Shown piece after piece: positions 1 to 64,000 of a DNA stretch of 64,000 nucleotides. The notes under the pieces were generated by a model, which was not told the DNA's origin, did not search any database, and was given only the letters and a program-made list of their open reading frames with translations. Location of the stretch: assembly GCF_036014015.1 (NCBI RefSeq), contig NZ_CP107905.1, positions 4,092,001 to 4,156,000 on the forward strand, in the 5' to 3' direction. The stretch comes from Streptomyces sp. NBC_00457. Its GTDB lineage: Bacteria; Actinomycetota; Actinomycetes; Streptomycetales; Streptomycetaceae. The position numbers and the translations under genes are program-made. Each line of letters opens with the position of its first letter. The stretch's first letter is position 1.

Positions 1-797
1 TCAGCAAGCAGATCCGGGCGCTGGAACGGCAGTTGGGGGTGGAGCTGCTGCGCCGGGACCGGCAGGGCGTGGCGCTGACCGCGGCGGGCGAGGCGCTGCT
101 CGCGCCGGCCCGGCGGGTGCTCGCGGCGTGGGAGGAGGCCGCGGCGGCGGTGGAGCGGGCCAGGGCGGTCCAGCGCGCCACGCTGACCGTGGGGATGAGC
201 ACCAGTCCGGGCCGCGGCGGTCTGCTCCCGGCGATCCGCTCCCGCTTCACGGCCGCCCACCCGGAAACGGCCCTGCGGGTGCGGCAGGTCAGCTGGGAGG
301 ACCCCACCGCAGGCCTCGCGGACGGCTCGGTGGACGTCGCCTTCGTCTGGCTGCCACTGCCCGACGCCGAGCGCTACGGGTGGACGGTGCTCGCGGAGGA
401 ACCCCGCCTGGTCGCCCTCCCCGACACCCACCCGCTCGCCGCCCGCACCGACCTCACCTTCACCGACCTCCTCGACGAGCCCTTCCTCGCCCTCCCCCGC
501 AGCGCCGGCGTCCTGCGCGACCACTTCCTCGCCCTCGACGCCCGCACCGGCCGCCCACCCCGCATCGGCGCGGAGATCGCCGGCACCGAGGAGACATACG
601 AGGCCCTGGTCGCAGGCCTCGGCATCTGCCTGGTCGCCGAGGGAAACGCCCCTCTCATCACCCTGGGCGGCGTGATCACTCGGCCGGTGCGGGGACTGCC
701 CCCCAGCCGCTACGCCCTGGCGTGGCGACGGGAGGACGGCGAGCTGCCGCTGGTACGGGGCTACGCACAGGCATGCCGGGCAATGGCAACCCCCTAA
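1..797 (+). CDS. LysR-family transcriptional regulator (5' partial)
   Basis: The reading frame is open from base 3, so the start and most of the N-terminal winged helix-turn-helix lie before the window. The first visible residues (SKQIRALERQLGVELLRR) are the end of the LysR recognition helix and wing, followed by the linker helix and an effector-binding domain from about visible residue 65. The visible part is 264 codons, against about 300 for the family. Such proteins usually activate a neighbouring or divergent gene in response to a small molecule; the partner is outside the window. The stop is followed at once by a dispersed GC-rich repeat. Confidence 0.9.
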   Translation, partial: SKQIRALERQLGVELLRRDRQGVALTAAGEALLAPARRVLAAWEEAAAAVERARAVQRATLTVGMSTSPGRGGLLPAIRSRFTAAHPETALRVRQVSWEDPTAGLADGSVDVAFVWLPLPDAERYGWTVLAEEPRLVALPDTHPLAARTDLTFTDLLDEPFLALPRSAGVLRDHFLALDARTGRPPRIGAEIAGTEETYEALVAGLGICLVAEGNAPLITLGGVITRPVRGLPPSRYALAWRREDGELPLVRGYAQACRAMATP

Positions 798-860
798 GGG
801 GCGCGGGGAACTGCGCGACCAGCCACGACGGCGCCGCAGACGAAAGACGGCACAGCGCGG
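796..860. repeat. Dispersed Streptomyces-type intergenic repeat, copy 1
   Basis: Starts GGGGCGCGGGGAACTGCGCG and continues with CGACCAGCCACGACGGCG. Related sequence is present in inverse orientation at 41540-41577, 51803-51868 and 59370-59465. The 59.4-kb copy shares both flanks but carries a different middle segment. It lies directly after the LysR stop, between convergent genes. Confidence 0.7.
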
Positions 861-863
861 CGC

Positions 864-1331
864 TCAGTAACGCGGCATCTCAGGGACCGTCTTCTCCGCC
901 AACTCGATCAGCGCCTCCACCTTCGCCAGATCCGCATCGACCTCCTCCGACGTCACCGTCGGAGCCTCCGTGGACCGGTACTCGACTTCGTTACGCCGGG
1001 CCCGCATCCGGTTGAAGGGCCGCAGCGTGGATCCGAGCGGCGGATCGAGCTGCGCGCGCAGAGCCTCGTAGATGACGAGGTGGCCGCCGCGGCTGGTGGC
1101 GCGCAGCCCCTGGTTCTGGAGTACCGCCGCCAGCGCTCGGCGGGCCGCGTCGTAGGCGAGGGTGTACGCGCCCTCCGGGTCCCGGGCCGCCAGCTGCCGT
1201 GCGGAGCCGACATGGACACGGGCGCGGACCAGTTCCGCTTCGGCGGCCTGCCGGGACGCGGGGACGCGTTCGAGCCGACCGCTGCCGAGGAGCGCGTCGA
1301 TCGTCGACCGCCCTTGAGTCCAGCTCTCCAC
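864..1331 (-). CDS. HEPN domain protein, putative toxin of an MNT/HEPN pair
   Basis: A 155-residue all-helical protein starting with GTG; its first base is the last base of the upstream TAG stop (1-base overlap), so the two genes are translationally coupled. Residues 25-150 fit a HEPN fold: a helix rich in AAEAELVRARVH, then AYTLAYDAARRALAAVL, then the conserved RxRRNEVEYR segment at about 110-119. In RNase-active HEPN toxins the last helix carries R-x4-6-H; here the corresponding position appears to be Tyr118 (R113-N114-x3-Y118). With the MNT partner upstream this matches the general HEPN-MNT arrangement, in which the nucleotidyltransferase neutralises HEPN by AMPylation. Whether this copy is an active RNase is uncertain. 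Confidence 0.8.
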   Translation of the reverse strand: MESWTQGRSTIDALLGSGRLERVPASRQAAEAELVRARVHVGSARQLAARDPEGAYTLAYDAARRALAAVLQNQGLRATSRGGHLVIYEALRAQLDPPLGSTLRPFNRMRARRNEVEYRSTEAPTVTSEEVDADLAKVEALIELAEKTVPEMPRY

Positions 1332-1930
1332 TACGCCTCCACGTCAAGGTTCAGCTCGACCAGCGGGCGTTCGCGGACGCTGGTGAGGAACGGATCGTCC
1401 GTGGGCGCGTGCCACGACTCGGCGGAGACCCGATGGACGTTGACCTCGCGGCGGAGCCTACGGGAGACGTCCTCGGCGAGATCGAAGAGGGCGTCGGGGT
1501 CGGGGTCGCCCACCACGAGCACGTCCACGTCGGCGGGCGGCGGCCCCGGCTCGCCGCTGTACCGGGCGGCCCAGGAGCCGTAGATGAAAGCCCGCCGGAC
1601 GCCTTCCAGTCCCGCCAGCGCCTCGGTGAGCACGGGCAGGGGACCGAACGAGACGGACATGAGGTCGCTCAGCGGGCGGTACAGCGGGGTGTCCGTACGG
1701 GCCCTGACGAGGCGGCTGCGCCCCACTTTCCGCTCGGCGAGGATCCCGCCGCCGGTCAGCCGGTCGACCTCGCGCAGGACGGCGGTGGGCGTCACGCCGA
1801 TGTCGGCGGCCAGCTCGGTGATGGTGTACTCGCGTTCCGGGTGCAGCAGCACGAGCGCGAGCAGTTCGCCCTGCGTCCGGGAGCGGAGGATGGGGAGCAG
1901 ACTCGGCGATACTTTCATTGGACGCAGCAT
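1331..1930 (-). CDS. HTH domain plus MNT-type nucleotidyltransferase (putative antitoxin)
   Basis: 199 residues. Residues about 15-80 form an ArsR/MarR-like winged helix (TITELAADIGVTPTAVLREVDRL, with the wing ILAERKVGRSRLVR). Residues 105-195 form a minimal nucleotidyltransferase with the G-S motif at 118-120 (YGSW) and paired acidic residues DVD at 134-136, the Mg/ATP site. The third acidic position is not obvious. The gene precedes and overlaps the HEPN gene, the order expected of an antitoxin-first operon. Two in-frame ATGs (1930 and 1918) lie inside a 40-bp inverted repeat, so the N-terminal HTH probably autoregulates the pair. The second ATG has a -10-like GATAT just upstream and could give a leaderless mRNA. 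Confidence 0.85.
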   Translation of the reverse strand: MLRPMKVSPSLLPILRSRTQGELLALVLLHPEREYTITELAADIGVTPTAVLREVDRLTGGGILAERKVGRSRLVRARTDTPLYRPLSDLMSVSFGPLPVLTEALAGLEGVRRAFIYGSWAARYSGEPGPPPADVDVLVVGDPDPDALFDLAEDVSRRLRREVNVHRVSAESWHAPTDDPFLTSVRERPLVELNLDVEA

Positions 1931-1950
1931 ATCCTGCGCCCAGTGAAAGT
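1911..1950. promoter_or_regulatory. 40-bp inverted repeat over the MNT/HEPN start (probable operator)
   Basis: Outer arms are ACTTTCATTGG (1911-1921) and CCAGTGAAAGT (1940-1950), with one mismatch. Inner arms are CGCAG (1923-1927) and CTGCG (1934-1938), around CATATC. A further GTAAC/GTTAC pair lies at 1949-1963. The repeat covers both candidate start codons, so binding would block transcription or translation start. Confidence 0.65.
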
Positions 1951-1976
1951 AACAGTCCGTTACAGGGTGAGCTCGG

Positions 1977-2666
1977 TCAGCCGCGCGAGGTCGTTTCCCT
2001 GACCCAGGGCAGCGCGAACCGCTCCAGCAGCACCAGGGCGAAGTAGAGCAGGATGCTCATCAGCCCGATCAGGATGATCGCCGCCCAGGCGGTGGCGGTG
2101 TCGCCGACCCCGCCGGCCTGCACGATCAGATAGCCGAGCCCGGCCTCACCGGCCTGGAACTCGCCGATGACCGCGCCGATCGCGGCGAGCGGCATGGCCA
2201 CCTTCAGCCCGACGAAGATCTGCGGCAGCGCCGCCGGCAGCCGTACCTTGCGGAACGCCTGCCAGCGCGAGGCGTCCAGCGAGCGCGCCAGCTCGGCCAG
2301 GTCCGCCGGGGTCGAGGTGAGGCCGGTCGCGGTGGACAGCACGATCGGGAAGAAGCAGAGCAGGAAGACCATGGTCAGGACCGGCTTCTGTCCCCAGCCG
2401 AGCGCACCGACCAGCAGCGGCCCGAGCGCGATCTTCGGCACCGCGTTGACGGCGACCAGCAGCGGCGTGAACATCCGCTCCAGCACCCGCGAGGCGGCCA
2501 GCGACAGTCCGATGACCACCGCGCAGACGCTGGAGAGCACGAACCCGACCACCGTCTCCACCGTGGTGTCGCCGGTGTGGTCCAGGAACCGGGCCGGGGC
2601 CGCGGTGAACGCCGAGAGCACGGCACCGGGCGGAGGCAGGATGGCCGGGTGGATCACCTCCAGCAC
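1977..2666 (-). CDS. ABC transporter permease, SsuC/TauC family (start unresolved)
   Basis: Inner-membrane permease of a BPD-type importer, with several hydrophobic helices and the EAA-like loop about 100 residues from the C-terminus (LAELARSLDASRWQAFRKVRLPAALPQ). It follows the substrate-binding gene in the same direction. The first ATG/GTG start is GTG at 2666, but it would cut into an obvious first membrane helix: the same frame continues upstream through 2759 and encodes a hydrophobic stretch (VLLPFAGLLVALGAWWLL). The frame is open back to a stop at 2804-2802, with only CTG (2798) available as a start overlapping the upstream gene. Function as an importer permease is secure; the N-terminus is not. 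Confidence 0.85.
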   Translation of the reverse strand: MLEVIHPAILPPPGAVLSAFTAAPARFLDHTGDTTVETVVGFVLSSVCAVVIGLSLAASRVLERMFTPLLVAVNAVPKIALGPLLVGALGWGQKPVLTMVFLLCFFPIVLSTATGLTSTPADLAELARSLDASRWQAFRKVRLPAALPQIFVGLKVAMPLAAIGAVIGEFQAGEAGLGYLIVQAGGVGDTATAWAAIILIGLMSILLYFALVLLERFALPWVRETTSRG

Positions 2667-2757
2667 CGACGTGAGCAGCCACCACGCGCCGAGCGCGACC
2701 AGCAGCCCGGCGAAGGGGAGCAGTACGGCGCCGGCGCTCGTCCCCCTGCCGGTGCGA

Positions 2758-3789
2758 TCAGGCTTTCGGTACGAGGTCGAAGTCGATGATCTGTTCAGGG
2801 GTCATCCCTTCCGGCAGCGCGTCCGCGTCCTCCAGGAGCGCGATGCTCTTCGCGACCCGCCCGGAGTCCACCGTCCCCAGCGTCGCGCCGGAACCCTCCG
2901 GCCTGACGTACGCGGCCATCAGCTCCAACTCGGCTGCCGCGGCGGCCGGATTCGTGGCGTCCACGTTCCGCTTCAGGATCTCGGCAGCCTCCTTCGAGTT
3001 CGCCAGGCTGTACTCCAGGCCCTTGAGCAGCGCAGCGGCGAACCTCTTCACCATCTCCGGCTCCTGCTCGGCCAGCTTCTTGGACGTGATCAGCACGTTT
3101 CCGTAGAGATCGGGGATCACATCGCTGTACGGGAGCAGGACGGGCTTCTTCTTGGTCACCGCCTCGATGGTCGGCTCACCCACCACGAACTGGCCGATGC
3201 CGTCCACCGCGCCGCTGGCGAGCGTGCCCATCAGGGTCTGTGCGTCGCCGTTGACCCAGGTCACCTTGGCCGCGTCCACTCCGGCCAGCCGGGCGTACGT
3301 CGGGAAGAGGTTGCGCACGACCGAGCCGGGCGTGTCGGCGAGCCGCTTGCCCTCCAGGTCCTTGGGTGCGGTGATGCCGTTGCCCTCGGTGGAGGCGATC
3401 GCGGCCATGGTGCGCTGCTGGATGGCGGCCACCGCGACGAAGTCCTTCGCCTGGCCGCTGCCCATGGTCAGCAGACCGCCCGTCAGGTCGATCGGGCCGA
3501 ACTGCGCCTGACCGCTCACCACGGCCGGAATCACACCGCCGGTGCCCTGGCCCGGCCTGATCTGCACATCGAAGCCGGCCTCTTCGAAGTACCCCTTGTC
3601 CTTGGCGACCCAGGCGTACGCGTCCCGGCCGAAGTTGCCGAACGAGGTCAGGTAGGTCACCTTCCGCGGCGCCTTGGCGTCCGGGTCGTCACCGTCGTCG
3701 GAGTCGGAGCCGCCGCACCCCGACACCAGGGCCAGAACCGTGGCCAGGGCCACCGCGGAGGTCGTACGGGCGAAGCTGTTCATGCGCAC
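2758..3789 (-). CDS. ABC transporter substrate-binding lipoprotein (NMT1/SsuA-like)
   Basis: 343 residues from GTG 3789, chosen because AAAGGA lies about 8 bases upstream; in-frame codons extend upstream but without a site. The N-terminal signal ends in the lipobox LVSGC, with Cys25 as the lipidated residue. The mature part has the NMT1/THI5-like fold (YLTSFGNFGRDAYAWVAKDK, GTGGVIPAVVSGQAQFG, KDLEGKRLADTPGS). Family ligands include alkanesulfonates, pyrimidines and aromatic or nitrile compounds; the ligand here cannot be read. Together with the permease downstream and the divergent ATPase it makes a complete importer. Confidence 0.88.
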   Translation of the reverse strand: MRMNSFARTTSAVALATVLALVSGCGGSDSDDGDDPDAKAPRKVTYLTSFGNFGRDAYAWVAKDKGYFEEAGFDVQIRPGQGTGGVIPAVVSGQAQFGPIDLTGGLLTMGSGQAKDFVAVAAIQQRTMAAIASTEGNGITAPKDLEGKRLADTPGSVVRNLFPTYARLAGVDAAKVTWVNGDAQTLMGTLASGAVDGIGQFVVGEPTIEAVTKKKPVLLPYSDVIPDLYGNVLITSKKLAEQEPEMVKRFAAALLKGLEYSLANSKEAAEILKRNVDATNPAAAAAELELMAAYVRPEGSGATLGTVDSGRVAKSIALLEDADALPEGMTPEQIIDFDLVPKA

Positions 3790-3880
3790 AGTGAGGTCCT
3801 TTCCGACCGCCGGAGGGCATGACACTTCGTGCGGGCAACAGCGTACGAGAGCCGGGCAGTTGTGGTACCGGGCGTGCGGA

Positions 3881-3920
3881 ATTCACCGGATTCACCGGCG
3901 GAACGAACCGGATTCACCGG
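3881..3920. repeat. Three ATTCACCGG repeats in the divergent promoter region
   Basis: ATTCACCGG occurs at 3881-3889, 3890-3898 and 3912-3920, two copies in tandem and the third 13 bases later. It lies in the 248-bp gap between the divergent binding-protein and ATPase genes, so it may be a regulator-binding array. No palindrome is evident. Confidence 0.55.
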
Positions 3921-3988
3921 CAGGACGACAGGTACCGCCGGGCGGCCCGTCCCGGGTAGCCTGACCGGGCGTCACGAACCGGCCGGCA

Positions 3989-4024
3989 TTGCGATCGCCA
4001 GGGATGTTGCGGTCGCCAGGGATG
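3989..4024. repeat. 18-bp tandem duplication just upstream of the ATPase gene
   Basis: TTGCGATCGCCAGGGATG (3989-4006) is followed directly by TTGCGGTCGCCAGGGATG (4007-4024), with one difference. The end of the second copy is 14 bases before the ATG at 4038 and includes the AGGGATGGGGAG region that can serve as ribosome binding site. Probably a recent slippage duplication. Confidence 0.6.
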
Positions 4025-4037
4025 GGGAGACCGCCGG

Positions 4038-4823
4038 ATGATCAGACTCACCGGTGTGTCCCGGAGCTTCACCAGCCGGTCCGGTTCGACGGTCGCGCTT
4101 CAAGGCATCGATCTGCACATCGCCGAGGGTGAGTTCGTGGCGGTGGTGGGGCGGTCCGGGTGCGGCAAGTCCACCCTGCTGCGGCTGATCGCCGGGCTGC
4201 TGCCGGTCACCGGGGGCGAGATCACCATCGGCGGGGAGCGGGTCACCGGAGCCCGGCGGGATGTTGCCATGCTGTTCCAGCGGCCGGCCCTGCTGCCCTG
4301 GCGGTCCGTCCTCGACAACGTCCTGCTGCCCGTGGAGATCTTCGGCTGGAACAAGGCCGAGCACCGCGACCGGGCGTACCGGCTGCTGGCGACGGCCGGG
4401 CTGAGCGGCTTCGAGAAGCACCGGCCGCACGAGCTCTCCGGCGGGATGCAGCAACGTGTGTCGCTGTGCCGGTCGTTGATGGGCGAGCCACGGGTGCTGC
4501 TGATGGACGAGCCGTTCTCCGCACTGGACGCGCTGACCCGCGCGGAACTCGCGGTGGAGCTGCAACGCGTCCACATCGAGAGCTCCGCCACCGTCGTCTT
4601 CGTCACCCACTCGATAGACGAGGCCGTGCTGCTCGCCGACCGGGTGGTGGTGCTCACCCCGCGTCCGGGCCATATCCGCAAGATCGTCGACATCGGCATC
4701 CCCCGGCCGAGGACCCTGGGCCGTACCGCGTATCTCGACGAAGTGGCCCGGTGCACCGCCGATCTGCACGAGCTGCTGATGGAGCGGGACGTGCCCACGC
4801 CGGCCGAAACGGAGGGGCGATGA
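4038..4823 (+). CDS. ABC transporter ATP-binding protein (SsuB/TauB family)
   Basis: 261 residues, the usual length. Walker A GRSGCGKST at 38-46, Q-loop Gln81, signature LSGGMQQR at 133-140, Walker B LLMDEP at 154-159 and D-loop SALD just after. It is the energising subunit for the permease and lipoprotein encoded divergently at 1977-3789. It overlaps the next gene by ATGA, so importer ATPase and flavin oxidoreductase are translated together, suggesting uptake of a compound that the oxidoreductase then processes. Confidence 0.92.
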   Translation: MIRLTGVSRSFTSRSGSTVALQGIDLHIAEGEFVAVVGRSGCGKSTLLRLIAGLLPVTGGEITIGGERVTGARRDVAMLFQRPALLPWRSVLDNVLLPVEIFGWNKAEHRDRAYRLLATAGLSGFEKHRPHELSGGMQQRVSLCRSLMGEPRVLLMDEPFSALDALTRAELAVELQRVHIESSATVVFVTHSIDEAVLLADRVVVLTPRPGHIRKIVDIGIPRPRTLGRTAYLDEVARCTADLHELLMERDVPTPAETEGR

Positions 4824-5782
4824 CCCTGCGGATCTGCGTCTTCACCGAGCCGCACCGCGGCGCCGACTACGACGACCAGCTGCGCTTCGTACGGCTCGTC
4901 GAGGCCGGCGGATTCGAGGGCTTCTTCCGGGCCGACCACTATCAGGCGATGGGCCCCGATCCCGGGCTGCCCGGCCCCACCGACGCCTGGCTCACGCTGG
5001 CCGCGCTCGCCCGCGAGACCTCCCGGATCCGGCTCGGCACTCTGGTCACCTCGGCCACCTTCCGGCTGCCCGGCCCGCTCGCCGTGATGGTGGCGCAGGT
5101 CGACCGGATGAGCGGCGGGCGGGTCGAACTCGGCCTCGGCGCCGGGTGGTACGAACGGGAGCACACCTCGTACGGCATCCCGTTCCCGCCCGTCCGGGAG
5201 CGCTTCGACCGGCTGGAGGAGCAGCTGGCGGTGATCACCGGACTGTGGCGGACACCGGTCGGCGAGACCTTCACTCACCGCGGCACCCACTACCAACTGC
5301 TCGACGCGCCCGCCCTGCCGAAGCCCGTGCAGATGCCGGCCCCGCCGGTCATCGTCGGGGGCCGCGGCCCCCGGCGCACGCCGGAGCTGGCCGCCCGGTA
5401 CGCCGACGAGTTCAACATGCCGTTCAAGTCGGTGGCCGAGACGGCGCGGGCGTACCGGCGGGTCGCCGAGGCCTGCGAGCGGACCGGCCGGGCCGACGCC
5501 GGCCGGCCGCCGCTGGTGCTCTCGGCGGGGGTCGTGGCCGCGATCGGCCGTACCGACGCGGAGGCGCGGCGGCGGGCCGCCCCGCTGCACGTCAAGAGCG
5601 CGCTGCCGCCGGAGGACCCGGTGATCGGGTCTCCGGCCCAACTCGTGGACCGCCTCGGCGAGTTCTCCGCGATCGGCGCGAACCGGATCCATCTGCGTCT
5701 GACCGACTTCAGCGACCTCGACCACCTGGAACTCATCGCGGGTGAGGTGCTCCCGCAGCTGGATCCCATGCCCCGTGTGTAG
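4820..5782 (+). CDS. LLM-class (luciferase-like) F420/FMN-dependent oxidoreductase
   Basis: 320 residues; ATG at 4820 overlaps the ATPase stop and is preceded by GGAGGGG. TIM-barrel bacterial-luciferase fold with typical segments: N-terminal strand ICVFTEPH, RIRLGTLVTSATFRLPGPLA, the LGLGAGWYEREH motif at about residue 105-116, and PPVIVGGRGPRRTPELAARYADEFN. Members use reduced F420 or FMN to reduce or monooxygenate small molecules. The GxGWYxxEH segment is common in F420-type members, so F420 is the more likely cofactor (inference). Operon with an SsuABC-like importer recalls sulfonate monooxygenase loci, but the substrate is unknown. Confidence 0.88.
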   Translation: MTLRICVFTEPHRGADYDDQLRFVRLVEAGGFEGFFRADHYQAMGPDPGLPGPTDAWLTLAALARETSRIRLGTLVTSATFRLPGPLAVMVAQVDRMSGGRVELGLGAGWYEREHTSYGIPFPPVRERFDRLEEQLAVITGLWRTPVGETFTHRGTHYQLLDAPALPKPVQMPAPPVIVGGRGPRRTPELAARYADEFNMPFKSVAETARAYRRVAEACERTGRADAGRPPLVLSAGVVAAIGRTDAEARRRAAPLHVKSALPPEDPVIGSPAQLVDRLGEFSAIGANRIHLRLTDFSDLDHLELIAGEVLPQLDPMPRV

Positions 5783-5840
5783 GGTTCCGCATGGGGGCAG
5801 CGGGCGAAGGGCGCGCTGTGCTGGGGCAGTTGGGGGTGCC

Positions 5841-6041
5841 GTGGCGACGAACAGCGAACATGCCCGGTTGGTGGCGACGGAGGGCGGCCACCGAGTGACA
5901 CCGGCGGAGCTCTTCTTCGACCTGGTCTTCGTGTACGCCATCACCCAGGTCACCGCCCTGATGGCGGCCGACCCGAGACGGTGCTGGGGCATGCCCGGAC
6001 GGGCGCCGTACACACCCCGTGAAGGGGTCATGCTTGTTTGA
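5841..6041 (+). pseudogene. LtrA-family membrane protein, N-terminal fragment
   Basis: A GTG-started frame encodes about 50 residues typical of the start of low-temperature-requirement protein A (TPAELFFDLVFVYAITQVTALMAADP), a multi-helix protein normally near 400 residues. Homology stops after MAADP; the rest is unrelated and ends at 6041. Only the first helix remains, so the gene is a remnant. It is the first of three truncated genes in this 500-bp stretch. Confidence 0.75.
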
Positions 6042-6049
6042 TGACTATC

Positions 6050-6204
6050 ACCAGCACACCGTCATCGTCATCGTCACCGGCTCCGGCCTCGGCGCGGAGT
6101 TCGCGAGGCAACTGGCCGCCCGCGGCGCGAACCTCGTGCTCGTCGCCCGCCGGGCGGACCGACTGCAGAACGCTGCCGCGACGATCACCCGTCGCCGTCC
6201 TTGA
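6050..6204 (+). pseudogene. Short-chain dehydrogenase N-terminal remnant
   Basis: Encodes VIVTGSGLGAEFARQLAARG followed by ANLVLVARRADRLQ, the Rossmann start of an SDR. The cofactor loop reads TG-SGLG, two residues shorter than the family TGxxSGLG, so the NAD(P) site is damaged. The frame stops after about 50 residues while the family needs about 250. No start codon with a ribosome binding site is apparent. Confidence 0.7.
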
Positions 6205-6224
6205 TCGCCGCCACCAACCAGGCC

Positions 6225-6323
6225 CTAGTGCCCGGCGGTTGAACTGGCGGCATAGGCGGGTCGAGCGAGTTGGGTGGCGGCCATCGATGCGGTCGCCGCT
6301 GCGAGGAACGTACGTCGTTTCAT
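6225..6323 (-). pseudogene. Tat-signal remnant of an MRJP-like gene paralogue
   Basis: A 32-codon frame starts ATG 6323 and encodes MKRRTFLAAATASMAATQLA followed by RPAYAASSTAGH and a stop. It is nearly the same as the start of the exported protein encoded from 9632 (MKRRTFLTATTASLAATQLA ... STAGH), and the DNA is alignable as well. It has an AAAGAAGAG site upstream. Only the signal peptide and the first mature residues survive, so it is the 5' end of a deleted paralogue. Confidence 0.7.
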
Positions 6324-6336
6324 CCGAGCTCTTCTT

Positions 6337-7392
6337 TCAGGCGACGGGGACGGTCGGTTGCCGGAAGTCGATGTCGGAGCCGCCGAGCAGGGTCGGGGTG
6401 CGGGCGGCTACGGATTCGTGGGGTTGGCCGAGCGGGATCCGGCTGGCTTTGTCCAGTTGCTGGTATTGCTCGTGGCTGAGTTCGACGTCGAGGGCGGCGA
6501 GGTAGGTGTCCAACTGGGACACGGTGCGTGGGCCGATCACCGGGACGAGTCCGGTGGTGGCGATTGTCGCGCGGTGCCGTAGCCACGCGATCGCGACCTG
6601 CGCCGCGGTGGTGCCGAGTTCGTCGGCGATGCGCAGGACGGTGTTGAGCACGGTGCTTTTCTGTTCGGTGTCTTCGGTGTGGATCAGTCGACCCAGCGTG
6701 GTGAGTCGCCCCTCCGACCGGTGGCGATACTTGCCGGTCAGCAGCCCGCCGCCCAGCGGTGACCAGAACGTCGCGCCCAAGCCGAGCGCTTCGGCCATCG
6801 GCAGGATTTCCCGGTCGGCGGAGCGTTCGACGAGGCTGTACTCGACCTGCACGCCCACGATCGGGGCCCAGCCGCGCACCTCCGCGAGGGTGACGGCCCG
6901 CGCGGTGCGCCAGGCCGGGAAGTTCGACAGCCCGGCGTAGAGGATCTTCCCGGAGCGCACCAGATCGTCCAGCGCACGCACGATCTCCGTCGTCGGGGTG
7001 ACCGGGTCCGGGAAATGGACCCACAGCAGGTCGATGCGATCGGTGCGGAGCCGGGCCAGGCTGCCCTCGACCGCCCGGATCATGTTCCGACGGGAGTCGC
7101 CGGTGCCTTGCACGCCCGAGGTGGGATTGATGCCGACGGCGAACTTCGTGGCCACGGTGAACCGGTCGCGCCGGGTGGTCAGCAACTCCCCGAGGATCTC
7201 TTCGGACTCGCCGGCCTGATAGCTCTCGGCGGTGTCGAGGAAGGTACCGCCCGCGTCAGCGAACCGGTCCAGCATCCGAGCCGTCTCACTCCGCTCGCTG
7301 CCGGCGCCCCACCGGGTGCCGAAGGTTGCGGTTCCCAGAGCGTATTCCGAGACGCGCAGGCCGTTGCCGCGGCCGAGGGTCAGGTACCGCAT
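6337..7392 (-). CDS. Aldo/keto reductase
   Basis: 351 residues, slightly longer than the AKR average. The NADPH-dependent carbonyl-reduction tetrad is visible as Asp53, Tyr58, Lys83 and His126 (FLDTAESYQ, ATKFAVG, DLLWVHFPDP). The closing part shows the usual AWLRHRATIATTGLVPVIGPRTVSQL segment for cofactor binding. The start ATG is preceded by GGAGGCGG. It is divergent from a TetR gene, with two similar palindromes between them, so the TetR protein probably represses both. Substrate unknown. Confidence 0.92.
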   Translation of the reverse strand: MRYLTLGRGNGLRVSEYALGTATFGTRWGAGSERSETARMLDRFADAGGTFLDTAESYQAGESEEILGELLTTRRDRFTVATKFAVGINPTSGVQGTGDSRRNMIRAVEGSLARLRTDRIDLLWVHFPDPVTPTTEIVRALDDLVRSGKILYAGLSNFPAWRTARAVTLAEVRGWAPIVGVQVEYSLVERSADREILPMAEALGLGATFWSPLGGGLLTGKYRHRSEGRLTTLGRLIHTEDTEQKSTVLNTVLRIADELGTTAAQVAIAWLRHRATIATTGLVPVIGPRTVSQLDTYLAALDVELSHEQYQQLDKASRIPLGQPHESVAARTPTLLGGSDIDFRQPTVPVA

Positions 7393-7405
7393 GATGCCGC
7401 CTCCA

Positions 7406-7427
7406 AAGTAAAGCGATCACTTCACTT
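7406..7427. promoter_or_regulatory. TetR-type operator 1 (aldo/keto reductase side)
   Basis: Imperfect 22-bp palindrome with arms AAGTAAAGCGA and TCACTTCACTT, 9 of 11 pairs matching. It lies 14 bp before the aldo/keto reductase start, over its promoter. Sister site at 7451-7472. Confidence 0.65.
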
Positions 7428-7450
7428 GACCATAGCCGACGACCCACCCG

Positions 7451-7472
7451 AAGTAAAGCGGCCGCTATACTT
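7451..7472. promoter_or_regulatory. TetR-type operator 2 overlapping the tetR promoter
   Basis: 22-bp palindrome with arms AAGTAAAGCGG and CCGCTATACTT, 10 of 11 pairs matching, same half-site as operator 1. Its right arm contains TATACT (7466-7471), a good -10 box placed 6 bases before the tetR ATG, implying a leaderless, autorepressed transcript. Confidence 0.68.
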
Positions 7473-7477
7473 GAGCG

Positions 7478-8077
7478 ATGACCAGCACCGAGACGATCTA
7501 CCGGGGTGGACGTGGCGCACGGGAGCGCATCCTGCGCGCCGCGGCGGAACTGTTCTCACGAGACGGCATTCACGCCACCGGCGTCGCCCGGCTCGCTGAG
7601 GTGGCCCACGTGTCCAGCCGCACCCTGTACCAGCACTTCCCCAGCAAGGAGGCCATCGTCGCCGCCTATCTGGAACGCTTCAGGGCCGAGCCGCCGGTGC
7701 CCGCCGTGGCGCAACTGACCCGCGACGACGTCGATCCGCGGGAACGCCTGCTCGCCTTGTTCCGCGAACCCCCGACCAGCCCGGACGCGGTATATCGCGG
7801 ATGCGTGTTCCACAACGCCGTCGTCGAGGGTGCAGGCACCATGCCCGAGGTGGCGGAACTGGTCCAACAGCACAAGCAAGCATTCACCCACCGCCTGGCT
7901 GGACTTGCCGCCGAAGCAGGCGCCCCCGATCCGGAAACCCTCGCCCGCCGCCTGGCGCTGCTGTTCGACGGAGCCCGCGCGCTGTCCACCTCACTCAACG
8001 ACACCCAGCCCTTCCGCGACGCCCACGAAGTCGCGGAAATGCTGATCGACCAGGCCATCCCGCCGGCCCCGAACTGA
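7478..8077 (+). CDS. TetR-family repressor
   Basis: 199 residues. N-terminal TetR HTH at about 12-58: RERILRAAAELFSRDGIHAT, then GVARLAEVAHVSSRTLYQHF and PSKEAIVAAYLERF. The rest is the ligand-binding helical domain, with Cys after YRG and a conserved HNAVVEGAG segment. The start ATG has no clear ribosome site but a -10 box 6 bases upstream, so translation is probably leaderless. Divergent from the aldo/keto reductase, whose expression it probably controls through the two palindromes between them. Confidence 0.9.
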   Translation: MTSTETIYRGGRGARERILRAAAELFSRDGIHATGVARLAEVAHVSSRTLYQHFPSKEAIVAAYLERFRAEPPVPAVAQLTRDDVDPRERLLALFREPPTSPDAVYRGCVFHNAVVEGAGTMPEVAELVQQHKQAFTHRLAGLAAEAGAPDPETLARRLALLFDGARALSTSLNDTQPFRDAHEVAEMLIDQAIPPAPN

Positions 8078-8480
8078 CCCCCGGCTGAAGATCACCCCCC
8101 GCATCTTCGACGCGACCCGGGATCAATGGCCGCAGCGGTCAGCGTTGTTTTTGGGCTGCCAGTCGCCCCCCTCAAACTGACTGTGAAGAACGTGCTTCCG
8201 GCGCTCGGGTGAAGACTGAGGTCGCGGGAATCTGAAGCCGTCGACCGTCCACTGGATGCGTTCGAGACTCTGGGCGTCGTCCACCACGCACTGCCCGTGC
8301 CCTCCGCAGAAACGAACGGGAAGGGCGGCGCGGACAGCGAGGACGGTCCCGGAGCGGAGAGCGCCGCCGACGAGGCTGTACCGGGCGCAGCCGCCGCGCC
8401 CAGGTCGAGGTCGCCCGCTGCACGGCTGAGGTGTGCGTCGATCCAGCGAACAGGCGGCCGTCTGACGCGGGCTGGTGTGG
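8078..8480. other. 403-bp stretch without a confident gene
   Basis: Minus-strand frames run through here (for example one encoding VDDAQSLERIQWTVDGFRFP at about 8220-8280) with actinobacterial codon use, but no start, ribosome site or recognised family. It may be the eroded end of a gene downstream of the MRJP-like gene. No promoter, repeat or RNA was recognised. Confidence 0.4.
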
Positions 8481-9632
8481 TCACACGAGCCTGACCGGCC
8501 CGGCGTCGATCGGCAGGCGGACCAGGAGGTAGGGCTTGCGGCGCAGGTCCTTGCCTTCATGGAAGGGCGACAGCCGGTTGAGCTGGTTGGCGATGGCGTA
8601 CAGGTGCCGGTCCGAGGCGACGGACAGGGTGTCGACCCAGAGCAGATCGCGCCCCTGGGCGAGGGTCCGGTACGTGCCGTTCGGGCTCCTGCGCCAGATC
8701 GCGTTGTGTTCCAGGTCGCCGCCGTACAGCCGCCCCTTGTCGTCGCTCTCCAGGCCGTCGGCCATCGGCTTGAACCCCAGGTCCTCGACCGTCGCCGCCA
8801 CCTCGCCGTCCGTGGCGTCCGGATCGGCGAGGGCGTCGGTGGACCCACTGTGCAGCCGGCGGCTGGACAGCGGGCAGTAGTAGAGGCGCGTGCCGTCGGC
8901 GCTGAGAGCGATGCCGTCGGAGCCGGTCTCGTAGTACGTGGGCTCGCCGCCCGCGGGACGGACCATGAAGGGCTCGCCCTCGATGACGGGAAGGAACTGC
9001 TTGTCCGGGAGTGCCGAGGGGTGCCCGGTCAGCCGCCGCCAGGAGCGGCCCGTGGCGAGGTCGACCACGATGATGCCGTTGGAGCCGCCCGAGTCGGTGA
9101 TGAACGCCATGCCCTCGGCGCCGCGCCGCAGGTCGAAGCGCACGTCGTTGGGGTAGCTGTTCGCCGGCACCACCTCGGGCGGGAAGAGGATCTTCCGTAC
9201 GATCCGGTCGGTGCGCAGGTCGACCGCCACGAGCTTGGGACCGCCGTAGGAGGACCCGGCGAACCCCGGGCTTCCGGTGTCGAGGATCCACAGCCGGTCG
9301 GCCGGGTCGACGACGACGCTCTGCACCGACTGGAAGTGCCCGGCCAGGTCCGAGGCGTCCTGACGGTTCACCTCGGTATCGGGATAGGCCACCGGCTTCC
9401 CGCCCCGCAGTTCGGCGACGGTGAACGGGACGTCGTCGCCCCAGCGGGGAAAGTTGACGAAGACCCGGCCGCGGCGCGAGACGGTGACACCCGTCGGCAT
9501 CGCGCCCCAGAAGCGGGCAACGACCTCGTAGTGACCGGCTGTTGAACCGGAGGGGGAGGCGGAGGCGGGTCCGGCGAGCTGGGTGGCGGCCAGCGACGCG
9601 GTGGTCGCCGTAAGGAACGTACGTCGTTTCAT
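8481..9632 (-). CDS. Tat-exported MRJP/yellow-related beta-propeller protein
   Basis: 383 residues from ATG 9632 (CAGGAG upstream); a longer frame exists but the Tat signal fixes this start. Residues 1-26 are a twin-arginine signal (KRRTFL, hydrophobic core, ASA cleavage). The mature part has major-royal-jelly/yellow family signatures: FWGAMPTGVTVSRRGRVFVN, QSVVVDPADRLWILDTGSPG, YPNDVRFDL, FITDSGGSNGIIVVDLATG and a closing LYAIANQLNRL strand. These six-bladed propellers act as lactonases or ligand-binding proteins; no enzymatic residues can be assigned. A truncated paralogue of its first 32 codons lies at 6225-6323. Confidence 0.85.
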   Translation of the reverse strand: MKRRTFLTATTASLAATQLAGPASASPSGSTAGHYEVVARFWGAMPTGVTVSRRGRVFVNFPRWGDDVPFTVAELRGGKPVAYPDTEVNRQDASDLAGHFQSVQSVVVDPADRLWILDTGSPGFAGSSYGGPKLVAVDLRTDRIVRKILFPPEVVPANSYPNDVRFDLRRGAEGMAFITDSGGSNGIIVVDLATGRSWRRLTGHPSALPDKQFLPVIEGEPFMVRPAGGEPTYYETGSDGIALSADGTRLYYCPLSSRRLHSGSTDALADPDATDGEVAATVEDLGFKPMADGLESDDKGRLYGGDLEHNAIWRRSPNGTYRTLAQGRDLLWVDTLSVASDRHLYAIANQLNRLSPFHEGKDLRRKPYLLVRLPIDAGPVRLV

Positions 9633-9825
9633 GCGAGCGTCTCCTGCTGGGTCAAGTCGCCGGAGGGCACGGCGAGTTGCCGCATCACCTCGGCGCGTGA
9701 GGGGATCGGCCGGTGGGGGCCGCCGCCTTGAGCAGCGCTGTCCGCCGGGGACATCGCCTGCGGCTGCCGCCAACTCCTGGAAGGGGAACGGGGCCAAACG
9801 CCCGGCGGAAGTGGTGCTCTCGGGT

Positions 9826-10338
9826 CTACCGGGCTGCCGGGCGGGTCTTCGCGACCATGCTGCGGTCCCCCGAGGAGACCATCACGTGAATGGGTACGGT
9901 GCTGACGCTCATGAGCGTCGCAAGGCCCCGGCGGCCCTGCTGGCGGGCGAGCGCCGGACCCATGAGGTGCATCAGGGAGGTGAGGGCCGGCATCGGACGC
10001 CCGAAGAGTGTGATCTCCGTGATGCGTGCCTCGTCGTCGAGCCGCAGCATCTGCACCTCCTCGAACGACTGGGAACCCACTCGCGCCCGGTAGACCAGGG
10101 CGTACGTGTCGCCCTCGCCGGTCTGGGTGTGGTAGCGGACGTCCTTGACCGCCGCGAACGCCACGGTCAGGAAGTCGCGCAGCTGGTCAGATCCCTCGAA
10201 TCGGAACTGGTCGGTGAGCGGCGAGCTGAGCACGACGTCCGGGCTCAGGCACGCGACCGCGGCTTCGACATCACCGCGTTCCTCGGCGGAGCGCCAGCGC
10301 GCGACGGTAGCGGCGGCGGAGTGCAGGATCTCGGACAC
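9826..10338 (-). CDS. NTF2-like / SnoaL-type protein
   Basis: 170 residues from GTG 10338, with GGGAG 6 bases upstream. The N-terminal 120 residues have the NTF2-like cone fold pattern: RWRSAEERGDVEAAVACLSP, DVVLSSPLTDQFRFEG, the LRDFLTVAF helix and YRARVGSQSFEEVQMLRLDD. These are small-molecule binding or isomerase/cyclase-type domains; catalytic residues cannot be assigned. A 50-residue C-terminal tail (ALTSLMHLMGPALARQQGRR) is an extension beyond the domain. Downstream of and co-directional with the SDR gene at 10404, probably one transcript. Confidence 0.8.
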   Translation of the reverse strand: MSEILHSAAATVARWRSAEERGDVEAAVACLSPDVVLSSPLTDQFRFEGSDQLRDFLTVAFAAVKDVRYHTQTGEGDTYALVYRARVGSQSFEEVQMLRLDDEARITEITLFGRPMPALTSLMHLMGPALARQQGRRGLATLMSVSTVPIHVMVSSGDRSMVAKTRPAAR

Positions 10339-10403
10339 GGGTCTCTCCCGGAATCAACGGCGCGAACGGGTTTGTGGGTGGCGGAGTGCGCGGGTGGCGG
10401 GTG

Positions 10404-11219
10404 TCAGCCGGTGAGCTTGTTCATCGTGCGGACCTGCTTGTCCAGGACCCAGGCGGGAACGAAGCGGAGCATGCGTGCGCGTCCGGCCATGGGGCCGGCG
10501 GCGTAGCGCAGTTTCGGCTTCGCGTCGGTCACTGCCGCGACGACCGCCTTGGCGACCACGGCGGGGTCGTCACCGCCCTTGATCGCCTCCGCCATCAGGC
10601 GGTCGAAGATGTGCCGCTGGTCCGCGTAGACCTGCAGGGGCGTGTCGGGCTTGGCGCTGTTGGCCTCGAACCCGGTGTCGGTGTAGGCGGGTTCGACGAT
10701 GAGCGAGCGGACGCCGTACTGCCGGACCTCGTGGTCCAGGGACTGGGAGTAGCCCTCGATCGCGTGCTTGGACGCGCCGTAGACGGCCATGTAGGGAGCG
10801 GGGATGAACCCCTGCACGGACGAGAGGTTGATGATGCGCCCGCGCCCCCGGGCGCGCATGTGCGGCAGGACCTCCTTCACCATGCGCATGACCCCGAAGA
10901 CGTTGATGTCGAAGACGCCCTGGGCCTGCGCGAGGGAGGTCTCCTCGGCCGCGCCGATCGAGCCGACGCCTGCGTTGTTGACCAGGACGTCGATCCGCCC
11001 GAACCGGTCGATCACCTGCTGGACCACGGCGGTGACCGACTTGTCACTGACCACGTCGAGGTCGAAGAACGTCACACCCCGGAGCGGGGTGACGCGCGAG
11101 GTGTCGCGGCCCGTGCCGGCCACCTCGAAACCAGCTGCGACCAGCGCGAGCGCGGTCTGCTTGCCAATGCCGGAGGAGGCGCCCGTCACCAGGGCCACCG
11201 GCCGATTTGTCGTCATCAT
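10404..11219 (-). CDS. Short-chain dehydrogenase/reductase
   Basis: 271 residues. Classical SDR: TGASSGIG at 12-19, NNAG at 81-84, catalytic Ser (133/134), Tyr147 and Lys151 (YGASK). NADP preference is plausible from GRDT after the second strand. GGGAG lies just before the ATG pair at 11219/11216. The upstream region carries two copies of an AAACCGATCGGTTT-type operator, and the divergent tetR that should bind it is frameshifted, so this gene may now be derepressed. It is followed closely by the NTF2-like gene. Confidence 0.92.
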   Translation of the reverse strand: MMTTNRPVALVTGASSGIGKQTALALVAAGFEVAGTGRDTSRVTPLRGVTFFDLDVVSDKSVTAVVQQVIDRFGRIDVLVNNAGVGSIGAAEETSLAQAQGVFDINVFGVMRMVKEVLPHMRARGRGRIINLSSVQGFIPAPYMAVYGASKHAIEGYSQSLDHEVRQYGVRSLIVEPAYTDTGFEANSAKPDTPLQVYADQRHIFDRLMAEAIKGGDDPAVVAKAVVAAVTDAKPKLRYAAGPMAGRARMLRFVPAWVLDKQVRTMNKLTG

Positions 11220-11237
11220 GCACTCCCGAACTCACCT

Positions 11238-11257
11238 GGGAAACCGATTGGTTTCCC
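11238..11257. promoter_or_regulatory. Operator A1, GGGAAACCGATTGGTTTCCC
   Basis: A 20-bp near-perfect palindrome upstream of the SDR gene. Its core differs by one base from the perfect 14-bp palindrome AAACCGATCGGTTT found twice at 18513-18549. TetR-type size and symmetry. Confidence 0.7.
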
Positions 11258-11270
11258 CTTGGCCTTACTG

Positions 11271-11286
11271 TAAAGCGATCGGTTTA
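11271..11286. promoter_or_regulatory. Operator A2, TAAAGCGATCGGTTTA
   Basis: Second copy of the same operator, one base off a 16-bp palindrome, 33 bases from A1 (start to start). It sits between A1 and the broken tetR. Confidence 0.65.
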
Positions 11287-11385
11287 CATTGCGCAAGCTC
11301 AAGCACGGAACCGATCCCAGGCCGCGCCGCCGTTCGGCTTCAGGTGGAGCTGACCGGCACGCGCCGGCATGGCGGCACGCGCCGG

Positions 11386-11630
11386 ATGAGCAGGCAGGAG
11401 AGACGCGACAGCACCATCCGCGCGCTGTGATCGTCGAGTTCGCGCTCAACGGCTACTACGGCACCCCTGCCGAGGCGATTGCCAAGCGTGCCGGTGCCAC
11501 GCAGCCGTACCCCTTCCGACTCATCCCAGGCGAGAAGGCGATCGCCGCCTTGACGCGGAGCACGGAAGACGCCCGAATGGCGGTCGAGAGCATGGGCGCC
11601 ACCGGGCCGCTCAGCCCGATCGCCTTGCGT
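11386..11630 (+). pseudogene. Frameshifted TetR-family regulator
   Basis: ATG 11386 opens a frame MSRQERRDSTIRAL that stops at TGA 11428-11430. Homology resumes immediately in another frame: VIVEFALNGYYGTPAEAIAK, then RAGATQPYPFRLIPGEKAIA and ALTRSTEDARMAVE, a standard TetR helix-turn-helix and first ligand helix. A 1-base loss (or 2-base gain) near 11427 thus separates helix 1 from the HTH. Similarity fades after about 11630, with no ligand-binding domain left. It faces the SDR gene across operators A1/A2 and is the likely former regulator. Confidence 0.78.
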
Positions 11631-12006
11631 CGTTTCCGGATGGTCGATGGGCGCGGCCACGAACCATGGCGGGCCCGTTGCGTCGTGGGAGCTGCTGGAC
11701 GATGGGGATCACTCACTGCCTGCGCTCCCGCTGGCGCGCCCGGGACCTGGCCCGCGCTGGACCCGACCCTGCCGTTGTCGCTGGGCGCCTGCAAATGCCC
11801 AGGCCCGCTAGGTGCCCTGTGTCTCTCGACTGCAGTCACTTCCGTATTCGCGCGAGGGACGCATTCGGCAGGCTCGAGTGCTGCGCGTAGCCATGATCGT
11901 CAGGCAAACCCGCCCGACAGTCGGCGAGTGCGCCGGGCCGCTGAAACAGGGGCCGCGGGCTATCGTCCGATGCGGAAAGCTCCTGCAGGCGTCCGGGCCT
12001 GCGGGG
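11631..12006. other. 376-bp region with no recognisable gene
   Basis: The remaining frames lack coherent family similarity. This is presumably eroded sequence of the tetR pseudogene and its flank. No hairpin terminator or repeat stood out. Confidence 0.4.
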
Positions 12007-12648
12007 TCAGGGCTGATCGCTGATGGCTCGATAGGCCGCGGTGAACAGGGTGTGGCACAGGTCGATCAGTTCTTCGACGGTGGCGTTCTGGTGGCCGAGC
12101 GTCCAGTCCACGAGGAGTTCGTTGACTCCTCCGACCAGGCTCATCGCGGTCATGGTGAGCCGGTTGGAGGAGGCTGCCGGGCCGGGGGGCGGTCCGACGA
12201 CGGCGGCGACCAGTGCTGCGAATTCGTGCAGCACCTCACGGCGGCGCACTTCGAGGCGGGGGCTGGCGCCCACGACCTCGATGAGCACCAGGCGGGCCTT
12301 GCGGGCGTCGCCGGCCAGTGTGCGGATGAACACCTCGAGTCCGGCGCGAAGTTGGGCGTCGACATCGGGTGCGGCAGCGGCTGCGGCCTGCGCGGTTTCG
12401 GCTGCGATCGTAGCGATCAGCTCGTTGTAGACCCCGGCGAGAAGGTCCTCGCGGTCGCGGAACGACTCGTAGAAGTAGCGCTCGGTCAGTCCGGCATGCG
12501 AGCACACCTGCTTGACGGAGACCGAGGCGTATCCGGCCGTGCCGAACAGGTCGAGGCCCGCCTGGATGAGGCGGGTGCGGCGTTCCTGCTGTCGTTGCGC
12601 CGCGTCGCGTCCGCCGTAGCGCCGCCCGGTGGTCTGCGTGCTGGTCAT
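12007..12648 (-). CDS. TetR-family repressor of the five-gene operon
   Basis: 213 residues from ATG 12648, selected because GGGGAG lies 3 bases upstream; an upstream in-frame start at 12696 lacks a site. HTH at about 20-65: RRTRLIQAGLDLFGTAGYAS, then VSVKQVCSHAGLTERYFYES. The C-terminal domain has the helical ligand-binding layout (RKARLVLIEVVGASPRLEVR). It is divergent from the SDR-led operon at 12804-17862, and a perfect 10-bp-arm palindrome lies between them, so it is the probable repressor of that operon and of itself. Confidence 0.9.
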   Translation of the reverse strand: MTSTQTTGRRYGGRDAAQRQQERRTRLIQAGLDLFGTAGYASVSVKQVCSHAGLTERYFYESFRDREDLLAGVYNELIATIAAETAQAAAAAAPDVDAQLRAGLEVFIRTLAGDARKARLVLIEVVGASPRLEVRRREVLHEFAALVAAVVGPPPGPAASSNRLTMTAMSLVGGVNELLVDWTLGHQNATVEELIDLCHTLFTAAYRAISDQP

Positions 12649-12685
12649 TTCTCCCCTTCGCAGAGGTGTTGACACCGGTGTGCTC

Positions 12686-12713
12686 TGAACTGACACTCTA
12701 GCTTGTCAGTTCA
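12686..12713. promoter_or_regulatory. TetR operator with perfect 10-bp arms
   Basis: Arms TGAACTGACA (12686-12695) and TGTCAGTTCA (12704-12713) are exact complements around CTCTAGCT. A third half-site CTGACA follows at 12715-12720. It lies between the tetR and the SDR-led operon. Confidence 0.78.
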
Positions 12714-12803
12714 TCTGACATGGCTTCGTGTCAGAAGTGCGTGGGGTCGCTTGTCGTTCGGCGCTCCGCCTCGTGCTCAGGGCAAGGAAGGGGCTCGACG
12801 ACC

Positions 12804-13715
12804 GTGGCAGCACCGCCCAAGTACCCGTACAGGCCCAGCCGAAGAGACCGCGACAGGCTCCCCCGCACGAAACCGCTGACCGGCCGAGTGATCGCGGTCA
12901 CCGGTGCGGGCCGCGGAATCGGGCGTGCCGTCGCGGCCCGGCTCGCCGCGGCCGGAGCCGCCGTGGCGATCGGCGATCTCGACGCGGAGCTCGCCATGGA
13001 GACGGCCGGCGCCATCGGCGCGCATCCCGGTGGCCGACCGCTCGGGCTGCCTCTCGACGTCACCGACACACCGTCCTTCGAGGACTTCCTGCGCACTGTC
13101 GAGACCCAGCTGGGGCCGATCGACGTACTGATCAACAACGCCGGAATCATGTGGGTGGGCCCCTTCGAGGAGGAACCGGAGGAAGCCGCCCTGCGCCAGT
13201 TCGACGTCAACGTCCACGGCGTACAGCGGGGGATGAAACTCGTGATCCCGGGGATGCGGAAACGCGGTCGCGGCCACGTGGTGAACATCGCCTCCGCCGC
13301 CAGCAAGGTCGCCCCGGCCGGCGAGGCGACCTACGCGGCGACGAAGCACGCCGTCCACGGCTACAGCACAGCCGTCCGCGCCGAACTGCGCGGCACCGGC
13401 GTGCACGTGTCCTTGGTGATGCCCGGCGTCGTGGACACCGAGCTGGCCGTGGGCACCGCGACCGGCCCCACCCGGCGCCTGACGCCGGATCAGGTGGCCG
13501 ACGCGGTGCTCGACGTCGTGCTGCGCCCGCGGTTCGAGGTCTTCGTTCCCCGCCAGGTGGCCGCCCTGACCCGGCTGGCCGCGGTGCTGCCGGGCCGTGC
13601 CCGCGACGCCCTGCATCACCACCTTGTCCCCGACCAGCTCGCCGCCCTGTCCGACCGGTCGGTCCGCGCGGCCTACGAGCAGCGCACCCGGACCGCCCGA
13701 CTGCCCGAAGGATGA
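12804..13715 (+). CDS. Short-chain dehydrogenase, first gene of five-gene operon
   Basis: 303 residues from GTG 12804, which has AAGGAAGGGG about 10 bases upstream; the frame is open further but without a site. Classical SDR: TGAGRGIG at 33-40, DLD after strand 2 (Asp favours NAD), NNAG at 111-114, catalytic Ser near 164, Tyr177 and Lys181. A 20-residue basic N-terminal extension and a 60-residue C-terminal helical extension (AALTRLAAVLPGRARDALHH) are typical of membrane-associated lipid or steroid SDRs. The next gene begins 4 bases after its stop. Confidence 0.92.
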   Translation: MAAPPKYPYRPSRRDRDRLPRTKPLTGRVIAVTGAGRGIGRAVAARLAAAGAAVAIGDLDAELAMETAGAIGAHPGGRPLGLPLDVTDTPSFEDFLRTVETQLGPIDVLINNAGIMWVGPFEEEPEEAALRQFDVNVHGVQRGMKLVIPGMRKRGRGHVVNIASAASKVAPAGEATYAATKHAVHGYSTAVRAELRGTGVHVSLVMPGVVDTELAVGTATGPTRRLTPDQVADAVLDVVLRPRFEVFVPRQVAALTRLAAVLPGRARDALHHHLVPDQLAALSDRSVRAAYEQRTRTARLPEG

Positions 13716-13719
13716 GCCC

Positions 13720-14859
13720 GTGACCACCACGCCCACGCCGGCGACGTCCAACGCGAAGAAGGCCCAGGACGCCGCCGCTCCGCGTCCCATCCCCGAATTC
13801 GAGGGTGTCCACGACGTATGGCCCCGCGGTGACCGGCTGCGCGCGGTGCGCAGCGCCGCGGCCACCTACCGTGAGCGGTTCGTCCAGCAGGGCCGCATCC
13901 ACGCCGTCCGCAGTTTCGACATCGCCGCCGCCCCGTACCCGACCCGGTTCGGCTTCCACGGCGCCGCGCTCGCCGTCAACCCGTTCGTGAGCATCGTCAA
14001 CCGGATGCTCGTCGTGCAGTTCGACGGCTTCGACGGTGAGCCGAAAACACTGGTGTGGGAGCCGACCGTCGCCGCCGGAACGGCTCAAGCGCCGTTCTAC
14101 GCCCAGCTCAAGCGGCTGGCGGGGGACTTTCTCACCGAGCACGTCTTCGCCCGCTACTACCAGGACCCGAACACCGTCCTGCCCTCCTGCGGTCTGCGCC
14201 CCGAGGACGTGGACTTCGTCAGCTTCGACCACCTGCACGTCCAGGACGTGCGCATGATCATGGGAAGTACCAGCACGATTCCCGGCGAACGGGCGCCCCG
14301 CGAAGCGCTGTTCCCGCGCGCCCGGCTGCTGGTGCACCGCAGGGAACTGGGCACCTTCGAGTCGACGCACCCGATGCAGTGGGCCTGGTACGTCGACGGA
14401 GGCATGGACGGCGTACTGGACGAGCGCATCACCGCCTTCGACGGCGATGTCGAACTCGGTGTCGGCGTCAGCCTGCTGTGGACCCCCGGCCATACGGACG
14501 GCAACCACTCCCTGGTGCTGAACACCCCCGACGGGGTGTGGGTCTCCTCCGAGAACGGCATCTCGGCCGACAACTGGCAGCCCGAGCTCTCCCACATCCC
14601 CGGGGTGCGCCGCCACGCCACGTTCTACGGCCGTGAGGTGGTGCCCAACGCCAACACCCTGGAGGACTCCCTCGACCAGTACGACTCCATGGTCAAGGAG
14701 AAGACCCTCGCCGACCCCAGCCGACGCGATCCGCGCTGGCTGCAGATCCTGCCCTCCTCGGAGCTGGCCCCCTTCAAGCGGCAGTGGCCTGTGCTGCCCA
14801 GCTTCGTCCACGGCGGTCTGAACTACGGCGAACTGACCCCTGCCGGTGGTGGCCGGTGA
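13720..14859 (+). CDS. Metallo-beta-lactamase-fold protein with atypical metal site
   Basis: 379 residues; GTG 13720 is preceded by GAAGGATGAG. An MBL-like fold is suggested by FVSFDHLHVQDVR at 167-179 in the place of the HxHxDH motif and by LLWTPGHTDGNHSLVL at 252-267, the usual third-His region. The first motif reads H171-x-H173-x2-D176, so the second half (DH) is altered; a metal site is possible but not standard. The long N-terminal region (about 160 residues) is unassigned. Overlaps the next gene by GTGA. Hydrolytic or lactonase role is inference. Confidence 0.75.
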   Translation: MTTTPTPATSNAKKAQDAAAPRPIPEFEGVHDVWPRGDRLRAVRSAAATYRERFVQQGRIHAVRSFDIAAAPYPTRFGFHGAALAVNPFVSIVNRMLVVQFDGFDGEPKTLVWEPTVAAGTAQAPFYAQLKRLAGDFLTEHVFARYYQDPNTVLPSCGLRPEDVDFVSFDHLHVQDVRMIMGSTSTIPGERAPREALFPRARLLVHRRELGTFESTHPMQWAWYVDGGMDGVLDERITAFDGDVELGVGVSLLWTPGHTDGNHSLVLNTPDGVWVSSENGISADNWQPELSHIPGVRRHATFYGREVVPNANTLEDSLDQYDSMVKEKTLADPSRRDPRWLQILPSSELAPFKRQWPVLPSFVHGGLNYGELTPAGGGR

Positions 14860-15773
14860 CCGGCCCGGCCGCCCGCCGGATCGCCGTGGACGGCGTGGAC
14901 GGTGTGGAGTTGGCCGCCTACCAGTGGGGAGCGCCCACGGCTCCTCCGGTGGTGCTGGTCCACGGCTATCCGGACACCAGCGCCGTGTGGCACCCCGTCG
15001 CCGAGCGCCTGGCCGACCGCTTTCACGTCACCGCCTTCGATGTGCGAGGAGCCGGTGCCTCCCAGCGGCCCAGGGGGCTGCGCGCTTACCGGCTGTCCCG
15101 CCTGGAAGCCGACTTGGCGGCGGTTCTCGACGCCGTGAGCCCCGACCGCCCGGTGCACCTGGTCGGACACGACTGGGGATCGATCCACTCCTGGGAGTCG
15201 GTCACCGGCACCCGCCTGGCCGGGCGGATCGCCTCGTTCACGTCCATCTCAGGACCCTGCCTGGACCACGTCGGCCACTTGATCCGGGCCCGCCTTCGGC
15301 CGCGCCATCCGGATCTGCCGAAGCTGCTGCGGCAGGCCGTACGGTCCTGGTACATCGCCTACTTCCATGTCCCGCTCCTGCCCGCCCTGACCTGGCGAGC
15401 ACTGGGACACCGCTGGCGCGCCTTCCTCACCGGCTCCCAAGGCGTGCCCGGGGACACCCCCTACCCCGCGCCGACGCTGGCCCGCGACGCCGTGACGGGC
15501 GCCGCGCTGTACCGCGCCAACATGCTGCCCCGCCTGCTGCGTCCCCGGGACCGGCCGACCACCGTCCCGATCCAACTCATCATCCCCACCCGCGATTTCT
15601 GCGTCACCCCGGTGCTGTCGTACGGAGTGGAGCACTGGACGCGCCAGATACAGCGGCGCCCGATCGACGCCGGGCACTGGGTACAGCTCAGCCACCCCGA
15701 GGAGGTCGCGTCCCGGATCGCGGAATTCGCCCACCGCGTCGAGGACGGCTCCCTCGCACACACCGACCACTGA
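14856..15773 (+). CDS. Alpha/beta-fold hydrolase of the epoxide-hydrolase type
   Basis: 305 residues from GTG 14856, overlapping the previous stop. HGYPD at 36-40 is the oxyanion-hole motif, and LVGHDWGS at 103-109 places Asp106 as nucleophile, the arrangement of epoxide hydrolases and haloalkane dehalogenases rather than Ser esterases. The catalytic His is expected in DAGHWVQLSHPEEV near the C-terminus. A helical cap (about 150-240) is present. Being between an MBL protein and a ferritin-like protein in a coupled operon, it probably handles an intermediate of the same pathway. Confidence 0.88.
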   Translation: MTGPAARRIAVDGVDGVELAAYQWGAPTAPPVVLVHGYPDTSAVWHPVAERLADRFHVTAFDVRGAGASQRPRGLRAYRLSRLEADLAAVLDAVSPDRPVHLVGHDWGSIHSWESVTGTRLAGRIASFTSISGPCLDHVGHLIRARLRPRHPDLPKLLRQAVRSWYIAYFHVPLLPALTWRALGHRWRAFLTGSQGVPGDTPYPAPTLARDAVTGAALYRANMLPRLLRPRDRPTTVPIQLIIPTRDFCVTPVLSYGVEHWTRQIQRRPIDAGHWVQLSHPEEVASRIAEFAHRVEDGSLAHTDH

Positions 15774-15790
15774 CGGAGGACGAACCTGTC

Positions 15791-16714
15791 ATGTTCCGAG
15801 CCGCACATGCCCACCCGCACCGTCCGTCCGAGCCCATCGACCATCCCATCGACCACCACGACCTGGTGCTACAACCCCGGGACGTCACCTTCGACTGGGG
15901 CGCCACCCCGCTGCACTGGCTGCCGGGTGAGCCCTTCGCGACCCACACCTTCGATGTGCTCCACCTCATGCTCCCCGAGCTAGAACGCTGGTTCGTCCGC
16001 ACCTTCGAGCAGGCACTGCCACTGATCACCGATGACCGGCTGCGCGAGGACGTACGCGGGTTCATCGGCCAGGAAGCGATGCACGCCGAGGCGCATCAGG
16101 AGGTCCTGGAGCACCTGCTCACCAAGGGTCTTGACCCGGCTCCGTACACCCTGCAGTCCGAATGGATCTTCCGCAGGGTGCTCGGAGACCGGCCGGAGCT
16201 GACGCCGGCCGCCCGTCACGCGCACCTCCTCCAACGGCTCGCCCTCATCGCGGCCTTCGAGCACTTCACCGCGTACATGGGTCACTGGATTCTCAGCAAC
16301 GGGCACCTTGACCGGGCTGGTGCGGACCCCGCGATGCTCGATCTGTTCCGCTGGCACGGCGCGGAGGAGGTCGAACACCGTTCGGTCGCGTTCGACCTGC
16401 TGGCGCACCTCGACCCCCGGTACCGGCGTCGAGTGGCCGGCATGCTCGTCACCGCTCCGGTGCTGACCCGGCTGTGGATCCGCGGAGTCCGCTTCCTGAT
16501 GAGCGCCGACCCCGAACTCGACGACCGGGTCAAGGTCCGCTTCCGCGACTACCTGGCCGCGACCCGCAAGGACCTGTTGCCACCACCGGTCTCGTTCGCC
16601 CGCTCGGTGCTGCGCTACTTCCGCCCCGGCTACCACCCGACCCAGGAGGGCTCGACCCAGCAGGCTGTCGCCTACCTGGCGGTGTCCCCCGCTGCCCGAG
16701 CGGCTGCCCGATGA
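15791..16714 (+). CDS. Metal-dependent hydrolase-type ferritin-like protein (PF10118)
   Basis: 307 residues; ATG 15791 with GGAGGACG upstream. Sequence matches the PF10118 group annotated as metal-dependent hydrolase: LQPRDVTFDWGATPLHWLPG, then FIGQEAMHAEAHQEVL and WHGAEEVEHRSVAFD. The spacing of Glu64, Glu95-x2-His98, Glu157 and Glu193-x2-His196 is the E...ExxH...E...ExxH pattern of di-iron ferritin-like oxygenases. I therefore favour a di-iron redox enzyme fed by the adjacent reductase over a hydrolase (inference). Overlap or near overlap with the reductase gene supports a complex. Confidence 0.85.
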   Translation: MFRAAHAHPHRPSEPIDHPIDHHDLVLQPRDVTFDWGATPLHWLPGEPFATHTFDVLHLMLPELERWFVRTFEQALPLITDDRLREDVRGFIGQEAMHAEAHQEVLEHLLTKGLDPAPYTLQSEWIFRRVLGDRPELTPAARHAHLLQRLALIAAFEHFTAYMGHWILSNGHLDRAGADPAMLDLFRWHGAEEVEHRSVAFDLLAHLDPRYRRRVAGMLVTAPVLTRLWIRGVRFLMSADPELDDRVKVRFRDYLAATRKDLLPPPVSFARSVLRYFRPGYHPTQEGSTQQAVAYLAVSPAARAAAR

Positions 16715-16746
16715 CCCGGCAACCAGCGAGGCATGTGAGGCATCCC

Positions 16747-17862
16747 ATGGACATCAGCGCACCCGTCACCCGGCCGCCGGACCTGTACGGCAGGCCGCGC
16801 GGCGACTCTTTCATGCAGGACCTGGCGGCTTTCGGCGACCACGCGGTCACGCGCCTCGCGCGGCGCAGCACTCCTCCCCGGCGCCCGCCGGCCACCGAGA
16901 CGCCCGCGATCCGGGAACTGGTGGTCGCCGCCAAGCACCAGGAGGCCGAGGATGTCGTCTCCCTGCGGCTGGCAGCACCCGAGGGGGCATCCGACGGAGG
17001 AATACTCCCGCCCTGGCAGCCCGGCGCCCACATCGAACTGCGCCTGCCCTCCGGCCGTAAGCGGCAGTACTCTCTGTGCGGCGACCCTGCCGACCGGTAC
17101 CGGTACCGCATCGCGGTGCGCCGCATCGCCGACGGCGGAGGCGGTTCGGCCGAGGTGCACGACACCCTCGGAGAGGGTATGCGGGTCGCCATCACCGGGC
17201 GGCCCCGGAACGCCTTCCCCTTCGCCGCCGAAGCATCCATCCTGCTCATCGCGGGCGGCATCGGCATCACCCCGATCCTGCCGATGGCTCGGGAAGCCGC
17301 CCGACGCGGGCTGGACTGGAGGCTCGTGCACACCGGCCGCAGCCGCGGCTCGATGCCCTTCGCGGCAGAGCTGGCCGAACTCGCGGCCGCAGCCCCTGAC
17401 CGGGTCTCCATCCGTCCTGACGACGAGTCCGGCGTGCCCGAAGCAGCCGATCTCTTGAGCTCGATCCCGGCGGCGGGTGCGGTGTACTGCTGCGGGCCCG
17501 CGCCCATGATCGACGGCGTGCGGCGCGCGTTCGGTGGCAGCCGCGCGTCAGCCCTGCATTTCGAGCGGTTCGCCCCGGCCCCGATCACGGACGGCCGTCC
17601 CTTCGAACTTCAGCTGGGCGACACCGGGCGGGTTCTGCCGGTGCCGTACGACCGCTCCGCCCTGGATGTTCTCCACGAGGCCCTGCCGGACCTGCCGTTC
17701 TCCTGCCGCCAGGGGTTTTGCGGCACCTGCCGGGTACGGGTGGCCCAGGGCCAGGTCGATCACCGTGACCGCCGACTCACCGCCACCGAACGCGCGGCCG
17801 GCGCCATGCTGCCCTGCGTCTCGCGTGCACCGGAAGGAGAGCGGTTGGTGCTGGATGTGTGA
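16747..17862 (+). CDS. PDR/VanB-type oxidoreductase (FNR with C-terminal 2Fe-2S ferredoxin)
   Basis: 371 residues from ATG 16747 (GAGG 6 bases upstream); an alternative ATG at 16711 overlaps the previous stop as ATGA but has no site. Order: flavin domain with RQYSL at 106-110, NAD domain with LLIAGGIGITPIL at about 165-177 and the CCGP motif, then a plant-type ferredoxin with Cys320, Cys325, Cys328 and Cys357 (SCRQGFCGTC ... LPC). It passes electrons from NAD(P)H through flavin and 2Fe-2S to a partner oxygenase, plausibly the di-iron-like PF10118 protein encoded just upstream. Last gene of the operon. Confidence 0.92.
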   Translation: MDISAPVTRPPDLYGRPRGDSFMQDLAAFGDHAVTRLARRSTPPRRPPATETPAIRELVVAAKHQEAEDVVSLRLAAPEGASDGGILPPWQPGAHIELRLPSGRKRQYSLCGDPADRYRYRIAVRRIADGGGGSAEVHDTLGEGMRVAITGRPRNAFPFAAEASILLIAGGIGITPILPMAREAARRGLDWRLVHTGRSRGSMPFAAELAELAAAAPDRVSIRPDDESGVPEAADLLSSIPAAGAVYCCGPAPMIDGVRRAFGGSRASALHFERFAPAPITDGRPFELQLGDTGRVLPVPYDRSALDVLHEALPDLPFSCRQGFCGTCRVRVAQGQVDHRDRRLTATERAAGAMLPCVSRAPEGERLVLDV

Positions 17863-18011
17863 GCGATGGCCGGGCGCCCGTCGAGGAAGTCTTGTGTGAC
17901 GCCCTCGCATGCGTAACCGAGGTGTTCCGACAATGGACCGAGCGCACTGGCGCCGACGCCATCAAGCCGCCCGCCACTGCCACTCCGCGTTTGCCGGAGG
18001 CGTCCGTCGCT

Positions 18012-18383
18012 TTAAGGCTTGAGCACCGCCAGTACATCGTCGAGCGAAACGTCGGCGGGGTCACTCATATCGAGACCATCGAACGTCTGCCAGGTATAGG
18101 ACGCCGTCCCGTCCTCCCGCAGCGGATGCAAGTCGGCCAAGTCCGGATCGTCCCGGAAGCTGTTGAAAGCCTCTTCGGACTCCCATTCAACGACAAACAG
18201 AACCTGCCGTGGCGCGAGGTCACCGGCTACGTTGTCCCGGAAACGACCAAACGCCACCATTCGACCACCATATTGCGGAGCCACTTCGGGCAGACGGCTG
18301 AAATACGCGAGGTACTTCTCCACGTCGACCACGTCAAACATATTCAGGGCGTAAAACTTCTTCTTCTGTGAATTCGCACTCAT
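18012..18383 (-). CDS. DUF1330-family small protein
   Basis: 123 residues from ATG 18383, with GGAGAGGG about 9 bases upstream; an earlier ATG at 18422 has no site. A ferredoxin-like alpha/beta barrel of the dimeric DUF1330 kind: YALNMFDVVDVEKYLAYFSR, VAPQYGGRMVAFG, QVLFVVEWESEEAFNSFRDD. No catalytic residues are known. The base composition is visibly lower in GC than its neighbours near the start (NSQKKKFYALN), hinting at acquisition. Convergent with the five-gene operon. Confidence 0.75.
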   Translation of the reverse strand: MSANSQKKKFYALNMFDVVDVEKYLAYFSRLPEVAPQYGGRMVAFGRFRDNVAGDLAPRQVLFVVEWESEEAFNSFRDDPDLADLHPLREDGTASYTWQTFDGLDMSDPADVSLDDVLAVLKP

Positions 18384-18418
18384 TGCCAATACCCTCTCCA
18401 GCATCAGGAAACTGGTGT

Positions 18419-18487
18419 TCACTGCTCTAGGCGGGCGCGATTTGCGCCATCTCGGAGACTGGCCGCGAAGAAGGTACGCCGCGCCAT
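18419..18487 (-). pseudogene. Tat-signal stub (MARRTFFAAS) downstream of two operators
   Basis: A 22-codon frame from ATG 18487 begins MARRTFFAASLRDGANRARL, a twin-arginine signal start interrupted after ten residues, then a stop. It lies directly downstream of two perfect AAACCGATCGGTTT operators. It looks like the 5' tip of an exported protein gene lost by deletion; the DUF1330 gene now follows. Confidence 0.5.
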
Positions 18488-18512
18488 GGACTCACCCCAC
18501 TTCCGCGACGAG

Positions 18513-18526
18513 AAACCGATCGGTTT
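18513..18526. promoter_or_regulatory. Operator A3, perfect palindrome AAACCGATCGGTTT
   Basis: 14-bp perfect palindrome, extended to 16 by flanking G and C. It is the same element as operators A1/A2 at 11238-11286, 7 kb away. Confidence 0.75.
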
Positions 18527-18535
18527 CCTCATCGT

Positions 18536-18549
18536 AAACCGATCGGTTT
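18536..18549. promoter_or_regulatory. Operator A4, perfect palindrome AAACCGATCGGTTT
   Basis: Second perfect copy, 23 bases from A3 start to start (about two helical turns), so a regulator could bind both on one face. Confidence 0.75.
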
Positions 18550-18836
18550 TCACGCGCAAGTCCGAGCGGAGGGGCGCCGTTCGGCGTGTCCCGATGTCCG
18601 CGCGACACTTCCTCCCCGGCCGTCTACAACCTGGCGCATACCGCCGCCCACGAGTTGGAGACCCTGCACGCGCTGCACCTCATCGAAGCCATCGGCGACG
18701 AACGGCGCGAGAGTCATCAAGGCTCGGGACAACTTCAAACCCGACGCCCCTCCTCTGCCAGGAGATTGAAGACGTCGGACGGATACAGATCCGCTTCGGC
18801 CTCGGAGTCTCGAATAAGGCGTGGGTAGGGCGGGCA
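18550..18836. other. Region without a recognisable gene left of the island repeat
   Basis: Only short frames occur (for example one encoding AHTAAHELETLHALHLIEAI at about 18640-18700) and none is identifiable. It fills the gap between the operator pair and the ychF-like repeat. Confidence 0.4.
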
Positions 18837-19040
18837 CTCTCATTCCTCCCAGCACGAATCCAGCACGGTAGGGATGAGCAGGGGTGATGACAGGTGACGA
18901 CAGGTCAGGTATCCCAGCACCACCCCAGCACGGGAAAAACCAAGGGCCCGACCCCGAAGAGCCGGACCCATTCTGACCCGCACGTTTACCAGATCAGCGA
19001 CGTGGTGATACGTCACCCGCTACACGTTGAAGCGGAACTC
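18837..19040. repeat. Left copy of the ychF 3'-end repeat (putative att-derived, 204 bp)
   Basis: Aligns with 33592-33794. The stretch 18848-18900 (53 bases) is identical, and the rest is close. At its right end 19020-19040 encodes, on the minus strand, the same last residues as ychF (EFRFNV-stop) with synonymous differences. It includes several CCAGCAC motifs. Read as a duplicated or imported integration target. Confidence 0.75.
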
Positions 19041-19152
19041 TCAACGCAGCGCTCCCACCTGCAGAGACCTCCCTTCGAGTGATCGTATCCAGCACCCATC
19101 CAGCACCGTCTGGGCCGATCCAGCACATCCAGCACGTCAAGCCGCAGAGACA
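19031..19152. repeat. Direct repeat B, left copy (122 bp) flanking the SNF2/TA module
   Basis: Aligns with 22382-22502. It covers the end of the integrase frame and the ATCCAGCAC array. Both copies run from AGCGGAAC to GCCGCAGAGACA. Confidence 0.75.
19087..19135. repeat. Four ATCCAGCAC iterons
   Basis: ATCCAGCAC at 19087, 19098, 19118 and 19127. Further copies lie at 18858, 33613, 33667 and 33678, and in repeat B right copy at 22448, 22468 and 22477. Such short direct repeats beside an integrase resemble arm-type recombinase binding sites. Confidence 0.65.
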
Positions 19153-19379
19153 GACTCCTCCGACCCTCGACCGCAGGGCGCATGGCGTTCTGCATGACGT
19201 CCCGACAACGGTCCCACGCCTCCGGGACAAGGTGACCGTAGATGTCCACGGTGGTCTTGATCGACTTGTGGCCGAGCCAGCGAGAGACCTTGCAGATCGG
19301 TATGCCGTTGGCCAACGCGGTCGAGGCGAAGAAGTGCCACAGGCTGACGGGCGCGTACTTGGCCTTGCCCCAACCCGAT

Positions 19380-21605
19380 TCACTCGGCTGCCGTGAGCCT
19401 CTCGTCCGCCATGCCCAGACGCGCCTGTTCCTCCTCGACGATCCGGCGTGCCAGCTCGGTGTCCGACACGTCGACCGCGTCCGGGGTGGCTTCGGCAACG
19501 GCGCTGCGACGGGCGTATGCATCGAACAGGCGTGTCTTGGCCTCCAGCATCTTCACCATGCGTTCGTCCACGCCCCCGGTGGCGAGGAGACGGTACACGC
19601 GAACCGGCCTGACCTGCCCCATACGGTGGGCCCGGGCCACCGCCTGATGTTCGATGGTCGGCTTGATCTGGGGTTCACAGATGACGACGACGGAGGCAGC
19701 CTGCATGTTGAGGCCGACGCCCGCTGCCTGGATCTGCGCCAAGAGCACCGCGGGGCCCGAGACGCCAGCGAAGTCGTCGACGATCTGCTGCCGCCGCCCG
19801 GCCGGGACGCTTCCTGTGAGCGAACCGAACACTGGAGTGCCGTCGGTGGTTCCGGCCACGAGTGCTTCCTTCACCACGCCCAGTACGTCCTTGAAATGGG
19901 AGAAGACCACCGTCTTCTGCCCGTTCTCGCCGGCCTCCTGAACGATCTCCAGGAGCCGGTCCAGCTTCGTCGACTCCTCGGGGCGCATGTACGCGGCCCT
20001 GCGCATCGCCATGAAGTTGCCGGCGCGCACGGCTTCGCGGTACACCTCCTCGTCCGATGCGCTCAGCTCCTCCCACTCGTCGGTCTGCTGCAGACTCGGG
20101 AGTTCTGTCAGTACATCCTCTTGGTTGCGCCGCAGGTAGACCGGGGCCACGGCCTTGCGGAAGGCGACCGATCCGGCCAACGCGTCCCGTTCGCTCAGGG
20201 AATCCGCGACGTCGCCGTCGAGCATCCGGACCAAGTCGCGGAACTCCACAACCCTGTTCTCCATCGGGGTTCCGGTCATGAACAGGGCGTGCCCGCAACG
20301 CTCCGCCCACAGGGCGACCGCCTGGGACCGCTTGGCCTTCGGGTTCTTCACGAAGTGCGCTTCGTCGACCACGAGCAGTCCAACCTCCCCGCCGCCCGGT
20401 ACGGGAAACCCGCGCAGTGCGTCGAACGTGGTCACCGCGACTCCACCACGCCCCTTCCAGTCGGCGAACGCGTAGTGCCGATCGGGGCCGTGGAGCACCA
20501 TGACACGCATGGCACTGCGGGCCTCGACCTCTCGTGTCCAGTTCACCAGGACACTCGCCGGGCAAACGACCATGAAGTGGCTCTGTCCCTCGGCGACCAG
20601 GTGTGCCAGCACAGCGATCGCCTGGATGGTCTTCCCGAGGCCCATCTCGTCTCCGAGTATCACCTTGCGTTGCGCAAGCGCGAACCGCGCGCCGAACGCC
20701 TGGTAACCGCGCAGGGAGACCCGCCGGTGCGCGTCGTCGAGGTGTTGGGTCCGTACCCGCTCGGCAATCTCGTCCGGCAGGAACCCCTCGGCGGCGGCCG
20801 CGTCCGGCAGCCGGCCGGAGATCTCGGCGAGCACGCTGTAGTACTCGGCAGAGCGGAGTTCGAAGTCCATCCAGGCCGCGATGTCGGACGAAGGCCCCCG
20901 GAGCAGGTCTACCGATGCCTGGGCCAGCAGCCCAGGCAGGCCCGCCCGCTCCGCCTCGTCCACCAGCGACCGGATCTCGGTGACCGCCGCCAACGCGCGA
21001 GCCTTCTTCTCCTGGCCCGCCAGGAACATCCGGATGCGTCCGGCGGCGGGCCTGGCGTCGGCGAGCAACGGAACGAGCCGTTCCGACAGGACGGCGGCCT
21101 TGTCGACCGCACGCCGAGCGTCCGGACCGGCCTCCACCAGTACGTGCAACGCCATGACGAGCGCGGTGGTGCTCGGTTCCGGCCGGTCCACGTCGATGTG
21201 GACGGCAACGGTCTGGTGCACAGCCTCGGAGAGTCGGCGGGCGGCGGCGAGCATATGGTCAACGGTGCGCTGCCCGACACCGGGAATCTGCCGCAACCTG
21301 TACGAGCCCGCTTCGAGGACACTGCCCAATGTGCGCAGTCCGCTCTTCTCAACGATCCCCAGCCTCAGCCGTCCTTCAGTGACGTCCTGCAGCCGAACGA
21401 CAGGGATGGCGTCGAGCTCCCGCTTCACCGCTGCGTCGTGAATCGGCTTCAGTGCCGCCCGCGCCGCGTCCACGGCCCTCCCGTGGTCACCGACCACTGC
21501 CTGCGCCGCCTCGCACAGTCGCGCTCCCCTCGCGACCGTGTCCCGCTCACCCCGCCCCACGCTTCCCGCCCCTCCGTCGCCCTCGCCGGATCCTCCCACC
21601 GCCAC
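19380..21605 (-). CDS. SNF2-family DEAH helicase/ATPase
   Basis: 741 residues from GTG 21605 (CGGGAG 5 bases upstream); the frame is open further but would overlap the divergent antitoxin gene. N-terminal third is helical with a helix-hairpin-helix-like QIPGVGQRTVDHML at about 105-118. The two RecA lobes follow: motif I DEMGLGKT at 319-326, DEAH at 414-417, MTGTPMENR (III), and the C-terminal lobe with FSHFKDV, QIQAAGVGLNMQAA and the AVARAHRMGQ motif VI. SNF2 proteins translocate on duplex DNA; stand-alone bacterial forms on mobile elements are often in defence or element maintenance. Divergent from an RHH/PIN pair and bracketed by direct repeats B. Confidence 0.92.
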   Translation of the reverse strand: MAVGGSGEGDGGAGSVGRGERDTVARGARLCEAAQAVVGDHGRAVDAARAALKPIHDAAVKRELDAIPVVRLQDVTEGRLRLGIVEKSGLRTLGSVLEAGSYRLRQIPGVGQRTVDHMLAAARRLSEAVHQTVAVHIDVDRPEPSTTALVMALHVLVEAGPDARRAVDKAAVLSERLVPLLADARPAAGRIRMFLAGQEKKARALAAVTEIRSLVDEAERAGLPGLLAQASVDLLRGPSSDIAAWMDFELRSAEYYSVLAEISGRLPDAAAAEGFLPDEIAERVRTQHLDDAHRRVSLRGYQAFGARFALAQRKVILGDEMGLGKTIQAIAVLAHLVAEGQSHFMVVCPASVLVNWTREVEARSAMRVMVLHGPDRHYAFADWKGRGGVAVTTFDALRGFPVPGGGEVGLLVVDEAHFVKNPKAKRSQAVALWAERCGHALFMTGTPMENRVVEFRDLVRMLDGDVADSLSERDALAGSVAFRKAVAPVYLRRNQEDVLTELPSLQQTDEWEELSASDEEVYREAVRAGNFMAMRRAAYMRPEESTKLDRLLEIVQEAGENGQKTVVFSHFKDVLGVVKEALVAGTTDGTPVFGSLTGSVPAGRRQQIVDDFAGVSGPAVLLAQIQAAGVGLNMQAASVVVICEPQIKPTIEHQAVARAHRMGQVRPVRVYRLLATGGVDERMVKMLEAKTRLFDAYARRSAVAEATPDAVDVSDTELARRIVEEEQARLGMADERLTAAE

Positions 21606-21707
21606 ACCGGCTCCCGACAGGCGTTCACGCAGCCCGGCGGATCGATCGGACCCCGCGAGGAGCTGTTCACACCCCAAAGACTTACGACCGCCGGTAGGAT
21701 TGGCACC

Positions 21708-21959
21708 ATGAGTAGTAGCAGGAAATACTCGATCAGTCTGCCTGAAGATCTCGCCGAGGCCGTGCGCGCCCACGTCGGGCCCGGCGGTTTCTCCGCCTAC
21801 GTTGCCGAGGCTCTCGAACAGCGGGTTGCGATGGACAAGTTGCGGGAGATCGTCGCCGACTTCGAGACCGACAACGAGGAACTCACCCGCGAAGAGATCG
21901 AGGCCGCACGCGCGGTGCTGCGCCACGACCACCGACAGGCCGGCGGGGCCGCCGCCTGA
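21708..21959 (+). CDS. Ribbon-helix-helix antitoxin
   Basis: 83 residues; ATG 21708 with TAGGATT upstream. The N-terminal KYSISLPEDLAEAVRAHVGPGGFSAYVAEALEQR is a CopG/VapB-like RHH DNA-binding domain, and the acidic C-terminal helix (EIVADFETDNEELTREEIEA) is the usual toxin-binding tail. The stop overlaps the PIN gene start (TGATG), the standard antitoxin-toxin order. Expected to neutralise the PIN protein and autorepress. Confidence 0.88.
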   Translation: MSSSRKYSISLPEDLAEAVRAHVGPGGFSAYVAEALEQRVAMDKLREIVADFETDNEELTREEIEAARAVLRHDHRQAGGAAA

Positions 21960-22351
21960 TGCCCGGCACCGTGCTGCTCGACAGCGAAGGGCTCTCGAAG
22001 CTCTACCGCAAGGACCGCACCGTCGTGGCTCTGGTCCAGGCGGCGTCGGAAGAGGGCATCCGTGTGGCCACCAGTGCCATGACCACCCTTGAGGCCGACT
22101 ACGACCGCATCCACCAGGCCCGTATCAAGTGGGTCCTCTCCCGCGTGGACGTTCACGACGTCACCAAGGAGATCGCCGACCGGGCCGCCGTCCTTCTTCG
22201 CACCCATCACCTCCACGGCCACAAGTACGCCATCGATGCCGCTCTCGCCGCCATCGCCCACAGCGTGCCCCAGCCGGTCACGGTCCTCACTTCTGACCCC
22301 GAGGACCTGACACTCCTGTGCGGCCCTACCGTGGAAGTCGTCAAAGTCTGA
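21959..22351 (+). CDS. PIN-domain ribonuclease toxin (VapC-like)
   Basis: 130 residues. The four acidic metal ligands of a PIN domain are visible: Asp8 (LLDSEGLSKL), Glu45 (TSAMTTLEADY), Asp93 (HKYAIDAALAA) and Asp113 (VLTSDPEDL). VapC toxins cleave tRNA or rRNA. Translationally coupled to the RHH antitoxin upstream. The pair probably stabilises the repeat-bounded module that also carries the SNF2 gene. Confidence 0.9.
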   Translation: MPGTVLLDSEGLSKLYRKDRTVVALVQAASEEGIRVATSAMTTLEADYDRIHQARIKWVLSRVDVHDVTKEIADRAAVLLRTHHLHGHKYAIDAALAAIAHSVPQPVTVLTSDPEDLTLLCGPTVEVVKV

Positions 22352-22381
22352 GAAGTTTCACTGCCCCGCTGACCAGGCCTG

Positions 22382-22502
22382 AGCGGAACACTCAATACGG
22401 CGCTCCCACCTGCGGAAACGCCCTTCGGATGATCGTATCCAGCGCCCATCCAGCACCGTCTGAGCCGATCCAGCACATCCAGCACGTCAAGCCGCAGAGA
22501 CA
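22382..22502. repeat. Direct repeat B, right copy, with three ATCCAGCAC iterons
   Basis: 121 bases aligned with 19031-19152 at roughly 85-90 percent by eye. ATCCAGCAC at 22448, 22468 and 22477; a fourth site is mutated to ATCCAGCGC. With the left copy it brackets 3.3 kb carrying the integrase remnant, SNF2 and RHH/PIN genes. Confidence 0.75.
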
Positions 22503-22944
22503 CCCGGCCGCGAGGAAGACGCTGGACGCCTTTGTCCGTTCGGTCAAGGTACGCGCGCCCGAATCGGGCGTCCGCGGCGAACCCGACCACCGACGTATTC
22601 TCCTTCGCCAGCGACTCCGCCTTCGTGGAGTTCCTGTTGTCGGCCGTGCAGATGCCGGCCAACGGTTCGACGAACTCCAGCGCGCCGGCCACATGGCCGG
22701 CTGCCGCGTGGAAGCGGAAGCGGCGGGCCGGGCGTCCCATCGCCCCGTCGTCGGGAAAGAGTTCCTCCGCCCAGCCGCGGCCGGTCAGGTCGGACTCGAC
22801 CGTGGGGCGCGAGAGTCCGGCGGTCTTGGCCAGCTGACTGAGCGTGGTGGGGGCACCGGCATGGCGCAGGGCGCGCAGGGCCGCCTTGGCGTTCTGCGCG
22901 CGGATGAACGCCTGGTCGGCGCCGCTGTTCTGAGGAGTCCGCAT
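22503..22944 (-). pseudogene. ROK-type regulator N-terminus fused to other fragments
   Basis: From ATG 22944 the first 90 codons resemble the winged HTH of ROK-family repressors (AQNAKAALRALRHAGAPTTL, SQLAKTAGLSRPTVESDLTG, and MGRPARRFRF). After GHVAGALEF the frame continues into unrelated residues and then reads through repeat B into the integrase tail (SLRLDVLDVLDRLRRCWMGA). The ROK sugar-kinase-like domain is missing. A mosaic scar rather than a functional protein. Confidence 0.65.
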
Positions 22945-23144
22945 GCCGTCCCCAGGTCATTGCGCGCACGAGCGCCGCTACCGGTACGCCCAAGCGGTGG
23001 GTCGGCACCGGCAGCTTCCACGTGACCGGCCTCTCCGACCGCGACCCGCTGCACAAACTGCCGGTCGTCGAGCAGCTGGAGGCCGCGCTCTACACCGACG
23101 CCCTGGTCACCCTCGCCCCCACGCGCACCCTCCCGCCGAAGTAG
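22945..23144 (+). pseudogene. Gene fragment of unknown family
   Basis: A codon-biased frame ending at TAG 23142-23144 encodes GTGSFHVTGLSDRDPLHKLP followed by VVEQLEAALYTDALVTLAPT. It has no start or ribosome site and is cut at the left by the ROK remnant. It looks like the C-terminus of a lost enzyme gene; I do not recognise the family. Confidence 0.35.
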
Positions 23145-23267
23145 CCGCCCTCCGGGACGCTGATGAGCGCCATGCATCACGGCGTCCCCAACCGGCATTG
23201 GACCGCCCGGGAGCCGGTCACCAATAGTGCTGGGCATGGGCGCAGACGCCGTGACGGAGGTTCACCG

Positions 23268-24365
23268 ATGACCAGCTCCCCCCCACCCGGAACCACCGAG
23301 CCGGCCCGTGCCGCCTCGCCGTTGACGATCAGCGAGCAAGGCGCGTTCTGGGTCGGTGTCGGGCGCAAGCCGACCGAGGCCGGGACCGCCGCCGAGGCCG
23401 CGATGTACGTCCAGTACCAGATCCCGGCCGATCTCCGGCATCCGCTGCCCGTGGTGATGGTCCACGGGGGCGGCGGCCAGGGCTCGGACTACCTGTCGAC
23501 GCCTGACGGCCGCCCCGGCTGGGCCACCCGGTTCGTCGAGGCCGGTTACGCCGTGTACGTGGTCGACCGTCCGGGGCACGGGCGCTCCCCGTACCACCCC
23601 GATGTCCTCGGGCCCATCGAGGGCGCGGCGCCGACGTACGAGTTCATCCGCTGGCTGTTCTGCGACGGGGCGGGACGACCCGTCAGCCAGTGGCCCGGCA
23701 GCGGCGAAATCGGCGACGACTGCGCGCTGGACCAGCTGATGGCGAGCCAGGGCCCGACGCTGCCCACCTTCACCGCGAACGAGGAGCAGATGCGGCGCTG
23801 CGGGGCCGAGTTGCTGGACCGGATCGGACCGGCCGTGCTGATCACCCACTCCATGGGGGCGCCCTTCGGCTGGTTGGTCGCCGATGCACGGCCCGGGCTG
23901 GTGAAGGCCGTCGTCTCCATCGAGCCGATAGGACCCCCGTTCGTCGAACTGCCCGGCCTCGGAAAGCTGGAGTGGGGGCTCACCGCGGCCCCGATCACTT
24001 ACGAGCCGCCGGTGCGGACCCCGGAGGAACTGCGCACCCGGCTGCGCGAGGCCGGGGGCGACGGGCCGCAGGACTGCCTGGTCCAGGACGAACACGCCGG
24101 CCCCGTGCGGTCCCTGCCAGGGCTGCGGGGCTTCCCGATCGCCGTGGTCGCGGCCGACGCCTCACCGTTCGCGGGGTTCCAGCACGGTGTCGCCGGCTAC
24201 CTCGCCCAGGCCGGTGCGGACGTCGAGTTGCTGCGCCTGGCGGACCTGGGGCTCACGGGCAACGGTCACCTGCCCATGGGTGAGAAGAACTCCGACGACG
24301 TGGCCGAGGCGCTGATGACCTGGCTGACCAAGCGGCTGGCGGCGGTGGAGGAAACCTCCCGATGA
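23268..24365 (+). CDS. Alpha/beta-fold hydrolase of the aromatic catabolic cluster
   Basis: 365 residues; ATG 23268 is preceded by GGAGG. Motifs: MVHGGGGQGSDYLSTPDGRP (oxyanion region), VDRPGHGRSPYHP, and THSMGAPFGW with Ser as nucleophile; the catalytic His is probably in GNGHLPMGEKN. Related large esterases act on short-chain or aromatic esters. It is the first gene of a coupled run (ATGA overlap with the FAD hydroxylase), so it could release the phenolic ring from an ester at the entry of the pathway; the substrate is inference. Confidence 0.88.
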   Translation: MTSSPPPGTTEPARAASPLTISEQGAFWVGVGRKPTEAGTAAEAAMYVQYQIPADLRHPLPVVMVHGGGGQGSDYLSTPDGRPGWATRFVEAGYAVYVVDRPGHGRSPYHPDVLGPIEGAAPTYEFIRWLFCDGAGRPVSQWPGSGEIGDDCALDQLMASQGPTLPTFTANEEQMRRCGAELLDRIGPAVLITHSMGAPFGWLVADARPGLVKAVVSIEPIGPPFVELPGLGKLEWGLTAAPITYEPPVRTPEELRTRLREAGGDGPQDCLVQDEHAGPVRSLPGLRGFPIAVVAADASPFAGFQHGVAGYLAQAGADVELLRLADLGLTGNGHLPMGEKNSDDVAEALMTWLTKRLAAVEETSR

Positions 24366-26119
24366 CAACCGCGACAACCGTCGAGACCGAGGTGCTCATC
24401 GTGGGCAGCGGCCCCGCGGGAGCGAGCGCCGCACTGGCACTGAGCACTTATGGTGTGCCGAACGTCATGGTCACCCGCTACTCACGCCTCGCGGACACGC
24501 CCCGGGCGCACATCACCAACCAGCGCACCATGGAAGTGCTGCGTGACCTCGGTGTGGAAGAGGACGTGATCGCCCAGGCCACCCCGCAGCACCTGATGGG
24601 CAACACCGTCTTCTGCACCGCCCTCGCGGGCGAGGAGCTCGGCCGGCTGAGGTCCTGGGGCAACGAGCCGCTCGTGCAGGCCGCGCACGAGCTGGCCAGC
24701 CCCACCCGGATGTGTGACATGCCGCAGCACCTCATGGAACCGGTGCTCGTGAACGCGGCCATAGCACGCGGAAGCCAACTACGGTTCGGCACCGAGTACC
24801 TGTCGCACGAGCAGGACGCCGACGGCGTGACCGCCACGGTCCGCGACCGGCTGCGCGGCGACACGTACACTATCCGGGCCAAGTACCTGATCGGCGCGGA
24901 CGGCGGCCGCAGCAAGGTGGCCGAGGACGCCGGGCTGCCGATGGGCGGCCAGATGGGCGTGGCCGGCAGCATCAACATCGTCTTCGACGCGGACCTCACC
25001 AAGTACGTGGCGCACCGCCCCGCCACCCTCTACTGGGTGCTGGCGCCCGGCGCGACCGTGGGCGGCATCGGCGCCGGTCTGGTGCGCTGCGTACGGACGT
25101 GGAACGAGTGGCTGATCGTGTGGGGCTACGACGTCGATGCCGGGCCGCCGGACCTCACCGAGGAGTACGCCCTGTCCGTCGTACGCAAGCTGATCGGCGA
25201 CGACGAGATCCCGGTGACCATCAAGTCGTCCTCCGCGTGGACGGTCAACGAGATGTACGCCGAGACCTACTCGAGCGGCCGGGTGTTCTGCGCGGGCGAC
25301 GCCTGCCACCGTCACCCACCGTCCAACGGGCTGGGCTCCAACACCTCCACACAGGACTCCTACAACCTGGCGTGGAAGCTGAAGCTGGTCCTGGACGGCA
25401 TCGCGTCCCCGTCCCTGCTGGACACCTACAGCGACGAGCGCGCGCCGGTCGGCAAGCAGGTCGTCACCCGGGCCAACCAGTCCATCGGTGAGACGGCACC
25501 CGTCTTCGAGGCGCTCGGCGGCCTGGCGCCGCAGACCCCCGAACAGCTGTGGCGGAACATCGCCGCCCGCAAGGACGCCACTACGGAGGCCGAGGAGCAG
25601 CGGGCGCGGCTGCGGGAGGCGATCGCCTTCAAGGCATACGAGTTCAACGCCCACGGCGTGGACCTCAACCAGCGCTACACCTCCGCCGCGATCGTCCCGG
25701 ACGGCACACCGGACCCCGGCTTCGCACGCGACCCCGAGCTGCACTTCCAGCCGAGCACCCGCCCCGGCGCCAAGCTCCCGCACGCCTGGCTCAGCTCCGG
25801 CACCCGCAATCTGTCCACCCTGGACCTGGGCGGAAACGGCCGGTTCACCCTGATCACCGGCATCGGCGGCGAGCCCTGGACGGAGGCCGCCCGCATCCTC
25901 GGCAAGGAGTTCGGCCTGGAGATCGCCACGGCGGTCATCGGCCCCGGCCAGGAGTACGAGGACCCGTACGGAGACTGGGCCCGGCTGCGGGAGATCGGCG
26001 ACTCGGGCGCGCTGCTGGTGCGGCCGGACAACCACGTGGCCTTCCGCCGCCAGGACGCCACCGGTGACGTCACGGCCGCACTGGGGGACGCGCTCCGGCA
26101 GATTCTCGGACGGGGCTGA
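24362..26119 (+). CDS. FAD-dependent phenol-type hydroxylase (TfdB/PheA-like)
   Basis: 585 residues, the class A flavoprotein hydroxylase length. FAD-binding GSGPAG at 15-20, the DTPRAHITNQRTMEVLRDLG segment, and the second FAD motif FCAGDACHRHPPSNGLGSN around residue 312-332. The C-terminal third is the thioredoxin-like dimerisation domain. Closest in pattern to 2,4-dichlorophenol 6-monooxygenase and related enzymes that use NAD(P)H and O2 to hydroxylate a phenol ortho to OH. In this operon it would supply hydroxyquinol or its precursor. ATGA overlap with the preceding gene. Confidence 0.9.
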   Translation: MTTATTVETEVLIVGSGPAGASAALALSTYGVPNVMVTRYSRLADTPRAHITNQRTMEVLRDLGVEEDVIAQATPQHLMGNTVFCTALAGEELGRLRSWGNEPLVQAAHELASPTRMCDMPQHLMEPVLVNAAIARGSQLRFGTEYLSHEQDADGVTATVRDRLRGDTYTIRAKYLIGADGGRSKVAEDAGLPMGGQMGVAGSINIVFDADLTKYVAHRPATLYWVLAPGATVGGIGAGLVRCVRTWNEWLIVWGYDVDAGPPDLTEEYALSVVRKLIGDDEIPVTIKSSSAWTVNEMYAETYSSGRVFCAGDACHRHPPSNGLGSNTSTQDSYNLAWKLKLVLDGIASPSLLDTYSDERAPVGKQVVTRANQSIGETAPVFEALGGLAPQTPEQLWRNIAARKDATTEAEEQRARLREAIAFKAYEFNAHGVDLNQRYTSAAIVPDGTPDPGFARDPELHFQPSTRPGAKLPHAWLSSGTRNLSTLDLGGNGRFTLITGIGGEPWTEAARILGKEFGLEIATAVIGPGQEYEDPYGDWARLREIGDSGALLVRPDNHVAFRRQDATGDVTAALGDALRQILGRG

Positions 26120-26125
26120 GCGGCC

Positions 26126-27004
26126 ATGGACTTCACCGCGAAGACCGCGAAGACCGCGACGACGACGGCGGTGCTCGAAAGCTTCGCCCACACCTCCGAT
26201 CCCCGACTGCGCGAGGTGCTGGCCTCCCTGACGCGTCACCTGCACGACTTCGTACGGGACATCGAGCCGACCCAGGCCGAGTGGGAGCGGGCGATCGACT
26301 TCCTCACCGCCACCGGGCACATGTGCGACGACACCCGGCAGGAGTTCATCCTGCTGTCGGACGTCCTGGGTGTGTCGATGCTCGTCGAGACGATCAACGA
26401 CCACAAGGCGGCCGCCGCGACCGACTCCACGGTGCTCGGCCCGTTCCACATGACCGAGTCCCCGATCCGGGAACTCGGGGCCACCATCGACCTGGTCGGC
26501 GCCGGCGAGCCCTGCGTGATCAGCGGACGGGTCGTCTCCGTCGACGGCACCCCGCTGCCCGCCGCGACGCTGGACGTGTGGCAGGCCGACGACCAGGGCT
26601 TCTACGACGTCCAGCAGCCGGAGAAGCAGCCGCCTGGCAATGGGCGCGGGCTGTTCACGGCGGACGCGGACGGGCGGTTCTGGTTCCGCTCGTGCGTTCC
26701 CAGCCCGTATCCGATTCCGACGGACGGGCCTGTCGGCTCCCTGCTGGAGGCGACCGGCCGCCACCCCTACCGTCCCGCCCATGTCCACTTCATCGTGGGC
26801 GCCGAGGGGCACAGCCCGGTGACGACGCACATCTTCGTGGCGGGCAGCGACTATCTGGAGTCGGACGCCGTCTTCGCCGTGAAGGAGGGCCTGGTCGAGG
26901 AGTTCGTCGAGGTGGACTCCCCCGAGGAGGCCGCAGAGCTGGGCCTGGCCAACCCCTTCCGCCGGGCTCGCTTCGACATCGTGCTGCAACCGGTGATCGT
27001 GTGA
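26126..27004 (+). CDS. Hydroxyquinol 1,2-dioxygenase (intradiol)
   Basis: 292 residues. Intradiol iron ligands are Tyr160 (DQGFYDVQ), Tyr195 (VPSPYPIP), His219 and His221 (RPAHVHF), at almost the same numbers as in characterised hydroxyquinol dioxygenases. The N-terminal about 100 residues form the helical dimer/lipid domain typical of the class. Reaction: 1,2,4-trihydroxybenzene plus O2 to maleylacetate (3-hydroxy-cis,cis-muconate). The maleylacetate reductase gene overlapping downstream supports hydroxyquinol over catechol as substrate. Confidence 0.92.
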   Translation: MDFTAKTAKTATTTAVLESFAHTSDPRLREVLASLTRHLHDFVRDIEPTQAEWERAIDFLTATGHMCDDTRQEFILLSDVLGVSMLVETINDHKAAAATDSTVLGPFHMTESPIRELGATIDLVGAGEPCVISGRVVSVDGTPLPAATLDVWQADDQGFYDVQQPEKQPPGNGRGLFTADADGRFWFRSCVPSPYPIPTDGPVGSLLEATGRHPYRPAHVHFIVGAEGHSPVTTHIFVAGSDYLESDAVFAVKEGLVEEFVEVDSPEEAAELGLANPFRRARFDIVLQPVIV

Positions 27005-28080
27005 AGGACGAGGCCCTGGACTTCACCTACCAGGCACAGCCGATGCGCGTCGTCTTCCGGTCGGGTGCGGTGCCGCGAGCGGTGCCCGACGAGGCCGCGC
27101 TTCTCGGACTGCGCCGCGTCCTCGTGCTGTGCGACGACCATGGCCTGGACACGGCCCGTGCCGTCGCCGCGTCTCTCGGCGAAGCCTGCGCCGGGCTGTA
27201 CGCGGGGGCGGTGACGCACGTCCCGGTGGAGGTCGCCGACCTGGCCGTCGAAGCGGCTCGCGAAGCCCGGGCCGACGGCTGCGTGGCGGTCGGCGGCGGT
27301 TCCGTGACCGGCCTGGCCAAGGCCGTCGCGCTCAGGACCGGCGTGCCGATCGTCGCCGTCCCGACGACGTACGCCGGCTCGGAGATGACCCCCGTCTGGG
27401 GCCTGACCGAGGGCGCGGTCAAGCGCACCGGGCGCGACCCGAAGGTGTTGCCGCGCAGCGTCGTGTACGACCCGCTGCTCACGCTCACCATGCCGCCCGT
27501 GGGGTCCGCGACGAGTGGCATGAACGCGATCGCGCACGCCGTCGAGGCTCTGTACGCCCCGGACTCCACTCCGATCGTCTCCCTCATGGCGGAGGAGGGT
27601 GTGCGGGCGCTGGCCGCGGCCCTTCCCGAGAGCGTCGCCGACCCCTCGGGGCATGACGCGCGCAGCCGCGCGCTGTACGGGGCGTGGCTGTGCGGTGCCT
27701 GTCTCGGCGCGACCACCATGGGGCTGCACCACAAGCTCTGCCATGTGCTCGGCGGCACCTTCGACCTGCCGCACGCCGAGACACACGCCGTCGTCCTGCC
27801 CCATGTGCTGGCCTTCAACGCGCCGGCGGTTCCCGAGGCACTGGCGGCGCTGCGCCGGGCGCTCGATGTCCCGGATCCGGTACGCGAGTTGCACGAGCTG
27901 GGTGAGCGGCTGGGCATCCCGCGATCGCTCGCCGACCTGGGCCTGACCGCCGCCGACGTGGACCGTGCGGTCGATGTCGCTCTCGGGGCGCCGTACGCGA
28001 ATCCCCGCCCGGCGTCCGCCGACGATCTGCGCGCCGTCCTGCACGCGGCCTGGGCGGGCGAGCCGCCGTACGGCGGCTGA
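27001..28080 (+). CDS. Maleylacetate reductase
   Basis: 359 residues from GTG 27001, overlapping the dioxygenase stop (GTGA). Iron-type alcohol dehydrogenase fold: NAD loop VAVGGGSVTGLAKAVAL, PTTYAGSEMTPVWGLT, and metal/catalytic region with GMNAIAHAVEALY and GLHHKLCHVLGGTFDLPHAE. The AGSEMTP and HHKLCHVLGG signatures are characteristic of maleylacetate reductases. It reduces maleylacetate to 3-oxoadipate with NADH, completing the lower hydroxyquinol route. Convergent with the LysR gene, 6 bases apart. Confidence 0.93.
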   Translation: MKDEALDFTYQAQPMRVVFRSGAVPRAVPDEAALLGLRRVLVLCDDHGLDTARAVAASLGEACAGLYAGAVTHVPVEVADLAVEAAREARADGCVAVGGGSVTGLAKAVALRTGVPIVAVPTTYAGSEMTPVWGLTEGAVKRTGRDPKVLPRSVVYDPLLTLTMPPVGSATSGMNAIAHAVEALYAPDSTPIVSLMAEEGVRALAAALPESVADPSGHDARSRALYGAWLCGACLGATTMGLHHKLCHVLGGTFDLPHAETHAVVLPHVLAFNAPAVPEALAALRRALDVPDPVRELHELGERLGIPRSLADLGLTAADVDRAVDVALGAPYANPRPASADDLRAVLHAAWAGEPPYGG

Positions 28081-28086
28081 CCGCTT

Positions 28087-28986
28087 CTACCGGGCGAGTT
28101 CGGCGTACGGAACGCCGCTCGCACGTCGGGCCACCCGGCGTGCGAGCTCGGCGAAGGCCGGGGCGGCGGGCGAGTGACCGGCCTCCGGAAAGGCGACGGC
28201 GGCCACCAAGCCGAGGGGCTCCTTCGGAGCGACGTTCTCCACTCCCGGGTGCGGGAACATCCGGGTGGCCGACAGCGGCATCAGTCCCACCATGTGCTGG
28301 TAGGCGATCTTCGAGGACACGTCCAGGGCCGAGCGGGCGTGGGAGCCGACTGTCGGGGCGTCGTCCCCGTTTCGTCTGCCCACCCAGAAGTCGAGGCCCG
28401 GCTCGGGGGTGACCCAGGGCTGATCGAAGACCTCGGTCACGTCCACCGCGGCGGCCGAGGCCAGCGGATGCCCCTTCCACAGCGCGAGGGAAGCGGGCTC
28501 GGTGAAGATCGGTACTCGTGTCAGGCCCGGCATGTCGACGTTCAGGGGCAACAGCGCCACGTCGTACTCGCCGGCCAGCAGCGGGGCGAGCCCCTGGTGG
28601 AAGTCCGCTTCGTGTACCCGGATCGTGACTCTGGGATACCGCTCGCAGAACGCCTCGATGACCGGATGCGTCAGCTCCGCGAGAGCCACCCCGTAGAGCG
28701 CGACCCGCACCTCGTCCCGTCGCCTGGCCCGGATGGCGCCCGCGGTGGCGGAGAGCCGCTCGGCGTCGGCCAGCACCTCGCCCGCCCGTTCGAGCAGTTC
28801 CGCGCCGTCGGCGGTGAGCGCCACATGCCGTTTGTCGCGGTCGAACAGCTGGACGCCCAGCTCACGCTCGAGGGCGGCGATCGATCGCGTCAGCGCGGGC
28901 TGGGTGAGGTGCAGACGCTCGGCGGCGACCCGGTAATTCAAGGTCTCGGCGAGCGCCGAGAAATGGCGCAGGCTCCGGAGTTCCAC
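28087..28986 (-). CDS. LysR-family regulator of the catabolic cluster
   Basis: 299 residues. HTH at 1-60: MELRSLRHFSALAETLNYRV, then LTQPALTRSIAALERELGVQ. The effector-binding domain follows. The length and N-terminus are like those of regulators of aromatic catabolism such as CatR/CbnR. Placed between the dioxygenase/reductase genes (convergent) and the oxygenase-reductase-ligase operon (divergent), it is well placed to control both. No clear ATAC-N7-GTAT box was seen in the 216-bp divergent gap. Confidence 0.9.
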   Translation of the reverse strand: MELRSLRHFSALAETLNYRVAAERLHLTQPALTRSIAALERELGVQLFDRDKRHVALTADGAELLERAGEVLADAERLSATAGAIRARRRDEVRVALYGVALAELTHPVIEAFCERYPRVTIRVHEADFHQGLAPLLAGEYDVALLPLNVDMPGLTRVPIFTEPASLALWKGHPLASAAAVDVTEVFDQPWVTPEPGLDFWVGRRNGDDAPTVGSHARSALDVSSKIAYQHMVGLMPLSATRMFPHPGVENVAPKEPLGLVAAVAFPEAGHSPAAPAFAELARRVARRASGVPYAELAR

Positions 28987-29202
28987 TCAGCCCTCCAGAA
29001 AGGCGAGGTCCACGGCGTTGTGGTCCGCGCCAGGTTACAGCGCGCTTCCCCGCACGTCACCAGGCAGAAATGTGCGGCATTCCCGTCACCCCCTCCGACC
29101 TGCTGTGATGCACGGCACTCATCAAGCCCACAGTTACCGGCATTGGACGGTCCTTCGCCGCGCTGCCAACACTCCCTTCAGGCCGACCCAGAACAGCAGC
29201 GG

Positions 29203-30456
29203 ATGGGGTGCGAATTGTCCGAGACAACCGAGGCAGCCGAGAAAATCATCGAGATTCCGCAGCCGGAGCCGGACCTGACACCGGAGGAACTGGTGCGCCG
29301 GGCCGCCGGCATGAGGGCCTGGCTTCGTGATCATCAGGACGAGACCGAACAGCGGACCGGTATCTCCGAGGACACGCACAAGGCGTTTCTGGAGGCGGGT
29401 TTTTACCGGGCCCTTCAGCCACGCCGCTTCGGCGGCTACGAGTTCGACCTGCGGACCTACTCCCGGATGGTCACCGAGGTGGCTCGCGGCTGCCCGTCCA
29501 GCGGATGGAACCTGTGTCTGGCCGCCTCCCACAGCCTGGTGGTGGCCGGCCGTTTCCCCGAGAGCACCCAGCGCGAGGTGTTCGGGCCGGACGGCGACTT
29601 CCGGGCCCCGTTGCCGATCGCCCCGAGCGCCACAGCGACGAGGACCCCTGACGGGTACCTGGTCAACGGCCGCTGGGACTACGCCTCCGGGGTCAACGTC
29701 TCCACGCACTTCCTCGGCGGTGTGCGCATCGTCGACGAGCAGGGCGGCATGCCCACGCCGGGCCTGGTGCTCGTCCCCTCCGGCTGGCGGATGCTCGACA
29801 ACTGGGGCGAGATCCTGGGCTTCCGCGGCAGCGGCTCCAACAGCGTCGTGGCCGAGGACGTCCTCGTACCGTACGAGTACGTGTCCAGGACCCACCTCCT
29901 GGCGAACGACGCCACCGGCGGACCAGGTGTCGAACTGCACGGCAACCCGATGTACGCGGGCCGGCTGATGGCGTTCTTCAACATCCAGCTGTGTTCGATC
30001 GTGGCGGGCACCGCCTTGGCCGCGGCCGACGAGTACCAGCGGATCATCACCACCAAGAACAGCCCGCTGCCCCCGTTCAAGCCGCGCAGCCACGACCCGG
30101 AACACCAGCGCAACTTCGGACTGGCCACGGCCCTGGCCGACAGCGCGCAGCGGATCATCCTGTCGGTCACCGACGACTACACCGCCTACGCGGCCCGGGG
30201 CCTGGCAGGGGGCGAGCCCTTCTCCGAACTGGACGACCAGGCCCTCTCCCTCACGGCCCGGCAGTCCGGCCAACTGGCCTGCCAGGCCGTCGAGATGCTG
30301 GCCTCGGCCAGTGGCTCCAGCGCGCTGGCGAACGGCGAGCGCATGCAGCGGTACCTGCGCGACGTCGCCACGTACAAGACGCACATCAACGCGCAGCACG
30401 GCTGGTGGGCGACGGGGTACGGCCGCTCTCTGCTCGGCGTGGAGACTCCGTCGTGA
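29203..30456 (+). CDS. Group D flavin-dependent monooxygenase, oxygenase component
   Basis: 417 residues from ATG 29203; TTG 29215, with GGGG upstream, is an alternative. Acyl-CoA-dehydrogenase-like fold: WLRDHQDETEQRTGISEDTH, YEFDLRTYSRMVTEVARGCP, SSGWNLCLAASHSLVVAGRF and the C-terminal helical bundle. The sequence belongs with HsaA, HpaB-like and resorcinol-type 4-hydroxylase oxygenases, which use FADH2 or FMNH2 supplied by a separate reductase. The reductase gene overlaps downstream. Likely hydroxylates the aromatic substrate toward hydroxyquinol; resorcinol is the best guess. Confidence 0.88.
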   Translation: MGCELSETTEAAEKIIEIPQPEPDLTPEELVRRAAGMRAWLRDHQDETEQRTGISEDTHKAFLEAGFYRALQPRRFGGYEFDLRTYSRMVTEVARGCPSSGWNLCLAASHSLVVAGRFPESTQREVFGPDGDFRAPLPIAPSATATRTPDGYLVNGRWDYASGVNVSTHFLGGVRIVDEQGGMPTPGLVLVPSGWRMLDNWGEILGFRGSGSNSVVAEDVLVPYEYVSRTHLLANDATGGPGVELHGNPMYAGRLMAFFNIQLCSIVAGTALAAADEYQRIITTKNSPLPPFKPRSHDPEHQRNFGLATALADSAQRIILSVTDDYTAYAARGLAGGEPFSELDDQALSLTARQSGQLACQAVEMLASASGSSALANGERMQRYLRDVATYKTHINAQHGWWATGYGRSLLGVETPS

Positions 30457-31025
30457 ACCGGTCGACGCCCGCCGCGACGGCGCCCGGCGGCGGCCAGGCG
30501 GACGACCCCGGCCGGTTCCGGCACGTGCTCGGCCACTACCCGACGGGTGTCACGGTGGTCACCGCGAAGGAACCCGACGGCACCCCGGTCGGCATGGTGA
30601 TCGGCTCGTTCGTCTCGGTGTCCCTGAACCCTCCGCTCGTCGCGTTCTTCCCCGGCCGCTCCTCCACCACCTGGCCAAGGATCATGGCCGGCGGCGCCTT
30701 CTGCGTGAATGTGCTGGCCGCCGGCCAGGAGGGTCTCTGCCGGGACGTCAGCGCCAAGGCACCCGACGTCTTCGACCGCCACCCGTGGCGCGGCGCGCCC
30801 TCGGGCAGCCCCGTCCTGGCGGGCGTCGTCGCCTGGATCGACTGCGACATCGCCGACGTGTGGACCCTCGGCGACCACTACTTCGTCCTCGGCCGGGTCC
30901 GGGAACTCGGGGTGGAGAAGGACGGCGCCGCGCCGCTGGTCTTCTCCCGGGGGCGGCTCGCCCCGTTGCCGCCCCGCCGGGACCACGACGAATCGGCCGA
31001 CTACACATGGCCCGACTGGCTCTGA
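30453..31025 (+). CDS. Flavin reductase component (HpaC/HsaB-like)
   Basis: 190 residues from GTG 30453, overlapping the oxygenase stop by GTGA. Split-barrel flavin reductase fold: FRHVLGHYPTGVTVVTAKEP, GMVIGSFVSVSLNPPLVAFF and FCVNVLAAGQEGLCRDVSAK. The family supplies reduced flavin to two-component monooxygenases using NAD(P)H. Direct coupling to the group D oxygenase identifies its partner. Confidence 0.92.
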   Translation: MNRSTPAATAPGGGQADDPGRFRHVLGHYPTGVTVVTAKEPDGTPVGMVIGSFVSVSLNPPLVAFFPGRSSTTWPRIMAGGAFCVNVLAAGQEGLCRDVSAKAPDVFDRHPWRGAPSGSPVLAGVVAWIDCDIADVWTLGDHYFVLGRVRELGVEKDGAAPLVFSRGRLAPLPPRRDHDESADYTWPDWL

Positions 31026-31051
31026 GAGCTCTGAGAGAAGAGAGACGCACC

Positions 31052-32581
31052 ATGCGCAATCAAGGGCTCGGCTCGTGGCCCGCGCGGCGCGCCCGCATGG
31101 CACCGGAGGCCACCGCCGTCGTGCACGACGGTGGATCCCTGTCCTACGGAGAGCTGGCCGCGCGCGTGACGCGGCTCGCTCACGCCCTGCGTGCCCTGGG
31201 GGTCGGACACGGTGACCGGGTGGCCTACCTCGGCGCGAACCATCCGGCCCTGGCGGAAACCCTGTTCGCCACGAGCGCGCTGGGCGCCGTCTTCGTCCCG
31301 CTCAACACCCGCCTCGCGGCACCTGAGTTGGCCTTCATCCTGGGGGACGCGGGGGCGCCGGTACTGCTGTACGACGCCGAACTCACCGACATCGTCGACG
31401 CGTTCAGGGACGACGTCGAGGTGAAGCACTACGTCGAGGTGGGGAAGGCGTACGAGGAGCTACTCGCGAGCGCGCCGGACAACCCCCTGGACGAGACGGT
31501 CGGCCTCGACGAGGTGTGCATGATCCAGTACACCTCCGGCACCAGCGGCCGTCCCAAGGGCGTCATGCTCACCCACGCCAACATCGCCTGGAACTGCTTC
31601 AACATCCTGCTGGACGTGGACATCGCCTCCGACGACGTCGCTCTGGTGGTGGCACCGATGTTCCACACCGCCGCCCTCAACACCGTCTTCCTGCCGGGCT
31701 TCCTCAAAGGAGGGACGTCGGTGCTGATGCGCGGTTTCGACCCGGAAGGGGTGCTCGACGTCATCGCCGAGCACCGGGTGACAAGGATGTTCGGCGTACC
31801 CGCGATGTACCAGGCCATGGCCCGGTCGTCGCGGTGGGCGACGGCCGACCTGTCGTCGATCCGGATCCTGATGTGCGCGGCGGCACCCGTACCCAAGGCC
31901 CTCATCCACACATACCAGGACCGTGGCCTGACCTTCCTCCAGGCGTACGGCCTGACCGAGACCGCTCCCGCCGCGCTGGGCCTGCGCGCACCGGACAGCA
32001 TCCGCAAGGCCGGCTCGGCCGGCACACCCTGCTTCTTCACCGACGTACGCGTGGTGCGGCCCGACCTCACCGATGTCGCACCGGGCGAGGTCGGCGAGGT
32101 GATCATCGAGGGCCTCAACGTGATGAAGGGCTACTGGCAGTGGCCCGAAGCGACCAAGGACGCCTTCATCCAAGGAAGTTGGTTCCGCTCCGGAGACGCG
32201 GCCACTGTCGACGAGGAGGGGTACGTCACGATCGTCGACCGAATCAAGGACATGTACATCTCCGGCGGGGAGAACGTCTACCCCGCAGAGGTCGAGCAAC
32301 TCCTCTACCAGCATCCCGCGGTCGCCGAATGCGCGGTGATCGGCGTACCCGACGAACGATGGGGCGAGGTCGGCAGAGCGCTGGTCGTGCCCCGCGCGGG
32401 CTCCGCCGTGTCGCCCGACGACATCATGGACTCCCTGTCCGGCCGACTCGCCAAGTACAAGCTCCCGAAGTCGGTCGTCCTCGTAGACACCCTCCCCCGC
32501 AACGCCACCGGCAAGATCCTCAAGGCCCGCCTGCGCAGCCAGTACGGCTCCGTACCAGACCGCGGCGCCGAGGAGGCATGA
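31052..32581 (+). CDS. Acyl-CoA ligase (AMP-forming)
   Basis: 509 residues; ATG 31052 follows GAGAGAAGAGAG. ANL superfamily motifs: YTSGTSGRPKG at 160-170, AYGLTETAPAALG, SGDAATVDEEGYVTIVDRIKD (A7-A8), YISGGENVYPAEVE, and the catalytic Lys in PRNATGKILK near the C-terminus. It would activate a fatty or aromatic carboxylate as CoA thioester. In the operon with the two-component oxygenase it suggests that the substrate carries a side chain or acid group, or that the pathway product is thioesterified. Confidence 0.9.
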   Translation: MRNQGLGSWPARRARMAPEATAVVHDGGSLSYGELAARVTRLAHALRALGVGHGDRVAYLGANHPALAETLFATSALGAVFVPLNTRLAAPELAFILGDAGAPVLLYDAELTDIVDAFRDDVEVKHYVEVGKAYEELLASAPDNPLDETVGLDEVCMIQYTSGTSGRPKGVMLTHANIAWNCFNILLDVDIASDDVALVVAPMFHTAALNTVFLPGFLKGGTSVLMRGFDPEGVLDVIAEHRVTRMFGVPAMYQAMARSSRWATADLSSIRILMCAAAPVPKALIHTYQDRGLTFLQAYGLTETAPAALGLRAPDSIRKAGSAGTPCFFTDVRVVRPDLTDVAPGEVGEVIIEGLNVMKGYWQWPEATKDAFIQGSWFRSGDAATVDEEGYVTIVDRIKDMYISGGENVYPAEVEQLLYQHPAVAECAVIGVPDERWGEVGRALVVPRAGSAVSPDDIMDSLSGRLAKYKLPKSVVLVDTLPRNATGKILKARLRSQYGSVPDRGAEEA

Positions 32582-32756
32582 CGCCAGGCCAGGGAACCCG
32601 AACACTCCACGCCACACGGTCACCACGTCTTTCGCCAACCGTGGCGGGGGCCTCGCCTCCCTGCGGGCCCCACGCGAAAGCCGGTGGACGGCGCCGGCGC
32701 GACTTCGCCCGCATCGCCGACTGCCGCACCGGCGAGGTCACCTACACCTGGACCGA
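32582..32756. other. Short gap with a gene-tail fragment
   Basis: A plus-strand frame ends at 32775 with FARIADCRTGEVTYTWTDYG then TWR, which looks like the C-terminus of an unrelated protein. It abuts the broken GHKL ATPase at about 32757-32775, marking a deletion junction. Confidence 0.4.
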
Positions 32757-33313
32757 CTACGGCACCTGGAGATAGATCGCGAATTCTGCCGAGAGAGTGT
32801 CGATCAGCGAGTCCTGCTCAAGCTGCTTACCCGCCGCTTCATGGACCGGGACGATGGAGACCGTGGTGCCCTTTTCCCTCTCGGCCGAAGCAGTGGTGAT
32901 CTCGAAGCGGCGCAGATTGTGACGCTCCGCGCGGATTCTCGTCTCGGTGGCAGGGCCGTCCTCATGCACCGTGCACCATTCGACGACATCGCCGCTACCG
33001 AATGCCGCGAACCGCCCCTTGCCCTGTTCTCCGTGAAGGCGCCGCCCCTGCTGCCGCGTAGTCCTGGTGGCCCTCTTCCATGAGCCCCCCAGTGCGCCGA
33101 ATCCCTGCTGCACGTCGTCTGGCGACATACCGTGACCGCGGTCCACCACGAGGACGCGTTCCACAGCACCCAGCGTGCTGAACTCAAGGCCCCATCGACG
33201 ACGTCAGCATCCGTGTCGAGGGCGTTCCAGATGAGTTCCGTCAGGCCGGCGCGCGGACCACGGACAAGGTGGGCCAGGTGATCTCCGTCCACCTGCACAG
33301 TCAGGGAATGCAC
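32757..33313 (-). pseudogene. GHKL (Hsp90-like) ATPase, frameshifted and truncated
   Basis: Two minus-strand frames make up one protein. From ATG 33313 the first encodes HLVRGPRAGLTELIWNALDT then DADVV, the N-box helix of a Bergerat fold. After about 33180 homology continues in another frame with VERVLVVDRGHGMSPDDVQQ (the D-x-G-x-G box), GALGGSWK and HGEQGKGRFAAFGSGD (the glycine lid). The frame stops after FAIYLQVP, well short of full length. A frameshift in the GALSS region plus 3' truncation make it non-functional. Similar ATPases occur in phage-defence and restriction loci. Confidence 0.75.
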
Positions 33314-33591
33314 GCGTGCATGACAGCACGAGGCAAGCCACTCGTGTCCGACTTCATCCAGACGCCCACCGTCTTCCGCGCCATCACGGCTTCAACGGGC
33401 TGACCTCCAGTCAGCGTTCCTCAAGAACAGCAGAAGAGCCAACCCACCACAGCACCCATGGCCCCGGCCGGGACCCTCGCCACTCGCAAGACGGAGCGCC
33501 ATCGCCTCCGCCACGTGAACGAAGGCCGTCACGGGCCACGAGGCGCCTCTCGACCGCAGGCCAGGCTCTGGACAGTGCTCGCCCCAGGGCG
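33314..33591. other. Non-coding stretch before the right island repeat
   Basis: 278 bases with only short frames of no family resemblance. It separates the broken GHKL ATPase from the ychF-proximal repeat. Confidence 0.4.
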
Positions 33592-33794
33592 CTCTCATCC
33601 TCCCCAGCACGAATCCAGCACGGTAGGGATGAGCAGGGGTGATGACAGGTGACGAGAGGTCAGAAAATCCAGCACCTATCCAGCACGGTAAAAATCAAGG
33701 GGCCTGACCCCGAGAGCCAGACCCATTTGACCTGCACGTTTACCAGATCAGTGAAGTGATGCTAAGCCACCGGCTAGACATTGAAGCGGAACTC
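33592..33794. repeat. Right copy of the ychF 3'-end repeat (native ychF end)
   Basis: Counterpart of 18837-19040; 33603-33655 is identical to 18848-18900. It spans the intergenic region downstream of ychF and the last seven ychF codons. ATCCAGCAC copies at 33613, 33667 and 33678. Confidence 0.75.
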
Positions 33795-34862
33795 CACCAC
33801 GTCCCCGTCCTGCATGACGTAGTCCTTGCCCTCCATCCGCGCCTTCCCCTTGGCACGGGCCTCCGCGACCGAGCCCGTCTCCACCAGGTCGGCGAAGGAG
33901 ATGACCTCGGCCTTGATGAAGCCCTTCTGGAAGTCGGTGTGGATGACGCCGGCGGCCTCGGGGGCGGTGGCGCCCTTCTTGATGGTCCAGGCGCGGGATT
34001 CCTTGGGGCCGGCCGTCAAGTACGTCTGCAGGCCGAGGGTGTTGAAGCCGACGCGGGCGAGGGTGGCGAGGCCGGGCTCCTCGGCGCCGACCGACTCCAG
34101 CAGCTCCATCGCGTCCTCCTCGTCCAGCTCGGCGAGGTCCGCCTCCAGCTTGGCGTTGAGGAAGATCGCCTCGGCGGGGGCGACCAGGGCACGCTGCTCG
34201 TTCTTGAAGTCCTCGTCCACCAGCTCGTCCTCGTCGACGTTGAAGACGTAGAGGAAAGGCTTGGTGGTCAGGAGGTGCAGGTCGTGCAGGAGCTCCGCGC
34301 GCTCGCTGCCCTGGACGATGCCCTGGGAGAAGAGGGTGTCGCCCTTGTCCAGGATCTCCTTGGCGGCCTCGATCGCGGCGACCTTCGGCGCTACGTCCTT
34401 CTTGATCCGCGACTCCTTCTGGAGCCGGGGAAGGACCTTCTCGATGGTCTGGAGGTCCGCCAGGATCAGCTCGGTGTTGATGGTCTCGATGTCGTCCTTG
34501 GGCGAGACCTTGCCGTCGACGTGGACGACGTTCTCGTCCTTGAAGGCGCGGATGACCTGGCAGATCGCGTCGGACTCACGGATGTTCGCGAGGAACTTGT
34601 TGCCCAGGCCCTCGCCCTCGCTCGCACCGCGCACGATGCCCGCGATGTCGACGAAGTCGACGGTCGCCGGGAGGATGCGCTGGGAGGAGAAGATCTCGGC
34701 CAATTTGGTGAGCCGGGCGTCGGGGACGCCGACCACGCCCACGTTCGGCTCGATCGTGGCGAACGGGTAGTTGGCCGCCAGCACGTCGTTCTTGGTCAGG
34801 GCGTTGAACAGGGTCGACTTGCCGACATTCGGCAGACCGACGATTCCGATCGTGAGCGACAC
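33774..34862 (-). CDS. ychF: Redox-regulated ATPase YchF
   Basis: 362 residues from GTG 34862 (GGGAAG upstream). Obg-related P-loop protein: G1 GLPNVGKST at 8-16, G3 region DFVDIAGIVRGASEGEGLG, and NVDEDE in place of the GTPase NKxD, which gives ATP preference. A coiled-coil region (about 130-200) and the C-terminal TGS domain (GAxTPEAAGVIHTDFQKGF ... DGDVVEFRFNV) complete it. Associates with ribosomes and the oxidative stress response. Its 3' end is the sequence duplicated 15 kb away at 19020-19040. Confidence 0.97.
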   Translation of the reverse strand: MSLTIGIVGLPNVGKSTLFNALTKNDVLAANYPFATIEPNVGVVGVPDARLTKLAEIFSSQRILPATVDFVDIAGIVRGASEGEGLGNKFLANIRESDAICQVIRAFKDENVVHVDGKVSPKDDIETINTELILADLQTIEKVLPRLQKESRIKKDVAPKVAAIEAAKEILDKGDTLFSQGIVQGSERAELLHDLHLLTTKPFLYVFNVDEDELVDEDFKNEQRALVAPAEAIFLNAKLEADLAELDEEDAMELLESVGAEEPGLATLARVGFNTLGLQTYLTAGPKESRAWTIKKGATAPEAAGVIHTDFQKGFIKAEVISFADLVETGSVAEARAKGKARMEGKDYVMQDGDVVEFRFNV

Positions 34863-35050
34863 GTTGCGACTTCCCGTACGTGAGAGGACCTGAGGGATCT
34901 GAGGGGACTGAGGCGTGGAGACCTGGGCCGATCCACCAGTCTACGGGCTGCCGCACCCCGTATCGGCGTCGTATCGAACGCTTGGCCAACGTCTGTCCAA
35001 CGGCGTGTCTGACGGGCTATTCGGCACATAAACCGACCTAGGTTGGTCCG

Positions 35051-35608
35051 GTGGAGCAACACAGGACGCGGTCCCCCCGAGACGGAACGCCACGCAGCAC
35101 ACCCCGGCTGCCCCCGCAGGGCCGGGGCCCGGGTGGCCGGCCTCAGGGGCGGCCGCCGGGGGCGGGCGTACGGCGGCCCGCTCCGCCGGTGGTGCTGGCC
35201 GTGCGGCGGATCGCCCGGGCCGTGCGCCGGATGCCGAACCCCCGGCTCACCGGGCTCGGCGGCGGGCTGTTCTGCGGGGTGCTGATGCTGGCGTCCGGCT
35301 GTCTCGACTCGTTGCTGTTCGGGTCGTCGACGACGGTGTACGGCGTGCTGTTCCTGCCGGTGTGCGTGCTGACGGCGGTATGGATCCGCAAGGCCGACCT
35401 GGTGACGGCGCCGGTCGTGGTGCCGATCGCCTTCGCCGTGGGGCTGCTGCCCGTCGCCGATGGGAGCGACGGGGCCGACGGGCGGCTGATGGGGTTCGTC
35501 ACGGCGCTCGCCACGGAGGCGGGGTGGCTGTACGGGGGGACGCTGATCGCCGGTGTGATCGTGACGGTGCGCAGGGTCCGCTGGGTGCGCCACCGCCGAC
35601 GGGTGTAG
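35051..35608 (+). CDS. DUF6542 membrane protein
   Basis: 185 residues from GTG 35051. The first 60 residues are a basic, proline-rich disordered tail; the rest is a small integral membrane domain with about four helices (LTGLGGGLFCGVLMLASGCL, VYGVLFLPVCVLTAVWIRKA, VVVPIAFAVGLLP and WLYGGTLIAGVIVTV). It matches the actinobacterial DUF6542 pattern; function unknown. Divergent from ychF with 188 bp between them. Confidence 0.75.
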   Translation: MEQHRTRSPRDGTPRSTPRLPPQGRGPGGRPQGRPPGAGVRRPAPPVVLAVRRIARAVRRMPNPRLTGLGGGLFCGVLMLASGCLDSLLFGSSTTVYGVLFLPVCVLTAVWIRKADLVTAPVVVPIAFAVGLLPVADGSDGADGRLMGFVTALATEAGWLYGGTLIAGVIVTVRRVRWVRHRRRV

Positions 35609-35624
35609 TGCCCTCCCGCCGGCC

Positions 35625-36371
35625 CTAGCCCTCCTTCGCCGCCCGCATCGCCGCTCCCACGATCCCCGCGTTGTTCTGCAGCTGCGCCGGCACTATCTCG
35701 GCCTTGATGCCCTCGACGAAGTGCAGGAACTTGCCCGACTTACGGCTGACACCGCCGCCGATGATGAACAGCTCCGGGGAGAACAGCATCTCCACATGGG
35801 CGAGATACGCCTGGACCCGGTGCGCCCAGTGCTCCCAGGACAGGTCGTGGTCTTCCTTGGCCTTGCTGGAGGCGCGCTTCTCCGCGTCGTGCCCGTCCAG
35901 CTCCAGGTGGCCCAGCTCGGTGTTCGGGACGAGGACGCCGTCGATGAAGAGGGCGCTGCCGATGCCGGTGCCGAAGGTGAGCATGATCACCGTGCCCCGG
36001 CGGTCGCGGCCGGCGCCGAACTGCATCTCGGCGACGCCCGCCGCGTCCGCGTCGTTGATCACGGTCACCGGGAGGCCGCCGAGCCGCTCGCCCAGCAGTG
36101 CGCGCGCGTCGGTGTCGATCCAGCTCTTGTCCACGTTGGCCGCGGTGCGGATCGTCGCCCCGCCGGTGACCACGCCCGGGAAGGTGATGCCGACCGGGCC
36201 CGTCCAGCCGAAGTGGTCGACGACCTCCTTCACCCCGTCGGCCACCGTGTCGGGCGTCGCCGGATGGGGAGTGAGCACTTTCAGGCGCTCCTGAGCGAGG
36301 TCGCCCCTGTCCAGGTCCACAGGGGCGCCCTTGATCCCGGATCCACCGATGTCCACGCCGAAGATCTGCAT
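35625..36371 (-). CDS. ppgK: Polyphosphate glucokinase
   Basis: 248 residues. ROK-type fold: N-terminal phosphate loop [20 protein letters not shown], catalytic Asp region [20 protein letters not shown] and the glycine motif [14 protein letters not shown]. Size and the GxGIGSALFxDG and [11 protein letters not shown] segments are those of actinobacterial PPGK, which phosphorylates glucose with polyphosphate or ATP. Single gene next to DUF6542, convergent with it and co-directional with ispH upstream. Confidence 0.95.
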
Positions 36372-36400
36372 GGCCCTACGTTACGACGGTGGACTGACGG

Positions 36401-37450
36401 TCACTCCCCGGAGGTGCCGGAACCGGTGCCGGCGCCGGTCCCGGTGCCCGTTTCCGTGCCCGCCCCGCCGCGCTCCGCGACCAGCGTCGCCGCCTCCTCG
36501 CGCAGGTCACGGCGGAGTTCCTTCGGCAGGGAGAAGGTGATGGACTCCTCGGCCGCCTTCACCAACTCGACGTCCTCGAAGCCACGCTGGGCCAGCCACT
36601 CCAGCACCTGCTCGACGAGGATCTCGGGCACCGAGGCGCCGGAGGTGACACCCACCGTGGACACGCCCTCGAGCCACGCCTCGTCGATCTCGTCGGCGTA
36701 GTCCACGAGATAGGCCTCGCGGGAGCCGGCGAGCTTGGCGACCTCGACGAGCCGCTTGGAGTTGGAGGAGTTCCGGGAGCCGACCACGATGACCAGCTCG
36801 GCCTGCGCGCCCATCTCCTTCACGGCGAGCTGACGGTTCTGCGTGGCATAGCAGATGTCGTCGCTGGGCGGGGAGATGAGCTGCGGGAACTTCTCCTTGA
36901 GGGCGTCGACGGTCTCCATCGTCTCGTCGACGGAGAGCGTGGTCTGGGAGAGCCAGACGACCTTCGACTCGTCGCGGACCTCGACCTTGGCGACGTCCTC
37001 GGGGCCGTCGACCAGCTGGATGTGCTCGGGGGCCTCGCCGGACGTGCCGATGACCTCTTCGTGGCCCTCGTGCCCGATCAGGAGGATGTCGTAGTCCTCG
37101 CCGGCGAAGCGGACGGCTTCCTTGTGGACCTTGGTGACGAGCGGGCAGGTGGCGTCGATGGTGGCGAGCCGGCCGCGCTCCGCCTCTTCGTGGACGACGG
37201 GGGCGACGCCGTGCGCGGAGAACATCACGATGTTCCCCGGGGGGACCTCTTCCGTCCGTTCGACGAAGATGGCGCCCTTCTTCTCCAGGGTCTGCACGAC
37301 GTACTTGTTGTGGACGATCTCGTGCCGGACATAGACGGGAGCCCCGTACTGCTCCAGGGCTTTCTCGACGGCGATCACGGCGCGGTCCACACCCGCGCAG
37401 TAGCCCCGGGGGGCGGCGAGCAGGACACGGCGGCCAGGCGAAGCAGTCAT
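36401..37450 (-). CDS. ispH: 4-hydroxy-3-methylbut-2-enyl diphosphate reductase
   Basis: 349 residues from ATG 37450 (GGGA upstream; ATG 37459 is also in frame). The last step of the MEP isoprenoid pathway, making IPP and DMAPP. 4Fe-4S cysteines are seen in [26 protein letters not shown] and [12 protein letters not shown]; the HEV/HGV substrate histidines are in [11 protein letters not shown] and FSAHGVAP. A Gly/Thr-rich C-terminal tail ([15 protein letters not shown]) is a low-complexity addition. Divergent from xseA, with starts 74 bp apart. Confidence 0.97.
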
Positions 37451-37523
37451 GCGTCCCATCGTAAGGCCGCGCTCGACACGACTGGCGAGGTGTGCTGTCA
37501 GCGGTGGCCGTTACGCTCGCGGC

Positions 37524-38744
37524 ATGGCCTTGAACACGTCCGCGGAAACGCCGCTGCCCGTCGGTGAGGTGTCGCGGCTCATCGGGGGTTGGATCGACCG
37601 GCTCGGGGCGGTGTGGGTCGAGGGGCAGATCACGCAGTTGTCGCGGCGGCCGGGGGCGGGGGTCGTGTTCTTGACGTTGCGGGATCCGTCGTACGACATC
37701 TCCGTGAGCGTCACGTGTTATCGCCAGGTGTTCGATGCCGTCGCCGATGTGGTGAGTGAGGGCGCCCGGGTCGTCGTACTGGCGAAACCGGAGTGGTACG
37801 CGCCGCGGGGGCAGTTGTCGCTGCGGGCCGCCGAGATAAAGCCCGTGGGAGTGGGGGAACTGCTCGCGCGGCTCGAGCAGTTGAAGAAGGCGCTCGCAGC
37901 GGAAGGGCTGTTCGCTGCCGAGCGGAAGAAGCCGTTGCCCTTTCTGCCGCAGCTCATCGGGCTGGTCTGCGGGCGGGCCTCCGCCGCGGAACGGGATGTG
38001 CTGGAGAACGCCCGGCACCGCTGGCCGGCCGTCCGCTTCGAGGTGCGCAACGTCGCCGTGCAGGGCGTGCACGCCGTGCCGCAGGTCGTGCAGGCGGTGA
38101 AGGACCTGGACGCGATCGACGACGTGGACGTGATCATCGTCGCGCGGGGCGGCGGCAGCGTGGAGGATCTGCTGCCGTTCTCCGACGAGCAGCTCGTACG
38201 GGCGGTCGCGGCTTGTCGTACGCCCGTGGTGTCCGCCATCGGACACGAGCCCGACAACCCGCTCCTCGACTACGTCGCCGATGTGCGCGCCTCCACTCCC
38301 ACGGACGCCGCCAAGAAGGTCGTACCGGACGTGGGAGAGGAATACGAGCGGGTGCGGCTGCTGCGTGACCGTGCCCGGCGGTGTGTCGAGGCGTTCATCG
38401 AGCGGGAGGAGCGGGGGCTGGCGCATGCGCTGGCCCGGCCGTCGATAGAGGATCCGCACCGCATGATCGACGAGCGGGCCGACCATGTCGCGTCCCTGAC
38501 CGACCGCGGCCGGCGCACCCTCGGCCACCTCCTCGACCGCGCCGACTCGGAGCTGACGCACACCCACGCGCGTGTGGTGGGCCTCTCCCCCGCGGCGACC
38601 CTGCAGCGGGGCTATGCGGTGCTGCAGAAGGCCGACGGGCATGTGGTCCGGGATCCCGGTGAGGTGACGGCGGACGAGGCACTGCGCGCGCGGGTCGCCG
38701 AGGGTGAGTTCTCCGTACGAGTCGACGCACGAAGCGATGCATAG
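37524..38744 (+). CDS. xseA: Exodeoxyribonuclease VII large subunit
   Basis: 406 residues from ATG 37524. OB-fold N-terminus ([20 protein letters not shown], then ITQLSRRPG) and a central nuclease domain with [20 protein letters not shown] and [20 protein letters not shown], the conserved catalytic region. The C-terminal part is a helical coiled coil that carries small subunits. Degrades single-stranded DNA in both directions with XseB. xseB follows 9 bases downstream. Confidence 0.96.
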
Positions 38745-38753
38745 GGTGGGCGC

Positions 38754-39005
38754 ATGACCAGCAAGGTGGAGGAGAGCGTGGCCGCGGGCGAGGCGCTGGG
38801 GTACGAGCAGGCTCGGGACGAGCTGATCGAGGTCGTACGGCGGCTGGAGGCGGGCGGTACGACGCTGGAGGAGTCCCTCGCGCTCTGGGAGCGGGGCGAG
38901 GAGCTGGCGAAGGTCTGCCGGCGCTGGCTGGACGGCGCGCGGGCCCGGCTGGACGCGGCGCTGGCCGAGGAGGAAGCGGCCGGGACCGAGGGCGACTCCA
39001 AGTAA
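38754..39005 (+). CDS. xseB: Exodeoxyribonuclease VII small subunit
   Basis: 83 residues, usual size. Two-helix protein with the conserved [20 protein letters not shown], then [14 protein letters not shown] and [16 protein letters not shown]. Binds the coiled-coil arm of XseA. Operon with xseA. Confidence 0.95.
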
Positions 39006-39144
39006 AAAGCCTGGGTGAACTGTGAAGCGGATCACCACGCCCCGCTTTTTGTTGAACGTTGAACTTCACTCGCGTACCGTCGAGAACGTCAACCGGTCCA
39101 CGGTCCGCTTCCGGGGCCGACGCACACACCCAGAAGGTTCACGT

Positions 39145-39735
39145 ATGACTCTCGTTCTTGACCCCGCCGCCCAGGACCTGCTGTTCCGCGAGGCCCGCAC
39201 CGCGAACACCTTCACCGACGAGCCGGTGACCGACGAGCAGGTCCAGGCGATCTACGACCTGGTCAAGTACGGCCCGACCGCCTTCAACCAGAGCCCGCTG
39301 CGCGTCACCCTCGTCCGCTCCGCCGAGGCCCGCGAGCGCCTGGTGCAGCACATGGCCGAGGGCAACCAGCCGAAGACGGCCACCGCCCCGCTGGTCGCGA
39401 TCCTGGCCGCGGACAACGAGTTCCACGAGGAGCTGCCCGAGCTCTTCCCGCACTTCCCGCAGGCCAAGGACGTCTTCTTCGCCGAGCGCGCCGCTCGTGA
39501 GGGTGCCGCCGGTCTCAACGCCGCCCTCCAGGCCGCGTACTTCATCATCGGCGTCCGCGCCGCCGGTCTGGCCGCAGGCCCCATGACCGGCCTGGACTTC
39601 GAGGGCGTCCGCAAGGAGTTCCTGGACGACGACCACACCCCGCTGATGGTCGTCAACATCGGCAAGCCGGGCGACGACGCCTGGTTCCCGCGCTCCCCGC
39701 GACTGCCGTACGAGCAGGTCATCACCACCGTCTGA
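39145..39735 (+). CDS. Malonic semialdehyde reductase-type nitroreductase
   Basis: 196 residues from ATG 39145. FMN-dependent nitroreductase fold of the RutE/HadB-like group: FREARTANTFTDEPVTDEQV, YDLVKYGPTAFNQSPLRVTL, GLNAALQAAYFIIGVRAAGL and PMTGLDFEGVRKEFL. Such enzymes reduce malonic semialdehyde or other small carbonyl and nitro compounds with NAD(P)H. A strong bidirectional terminator separates it from the convergent DUF4245 gene. Confidence 0.88.
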   Translation: MTLVLDPAAQDLLFREARTANTFTDEPVTDEQVQAIYDLVKYGPTAFNQSPLRVTLVRSAEARERLVQHMAEGNQPKTATAPLVAILAADNEFHEELPELFPHFPQAKDVFFAERAAREGAAGLNAALQAAYFIIGVRAAGLAAGPMTGLDFEGVRKEFLDDDHTPLMVVNIGKPGDDAWFPRSPRLPYEQVITTV

Positions 39736-39776
39736 CGGACGGCACGGCAGACGTCGTGCAGACATCCCAGACATGA

Positions 39777-39813
39777 CGAAGGCCCCCGGCATCACCACCG
39801 CCGGGGGCCTTCG
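39777..39813. terminator. Strong bidirectional hairpin terminator
   Basis: A 14-bp perfect stem: CGAAGGCCCCCGGC (39777-39790) pairs with GCCGGGGGCCTTCG (39800-39813), loop 9. Between convergent genes. Confidence 0.88.
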
Positions 39814-39818
39814 TACGT

Positions 39819-40340
39819 TCACTTCGTCTTGAGCGCCTGCGCCATCTCCGTCAGCAGCTCGAACGAGCCCGTGCCCGCCACCACGGTCGTCGCCCCGTCG
39901 GCCTGGTGCACGAGCGCGTCGTACCGGCCGCCGGTGTACCGGGTCCAGGTCCGGCCGCCGATCTCCTGCTTCTTGTCCGCGGCCTCCGAGCCCTGCGTGG
40001 CGTCGTCGATGAACTCCGACGGCTTCTGAGTCGACTGCTCGACCTGCACGTACTCACCGTCGGGAGTGTGGAAGCCGAGATGCCAGGTGTCGAACTCGTC
40101 CCCCTGGAAGCGGACGGAGGTCGCCTTCCAGGTCTTCGGCAGGCCCTCCGGCGCGACCACCGGGTACGCCGCCGCACGACGTGCCGTGAGCAGCTCGACG
40201 CGGTAGTCCACCCGCTTGAGGTCGGGCTCCGAGTCGTCGTGCGGGATGAAGAGGTAGATGACCCCCGCCATGATCCCGATCAGGCCCAGGGAGAGAACCA
40301 TGTCCCGGACCGTCTTCTGCTTTCCGTTCGAACCTGCCAC
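39819..40340 (-). CDS. DUF4245 single-pass membrane protein
   Basis: 173 residues. A short cytoplasmic N-terminus is followed by one membrane helix ([19 protein letters not shown]) and an extracytoplasmic domain with [20 protein letters not shown] and [19 protein letters not shown], the DUF4245 pattern. Function is unknown in the family. Divergent from glpX with 127 bp between them, a common actinobacterial arrangement. Confidence 0.85.
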
Positions 40341-40467
40341 GCCCCCTATCGTCGCAGGTGCCCTGGCCTGCTCATCCGTGGGGTCCCCTGCTCATTCTGT
40401 CGGTCGGGCGATAGAGTCGTCGCCATACCCTCATCCGGCCGTCGTCGTATCAGAAAGGTGCGTGTCG

Positions 40468-41505
40468 ATGACCGAGAATCATCATCATCTGCCGTCCGAA
40501 CTCGAAGTCCCCTCCGAGGCCCCCGACCGCAACCTCGCCCTGGAACTCGTCAGGGTCACCGAAGCCGCGGCGATGGCCGCCGGCCGCTGGGTCGGGCGCG
40601 GCGACAAGAACGGCGCCGACGGTGCGGCCGTGCGCGCCATGCGGACCCTCGTCTCCACCGTGTCGATGAACGGCGTCGTCGTCATCGGCGAGGGTGAGAA
40701 GGACGAGGCCCCGATGCTCTTCAACGGGGAGCGCGTCGGTGACGGGACCGGACCCGAGTGCGACATCGCCGTCGACCCGATCGACGGGACCACGCTGACC
40801 GCCAAGGGCATGCCGAACGCGATCGCCGTGCTCGCCGCCGCGGATCGCGGCTCGATGTTCGACCCGTCCGCCGTCTTCTACATGGACAAGCTGGTCACCG
40901 GGCCCGAGGCGGCCGACTTCGTGGACATCGACGCGCCCGTCTCGGTGAACATCCGCCGGGTCGCCAAGGCGAAGCGGTCCACGCCGGAGGATGTGACCGT
41001 GGTCATCCTGGACCGGCCGCGGCACGAGGGGATCATCAAGGAGATCCGGGACGCCGGTGCGCGGATCAAGCTGATCTCGGACGGGGATGTCGCGGGGTCG
41101 ATCTACGCGCTGCGTGAGGGCACCGGGGTCGACATGCTGCTCGGTATCGGCGGTACGCCGGAGGGGATCATCTCGGCCTGTGCGGTGAAGTGCCTCGGGG
41201 GGACCATTCAGGGCAAGTTGTGGCCCAAGGATGACGAGGAGCGGCGGCGGGCGGTGGATGCGGGGCATGACCTGGACCGGGTGCTGATGACCGACGACCT
41301 GGTGTCCGGGGAGAACGTGTTCTTTGTGGCGACGGGGATCACGGACGGGGAGTTGCTGCGGGGGGTGCGGTATCGGTCGGAGAACGCGACGACTGATTCC
41401 ATCGTGATGCGGTCGAAGTCGGGGACGGTGCGGAGGATTGATTCTGAGCATCGGTTGAGCAAGCTGCGGGCTTATAGCGCGATTGACTTCGATCGGGCCA
41501 AATAG
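40468..41505 (+). CDS. glpX: Class II fructose-1,6-bisphosphatase
   Basis: 345 residues from ATG 40468, with GAAAGGTG about 9 bases upstream. GlpX signatures: [38 protein letters not shown] (metal-binding Asp/Glu), [20 protein letters not shown] and [19 protein letters not shown]. Gluconeogenic hydrolysis of fructose-1,6-bisphosphate. It is usually the only FBPase in this group. Confidence 0.96.
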
Positions 41506-41539
41506 CTCGGGGGGCTTTGGAGCGTTCGCGGGTGCGGGT

Positions 41540-41577
41540 GCGCTGTGGCTGGTCGCGCAGTTCCCCGCGCCCCTATA
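41540..41577. repeat. Dispersed intergenic repeat, copy 2
   Basis: CTGTGGCTGGTCGCGCAGTT followed by CCCCGCGCCCCT is the reverse complement of the 796-860 element's left part. It lies between glpX and the WhiB-like gene. Confidence 0.65.
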
Positions 41578-41643
41578 GGTCGGCTGACTCCCCGGAGCCA
41601 GAAAGGGCGCCCCCGGTGCGGTGGGGGCGCCCCTCTTTGTTGC

Positions 41644-42024
41644 TCAGCCTGCCTGGGCTATGCGGTCCGTTGTTGTCCTTGCTGCCTTCTTGAGTTCCAT
41701 GTCGCGGCGGCGGCGCCTTGCCAGGACCACGCGGCGTTCGGCGGCGGTGAGGCCGCCCCAGACGCCGTAGGGCTCGGGTTGCAGCAGTGCGTGCTCGCGG
41801 CACTCGACCATGACGGGGCAGCGGGCGCAGACGCGCTTGGCGGCCTCCTCGCGGGAGAGGCGTGCGGCGGTGGGTTCCTTGGAGGGGGCGAAGAACAGGC
41901 CGGCCTCGTCGCGCCGGCACACCGCCTCGGTGTGCCAAGGCGCGTCTTGGTCCCTGTCTCGCACTGGCACCCGCGGCGCCGGAGCGGCAGCTACCTGCAG
42001 GGACGAATGCGGCGGTTGCAGCAC
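41644..42024 (-). CDS. WhiB-like iron-sulfur regulator (WblE-type)
   Basis: 126 residues from GTG 42024, with AGGAG 6 bases upstream. Four Cys of a 4Fe-4S cluster: Cys in TEAVCRRDE, then VCARCPVMVEC (CxxC...C), followed by the GVWGGLTAAERR turn and a basic C-terminal tail. Such proteins bind the main sigma factor and respond to redox or NO. The extra N-terminal 30 residues and sequence are nearest to WblE-type members. Confidence 0.93.
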   Translation of the reverse strand: MLQPPHSSLQVAAAPAPRVPVRDRDQDAPWHTEAVCRRDEAGLFFAPSKEPTAARLSREEAAKRVCARCPVMVECREHALLQPEPYGVWGGLTAAERRVVLARRRRRDMELKKAARTTTDRIAQAG

Positions 42025-42198
42025 GGTCTACTCCTGACGACGGCTTCGCGAGCGAGAGACGATGCAGCAAGGGATACCCGCTGTGCGCACGCCTATGCAC
42101 TGTGTTCCGAACCGCTGGAATACGGCGCTTCGTGCGCGATGCCGTGCGGCGCCGGAGACTGATCGAATCCCCTTGGATCAGGCGCCGGTTCACAACCG

Positions 42199-42894
42199 TC
42201 AATGATCCAGATGTTTGCGCAAACCCTTGTCGACCTTGCGGTGGACCCGGTCGAGGATGTCGGCAACCAGCTTGCCCCGCTTGGGCCTTGCCTCGATGTT
42301 GCCGAGGACGGCCCAGCCGTCGACGTAGACGACCGGCGCCTGCGATTCCGTCGAATCCAGCGTGTCCACCTCGAAGTTGCCGAGGACACCGCCGCCGGTG
42401 CCGCGCAGCGACACGTTCTCCGGGACGCGGACCTCGACGGTGCCGAAGACCGAGATGGCCTTGATCACGACCTGCTGGTACTCGAAGAGGGCCTCACTGA
42501 GGTCTATCTCCACGCAGCCGAAGATCGCGTACGCATGGATACGGCGGCCCGCGCGCCAGCGGCCCTTGCGGACGGCGCTGCTGAACACCGCGACCACGTT
42601 GTCATCGGGGTCGACCGGGATGGCGCCGGCGGTGGGGCGGTTGGGGGCGGCGGCCGGGGCCGCCCGGCGCTGGTGGGCGGCGGGCAGGTCCTGGATGAAG
42701 ACGTCCAGCTCGCCCACGGTCTTGGCGGCCAGCACGCCCTCGACCCGCTCGGCGTGCTCGTCGGCGGTGAGGCGGCCCTCGGCGAGCGCCTCGCGCAGGA
42801 TGTCCGCGACCCGGTCGCGGTCGGCGTCGGAGGCACGGAGCTCGGTGGCGGCGGGCGCGTTCTGCGCGGGCGCGGTGTGCTTCTGAAGGTCCAC
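42199..42894 (-). CDS. DUF1707 / LiaF-like protein
   Basis: 231 residues. An N-terminal DUF1707 domain (LRASDADRDRVADILREALA, then EGRLTADEHAERVEGVLAAK) is followed by a beta-rich domain of the LiaF/DUF2154 type (IFGCVEIDLSEALFEYQQVV, VFGTVEVRVPENVSLRGTGG). No membrane helix. Related proteins modulate cell-envelope stress signalling; role here unknown. Divergent from the class I fumarase. Confidence 0.82.
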   Translation of the reverse strand: MDLQKHTAPAQNAPAATELRASDADRDRVADILREALAEGRLTADEHAERVEGVLAAKTVGELDVFIQDLPAAHQRRAAPAAAPNRPTAGAIPVDPDDNVVAVFSSAVRKGRWRAGRRIHAYAIFGCVEIDLSEALFEYQQVVIKAISVFGTVEVRVPENVSLRGTGGGVLGNFEVDTLDSTESQAPVVYVDGWAVLGNIEARPKRGKLVADILDRVHRKVDKGLRKHLDH

Positions 42895-43039
42895 GACAGC
42901 AGCGTACCCAAACGCGATAGATCGCGACTACCCCAACTGAGGATTACCTCACAAGCTCTGCCTCCGACGCAGGTTCTACGCTGGTGGGCGCTGCCGATGG
43001 AGGTCAGCCGTCGCGTCTGTCGAGTGAGGAATGGGCGAC

Positions 43040-44707
<1,668 letters not shown>

Positions 44708-44764
44708 CGACTCCGGTGCGGCGGGGAAGAATCTCGCCCCCGCCGCCCCTACCCGTCCCATCCC

Positions 44765-45064
44765 CCAGGGGCTCCGCCCCTTCAACCCCGCCAGGGGGCT
44801 CCGCCCCCTGAACCCCCGCGGGGCTCCGCCCCTGCACCCCGCCGAGCCTCTGCCCCTGGACCCCACCGGGGCACCGCCCCTAGACCCCCGCGGGGCCCTG
44901 CCCCTGCACCCCGCAGGGGCTCCCCCTGGACCCCCGCGGGGCCCTGCCCCTGCACCCCGCAGGGGCTCCCCCTGGACCCCCGCGGGGCTCCGCCCCTGCA
45001 CCCCGCCACGGGCTCCGTCCCCCTGGACCCCACCGGGGCTCCGCCCCCTGCACCCCGGCGCTCC
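44765..45064. repeat. Tandem array of about twelve 24-bp GGGGCTCCGCCCC-type units
   Basis: Units have the form GGGGCTCCGCCCCTG(N)ACCCC(G)C, each able to form a small GC hairpin. Units 6-7 and 8-9 form an identical 46-bp pair repeated in tandem, showing recent expansion. The array ends near CTCAAACGCCGGAGGCGCTG at 45074-45093, a motif often found singly downstream of Streptomyces genes. It fills nearly the whole gap between the fumarase and the barrel protein gene, and any frames in it are artefacts. Confidence 0.85.
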
Positions 45065-45100
45065 CCCGCCCCTCAAACGCCGGAGGCGCTGAGGATCCGG

Positions 45101-45586
45101 TCAGTCCCTGACTCGGAATTCCAGCTTCTGGTAGTCCCCGTCGTCGGTTGCGTGGATGGAGCCGCGTGCCTCGTCGTAGTCGCCGGTTCCGCCGGTGATG
45201 GCGATGTCGAAGGTGGGCAGTTCCTCGGACTCCTGCGTCGGGTCGAACTGCATGAGGGCCTGGCCGGTGAGGTGGCCGCCGGGTACTGCGAACGTGCCGG
45301 TGCATTGAAGGTCGGCCGGGTTGCCGAGGCGGACTACCGTGCAGGTCACGCCGTCGCGGCCGACCTTTTCGCCGCCCTTGGTGCGATAGAGGTCGTCGGC
45401 GAAGGAGAAGGCGTCTCCGAGGCTGGGCGGTCCGCCCTCGCCGTCCTCCTGGGCGGGGACCTCCCTGGCGTAGAGCGTGAAGTCCTCGTCTCCGTCGGTG
45501 GCGGACACGGGGTGTGAGGCGCCGAGAGCGACGGCTGCGAACAGGCAGGTCCCGAACGTGGCGAGTCGCCTGAGGTTGGGGCGCAT
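45101..45586 (-). CDS. Secreted allene-oxide-cyclase-like barrel protein
   Basis: 161 residues. N-terminal signal peptide ([20 protein letters not shown], cleavage near VSA-TDG). The mature part has alternating strands with [49 protein letters not shown] and [20 protein letters not shown]. This is the dirigent/allene-oxide-cyclase barrel pattern, including the conserved GGTGxYxxARG turn. Two Cys may form a disulfide. Function in bacteria is unknown. Confidence 0.78.
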
Positions 45587-45727
45587 GTCCTGCCTCCTGT
45601 GGGGTGGTGGATCCCCCCTCGACCCTTCATTGTCCGACCATCACTCCGTGCTCGCCCGGTGAGCAGCCGGGTCGCCGCCCGGCCCCAGGCCCGGAACATC
45701 GCGGCGCCCCCGATCGCTATAGCCGGT

Positions 45728-47113
45728 ATGAGCGACTACCGCATCGAGCACGACTCCATGGGCGAGGTCCGCGTCCCGGCGGACGCCAAGTGGCGGGCCC
45801 AGACCCAGCGCGCCGTCGAGAACTTCCCCATCTCCGGGCAGCGCATCGAGCGCGCGCACATCGAGGCGCTCGCGCGGATCAAGGGGGCCGCGGCGAAGGT
45901 CAACGCGCGGCTGGGGGTGCTCGACGAGGACGTCGCCGAGGCGGTCCAGGAGGCGGCCCGTGAGGTCGCCGAGGGACGGTGGGACAAGCACTTCCCGGTC
46001 GACGTGTTCCAGACCGGCTCGGGGACCTCGTCCAACATGAACACCAACGAGGTCATCGCCACGCTGGCGAGTGAGCGGCTGGGCAAGGCCGTGCATCCGA
46101 ACGACCACGTCAACGCCTCGCAGTCGTCCAATGACGTCTTCCCGTCCTCCATCCACATCGCCGCCACCGCCGCCGTCACCCGCGACCTCGTCCCCGCCCT
46201 CGAACACCTCGCGGCCTCCCTCACCCGCAAGTCGGAGGAGTTCGCCGATGTCGTGAAGTCGGGGCGGACGCATCTCATGGATGCCACGCCCGTGACCCTG
46301 GGGCAGGAGTTCGGCGGGTACGCCGCCCAGATCCGGTACGGCGTCGAGCGGCTGTACGCCTCCCTCCCCCGCCTCGCCGAACTGCCCCTCGGCGGCACCG
46401 CCGTCGGCACCGGCATCAACACCCCGCCCGGTTTCTCCGCCGCCGTCATCGAGGAAGTGGCGAGGGCGACCGGGCTTCCGCTCACCGAGGCCCGCGACCA
46501 CTTCGAGGCGCAGGGCGCGCGGGACGGGATCGTGGAGACGAGCGGGCAGCTGCGGACCATCGCCGTGGGGCTCACGAAGATCGCCAACGATCTGCGGTGG
46601 ATGGCGTCCGGGCCGCGGACCGGGCTCGCGGAGATCAGCCTGCCCGACCTGCAGCCCGGGTCCTCGATCATGCCGGGCAAGGTCAACCCGGTCATTCCGG
46701 AAGCCGTCCTCATGGTCAGCGCCCAGGTCATCGGCAATGACGCCACCGTCGCCACCGCCGGGGCCGCCGGGAACTTCGAGCTGAACGTCATGCTGCCGGT
46801 CATCGCCAAGAACGTGTTGGAGTCGATCCGCCTGCTGGCCAACGCCTCCCGGCTGCTCGCCGACCGGACCGTGGACGGGATCGTCGCGCACCGGGAGCGG
46901 GCGCGCGAGTACGCCGAGTCGTCACCCTCCGTGGTCACCCCGCTGAACAAGTACATCGGGTACGAGGAGGCCGCCAAGGTCGCCAAGAAGGCGCTCGCGG
47001 AACGGAAGACGATCCGTCAAGTGGTGCTGGAGAGCGGATATGTGGAGCGGGGCGACCTGACCGTGGAGCAGCTGGACGAAGCGCTGGACGTGCTGCGCAT
47101 GACGCACCCGTAA
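45728..47113 (+). CDS. fumC: Class II fumarate hydratase
   Basis: 461 residues from ATG 45728. Aspartase/fumarase superfamily: [60 protein letters not shown] and the signature [20 protein letters not shown]. Iron-independent fumarase, a functional partner of the oxygen-sensitive class I enzyme at 43040. Confidence 0.96.
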
Positions 47114-47185
47114 CCAAAGGTTCCGCCCGCGTGAACCGTGACGCGCACCGCAGCGTCGTATGCCTGTGACACCTAATATCTGTGC

Positions 47186-47878
47186 ATGCCAGACGACGGA
47201 GCGGTGAGACGAGTGGAAGCGGACGGTACGACGGCCTTCTGGGCGCCCGGGAGCCGGATCCTGTGGCGCTACCGGGAGAACGCCGGCGACCGCTTCCACA
47301 TCGCCCGCCCCGTGACCGTCGTCCGGGACGACGCGGACGTCCTCGCCGTCTGGCTGGCGCCCGGCACCGAGTGTGTCAGGCCGGTGCTCGCGGACGGGAC
47401 TCCCGTCCACCAGGAGCCGCTGCGGTCGCGCTACACCAAGCCGCGGACCGTACAGCGCGACCGCTGGTTCGGCACCGGTGTGCTGAAGCTGGCGCGGCCG
47501 GGCGAGCCCTGGTCGGTGTGGCTGTTCTGGGAGCCGGGCTGGCGGTTCAAGAACTGGTACGTCAACCTCGAAGAGCCGCTGGCGCGTTGGGACGGCGGGG
47601 TGGACTCCGAGGACCACTTTCTGGACATCTCCGTCCACCCGGACCGCAGTTGGCACTGGCGGGACGAGGACGAGTTCGCGCAGGCCCAGCGGGACGGACT
47701 GATGGACGCCGAAGGCGCCGAGCGGGTACGGGCGGCGGGCCGGGCCGCGGTGGAGACGATCCGCGCCTGGGGGCCGCCGTTCTCGGACGGCTGGCAGCAC
47801 TGGCGCCCGGATCCGTCGTGGGCTGTACCGTCACTGCCGGAGGACTGGCACTGCACGCCCGCGCACGTGTCCACATGA
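47186..47878 (+). CDS. DUF402 (FomD-like) protein
   Basis: 230 residues. DUF402 barrel: GSRILWRYRENAGDRFHIAR, TVVRDDADVLAVWLAPGTEC, VWLFWEPGWRFKNWYVNLEE, and the metal-binding DSEDHFLDISVHPDRSWHWR with DEDEF. Family members are nucleoside or CMP-phosphonate-type phosphohydrolases; the substrate is unknown. No ribosome site precedes ATG 47186, but TAATAT lies 6 bases upstream, so the transcript is likely leaderless. Confidence 0.85.
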   Translation: MPDDGAVRRVEADGTTAFWAPGSRILWRYRENAGDRFHIARPVTVVRDDADVLAVWLAPGTECVRPVLADGTPVHQEPLRSRYTKPRTVQRDRWFGTGVLKLARPGEPWSVWLFWEPGWRFKNWYVNLEEPLARWDGGVDSEDHFLDISVHPDRSWHWRDEDEFAQAQRDGLMDAEGAERVRAAGRAAVETIRAWGPPFSDGWQHWRPDPSWAVPSLPEDWHCTPAHVST

Positions 47879-47995
47879 GACCCTTGATGCGCCCCCGGGC
47901 CACAACCGTAGGATCGTCCTCCACAAGTGATTTACAGCAGTAACTCCCGGCACATGCGCCGGGCCTGACCATACGTCACCGAGGGGCGGCAGGAC

Positions 47996-48184
47996 GTGAG
48001 CGAGGGGTACGAGGGCAACACCGGTACGGACCATGGTCCGTCCGCCGGTGGCACAGGAACAGCCTTTCATCACGCGGGAATTCCGTTCCTGGGGCACGTA
48101 TTCCGGGTATCGGCATTTCGGCGGGACGCATTGCGCGCCTGGCGCGCAGTCATGGCCCCGGACGGACGGATTCGACACGCGTGA
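47996..48184 (+). CDS. Small coupled ORF upstream of the SpoIIE phosphatase
   Basis: 62 codons from GTG 47996 with GAGGGG 9 bases upstream. The stop overlaps the start of the phosphatase gene (GTGA). Product (SEGYEGNTGTDHGPSAGGTG ... FRVSAFRRDALRAWRAVMAP) is not recognised. Coupling and codon bias suggest a real or leader peptide, but similarity could not be tested. Confidence 0.4.
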   Translation: MSEGYEGNTGTDHGPSAGGTGTAFHHAGIPFLGHVFRVSAFRRDALRAWRAVMAPDGRIRHA

Positions 48185-50199
48185 CGGAGCAGCCGACCTC
48201 CTTCGAGCGCCCTGAGACCGGCGCCGGCCCCACGGACCCCCGCGGGGCGCTCCTGCGTACCCCCGGCGCGGGGGCGCGCGCCTCCGCCTTACCGGCACAG
48301 GCCCGCACCGGCGAGACGCCGCCCGCGGGCACGCCTGTCGGTGACACGGAGCACTCCCAGCCCGCAGCCGTCGAGCCGGATCACCACCGTCCGCGGCCCG
48401 TTCCCGAGGGGGTCGCTGTTCAGCACGGCACCGAAGACGACATGTCCCGCCAGGACCGCCGTACCGGCCAGGGGGTGGCACCCGGCCGGCCCACGCCGAT
48501 GCGGCGGGACGGGGACCGGCTGCGCTTCGTCGGCGCCGCGACCCGGCGGATCGCCCGCGGTATCGACCTCGACGAGATCGTGATGGGGCTGTGCCGGGCG
48601 ACCGTACCGACGTTCTCGGACGCGATCCTGGTCTATCTGCGCGACCCGCTGCCGGTCGGCGACGAGCGGCCCACCGGCCCGGTGGTGCTGCGGCTGCGCC
48701 GTACCGACCGGATCCCGGAGGAGCGGGACACCGAGGGCGGTTTCGCGCCCGTGCCGCAGGCCGAGCCGACGGATCTCACGCCGGCCGGCGCGGACCTGTG
48801 CGAGGTACTGCCCGGCGGTGCGCTGAACGAGGTGCTGCGCGGCGTGCGCCCGGTCTTCGCCGACGCCCCCGCGGCCCGCGCCGCGCTGCCCGAACTCCTC
48901 GGCGACGACGTGGCCGTACCCGGCGGCCAGCGCGCCATCCTCGCCCCGCTGCGCGGCCGGCGCCGGGTCATCGGCGCCGCGCTCTTCCTGCGCCGCCCGG
49001 AACGCATGGCCTTCGAGCCCGACGACCTCCTCGTCGCCGCCCAGCTCGCCACGCACAGCGCGCTCGGCATCGACAAGGCGGTGCTGTACGGCCGTGAGGC
49101 GTACATCGCCGACGAGCTGCAGCGCACCATGCTGCCCGAAAACTTGCCCAAGGCCACCGGCGTACGGCTGGCGTCCCGCTACCTCCCGGCCGCCGAGACC
49201 GCACGCGTCGGCGGCGACTGGTACGACGCCATCCCGCTGCCGGGCAGCCGCGTGGCGCTCGTGGTGGGCGACGTCATGGGGCACTCCATGACCTCCGCCG
49301 CGATCATGGGCCAGCTGCGCACGACGGCGCAGACCCTCGCCGGGCTCGACCTGCCGCCGCAGGAGGTCCTGCACCACCTCGACGAACAGGCCCAGCGCCT
49401 GGGCACCGACCGCATGGCGACCTGCCTGTACGCCGTCTACGACCCGGTGTCGCACCGCATCACCATCGCCAACGCCGGCCATCCGCCGCCCGTGCTGCTG
49501 CATCTCGGCGGTCGGGCGGAGGTGCTGCGGGTGCCGCCCGGCGCGCCCATCGGTGTCGGCGGCGTCGACTTCGAAGCCGTAGAGCTGGACGCGCCAGCCG
49601 GAGGGACCCTGCTCCTCTATACGGACGGGCTGGTCGAGTCCCGGCTGCGGGACGTGTGGACCGGCATAGAGCAGCTGCGCGAGAAGCTCGCCGCGACCGC
49701 GCAGCTGACCGGGCCCGACCATCCGCCGCCGCTGGAGGCGCTCTGCGACGAGGTGCTCGACATGCTCGGCCCCGGCGACCGGGACGACGACATCGCGCTG
49801 CTCGCCGCCCGCTTCGACGGGATCGCACCCAACGATGTGGCGTACTGGTTCCTGGAGCCGGAGGAGATGGCGCCCGGCAAGGCCCGGCGGCTGGCCCGGC
49901 GCGCACTCGCCCGCTGGGACATGGAGGAGCTCACCGACTCGGTGGAGCTGCTGGTCAGCGAGGTCGTGACCAATGCCGTGCGCTATGCGACCCGGCCGAT
50001 CACGCTCCGGCTGCTGCGCACCGACGTACTGCGCTGCGAGGTCGGTGACGATGTGCCGCAGCTGCCGCGGCTGCGGCAGGCGCGGGCCACGGACGAGGGC
50101 GGACGCGGGTTGTATCTGGTGAACCGGCTGGCCCGGCGCTGGGGTGCGACGCGGCTGAGCACGGGGAAGGTGGTCTGGTTCGAGCTGAACCGGACTTAG
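48181..50199 (+). CDS. GAF-SpoIIE phosphatase-HATPase regulator
   Basis: 672 residues. The first 110 residues are disordered. A GAF-like sensor (about 115-290: IARGIDLDEIVMGLCRATVP) is followed by a PP2C/SpoIIE phosphatase domain with metal-binding RVGGDWYDAIPL, VVGDVMGHSMTSAAIMGQLR, YAVYDPVSHRITIANAGHPP and DDDIALLAARFDG. The C-terminal HATPase_c_2 domain has ELLVSEVVTNAVRYATRPIT and TDEGGRGLYLVN, the anti-sigma kinase type. It can thus act in partner-switching control of a sigma factor. No STAS partner is in the window. Confidence 0.93.
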   Translation: MTEQPTSFERPETGAGPTDPRGALLRTPGAGARASALPAQARTGETPPAGTPVGDTEHSQPAAVEPDHHRPRPVPEGVAVQHGTEDDMSRQDRRTGQGVAPGRPTPMRRDGDRLRFVGAATRRIARGIDLDEIVMGLCRATVPTFSDAILVYLRDPLPVGDERPTGPVVLRLRRTDRIPEERDTEGGFAPVPQAEPTDLTPAGADLCEVLPGGALNEVLRGVRPVFADAPAARAALPELLGDDVAVPGGQRAILAPLRGRRRVIGAALFLRRPERMAFEPDDLLVAAQLATHSALGIDKAVLYGREAYIADELQRTMLPENLPKATGVRLASRYLPAAETARVGGDWYDAIPLPGSRVALVVGDVMGHSMTSAAIMGQLRTTAQTLAGLDLPPQEVLHHLDEQAQRLGTDRMATCLYAVYDPVSHRITIANAGHPPPVLLHLGGRAEVLRVPPGAPIGVGGVDFEAVELDAPAGGTLLLYTDGLVESRLRDVWTGIEQLREKLAATAQLTGPDHPPPLEALCDEVLDMLGPGDRDDDIALLAARFDGIAPNDVAYWFLEPEEMAPGKARRLARRALARWDMEELTDSVELLVSEVVTNAVRYATRPITLRLLRTDVLRCEVGDDVPQLPRLRQARATDEGGRGLYLVNRLARRWGATRLSTGKVVWFELNRT

Positions 50200-50298
50200 A
50201 CCAGATCCAAATGTTGCCGTTGTCCCGACGACGGAGTTGACTGGCTGGCGTGAGCGAAGCGACCTGACCGATCCCCCATGCAAGACGGGAGGACGCTC

Positions 50299-51762
50299 GT
50301 GACGCAGACACCCCAGCAGGTTCCGTACACCACGGACAACCATGGGATCCCGGTGGAGAGCGACGAGCACTCGCTGACCATCGGGTCCAACGGTCCCATC
50401 CTGCTCCAGGACCACTACCTCATCGAGAAGATGGCCCAGTTCAACCGGGAGCGGGTCCCGGAGCGTGTGGTGCACGCCAAGGGCAGTGGCGCATACGGCA
50501 CCTTCGAAGTGACCAATGACGTCAGCCAGTTCACCAAGGCCGGCCTGTTCCAGCCCGGCAGGCGCACCGAGATGCTGGCGCGCTTCTCGACCGTCGCGGG
50601 TGAGCTCGGCTCCCCCGACACCTGGCGCGACCCTCGCGGCTTCGCGCTGAAGTTCTACACCGAGCACGGCAACTACGACCTGGTCGGCAACAACACGCCG
50701 GTCTTCTTCGTCCGTGATCCACAGAAGTTCCAGGACTTCATCCGCTCCCAGAAGCGCCGCCCGGACAACGGGCTGCGTGACAACAACATGCAGTGGGACT
50801 TCTGGACCCTCTCCCCCGAAAGCGCGCACATGGTGACGTGGCTGATGGGCGACCGGGGCATCCCGAAGACGTACCGCAACATGAACGGGTACTCCTCCCA
50901 CACCTATATGTGGGTCAACGGCGGCGGCGAGAAGTTCTGGGTCAAGTACCACATCAAGACCGACCAGGGCATCGACTTCCTCACCCAGGCGGACGCCGAC
51001 CGGCTCGCGGGCGAGGACGCCGACTGCCACCGCCGCGATCTGTTCGAGGCGATCCAGCGCGGCGAGCACCCGTCCTGGACGGTCCATGTGCAGGTGATGC
51101 CGTTCGAGGACGCCCCCGACTACCGGTTCAACCCGTTCGACCTGACCAAGGTGTGGCCGCACGGCGACTACCCGCTGATCGAGGTCGGCCGGATGACCCT
51201 CAACGAGAACCCCGAGGACTACTTCATCCATATCGAGCAGGCCGCGTTCGAGCCGTCCAACCTGGTGCCGGGCATCGGTCCGTCGCCGGACAAGATGCTG
51301 CTCGGCCGGCTCTTCTCGTACCCGGACACGCACCGTTATCGCATCGGCCCCAACTATGCGCAGCTGCCGCCGAACCGGCCCCGCTCGGCGGTCAACTCGT
51401 ACGCGAAGGACGGCCCGATGCGGTACGAGCCCGCCCGCACGGGTGCTCCGTACGCGCCCAACTCGTACGGCGGTCCGGCCGCGGCGGTCCAGCAGTTCGG
51501 TGATGTCGCCGGGTGGCAGGCGGCGGGGGAGATGGTGCGGGAGGCGTACAAGCTGCACCGCGAGGACGACGACTTCGGCCAGCCGGGGACGATGGTTCGG
51601 CAGGTGCTGGACGATGCGGCCCGCGGGCGGCTGGTCTCCAATGTCAGCGGGCACCTGAAGCAGGGGGTTACGCGGCCGGTGGTGGAGCGTGCTGTGCAGT
51701 ACTGGCGCAACATCGACAAGGAGATCGGGGATCGGATCGCGCACGAGGTCAACGGGAGGTAG
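50299..51762 (+). CDS. Monofunctional haem catalase
   Basis: 487 residues from GTG 50299, chosen because GGGAGGACG lies just upstream; an in-frame ATG at 50278 is less likely. Small-subunit (clade 3) catalase: catalytic His in [12 protein letters not shown], Asn in the [20 protein letters not shown] region, and the proximal haem Tyr in [18 protein letters not shown]. Decomposes hydrogen peroxide. It stands alone with no obvious regulator gene adjacent. Confidence 0.95.
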
Positions 51763-51802
51763 GCGCTCTGTTCGGGGGGCGCAGTGTTGTTGTGCGGCGG
51801 CG

Positions 51803-51868
51803 GGTCGTGGGGGCTGGTCGCGCCCACGCGGCGGAGCCGCATATCGATACAGCCCCGCGCCCCTAAGT
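51803..51868. repeat. Dispersed intergenic repeat, copy 3
   Basis: GGCTGGTCGCGCCCACGCGG followed by CGGAGCCGCATATCGATACA and CCCCGCGCCCCT. Same layout as copy 4 at 59.4 kb, with the long middle segment. Between convergent catalase and PBP genes. Confidence 0.65.
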
Positions 51869-51905
51869 CGGTCGGGGCGCCCAGCGATTGCCGGGCGCCC
51901 CCTGC

Positions 51906-54233
51906 CTAAAGTCCCGGATCCGGGTCTATCGGGTCCTCCGGATCGCCGTCCGGCGGTGGTGGTGACGTCGTGGGTGTCTGGCTCGGGGTCTGAGAGGGCG
52001 TCTGACTCGGGGTCTGAGAGGGTGTCTGGCTCGGAGTCTGAGAGGGCGGGGCCTCGCTGGTCGGCTCCTCCGACGTCGGCTCGTCGCTCGGGGTCTCGGT
52101 GGGCTGCTGGGTGGGCGTCGGGGTCGGAGTCGGCTCCACGCCCGCGCCCTGGGTGGTGTCCAGGTCGAACTCGGCGTCCGTCTTGGTCACGCCGAACATG
52201 TACGCCGCCCAGATCTGGGCCGGGATCCCGCCGCCGTTGACCCTGCCCTTGCCCGGCAGGGTGCCGGTCGCGCCCTTCATGTCGACCTGGTTGCCCTCCT
52301 TGATCTTGCCGCGGGTCTTGGCGGCTTCGCCGAACATGCCGACCGAGGTCACCAGGTCCGGCGTGTAGCCGGTGAACCAGGCCGACTTGCCGAAGTCGGA
52401 GGTACCCGTCTTGCCGGCGACCTCCTGGCCGTCGCGGGCCGGGTTGTCGCGCACCGACTTGCGGGCCGTACCGTCGTCGACCACGCCGGTCAGCACCGAG
52501 GTCACGGTGTCGGCGGCCTCCCGGCTGATCACCTGCTCGCCGATCGGGTCCGGCATCTTGATCGTCCGGTCGTTCTGCTCGGCCGACGCGATGAGGGTCG
52601 GGGTGACCTTCTTGCCGTGGTTGTCGAGGGTGGCGTAGACCCCGGCCATCTGCAGCGGGCTGGCGCCCATGGTGCCGAGGGTGTGTGAGGCCCGCGGCGT
52701 CAGATCCGCGGTGTCCATGCCGAGCTTGGTGGCCGTCTCCATCATCTTGTCCAGGCCGACGTCGATGCCCATCTGCGCGAACACCGAGTTGATGGACTTG
52801 TTCGTCGCCGTCTGCACGGTGACGTCGCCGTAGTCGACGTCGTCCTCGTTCGGCGGGGCGAAACCGATCTTCTTGCCGTCGGCCACGACGGGCCGCTTGC
52901 TCGTGCCGTCGTAGACCGTGCGCGCGCCGATCGTCGTGCCGTCCTGCGTCTTGGCCTTGTTCTCCAGGGCGGCGGCGAGGATCACCGGCTTGAACGTCGA
53001 CGCGGGCTGGTAGTCCGTCCTCGTCGCGTTGGAGCGGTAGTGCTTGAAGTAGTCCGCACCGCCGTAGAGGGCGACGATCTTGCCGGTCTTGGGATCGACG
53101 GAGACGGCGCCCGCCTGGATGTCCGCGTCGACGGGCCGCTTTTCGGGGTCCAGCTTGCTGATCAGCTGGGTCTTGGCCGCCTTCTCCAGCTGCGCCTGCT
53201 TCTTCTTGTCGATGTTCAGGGTGATGGTCCAGCCCTGTCCCTTCACCTGGGACTCCGCCTCGGAGCGGGAGAGACCTTCCTGCTTCATCAGCTGGTTCTC
53301 GAGCTGTGTGTTGGCGAGCTCGACCAGATAGCCCTTCTGCCCCTCGAGACCGGCGGCGGCCTTCGGTGGCTCCGGCACCGGGAACTCCATGGCCTGGCGC
53401 TTGGCGGAGTCCAGCCAGTCCATCTCGACCATGTTGTCCAGGACGTAGTTCCAGCGCTCCTTCACCAGTTTCTTACCGGTTTCGGAGGCGACGGCCCAGT
53501 CGTAGGTGCTCGGGGCCTGGAGGAGAGCGGAGAGGTACGCGCCCTGCTCGACCGAGAGATCCTCGGCATCGACCCGGTAGTACGCCTGCGCGGCGGCCTG
53601 GATGCCGTAGGCGTTGCGGCCGAAGTAGCTGGTGTTGAGGTAGCCCGCGAGGATGTCGTCCTTGGACATCTGGCGGTCCACCTTCAGGGAGATGACGATT
53701 TCCTGCAGCTTGCGGGAGACCGTCTGTTCCTGGCTCAGGTAGTAGTTCTTGACGTACTGCTGCGTGATCGTCGAACCACCCTGGGCGCCCTTGCCGGACA
53801 GCGTGTTGAACACACCGCGGGCCGTGCCCTTCAGGTCGATGCCGGCGTCGTTGTAGAAGGTCTTGTTCTCGGCGGCGACGAAGGTGTTCCGGACGTCCTT
53901 GGGCACCTCGGACAGGTCCACGATCTCGCGGTTGACCTTGCCGTCGCGGGCCAGGACATCGCCGTTGCTGTACTTGTAGACGTTGCTCTGGAGCTTCGCG
54001 GCCTGCGCCGCCGCGTTGCCGTCGGGGACGTCGACGACCAGGTACAGCACGATGAAGCCGCCGATGCCGAGCAGGCAGACGCCGAGGAACGTGCCGAGCA
54101 GCTTCTTCCACGTGAACAACCGGCGTATGAAGCTCTTGCCGTCGTTCTTCCCGGGCGCTCGACGCGAGCGGCGCCTGGGCGCGGCGCGGTGGCCACCGCG
54201 CTGCCGCGCTCGTCTCTCTTCCGCTCGTCCCAT
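51906..54233 (-). CDS. Class A penicillin-binding protein
   Basis: 775 residues from ATG 54233 (GGAG upstream; GTG 54269 lacks a site). Basic cytoplasmic tail, one membrane helix (LLGTFLGVCLLGIGGFIVLY), then a GT51 glycosyltransferase domain with AAENKTFYNDAGID and GGSTITQQYVKNYYLSQEQT, and a transpeptidase domain with STFKP (SxxK), SINSVF (SxN) and the KTGTS box. It polymerises and cross-links peptidoglycan outside the membrane. The C-terminal 80 residues are Pro/Thr/Ser-rich with six SQTP repeats. Confidence 0.95.
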   Translation of the reverse strand: MGRAEERRARQRGGHRAAPRRRSRRAPGKNDGKSFIRRLFTWKKLLGTFLGVCLLGIGGFIVLYLVVDVPDGNAAAQAAKLQSNVYKYSNGDVLARDGKVNREIVDLSEVPKDVRNTFVAAENKTFYNDAGIDLKGTARGVFNTLSGKGAQGGSTITQQYVKNYYLSQEQTVSRKLQEIVISLKVDRQMSKDDILAGYLNTSYFGRNAYGIQAAAQAYYRVDAEDLSVEQGAYLSALLQAPSTYDWAVASETGKKLVKERWNYVLDNMVEMDWLDSAKRQAMEFPVPEPPKAAAGLEGQKGYLVELANTQLENQLMKQEGLSRSEAESQVKGQGWTITLNIDKKKQAQLEKAAKTQLISKLDPEKRPVDADIQAGAVSVDPKTGKIVALYGGADYFKHYRSNATRTDYQPASTFKPVILAAALENKAKTQDGTTIGARTVYDGTSKRPVVADGKKIGFAPPNEDDVDYGDVTVQTATNKSINSVFAQMGIDVGLDKMMETATKLGMDTADLTPRASHTLGTMGASPLQMAGVYATLDNHGKKVTPTLIASAEQNDRTIKMPDPIGEQVISREAADTVTSVLTGVVDDGTARKSVRDNPARDGQEVAGKTGTSDFGKSAWFTGYTPDLVTSVGMFGEAAKTRGKIKEGNQVDMKGATGTLPGKGRVNGGGIPAQIWAAYMFGVTKTDAEFDLDTTQGAGVEPTPTPTPTQQPTETPSDEPTSEEPTSEAPPSQTPSQTPSQTPSQTPSQTPSQTPTTSPPPPDGDPEDPIDPDPGL
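51974..52045. repeat. Three 24-bp tandem units in the PBP C-terminal tail
   Basis: Units 51974-51997, 51998-52021 and 52022-52045 each start G(T/C)GTCTG(G/A)CTCGG and end GTCTGAGAGG. Each encodes two SQTP tetrapeptides on the minus strand. Length variation between strains is likely. Confidence 0.8.
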
Positions 54234-54420
54234 GGCTCCGTCTGCTCCGCTTCCGTCGTCGGCTGTCACACAGGTTGCACGCTCAGGTCAGCTCAGAAAG
54301 CTAACACCGCCGTATGTGACAAAGGGCGTGCGATCCGGGCTTTTACGGACGTGAGAATCAGCACCTGTCCCAACAGAACCGACGACTGAGAGGCGGTTAG
54401 GGTTGCTGTCGTGGGGTAAT

Positions 54421-54430
54421 CTGATATCAG
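54421..54430. promoter_or_regulatory. Palindrome CTGATATCAG upstream of the SPFH gene
   Basis: A 10-bp perfect palindrome 57 bases before the SPFH start, in an AT-rich island (GGGTAATCTGATATCAGTTA). It may be an operator or part of the promoter. Confidence 0.5.
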
Positions 54431-54486
54431 TTAGATAGGACGAAGCTAAGCGAGCAACAGCTCCATCGAGAACCGGGGGAACACCC

Positions 54487-55416
54487 ATGACCACGCACGA
54501 CACCGCACCCGACCTCCCCGACATGCCCGAACCGCGCGTCCGCGAATTCGCCGCGCACAGCATCGGCGGCGGGCTCGCGCTGCTGCTCGGTCTCGTCGGG
54601 CTGCTGGGCGGGATCGGGATGATCGTGGCCGCTACGGCGGTCTCCGGGGCCGGCGGCAAGGCCGCGCTGATCGTCGGCGGCATCGTCGTCGCCATCGCCG
54701 CGTTCCTCGCGATGTGCGGGCTGAACATGGTGGCGCCCGGCGAGGCCCGCGTGGTCCAGCTCTTCGGGCGGTACCGGGGGACGATCCGGCAGGACGGGCT
54801 GCGCTGGGTGAACCCGCTGACGTCACGCACCAAGATCTCGACCCGGGTACGCAATCACGAGACCGCGGTCCTGAAGGTCAACGACGCCTACGGCAACCCG
54901 ATCGAACTCGCCGCGGTCGTCGTATGGAAGGTGCAGGACACCGCCCAGGCCACCTTCGAGGTCGACGACTACTTCGAGTTCGTCTCCACGCAGACGGAGG
55001 CGGCCGTCCGGCACATCGCCATCGAGTACCCGTACGACGCCCATGACGAGGAAGGGCTGTCGCTGCGCGGCAACGCCGAGGAGATCACGGAGAAGCTCGC
55101 TGTCGAGCTGCACGCGCGCGTGGAGGCGGCCGGCGTCCAGATCATCGAGTCCCGCTTCACGCACCTCGCCTACGCGCCGGAGATCGCCTCGGCGATGCTC
55201 CAGCGGCAGCAGGCGGGCGCGGTCGTCGCCGCGCGGCGGCAGATCGTGGACGGGGCGGTCGGGATGGTCGAGGCGGCGCTCGCCCGGATCACCGAGCAGG
55301 ACATCGTGGAGCTGGACTCTGAGCGGAAGGCGGCGATGGTGTCCAACCTGATGGTCGTGCTGTGCGAGGACCGCTCGGTGCAGCCGGTGCTCAACACGGG
55401 GACCCTTTACCAGTGA
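54487..55416 (+). CDS. SPFH/stomatin-like membrane protein
   Basis: 309 residues; ATG 54487 with a GGGGGAA site upstream. Two N-terminal membrane helices ([40 protein letters not shown]), then a band-7/SPFH domain: [48 protein letters not shown] and [10 protein letters not shown]. The C-terminal helix is a coiled coil ([20 protein letters not shown]). Such proteins scaffold membrane microdomains. GTGA overlap with a small RHH protein gene. Confidence 0.9.
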
Positions 55417-55685
55417 CGGATCCTTCTGAGGCTTCCTCGAAGAACGAGCCCTCCTCGACGAATGAGGCCTCCTCGGAGAAGCGGCGGCCGCAGCAGCGCA
55501 AGCAGGTGCTGCTGCGGCTGGACCCGTCGGTGTACGAGGCGCTGGCGCGGTGGGCCGGGGACGAACTGCGGTCGGCCAATGCGCAGATCGAGTTCCTGCT
55601 GCGGAAGGCGCTGGCGGAGGCGGGCCGGCTGCCGGGTGAGGCACGTCCGATTCCGCGTCGTGGACGTCCGCCCTCGCAGCAGTAG
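55413..55685 (+). CDS. Small ribbon-helix-helix protein coupled to SPFH
   Basis: 90 residues from GTG 55413, overlapping the SPFH stop. A charged disordered N-terminus is followed by KQVLLRLDPSVYEALARWAG and ANAQIEFLLRKALAEAG, an RHH/Arc-like fold, and a basic tail RRGRPPSQQ. DNA binding is likely, but no toxin-like partner follows. Function with the SPFH protein is unknown. Confidence 0.82.
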   Translation: MTDPSEASSKNEPSSTNEASSEKRRPQQRKQVLLRLDPSVYEALARWAGDELRSANAQIEFLLRKALAEAGRLPGEARPIPRRGRPPSQQ

Positions 55686-55750
55686 CAGAACCGTGACAAT
55701 CACGCCCCACCTGCACCGCCGTACGCCCCGTGGCGCCCTACACACTCGAC

Positions 55751-55783
55751 GTATACACGCGGGGTATACGCGCTGTGTACAGT
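55751..55783. promoter_or_regulatory. PadR-type operator array and promoter
   Basis: GTATACACGC (55751), GTATACGCGC (55764) and GTGTAC (55775) are 11-13 bases apart. TACAGT (55778-55783) is a plausible -10 box 7 bases before the padR ATG, so binding would repress the operon. Confidence 0.6.
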
Positions 55784-55790
55784 CCTCCTC

Positions 55791-56315
55791 ATGTCCATCG
55801 GTCACACCCTCCTGGGGCTCCTGGAGTCCGGCCCGCGTCACGGTTACGACCTGAAGCGGGCCTTCGACGAGAAGTTCGGTCACGACCGGCCGCTGCACTA
55901 CGGCCAGGTCTACTCGACGATGTCCCGGCTGCTGAAGAACGGGCTCGTCGAAGTCGACGGGATCGAGCCCGGCGGCGGTCCGGAACGCAAGCGGTACGCG
56001 ATCACCGAGGCCGGCATCACCGACGTACAGCAATGGCTGGCGACGCCGGAGAAGCCGGAGCCGTATCTGCAGTCGACCCTGTACACCAAGGTCGTTCTCG
56101 CGCTGCTGACGCACCGGAACGCCGCCGACATCCTCGACACCCAGCGTTCGGAGCATCTGCGGCTGATGCGGATCCTCACCGACCGCAAGCGCAAGGGCGA
56201 TCTCGCGGACCAGCTGATCTGCGACCACGCCCTGTTCCATCTGGAAGCCGATCTGCGCTGGCTGGAGCTGACGGCCGCGCGTCTGGACAAGCTCGCCGAG
56301 GCGGTGACCCGATGA
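55791..56315 (+). CDS. PadR-family repressor
   Basis: 174 residues. N-terminal PadR winged helix (LLGLLESGPRHGYDLKRAFD, then YGQVYSTMSRLLKNGLVEVD) and a C-terminal Vir-like helical domain. Such proteins sense drugs or peptides and control efflux genes. First gene of a run with an ABC ATPase (ATGA overlap) and an FtsX-type permease, so it is the probable autorepressor of that exporter. No ribosome site; probably leaderless. Confidence 0.92.
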   Translation: MSIGHTLLGLLESGPRHGYDLKRAFDEKFGHDRPLHYGQVYSTMSRLLKNGLVEVDGIEPGGGPERKRYAITEAGITDVQQWLATPEKPEPYLQSTLYTKVVLALLTHRNAADILDTQRSEHLRLMRILTDRKRKGDLADQLICDHALFHLEADLRWLELTAARLDKLAEAVTR

Positions 56316-56998
56316 CCCCCGCAGGCTCCCTGCTCGTCGCGACCGATCTGCGCAAGGCGTACGGTCCGACCACGGCGCTCGACGGCGCCGAGTTCTCCAT
56401 CCACCCCGGCGAGGTCGTCGCCGTCATGGGCCCCTCGGGCTCAGGAAAGTCGACTCTGCTGCACTGTCTCGCGGGCATCGTGCCGCCCGACTCCGGGTCG
56501 ATCACCTACAACGGCCGTGAGATGGCCACCATGGGCGACGCCGAGCGCAGTGCGCTGCGGCGGAGCGAGTTCGGGTTCGTGTTCCAGTTCGGCCAGTTGG
56601 TGCCCGAACTCACCTGCGTCGAGAACGTCGCCCTGCCGCTGCGGCTCAACGGGACGAGCCGCAAGGAGGCCGAGAAGGCCGCCCTGTCCTGGATGGAGCG
56701 GCTGGAGGTCGACGATCTGCGCAAGAAGCGGCCCGGCGAGGTGTCCGGCGGTCAGGGGCAGCGGGTCGCCGTCGCCCGCGCGCTGGTGACCAACCCGCGT
56801 GTGTTGTTCGCCGACGAGCCGACCGGCGCGCTGGACTCGCTCAACGGCGAGCGTGTGATGGACCTGCTCACGGACGCCGCCCGGTCCACCAACGCCGCCG
56901 TCGTGCTGGTCACGCACGAGGCCCGGGTGGCCGCGTACTCGGACCGCGAGATCGTCGTACGGGACGGCAAGTCCCGGGACATGGAGCGCGTCGTATGA
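56312..56998 (+). CDS. ABC transporter ATPase (MacB/LolD type)
   Basis: 228 residues, starting in the padR stop (ATGA). Walker A GPSGSGKST, FVFQFGQLVPELTCVENVAL (Q-loop), signature VSGGQGQRVAVARAL, Walker B VLFADEP and TGALDS. Typical of ATPases of MacB/LolD/FtsE exporters that pair with long FtsX permeases. It overlaps the permease gene by ATGA. Confidence 0.94.
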   Translation: MTPAGSLLVATDLRKAYGPTTALDGAEFSIHPGEVVAVMGPSGSGKSTLLHCLAGIVPPDSGSITYNGREMATMGDAERSALRRSEFGFVFQFGQLVPELTCVENVALPLRLNGTSRKEAEKAALSWMERLEVDDLRKKRPGEVSGGQGQRVAVARALVTNPRVLFADEPTGALDSLNGERVMDLLTDAARSTNAAVVLVTHEARVAAYSDREIVVRDGKSRDMERVV

Positions 56999-59349
56999 AC
57001 GTGCGGCAGTGGACGAGGGACCTGGGCATGGGGGTCCGGTTCGCGTTCGCCGGGGGGCGCGAGGGCTGGGTCCGGGTCCTGCTGACGGGCGTCGGCGTCG
57101 GGCTCGGGGTGGCGCTGTTGCTGCTGACGACGGCGCTGCCGAGCGCGCTGGACGCCCGGAGCGCCCGGGAGGCCGCCCGGTCGGACATCAACTACGGCAG
57201 CGATGAAATGCCGAAGGCGGACAACACTCTGCTGGTCGCGGCCAGCGGTACGACCTTCCGCGACAAGACCATCCGCGGGCGGGACGTGCAGCCCGAGGGT
57301 CCGAAGGCGCCGCTGCCGCCGGGCGTCGAGAAGCTTCCGGCGGCCGGCGAGATGGTGGTCTCCCCCGCGCTGAAGAAGCTGCTCGGCTCCGACGAGGGGA
57401 AGCTGCTGCGGGAGCGGCTGCCGCAGAAGATCGTCGGGACCATCGGGGACAGCGGGCTGATCGGCCCCACCGACCTCTCCTTCTACCGGGGCGGCGAGGG
57501 CCTTGCGGCGCAGCTGACCAGCGGTGGGGTGGTGCGGATCGATGAGTACGGGCGGCAGAGCCAGGGCTCGGAGCCGCTGGACCCCGTCCTGCTCCTGCTG
57601 GTCCTCGTCGTCTTCGTGGTACTGCTGATGCCGGTCGGGGTGTTCATCGCCGCGGCCGTGCGGTTCGGCGGCGAGCGGCGGGACCGGCGGCTCGCGGCAC
57701 TGCGGCTGGTCGGTTCCGACAGCCGGATGACCAAGCGGGTGGCGGCGGGCGAGGCTCTCGCGGGGGCCGCTGTCGGGCTGGTCCTCGGCACGGGCTTCTT
57801 CCTGGTCGGCCGTGAGATCGCGGGCTCCACGGAGGTGTTCGACGTCAGCGTCTTCCCGAGCTACCTCAACCCCTCGCCCGCGCTGGCCCTGCTGGTCGCG
57901 ATCCTCGTGCCGGCGGCCGCGGTGCTGGTCACGCTGCTCGCGCTGCGGGGGGTCGTCATCGAGCCGCTGGGTGTCGTCCGTACGGCGAAGCCCGCGCGGC
58001 GCCGGCTGTGGTGGCGGCTGCTGCTGCCGCTGGCCGGGCTTGCGATGCTCTACCCGATGATCGGCCAGGGCCGCGACGACGGGGACTTCAACCAGTACCT
58101 CGTCATCGGCGGTGTGATGCTGCTGCTCGTCGGTGTGACCGCGCTGCTGCCGTGGATCGTCGAGACGGTGGTCGGCAAGCTCGGCTCGGGCGGCATCGCC
58201 TGGCAACTGGCCGTGCGCAGGCTCCAGTTGAGCAGCGGCACGGCGGCCCGCATGGTCAACGGCATCGCGGTCGCGGTGGCCGGGGCGATCGCGCTGCAGA
58301 TGCTGTTCGCCGGGGTCGAGAGCGACTACACCAAGCCGACGGGCCAGGATGTCACCCGGGTGCAGATGCAGGTGAACCTGCCGGACGGGGTGCCTCTCGC
58401 GCAGTCCGCGTCGAAGTTCCGGGACACCGACGGGGTGCGGAAGGTCTACGCCTACACCGAGGGATACGTCAGCGACAAGGCCATGGACGGCGAGCTCAAC
58501 TCCCGGGTCACCGTGGGCGACTGCGCCTCGCTGCGCGAGGTGGCGAGCCTGCCGTCGTGCCGTGACGGGGACATCTTCGCCGTGCAGGGCGCCGAGAACG
58601 GCGAGAACACGGTCGACAACGGCGTGAACACGGAGGAGCTGGCGAAGCCCGGCCGCACGGTGTACTTCGACTCGGGGTACGAGGGCGGGCCCAAGACCGA
58701 GCCACTCGCCTGGACCCTGCCGTCGACGCTGAAGAAGGCTCAGGCCCGCGTCGACATGACCGGCTCGGAGCGGGACGGCCTCATGGTCACCCCCAAGGCG
58801 CTGCCCGCGGGCGCCGTGCCCGGCATGAGCGGCCAGATCTACCTCAACCTCGACGAGTCCGTACCGGACGTGTACGACCTTGTCCGGAACACGACGGCCA
58901 CGTTCGACCCGATCAACGAGCCGATGATGTGGGCCTCCACCGAGACCGCCGAGCGCTACGACTCCATCCGCACCGGCCTGTTCGTCGGCGCCGCGTGTGT
59001 CCTGGCGTTGATCGGCGCGAGCCTGCTGGTGTCGCAGCTGGAGCAGTTGCGGGAGCGCAAGAAGCTGCTGTCGGCGCTGGTCGCCTTCGGCACCCGGCGG
59101 CGCACGCTGAGCCTGTCGGTGCTGTGGCAGACGGCGATCCCGATCGCCCTCGGCCTGGTCCTGGCCTCGGTGGTAGGCCTCACGCTGGGCGCGGTACTGC
59201 TCAAGATGACGGAGACCGCGATCACCGTCGACTGGTCGAGCGTCCTGGTGATGATCGGCGCCGGCGCGGCAGTCGTCGTCGCCGTCACCCTGCTCAGCCT
59301 CCCACCACTGCTGCGACTGATGCGACCGGACGGACTGCGCACGGAGTAG
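56995..59349 (+). CDS. FtsX-like ABC permease
   Basis: 784 residues, two FtsX modules. N-terminal helix (VRVLLTGVGVGLGVALLLLT) and a large extracytoplasmic domain, then helices around LLLLVLVVFVVLLMPVGVFI and RLAALRLVGSDSRMTKRVAAG (coupling loop), a middle set, a second outside domain (about 440-650), and closing helices (LFVGAACVLALIGASLLVSQ, with the coupling loop LSALVAFGTRRRTLSLSVLW). It probably exports a lipid-like or peptide compound with the upstream ATPase. Substrate unknown. Confidence 0.92.
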   Translation: MNVRQWTRDLGMGVRFAFAGGREGWVRVLLTGVGVGLGVALLLLTTALPSALDARSAREAARSDINYGSDEMPKADNTLLVAASGTTFRDKTIRGRDVQPEGPKAPLPPGVEKLPAAGEMVVSPALKKLLGSDEGKLLRERLPQKIVGTIGDSGLIGPTDLSFYRGGEGLAAQLTSGGVVRIDEYGRQSQGSEPLDPVLLLLVLVVFVVLLMPVGVFIAAAVRFGGERRDRRLAALRLVGSDSRMTKRVAAGEALAGAAVGLVLGTGFFLVGREIAGSTEVFDVSVFPSYLNPSPALALLVAILVPAAAVLVTLLALRGVVIEPLGVVRTAKPARRRLWWRLLLPLAGLAMLYPMIGQGRDDGDFNQYLVIGGVMLLLVGVTALLPWIVETVVGKLGSGGIAWQLAVRRLQLSSGTAARMVNGIAVAVAGAIALQMLFAGVESDYTKPTGQDVTRVQMQVNLPDGVPLAQSASKFRDTDGVRKVYAYTEGYVSDKAMDGELNSRVTVGDCASLREVASLPSCRDGDIFAVQGAENGENTVDNGVNTEELAKPGRTVYFDSGYEGGPKTEPLAWTLPSTLKKAQARVDMTGSERDGLMVTPKALPAGAVPGMSGQIYLNLDESVPDVYDLVRNTTATFDPINEPMMWASTETAERYDSIRTGLFVGAACVLALIGASLLVSQLEQLRERKKLLSALVAFGTRRRTLSLSVLWQTAIPIALGLVLASVVGLTLGAVLLKMTETAITVDWSSVLVMIGAGAAVVVAVTLLSLPPLLRLMRPDGLRTE

Positions 59350-59369
59350 CTGAGCGCTGAGCTGGAAGG

Positions 59370-59465
59370 GCCGCGCTGTGCCGTCGGTCGTCTGCGGCGC
59401 CGTCGTGGCTGGTCGCGCCCGCGCGGCGGAGCCGCACATTGATACAGCCCCGCGCCCCTTCGGGG
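59370..59465. repeat. Dispersed intergenic repeat, copy 4 (long form)
   Basis: Reverse complement of 796-860 on both flanks, but with a longer middle segment (CTGTATCAATGTGCGGCTCC in place of AACTG). Between the permease gene and the oxyR remnant. Confidence 0.65.
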
Positions 59466-59500
59466 CGCTGCCGAACCGCAGCGGACTTCACCCGACCTGC

Positions 59501-59773
59501 TCAGTCACCGTTCTCCACCACCCGCACGGGAAGCGGCCGCAGCGCCTCACGGAGCGCTGCGGCCAGTTCCTCGTATTCGGCGACGCGTGCCGCGCCCGAG
59601 CGCATGGTGAGGGCGATTCGGCGGGTCGGGGCGGGGTCGGCGAAGTAGCCGGTGAGGAGTTGGTTGCTGCGGGTCGTCTCGACCTTGACGGCGGTGCGCG
59701 GCAGCAGGGTCACGCCGAGTCCGCCCGCGACGAGCTGGACGAGGGTGGACAGCCCGGCGGTCGTGGTGGTCAC
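59501..59773 (-). pseudogene. OxyR C-terminal remnant
   Basis: A 90-codon frame from GTG 59773 encodes TTTTAGLSTLVQLVAGGLGV, then TLLPRTAVKVETTRSNQLLT, the last part of the LysR-type peroxide sensor OxyR effector domain. The HTH, linker and redox-Cys regions are missing. It is joined at about 59774-59780 to the ahpC remnant, in the opposite direction. Confidence 0.85.
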
Positions 59774-59779
59774 CGGCGC

Positions 59780-59938
59780 GAGATCCAGTTCTCCATGGTG
59801 ACCGCCGGCTCCGTCGGCCGTAGCCCCAAGGAGGTCCTGCGGGTCCTGGACGCCCTGCAGACCGACGAGCTGTGCCCGTGCAACTGGACCAAGGGCGAGG
59901 GCACACTGGACCCGGTCAAGCTGCTTGCCGGAGAGTGA
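59780..59938 (+). pseudogene. AhpC C-terminal remnant
   Basis: Encodes [20 protein letters not shown], then [20 protein letters not shown] and ends LLAGE. This is the C-terminal fifth of alkyl hydroperoxide reductase AhpC, including the resolving Cys (DELCPCNW), but the peroxidatic Cys domain is gone. It has no start codon. The stop is 5 bases before the ahpD ATG, as in intact ahpCD operons. Confidence 0.87.
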
Positions 59939-59943
59939 GTGAC

Positions 59944-60477
59944 ATGTCCCTCGACACCCTCAAGTCCGCCATACCGGACTACGCCAAGGACCTGAAGCTC
60001 AACCTGGGCTCGGTCATCGGCAATTCGGACCTCCCGGCGCAGCAGCTCTGGGGCACCGTCCTCGCGACCGCCATCGCCTCCCGCTCCCCGATCGTCCTGC
60101 GCCAGCTGGCCCCCGAGGCGAAGGCGAACCTCTCGCCTCAGGCGTACACGGCGGCCAAGTCCGCCGCCGCGGTCATGGCGCTGAACAACGTCTTCTACCG
60201 CACCCGCCATCTGCTCTCCGACCACGAGTACGGCACCCTGCGCGCCGGCCTCCGGATGAACGTCATCGGCAACCCCGGCGTCGACAAGGTCGACTTCGAG
60301 CTGTGGTCCTTCGCCGTCTCCGCCATCAACGGCTGCGGCATGTGCCTCGACTCCCACGAGCAGGTCCTGCGCAAGGCGGGCGTGGACCGCGAGGTCGTCC
60401 AGGAGGCCTTCAAGATCGCCTCGGTGATCCAGGCGGTCGGCGTGACGCTGGACGCGGAAGCGGTGCTCTCCGAGTGA
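59944..60477 (+). CDS. ahpD: Alkyl hydroperoxidase AhpD
   Basis: 177 residues from ATG 59944, with GGAGAG upstream. All-helical AhpD fold with the CxxC redox site in [20 protein letters not shown], a conserved His after it, and Glu in the preceding helix. AhpD normally reduces AhpC; the ahpC gene here is a fragment. It stays intact and has its own ribosome site, but its normal promoter (upstream of ahpC) has been deleted, so expression and function are in doubt. Confidence 0.93.
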
Positions 60478-60490
60478 CACCCGGCTGTCG

Positions 60491-60523
60491 GGGCCCCGTT
60501 CACCTCAGCGGTGAGCGGGGCCC
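60491..60523. terminator. Hairpin terminator between ahpD and the AI-2E transporter
   Basis: GGGCCCCGTTCACC (60491-60504) pairs with GGTGAGCGGGGCCC (60510-60523), 14 bp with one wobble and a 5-base loop, followed by TTTCGGTT. Serves convergent genes. Confidence 0.85.
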
Positions 60524-60531
60524 TTTCGGTT

Positions 60532-61908
60532 CTACGACTGCTGCGGCGGCGTGTCCCTGGGCTGCACCGGCGCCACGTCCATGGCGGTGGCTCCCCGGGG
60601 ACGCGGAGAGTGCCGCAGAGCGGCCTCCTGGGAGTACGCCTTCAGATAGCTGCCGACCGTGTTCGTCACCGCCACCAGCGGCACCGCGACGATCGCGCCG
60701 CCGATGCCCGCGACCAGGCCACCCGCCGCCACCGCCAGCACCACGGCCAGCGGATGGACGCGGACCGCCCGCCCGAGGATGAACGGCTGCAGGATGTGAC
60801 CCTCGATCTGCTGGACCGCGGGCACGACCGCCAGGGTCATCACCGCGGTGAAGACGCCCTGGGTCACCAGTGCCACCACGACGGCCAGGGCGCCCGAGGC
60901 CACCGCGCCCACCAGCGGGATGAAGGAGAACAGGAAGATGAAGACGGCCAGGGGGACGGCCATCGGCACGTCCAGGAAATATATGCCGATGCCGATGAAG
61001 ACGGCGTCGATCAGGGCCACCAGCACCGTGCCGCGGACGTACGCCGTGAGCGTCCGCCATGCGCGCGGGCCGGCCCCGGCGACACCGGGACGGGCGGCCG
61101 CCGGCACGAGCTTCAGCGTCCACTCCCAGATGCGCTTGCCGTCGTAGAGGAGGAACAGCGTCGAGAAGGCCGCCAGCAGTATGCCGGTGAGCGCCTCGAC
61201 GATGACCGTCACGCCCTCCAGGCCCGCGGAGGTGATCTCGTCGGTGTTGGCGCCGATCGCCTCGCGCAGATTCTCGGCGATGTCGTTGATCTGCTTGTCG
61301 GTGACGTGGAACGGGCTGTTGAGCAGCCAGTTGCGCAGCTCGTCGATGCCGTCCTGGATCTGGTCGGAGAGGTTGTCGATGTTCTCCATGACCTGCCAGG
61401 TCACGAACCAGCCGATGAGCCCGATCACGACGAAGCCGAGGATCGCGGTGAGCGCGGTGGCGATGCCGCGCGGTACGCCGTACCGCCGCAGCCGCGTCAC
61501 GGCGGGCTCCAGCAGCGCGGTGATCAGCAGCGCGGCCACGAAGGACAGCACGACGAGCTGGACGGCGCTGATGACCCGCATCAGCACCCAGAGCGTGCCC
61601 GCGAGGACCAGCAGCCGCCAGCCGGCCTCGGCGGCGACCCGTACTCCCCAGGGCACGGCGAGCGCGGGCTCGGGACGGTCGGGGCGGGTGGCGACCTCGG
61701 GGGCGTAGTCGGGCGGTGGCGGGACCTTCTCCAGGGTCTTCTCCGAGGTCTTGTCCGAGGTCTTGTCCGAGGTCTTCTTGGACGGACTGTCGGCAGCGAC
61801 CGGCCCGACGTCGGCCCGCTCCACCTCGGCGCGGCGCTGGTCCAGCCGCTCTCCGATCTCGGTCAGTCCGGCACCCAGCCGACTGAGCCACCCTGGTACT
61901 CGCGACAT
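60532..61908 (-). CDS. AI-2E family transporter (PerM-like)
   Basis: 458 residues from ATG 61908 (GGGACGG upstream); earlier in-frame starts lack a site. A basic/acidic tail with TSDKTSDKTSEKTLEKVPPP, then about eight membrane helices: LLVLAGTLWVLMRVISAVQL, FVAALLITALLEPAVTRLRR, GIATALTAILGFVVIGLIGW and the C-terminal pair ALAVVVALVTQGVFTAVMTL and VHPLAVVLAVAAGGLVAGIG. Fits the AI-2E/PerM family (DUF20) of exporters or antiporters; substrate uncertain. Confidence 0.88.
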   Translation of the reverse strand: MSRVPGWLSRLGAGLTEIGERLDQRRAEVERADVGPVAADSPSKKTSDKTSDKTSEKTLEKVPPPPDYAPEVATRPDRPEPALAVPWGVRVAAEAGWRLLVLAGTLWVLMRVISAVQLVVLSFVAALLITALLEPAVTRLRRYGVPRGIATALTAILGFVVIGLIGWFVTWQVMENIDNLSDQIQDGIDELRNWLLNSPFHVTDKQINDIAENLREAIGANTDEITSAGLEGVTVIVEALTGILLAAFSTLFLLYDGKRIWEWTLKLVPAAARPGVAGAGPRAWRTLTAYVRGTVLVALIDAVFIGIGIYFLDVPMAVPLAVFIFLFSFIPLVGAVASGALAVVVALVTQGVFTAVMTLAVVPAVQQIEGHILQPFILGRAVRVHPLAVVLAVAAGGLVAGIGGAIVAVPLVAVTNTVGSYLKAYSQEAALRHSPRPRGATAMDVAPVQPRDTPPQQS

Positions 61909-61994
61909 GATCCGTCCCTTGCCCCCGTCTGTCCCCACCGCTCCCCCCGGAGTCGTCCGGTCCGACCGTACATGGCCTGCTGCTGAGAGCCGAA

Positions 61995-62023
61995 AGCCCC
62001 TCACCGAAGGACGGTGAGGGGCT
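61995..62023. terminator. Hairpin terminator downstream of the lysozyme-like gene
   Basis: AGCCCCTCACCG (61995-62006) pairs perfectly with CGGTGAGGGGCT (62012-62023), loop AAGGA. It follows the minus-strand gene ending at 62050. Confidence 0.82.
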
Positions 62024-62049
62024 CGGAAAGGTTGAGCGAACGGAAGGGC

Positions 62050-62745
62050 TCAGTACCAGCTGTTGGCCTGCCAGAAAGCCCAGGCGTCGCACGGGCTGCC
62101 GTAGCGGTCGTTCATGTAGCCGAGGCCCCACTTGATCTGCGTGGCCGGGTTGGTCTGCCAGTCGGAGCCGGCGGACGCGTACTTGCCGGCGGGCAGAGCC
62201 TGGAAGAGGCCGTAGGCACCGGAGGAGGGGTTGACGGCCTTGTAGTTCCAGTCGGACTCGTGGTCCACGATGTTGCTGAAGCACTGGAACTGGTCGCTCG
62301 ACACCATCGACTGCGCCATCGCCTGGATCTCCGCGATGGAGTACGAGCTCTGGGGAGCGAAGTCGGAGGCGTCACGCGTGGCGCTGCGGCTCGCCGCCTC
62401 TTCCGCCTCCGCGCGTTCCTTGGCCGCCTGCGCCGCCTTCTCGGCGGCTTCCTTCTTCTCGACCGCGGACTGGGCGGCGGCCTTGCGGGCAGCCTCCTCG
62501 GCGTCCTTCTTGGCGGTAGCGTCCGCGGCGATGGCCTGAGTCTCGGCCTGCTGAGTGAGGGATGCGGTCTGGACCTGGGCCTGCTGGCCCGCGGGTATGT
62601 CCGCGAGCAGCGTCAGGTCGGCTGCCGCGGCTTCGGCGTCGTTGTTCTGTGCGGTGCTGCCCGAGGCAACGCCGACGACACTTCCGACAGCGGTGACCGC
62701 GGTGGCCGAAGCCACTGCGAATCCCCGGACCGAGATCCGGCTCAC
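62050..62745 (-). CDS. Secreted transglycosylase/lysozyme-like protein
   Basis: 231 residues from GTG 62745, which has GGAAGGA 6 bases upstream; ATG 62763 is the in-frame alternative. Signal peptide (ISVRGFAVASATAVTAVGSV). An Ala/Lys/Glu-rich coiled coil (about 60-135) is followed by an SLT-like C-terminal domain: CFSNIVDHESDWNYKAVNPS, SGAYGLFQALPAGKYASAGS, and WGLGYMNDRYGSPCDAWAFW. Glu in HESDW is the catalytic acid. It cleaves cell-wall glycan. A long structured leader precedes it. Confidence 0.9.
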   Translation of the reverse strand: MSRISVRGFAVASATAVTAVGSVVGVASGSTAQNNDAEAAAADLTLLADIPAGQQAQVQTASLTQQAETQAIAADATAKKDAEEAARKAAAQSAVEKKEAAEKAAQAAKERAEAEEAASRSATRDASDFAPQSSYSIAEIQAMAQSMVSSDQFQCFSNIVDHESDWNYKAVNPSSGAYGLFQALPAGKYASAGSDWQTNPATQIKWGLGYMNDRYGSPCDAWAFWQANSWY

Positions 62746-63085
62746 ACGGTTTCCTTCCAGCATCGCCCGCTTAGGTGACCCTCGCGGACGCAATCGTGCC
62801 CCTGAACGCTGGCCTCCCAACTGCGGGGTCACGGGAGGCACGGGCCCGGTGGGCAACTCCCGTGAGGGGAGCGCCGCTTGGTGCGCGGGCGGCATACGAC
62901 GTCGACTATGCAGTTGGCTGGTGTAGCTGTGGTGCCGTACCGCTGGGGGTACAGGTGTGTCGTATGCGGGGCCTGACAGGACTGAGACTCTGCCGTAACC
63001 GGACGCCGGGTGGCAATTCTGAGTTGCGTGTGAAAGCTCACATCCCGTTTGACCCAGGGGATTCTGAGAAACCGCAACACGCGAA
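62746..63085. other. Long leader/promoter region of the lysozyme-like gene
   Basis: 340 bases with no gene. Inverted repeat GCATACGAC (62892-62900) / GTCGTATGC (62959-62967) and several GC hairpins suggest a folded leader RNA. I looked for ydaO/c-di-AMP riboswitch landmarks and did not find them. Confidence 0.45.
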
Positions 63086-63127
63086 GGCGCCGCCCAACTA
63101 GGCTCTGAGCCTTTGTTGGACGGCGCC
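63086..63127. terminator. Hairpin terminator after phoH
   Basis: GGCGCCGCCCAAC (63086-63098) pairs with GTTGGACGGCGCC (63115-63127), one mismatch; the loop contains a small GGCTCTGAGCC hairpin. On the minus strand it follows the phoH stop at 63174. Confidence 0.7.
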
Positions 63128-63173
63128 AACTGCCAGGTAACCGGCCCTAATTGGGCATCGGCTGGCAGACCTC

Positions 63174-64000
63174 TCAGACCACCCCGTCTTCGAGCATTTC
63201 GGTCACAAGCGCGGCGATCTGCGACCTCTCGGACCGCGTGAGCGTGACATGCGCGAAGAGCGGATGCCCCTTCAACTTCTCGACGACGGCGACGACACCG
63301 TCGTACCGGCCGACCCGCAGATTGTCCCGCTGGGCCACGTCATGGGTGAGAATCACCCGCGAATTGGCGCCGATTCGGGACAGAACGGTCAGCAGTACGT
63401 TCCGCTCGAGGGACTGCGCCTCGTCCACGATCACGAACGCGTCGTGCAGCGAGCGTCCGCGGATGTGGGTGAGCGGCAGGATCTCCAGCATCCCGCGCGC
63501 GCTGACCTCCTCGATGACCTCGCGGCTGGTGACCGCGGACAGCGTGTCGAAGACCGCCTGAGCCCAGGGGCTCATCTTCTCGGACTCGGAACCCGGCAGA
63601 TAGCCGAGCTCCTGCCCGCCCACCGCGTACAGCGGACGGAAGACCATGATCTTCTCGTGCTGACGGCGCTCCAGAACCGCTTCCAGGCCCGCGCACAGCG
63701 CCAGCGCCGACTTACCGGTGCCGGCCCGCCCGCCCATCGAGACGATCCCGACGTCCGGGTCGAGGAGCAGGTCCAGCGCGATCCGCTGCTCCGCGCTCCT
63801 GCCCTTGACGCCGAACGCCTCCCGATCCCCGCGCACCAGCCGGATGTTGCCCTCGGGCGTCACCCGCCCCAGCGCCTTGCCGCGCTCGGACTGGATGGTC
63901 AGACCGGTGTGCACGGGCAGCTCGGACGCCTCGGGGACATAGACCGTCCCCTCCTCGAAGAGGATGTCCACCTGCTCGCCGGGCAGGGTCAGTTCGGACA
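63174..64000 (-). CDS. PhoH-family ATPase (5' partial)
   Basis: The frame is open to the window end, so the N-terminus (usually a PIN-domain part) lies outside; 275 codons are visible. The P-loop ATPase part has [20 protein letters not shown] (Walker A), [20 protein letters not shown] (Walker B, VDEAQ) and [14 protein letters not shown]. With [20 protein letters not shown] upstream it fits a PIN-PhoH fusion (PhoH2 type) RNA helicase/RNase; the PIN part must be checked beyond the window. Confidence 0.92.

Follow-up and report, generated by a model that had tools for sequence, protein, structure and literature searches.

The window, a 64-kb stretch of Streptomyces DNA, carries ychF and, behind its 3' end, a 33-kb variable region that runs to a flank gene; its extension to about position 800 was overlooked in the original prediction. 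The features of the region are given below, with coordinates and strand.

1..797, plus: flank gene, which we take from its translation to be a LysR-type regulator; it bounds the variable region on the side away from ychF
863..1960, minus: HEPN-like and nucleotidyltransferase-like gene pair, also found at the ychF locus of L159, L156, and L165
18832..19023, minus: P'-type arm belonging to a further unit; the repeat's left copy
19024..19040, minus: core in the left copy, with 19029-19035 as the predicted overlap
19041..19160, minus: P-type arm with four TCCAGCAC repeats (profile, 86.9 bits)
within 19140..19379, minus: C-terminal remnant of a tyrosine recombinase (79% over 66 residues to the intact L091 integrase)
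19380..21932, minus: SNF2-family helicase ORF (Pfam)
21711..22351, plus: VapBC-type toxin-antitoxin pair, vapB 21711-21959 and vapC 21959-22351 (ORFs)
22378..22395, minus: decayed internal core
22396..22505, minus: second P-type arm, TCCAGCAC at 22449, 22469, and 22478, with no integrase left beside it in the unit (profile, 66.7 bits)
22984..32589, plus: catabolic cluster of hydrolase, FAD monooxygenase, intradiol dioxygenase, Fe-ADH, acyl-CoA-DH type, flavin reductase, and AMP ligase (Pfam)
33587..33777, minus: P'-type arm with the ychF stop, a terminator-like hairpin, and TCCAGCAC at 33614, 33668, and 33679
33778..33794, minus: core located at the end of ychF, with 33783-33789 as the predicted 7-bp overlap
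33774..34862, minus: ychF (Obg-like GTPase), the target gene (ORF; genus-wide match)

Attachment-site pieces and a probable decayed stack in the window

The name ychF is a putative assignment that follows the original prediction. At E <= 1e-100, the gene had a counterpart in 197 of the 199 genomes of the genus, with no internal stop among the matches listed; in one genome (G082), the match was restricted to residues 2-302. Alignment of 33587-33794 with 18832-19040 gave 86.7% identity over 211 columns (E about 1e-62), the longest exact run being 53 bp (starting at 18848 and 33603). This bears out the 204-bp repeat (18837-19040 versus 33592-33794) that had been described with 53 identical bases, and both copies indeed carry the last seven codons of ychF (E-F-R-F-N-V-stop), which differ synonymously between them. 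A third, decayed copy, which had been overlooked, was found at 22382-22502 and is 90% identical to 19031-19152. Clusters of an arm-type repeat had likewise been overlooked: the motif TCCAGCAC occurs 20 times in the window on both strands versus 2.4 expected, and 11 of the 16 plus-strand occurrences fall inside the three att regions (661 bp in total). Judged by their sequence, all three copies are attachment-site pieces, with the last ychF codons as the putative core and TCCAGCAC arm repeats adjoining it. Since no tRNA gene was found in the 64-kb window, a tRNA was ruled out as the integration target.

The integrase remnant proposed earlier was confirmed by its match to an intact integrase. The start of the neighboring helicase ORF overlaps vapB, so that the true start probably lies further in. 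Pfam gave no match for the vapBC pair, and the window vapC is 47% identical to a PIN-domain protein of L130. The helicase and vapBC form a 3.25-kb unit at ychF in another genome (G136, locus L102), where the 22378-19380 block stands alone directly behind ychF (89.8% identity, 3,006 columns). At the other end of the variable region, the HEPN-like protein scored 22.4 bits against Pfam HEPN, below the cut-off of 27.2; the second gene of that pair had no Pfam match and is presumably nucleotidyltransferase-like.

The catabolic cluster, which contains a LysR gene on the minus strand, was 95% colinear with a block at 8.24 Mb in G049, 1.7 Mb from that genome's ychF, and its inclusion in the element was therefore not supported. 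Its interpretation as co-evolved cargo was rejected as well, because it is located elsewhere in relatives (positions counted over the first 28 non-window rows of the match list); in our reading, a chromosomal catabolic block was also brought into the decayed stack.

The original prediction was a single 15-kb island integrated once at ychF, with which the two strong direct repeats and the integrase remnant at one end agree. It is contradicted by the third att copy, the stand-alone block in G136, the P'-type arm to the left of the left core, the chromosomal position of the catabolic block elsewhere, and the flank gene 33 kb away; we rejected it on the first two of these and consider it very unlikely. 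Because of the third copy, the stand-alone block, and the 33-kb variable region, the window is better described as holding a decayed stack, with at least two tandem decayed units (33794-22395 and 22395-19040) and, beyond them, an arm from one more. Where the outermost unit should end distally, no site was found in the window. The proposal that the left copy had come with the element from another host was not supported either: if exchange takes place in the core, the final codons, stop, and terminator of the copy next to ychF would be the ones derived from an element, and the left copy would be the arm of another unit.

Integrases and units at the ychF 3' end in other genomes

In 21 genomes, the gap between ychF and the LysR flank gene ranged from 32 bp (G189) to 52.9 kb, and related genomes carried many different units at the site. 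The expected variation among relatives, with ychF empty or followed by other elements, was thus seen, and the opposite case of the same 15 kb without variation at ychF was not. The earlier claim of integration into the 3' end of a protein-coding gene is supported.

In 14 of the 16 loci named, a tyrosine recombinase of one clade (Phage_integrase domain, Pfam PF00589) ends 105 to 147 bp before such a core. Twelve of these recombinases are nearly full-length, although the match changes frame in two (L199 and L201), and two are partial. Intact integrases next to EFRFNV-type repeats, as sought in relatives, do exist. Among the 125 integrase matches listed, at least 31 copies or fragments were at least 48% identical; 10 of these lie on contigs other than ychF's, and all 21 on the ychF contig (17 genomes) are downstream of ychF and co-oriented with it. 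Below 48% identity, none of the 52 same-contig rows among the matches listed was downstream. The full integrase of L095, only 29% identical, was counted apart from the clade. On a single contig, L199 shows ychF, a core, a 7.7-kb integrase unit (whose match changes frame once), a core, a 3.3-kb integrase-less unit, and a core. Outside the genus but within the family, the core stands beside the integrase in L184, L187, and L189 and was not seen there in L185, L190, and L192. We rejected an origin of the integrase from phages or plasmids, as nothing close was found (best among the matches listed, 34% and 27% identity). The cargo of two autonomous, integrase-bearing units was restriction-modification, and no conjugation gene (traB/FtsK-like or relaxase) was found among those predicted proteins other than integrases that were scanned (12 of 15 in L091 and 6 of 11 in L107).

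A site profile comprising the P arm and core, seeded from ychF's strand only, was run on 101 loci and gave 195 matches on that strand (79 at the cores of ychF itself, 69 at additional cores, and 47 stopping short of the core) versus none on the opposite one; at 40 bits or more the numbers were 50 and 0, and the best match in shuffled loci reached 5.9 bits. Thirty-nine of 61 loci showed no second site within 20 kb. Fifty-seven units of 0.8 to 17.4 kb could be delimited, some of whose borders depend on weak sites (15 to 25 bits). Forty-three had no integrase match, 9 kept integrase fragments, and 34 had the arm motif on both sides. The 14 shortest measured 795 to 1,456 bp, and 11 of these hold one toxin-antitoxin pair; two of the 14 (L121 and L152) have the arm motif on neither side. 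Of 59 units, 40 had the same overlap 7-mer at their two ends (permutation mean, 32.9; P 0.0006; neighboring units share ends) and 19 had different ones, several cores being decayed. Behind the core, compensatory changes were seen at 10 of the 13 pairs of the hairpin (26 chosen sequences). Direct repeats at both ends and a preserved target gene, as in integrative elements, were both found.

The unit counts are not frequencies, because the locus sets were hand-picked or selected: L071 to L130 represent 60 genomes of few contigs each (20 at most), chosen by eye among the ychF places listed, and L131 to L170 were mostly chosen for several att or integrase matches or for close kinship. Core-like matches without arms were dropped before the units were counted (L073, L074, L075, L081, L085, L088, L094, L118, the second of L107, and the first of L098), while the decayed cores of L105 and L077 were included and the site of L123 (15.9 bits), a displaced ychF fragment, was retained.

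Longer displaced ychF 3' fragments occur in G180 (L123) and G075 (L171), so ordinary rearrangement also takes place at ychF. They would fit an old segmental duplication or homologous recombination, with no site-specific recombination at all, as the source of the repeats; against this stand the arm repeats, the clade-specific integrase beside the cores, the strict orientation, and the site-restricted cassettes described below, which leave it scarcely credible.

We are confident, short of certainty, that the ychF 3' end is the attB of this tyrosine recombinase clade, at which integrase-bearing and integrase-less units stack head to tail. The attP would consist of a P arm (repeats TGCTGGAT), the core ACGTT-CCGCTTC-AACGT, and a P' arm (stop codon, terminator hairpin, and more repeats), with binding presumably at the arms. 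Strand exchange, with the crossover predicted within the core, would keep the ychF frame and supply the element's stop and terminator, so that ychF should come to no harm by the insertion. A core already present could serve incoming units, which would lead to head-to-tail stacking in one direction. Autonomous units would bring the integrase and cargo; most delimited units appear to have kept the core, arms, and cargo without an integrase, the shortest often carrying one toxin-antitoxin pair, and may be mobilized in trans if recombination is active. Neither an excised circle nor an empty and occupied pair within one species was seen.

Toxin-antitoxin cassettes behind ychF

Two cassettes were followed over all 59 + 50 listed rows (coordinates, like those of the 125 integrase rows, were transcribed by hand). 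The YefM-YoeB cassette (>= 77% identity) lay within 100 kb downstream of ychF in 25 of 27 same-contig rows (23 genomes), at distances of 99 bp to 82 kb, and PhdYefM-ParE was downstream in 38 of 43 (36 genomes), at about 70 bp to 30 kb. Pooled, 63 of 70 same-contig places were downstream, all 63 co-oriented. Two YefM-YoeB rows, one of them on a displaced ychF 3' fragment, and five PhdYefM-ParE rows were off-site on ychF's contig; a further four and seven, respectively, were on other contigs. The identity of PhdYefM-ParE was uncorrelated with that of ychF (r = -0.00; 66 pairs, 12 genomes), and that of YefM-YoeB was still weakly linked to the host (r = 0.24; 28 pairs, 8 genomes).

The small units could be the remains of large integrase-bearing elements, i.e., classical CIMEs produced by decay alone, rather than mobile cassettes. 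Toxin-antitoxin pairs would then persist because their loss is punished, and the arms near the ends would persist with them. The integrase fragments kept in 9 of 57 units are in line with this, the window itself is such a case, and accretion after decay is a published route, as described in PMC5704250 and PMC9513070. Decay accounts less readily for the recurrence of the same compact pairs at varied distances behind ychF in 36 and 23 genomes, for the lack of a vertical signal in PhdYefM-ParE, and for the compactness of the 14 short units; we regard it as quite possible, if a little short of probable. Decay followed by cis-mobilization of units may also be compatible with compact recurring pairs.

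Our tentative alternative, to which we give somewhat less than even odds, is an integron-like system in which autonomous elements would provide an ordinary tyrosine integrase in trans. Minimal arm-core cassettes, often with a single toxin-antitoxin pair, would circulate among Streptomyces species and queue at the ychF end, the addiction modules guarding the array. The ychF site as a whole would be an integration hotspot that is widespread and lies in a conserved gene. It would also offer a candidate attB/integrase set for engineering Streptomyces and a natural example of single toxin-antitoxin pairs traveling as cassettes. The old question of whether such pairs are selfish spreaders or array stabilizers would become directly testable.

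Comparison with known systems

In chromosomal integrons, small cassettes, among them many with toxin-antitoxin genes, line up in one direction, and so do those at ychF. The ychF units differ by their arm repeats and by a core that they have in common with ychF, and their anchor is ychF, not attI; the integrase scored far below the cut-off of integron-integrase models (NCBIfam TIGR02249, 45.2 bits versus 265) and thus does not qualify as an integron integrase. Our literature search found no report of a hotspot at the ychF 3' end.

CIME and ICE-IME accretion, as described in PMC5704250, involves tandem units at one target gene, some of them integrase-less, with att sites retained, and the ychF units share these traits. 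With 43 of 57 units lacking an integrase and 34 of 57 having the arm motif on both sides, the CIME traits of a missing integrase and att sites at both ends are also seen. Here, however, units sit at ychF, an integrase is absent from the majority of those delimited, the smallest consist of one toxin-antitoxin cassette each, and the scanned proteins of two autonomous units include no conjugation gene.

A pneumococcal prophage between dnaN and ychF likewise has an att site adjoining ychF; according to PMC6375853, that site is intergenic, 14 bp long, and on the promoter side, unrelated to the ychF 3'-end core.

PAISt of Streptomyces turgidiscabies (PMC4057263) resembles the present case in host type, tyrosine recombinase, use of a protein-coding 3' end (bacA), and an internal att site that divides it into modules. 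It differs in its target, its 8-bp palindrome, and its modules of 105 and 569 kb, compared with a 17-bp core with arms and units of 0.8 to 17.4 kb at ychF.

Streptomyces AICEs, as described in PMC9513070, share with the ychF system accretion at one site, decay, and tandem integrases. Their targets are mostly tRNA genes, traB is their signature, and their integrase sequence did not track the site, whereas at ychF one integrase clade tracks one protein-coding site.

Repeats and arrangement of the window

Comparison of the window with itself aligned its two long repeat copies at 86.7% identity over 211 alignment columns, with a longest exact run of 53 bp, and both copies end with the last ychF codons, which bears out the repeat proposed in the original prediction. 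A third repeat piece matches positions 19031-19152 at 90% identity. The window contains 20 copies of the motif TCCAGCAC (2.4 expected), and 11 of the 16 plus-strand copies lie inside the three repeat regions, which total 661 bp. The features in question are as follows.

1-797: LysR-type gene, the far border of the variable region
863-5783: HEPN-like pair block and neighbouring block
18832-19040: left long repeat copy
22382-22502: third repeat piece
22984-32589: aromatic catabolic cluster
33587-33794: long repeat copy at ychF
33774-34862, minus strand: ychF

Read in the direction of ychF, a full site consists of a P arm with repeats, a 17-bp core and a P' arm containing the stop codon, a hairpin and further repeats. 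The core is ACGTT-CCGCTTC-AACGT, and mostly GAGTT-CCGCTTC-AACGT in ychF itself; the DNA between two successive cores is called a unit here. Starting from ychF, the window shows a core, a P' arm, the catabolic cluster, a P arm and a decayed core, then vapBC, an SNF2 helicase, the integrase remnant, a P arm and the left core, and beyond it a P' arm, other genes and LysR. This order is that of a decayed tandem array. Site-specific integration into the 3' end of ychF, as originally proposed, is probably correct in kind; the single 15-kb island is wrong, given the third att piece and the P arms and cores in series.

The catabolic cluster encodes an FAD monooxygenase, an intradiol dioxygenase, an Fe-ADH, possibly of the maleylacetate-reductase type, and an AMP ligase. 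It is 95% colinear with a segment of genome G049 at 8.24 Mb, 1.7 Mb from ychF of that genome; its position differs between the two genomes. Matches to the searched part of the cluster were found in 52 of 169 genomes, counting that of the window. Among the first 28 non-window rows (single matches), 10 were on other contigs and 18 on ychF's contig, none of the 18 within 100 kb downstream of ychF. The cluster reached the ychF locus through another or later event.

Sites and units downstream of ychF

A site profile built from 44 seed sites was used to search both strands of 101 loci (60 plus 40 stretches and the window). It gave 195 matches at E <= 0.01, every one on ychF's strand, comprising 79 ychF cores, 69 further cores and 47 matches short of the core; 50 scored at least 40 bits, and the best score in shuffled loci was 5.9 bits. 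The first set consists of 60 genomes plus the window, 61 loci in all, and 22 of these have one or more additional sites within 20 kb. In 40 of 59 units the two ends carry the same 7-mer in the predicted overlap at the core centre (permutation mean, 32.9; P 0.0006). Since the hairpin downstream of the core is conserved in 26 chosen sequences, with 10 of 13 pairs compensated, a unit probably supplies ychF with a terminator.

We delimited 57 units, the shortest 795 bp and the longest 17427 bp; some of their borders depend on weak sites (15-25 bits). Arm motifs averaged 1.91 per 240 bp on one side, 1.79 per 130 bp on the other and 0.18 per 240 bp inside the units; they flanked both sides of 34 of the 57 units and neither side of the short units L121 and L152. 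By tblastn, a full integrase was found in 5 units (4 clade members and 1 at 29% identity), a fragment or weak match in 9, and no match in 43. Units shorter than 1.5 kb mostly (11 of 14) carry a two-gene toxin-antitoxin pair, apparently truncated in L131, of the YefM-YoeB, PhdYefM-ParE or VapBC type, as named by Pfam on representatives or, where Pfam was silent, by similarity (49% and 47% identity); the remaining three carry a pentapeptide protein, a Uma2 protein and an unnamed protein. Ahead of the integrase, both autonomous units, L091 and L107, encode a DUF6879 protein, an HTH/DUF5753 regulator, an AAA_25 protein and one further, unnamed protein of ~190 aa; their cargoes are different restriction-modification systems, type I and type ISP. 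No conjugation genes were seen among the non-integrase proteins scanned in them (12 of 15 and 6 of 11, respectively).

Locus L142 (G045) has three successive small units of 848, 1381 and 795 bp, two of them being different toxin-antitoxin pairs. A 472-aa ORF ahead of the second core recurs in L076, L120 and L128; that of L076 is an AAA ATPase with DUF234.

Integrases beside the cores

The L091 integrase, a 394-aa tyrosine recombinase with a Phage_integrase domain and an N-terminal SAM-like domain, ends 99 bp ahead of a core; its distant solved relatives are Int of 6en0/6emy and XerD. We compared 125 integrase rows among the matches listed in a search of 199 genomes with the places of ychF. Among these listed matches, 31 had at least 48% identity, 10 on contigs other than ychF's and 21 (17 genomes; some are fragments) on ychF's contig, and all 21 lay downstream of ychF, at most 64 kb away and co-oriented. 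Below 48% identity, none of the 52 listed same-contig rows was within 100 kb downstream of ychF; the other listed rows of these 94 were on other contigs (41) or had no ychF place (1).

Among 16 loci from named genomes, 14 had a core 105-147 bp past the integrase match, 12 with nearly full-length integrases and 2 with partial ones (L206, L207); two of the 12 matches, in L199 and L201, have one frame change each. No core was found beside the integrase in Sphaerisporangium album (39% identity) or on the 3.8-kb contig of S. boluensis. A family-wide search gave integrase matches at E <= 1e-60 in 8 of 200 genomes; these belong to 5 of 17 genera, one of them that of the window. The core was present beside the integrase in both loci of G382, from the window's genus, and in L184, L187 and L189 from other genera; it was not found in L185, L190, L192 or L188 (integrase at 40% identity). 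No ychF match was seen in these loci, the stretches being ~3-4 kb long. In genome G191 (L153, L168, L178, L179), two contigs carry six clade-integrase rows among the matches listed, along with several att sites, and these may form an array longer than 100 kb.

Probable spread of cassettes and extent of the variable region

At 77% identity or more, 25 of 27 same-contig YefM-YoeB rows (23 genomes) lay within 100 kb downstream of ychF, and 4 further rows were on other contigs. Below 77%, none of 11 same-contig rows was in that range, 16 were on other contigs and 1 was unplaced. One of the two off-site rows of the first group is in G075; there, a displaced ychF 3' fragment (L171, 7876-7911), 246 kb from ychF, bears a P'-type arm and the cassette. 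This secondary site probably arose by rearrangement. For PhdYefM-ParE, 38 of 43 same-contig rows (36 genomes), some being short pieces, were within 100 kb downstream of ychF and 7 rows were on other contigs; no arm-flanked core was found at the two of five off-site copies that were read (G107, G079). All 63 on-site rows of both cassettes had the same orientation relative to ychF. Cassette identity showed no correlation with host identity for PhdYefM-ParE (r = -0.00; 66 pairs, 12 genomes) and a weak one for YefM-YoeB (r = 0.24; 28 pairs, 8 genomes), which, together with the recurrence at ychF, supports horizontal spread of the small cassettes. Action of the integrase on them in trans is a candidate mechanism.

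LysR directly follows ychF in G189 (32-bp gap) and G193 (224-bp gap). A LysR homologue of at least 74% identity was found in 30 of 199 genomes, on ychF's contig in 22 and on a different contig in 7; in the last, G152, no ychF match was found. In 21 of the 22, the distance from ychF downstream to LysR ranges from 32 bp to 52.9 kb (33.0 kb in the window genome), the single outlier being G117, at 2.8 Mb. The HEPN-like pair block and its neighbour, which we take to be ABC-transporter-like, are in reversed order in G122 (L165); the modules of this region move independently. Locus L123 (G180) contains, 9.7 kb past ychF, a longer ychF 3' fragment that lacks arm repeats and may be a native end that was displaced.

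The end of ychF is probably a directional, cassette-like integration hotspot, a finding larger than the island originally flagged. We recognised no description of it among the open-licence papers listed; protein-coding insertion sites, 14 in number, are referred to in the text of PMC9513070 and given in its supplement.
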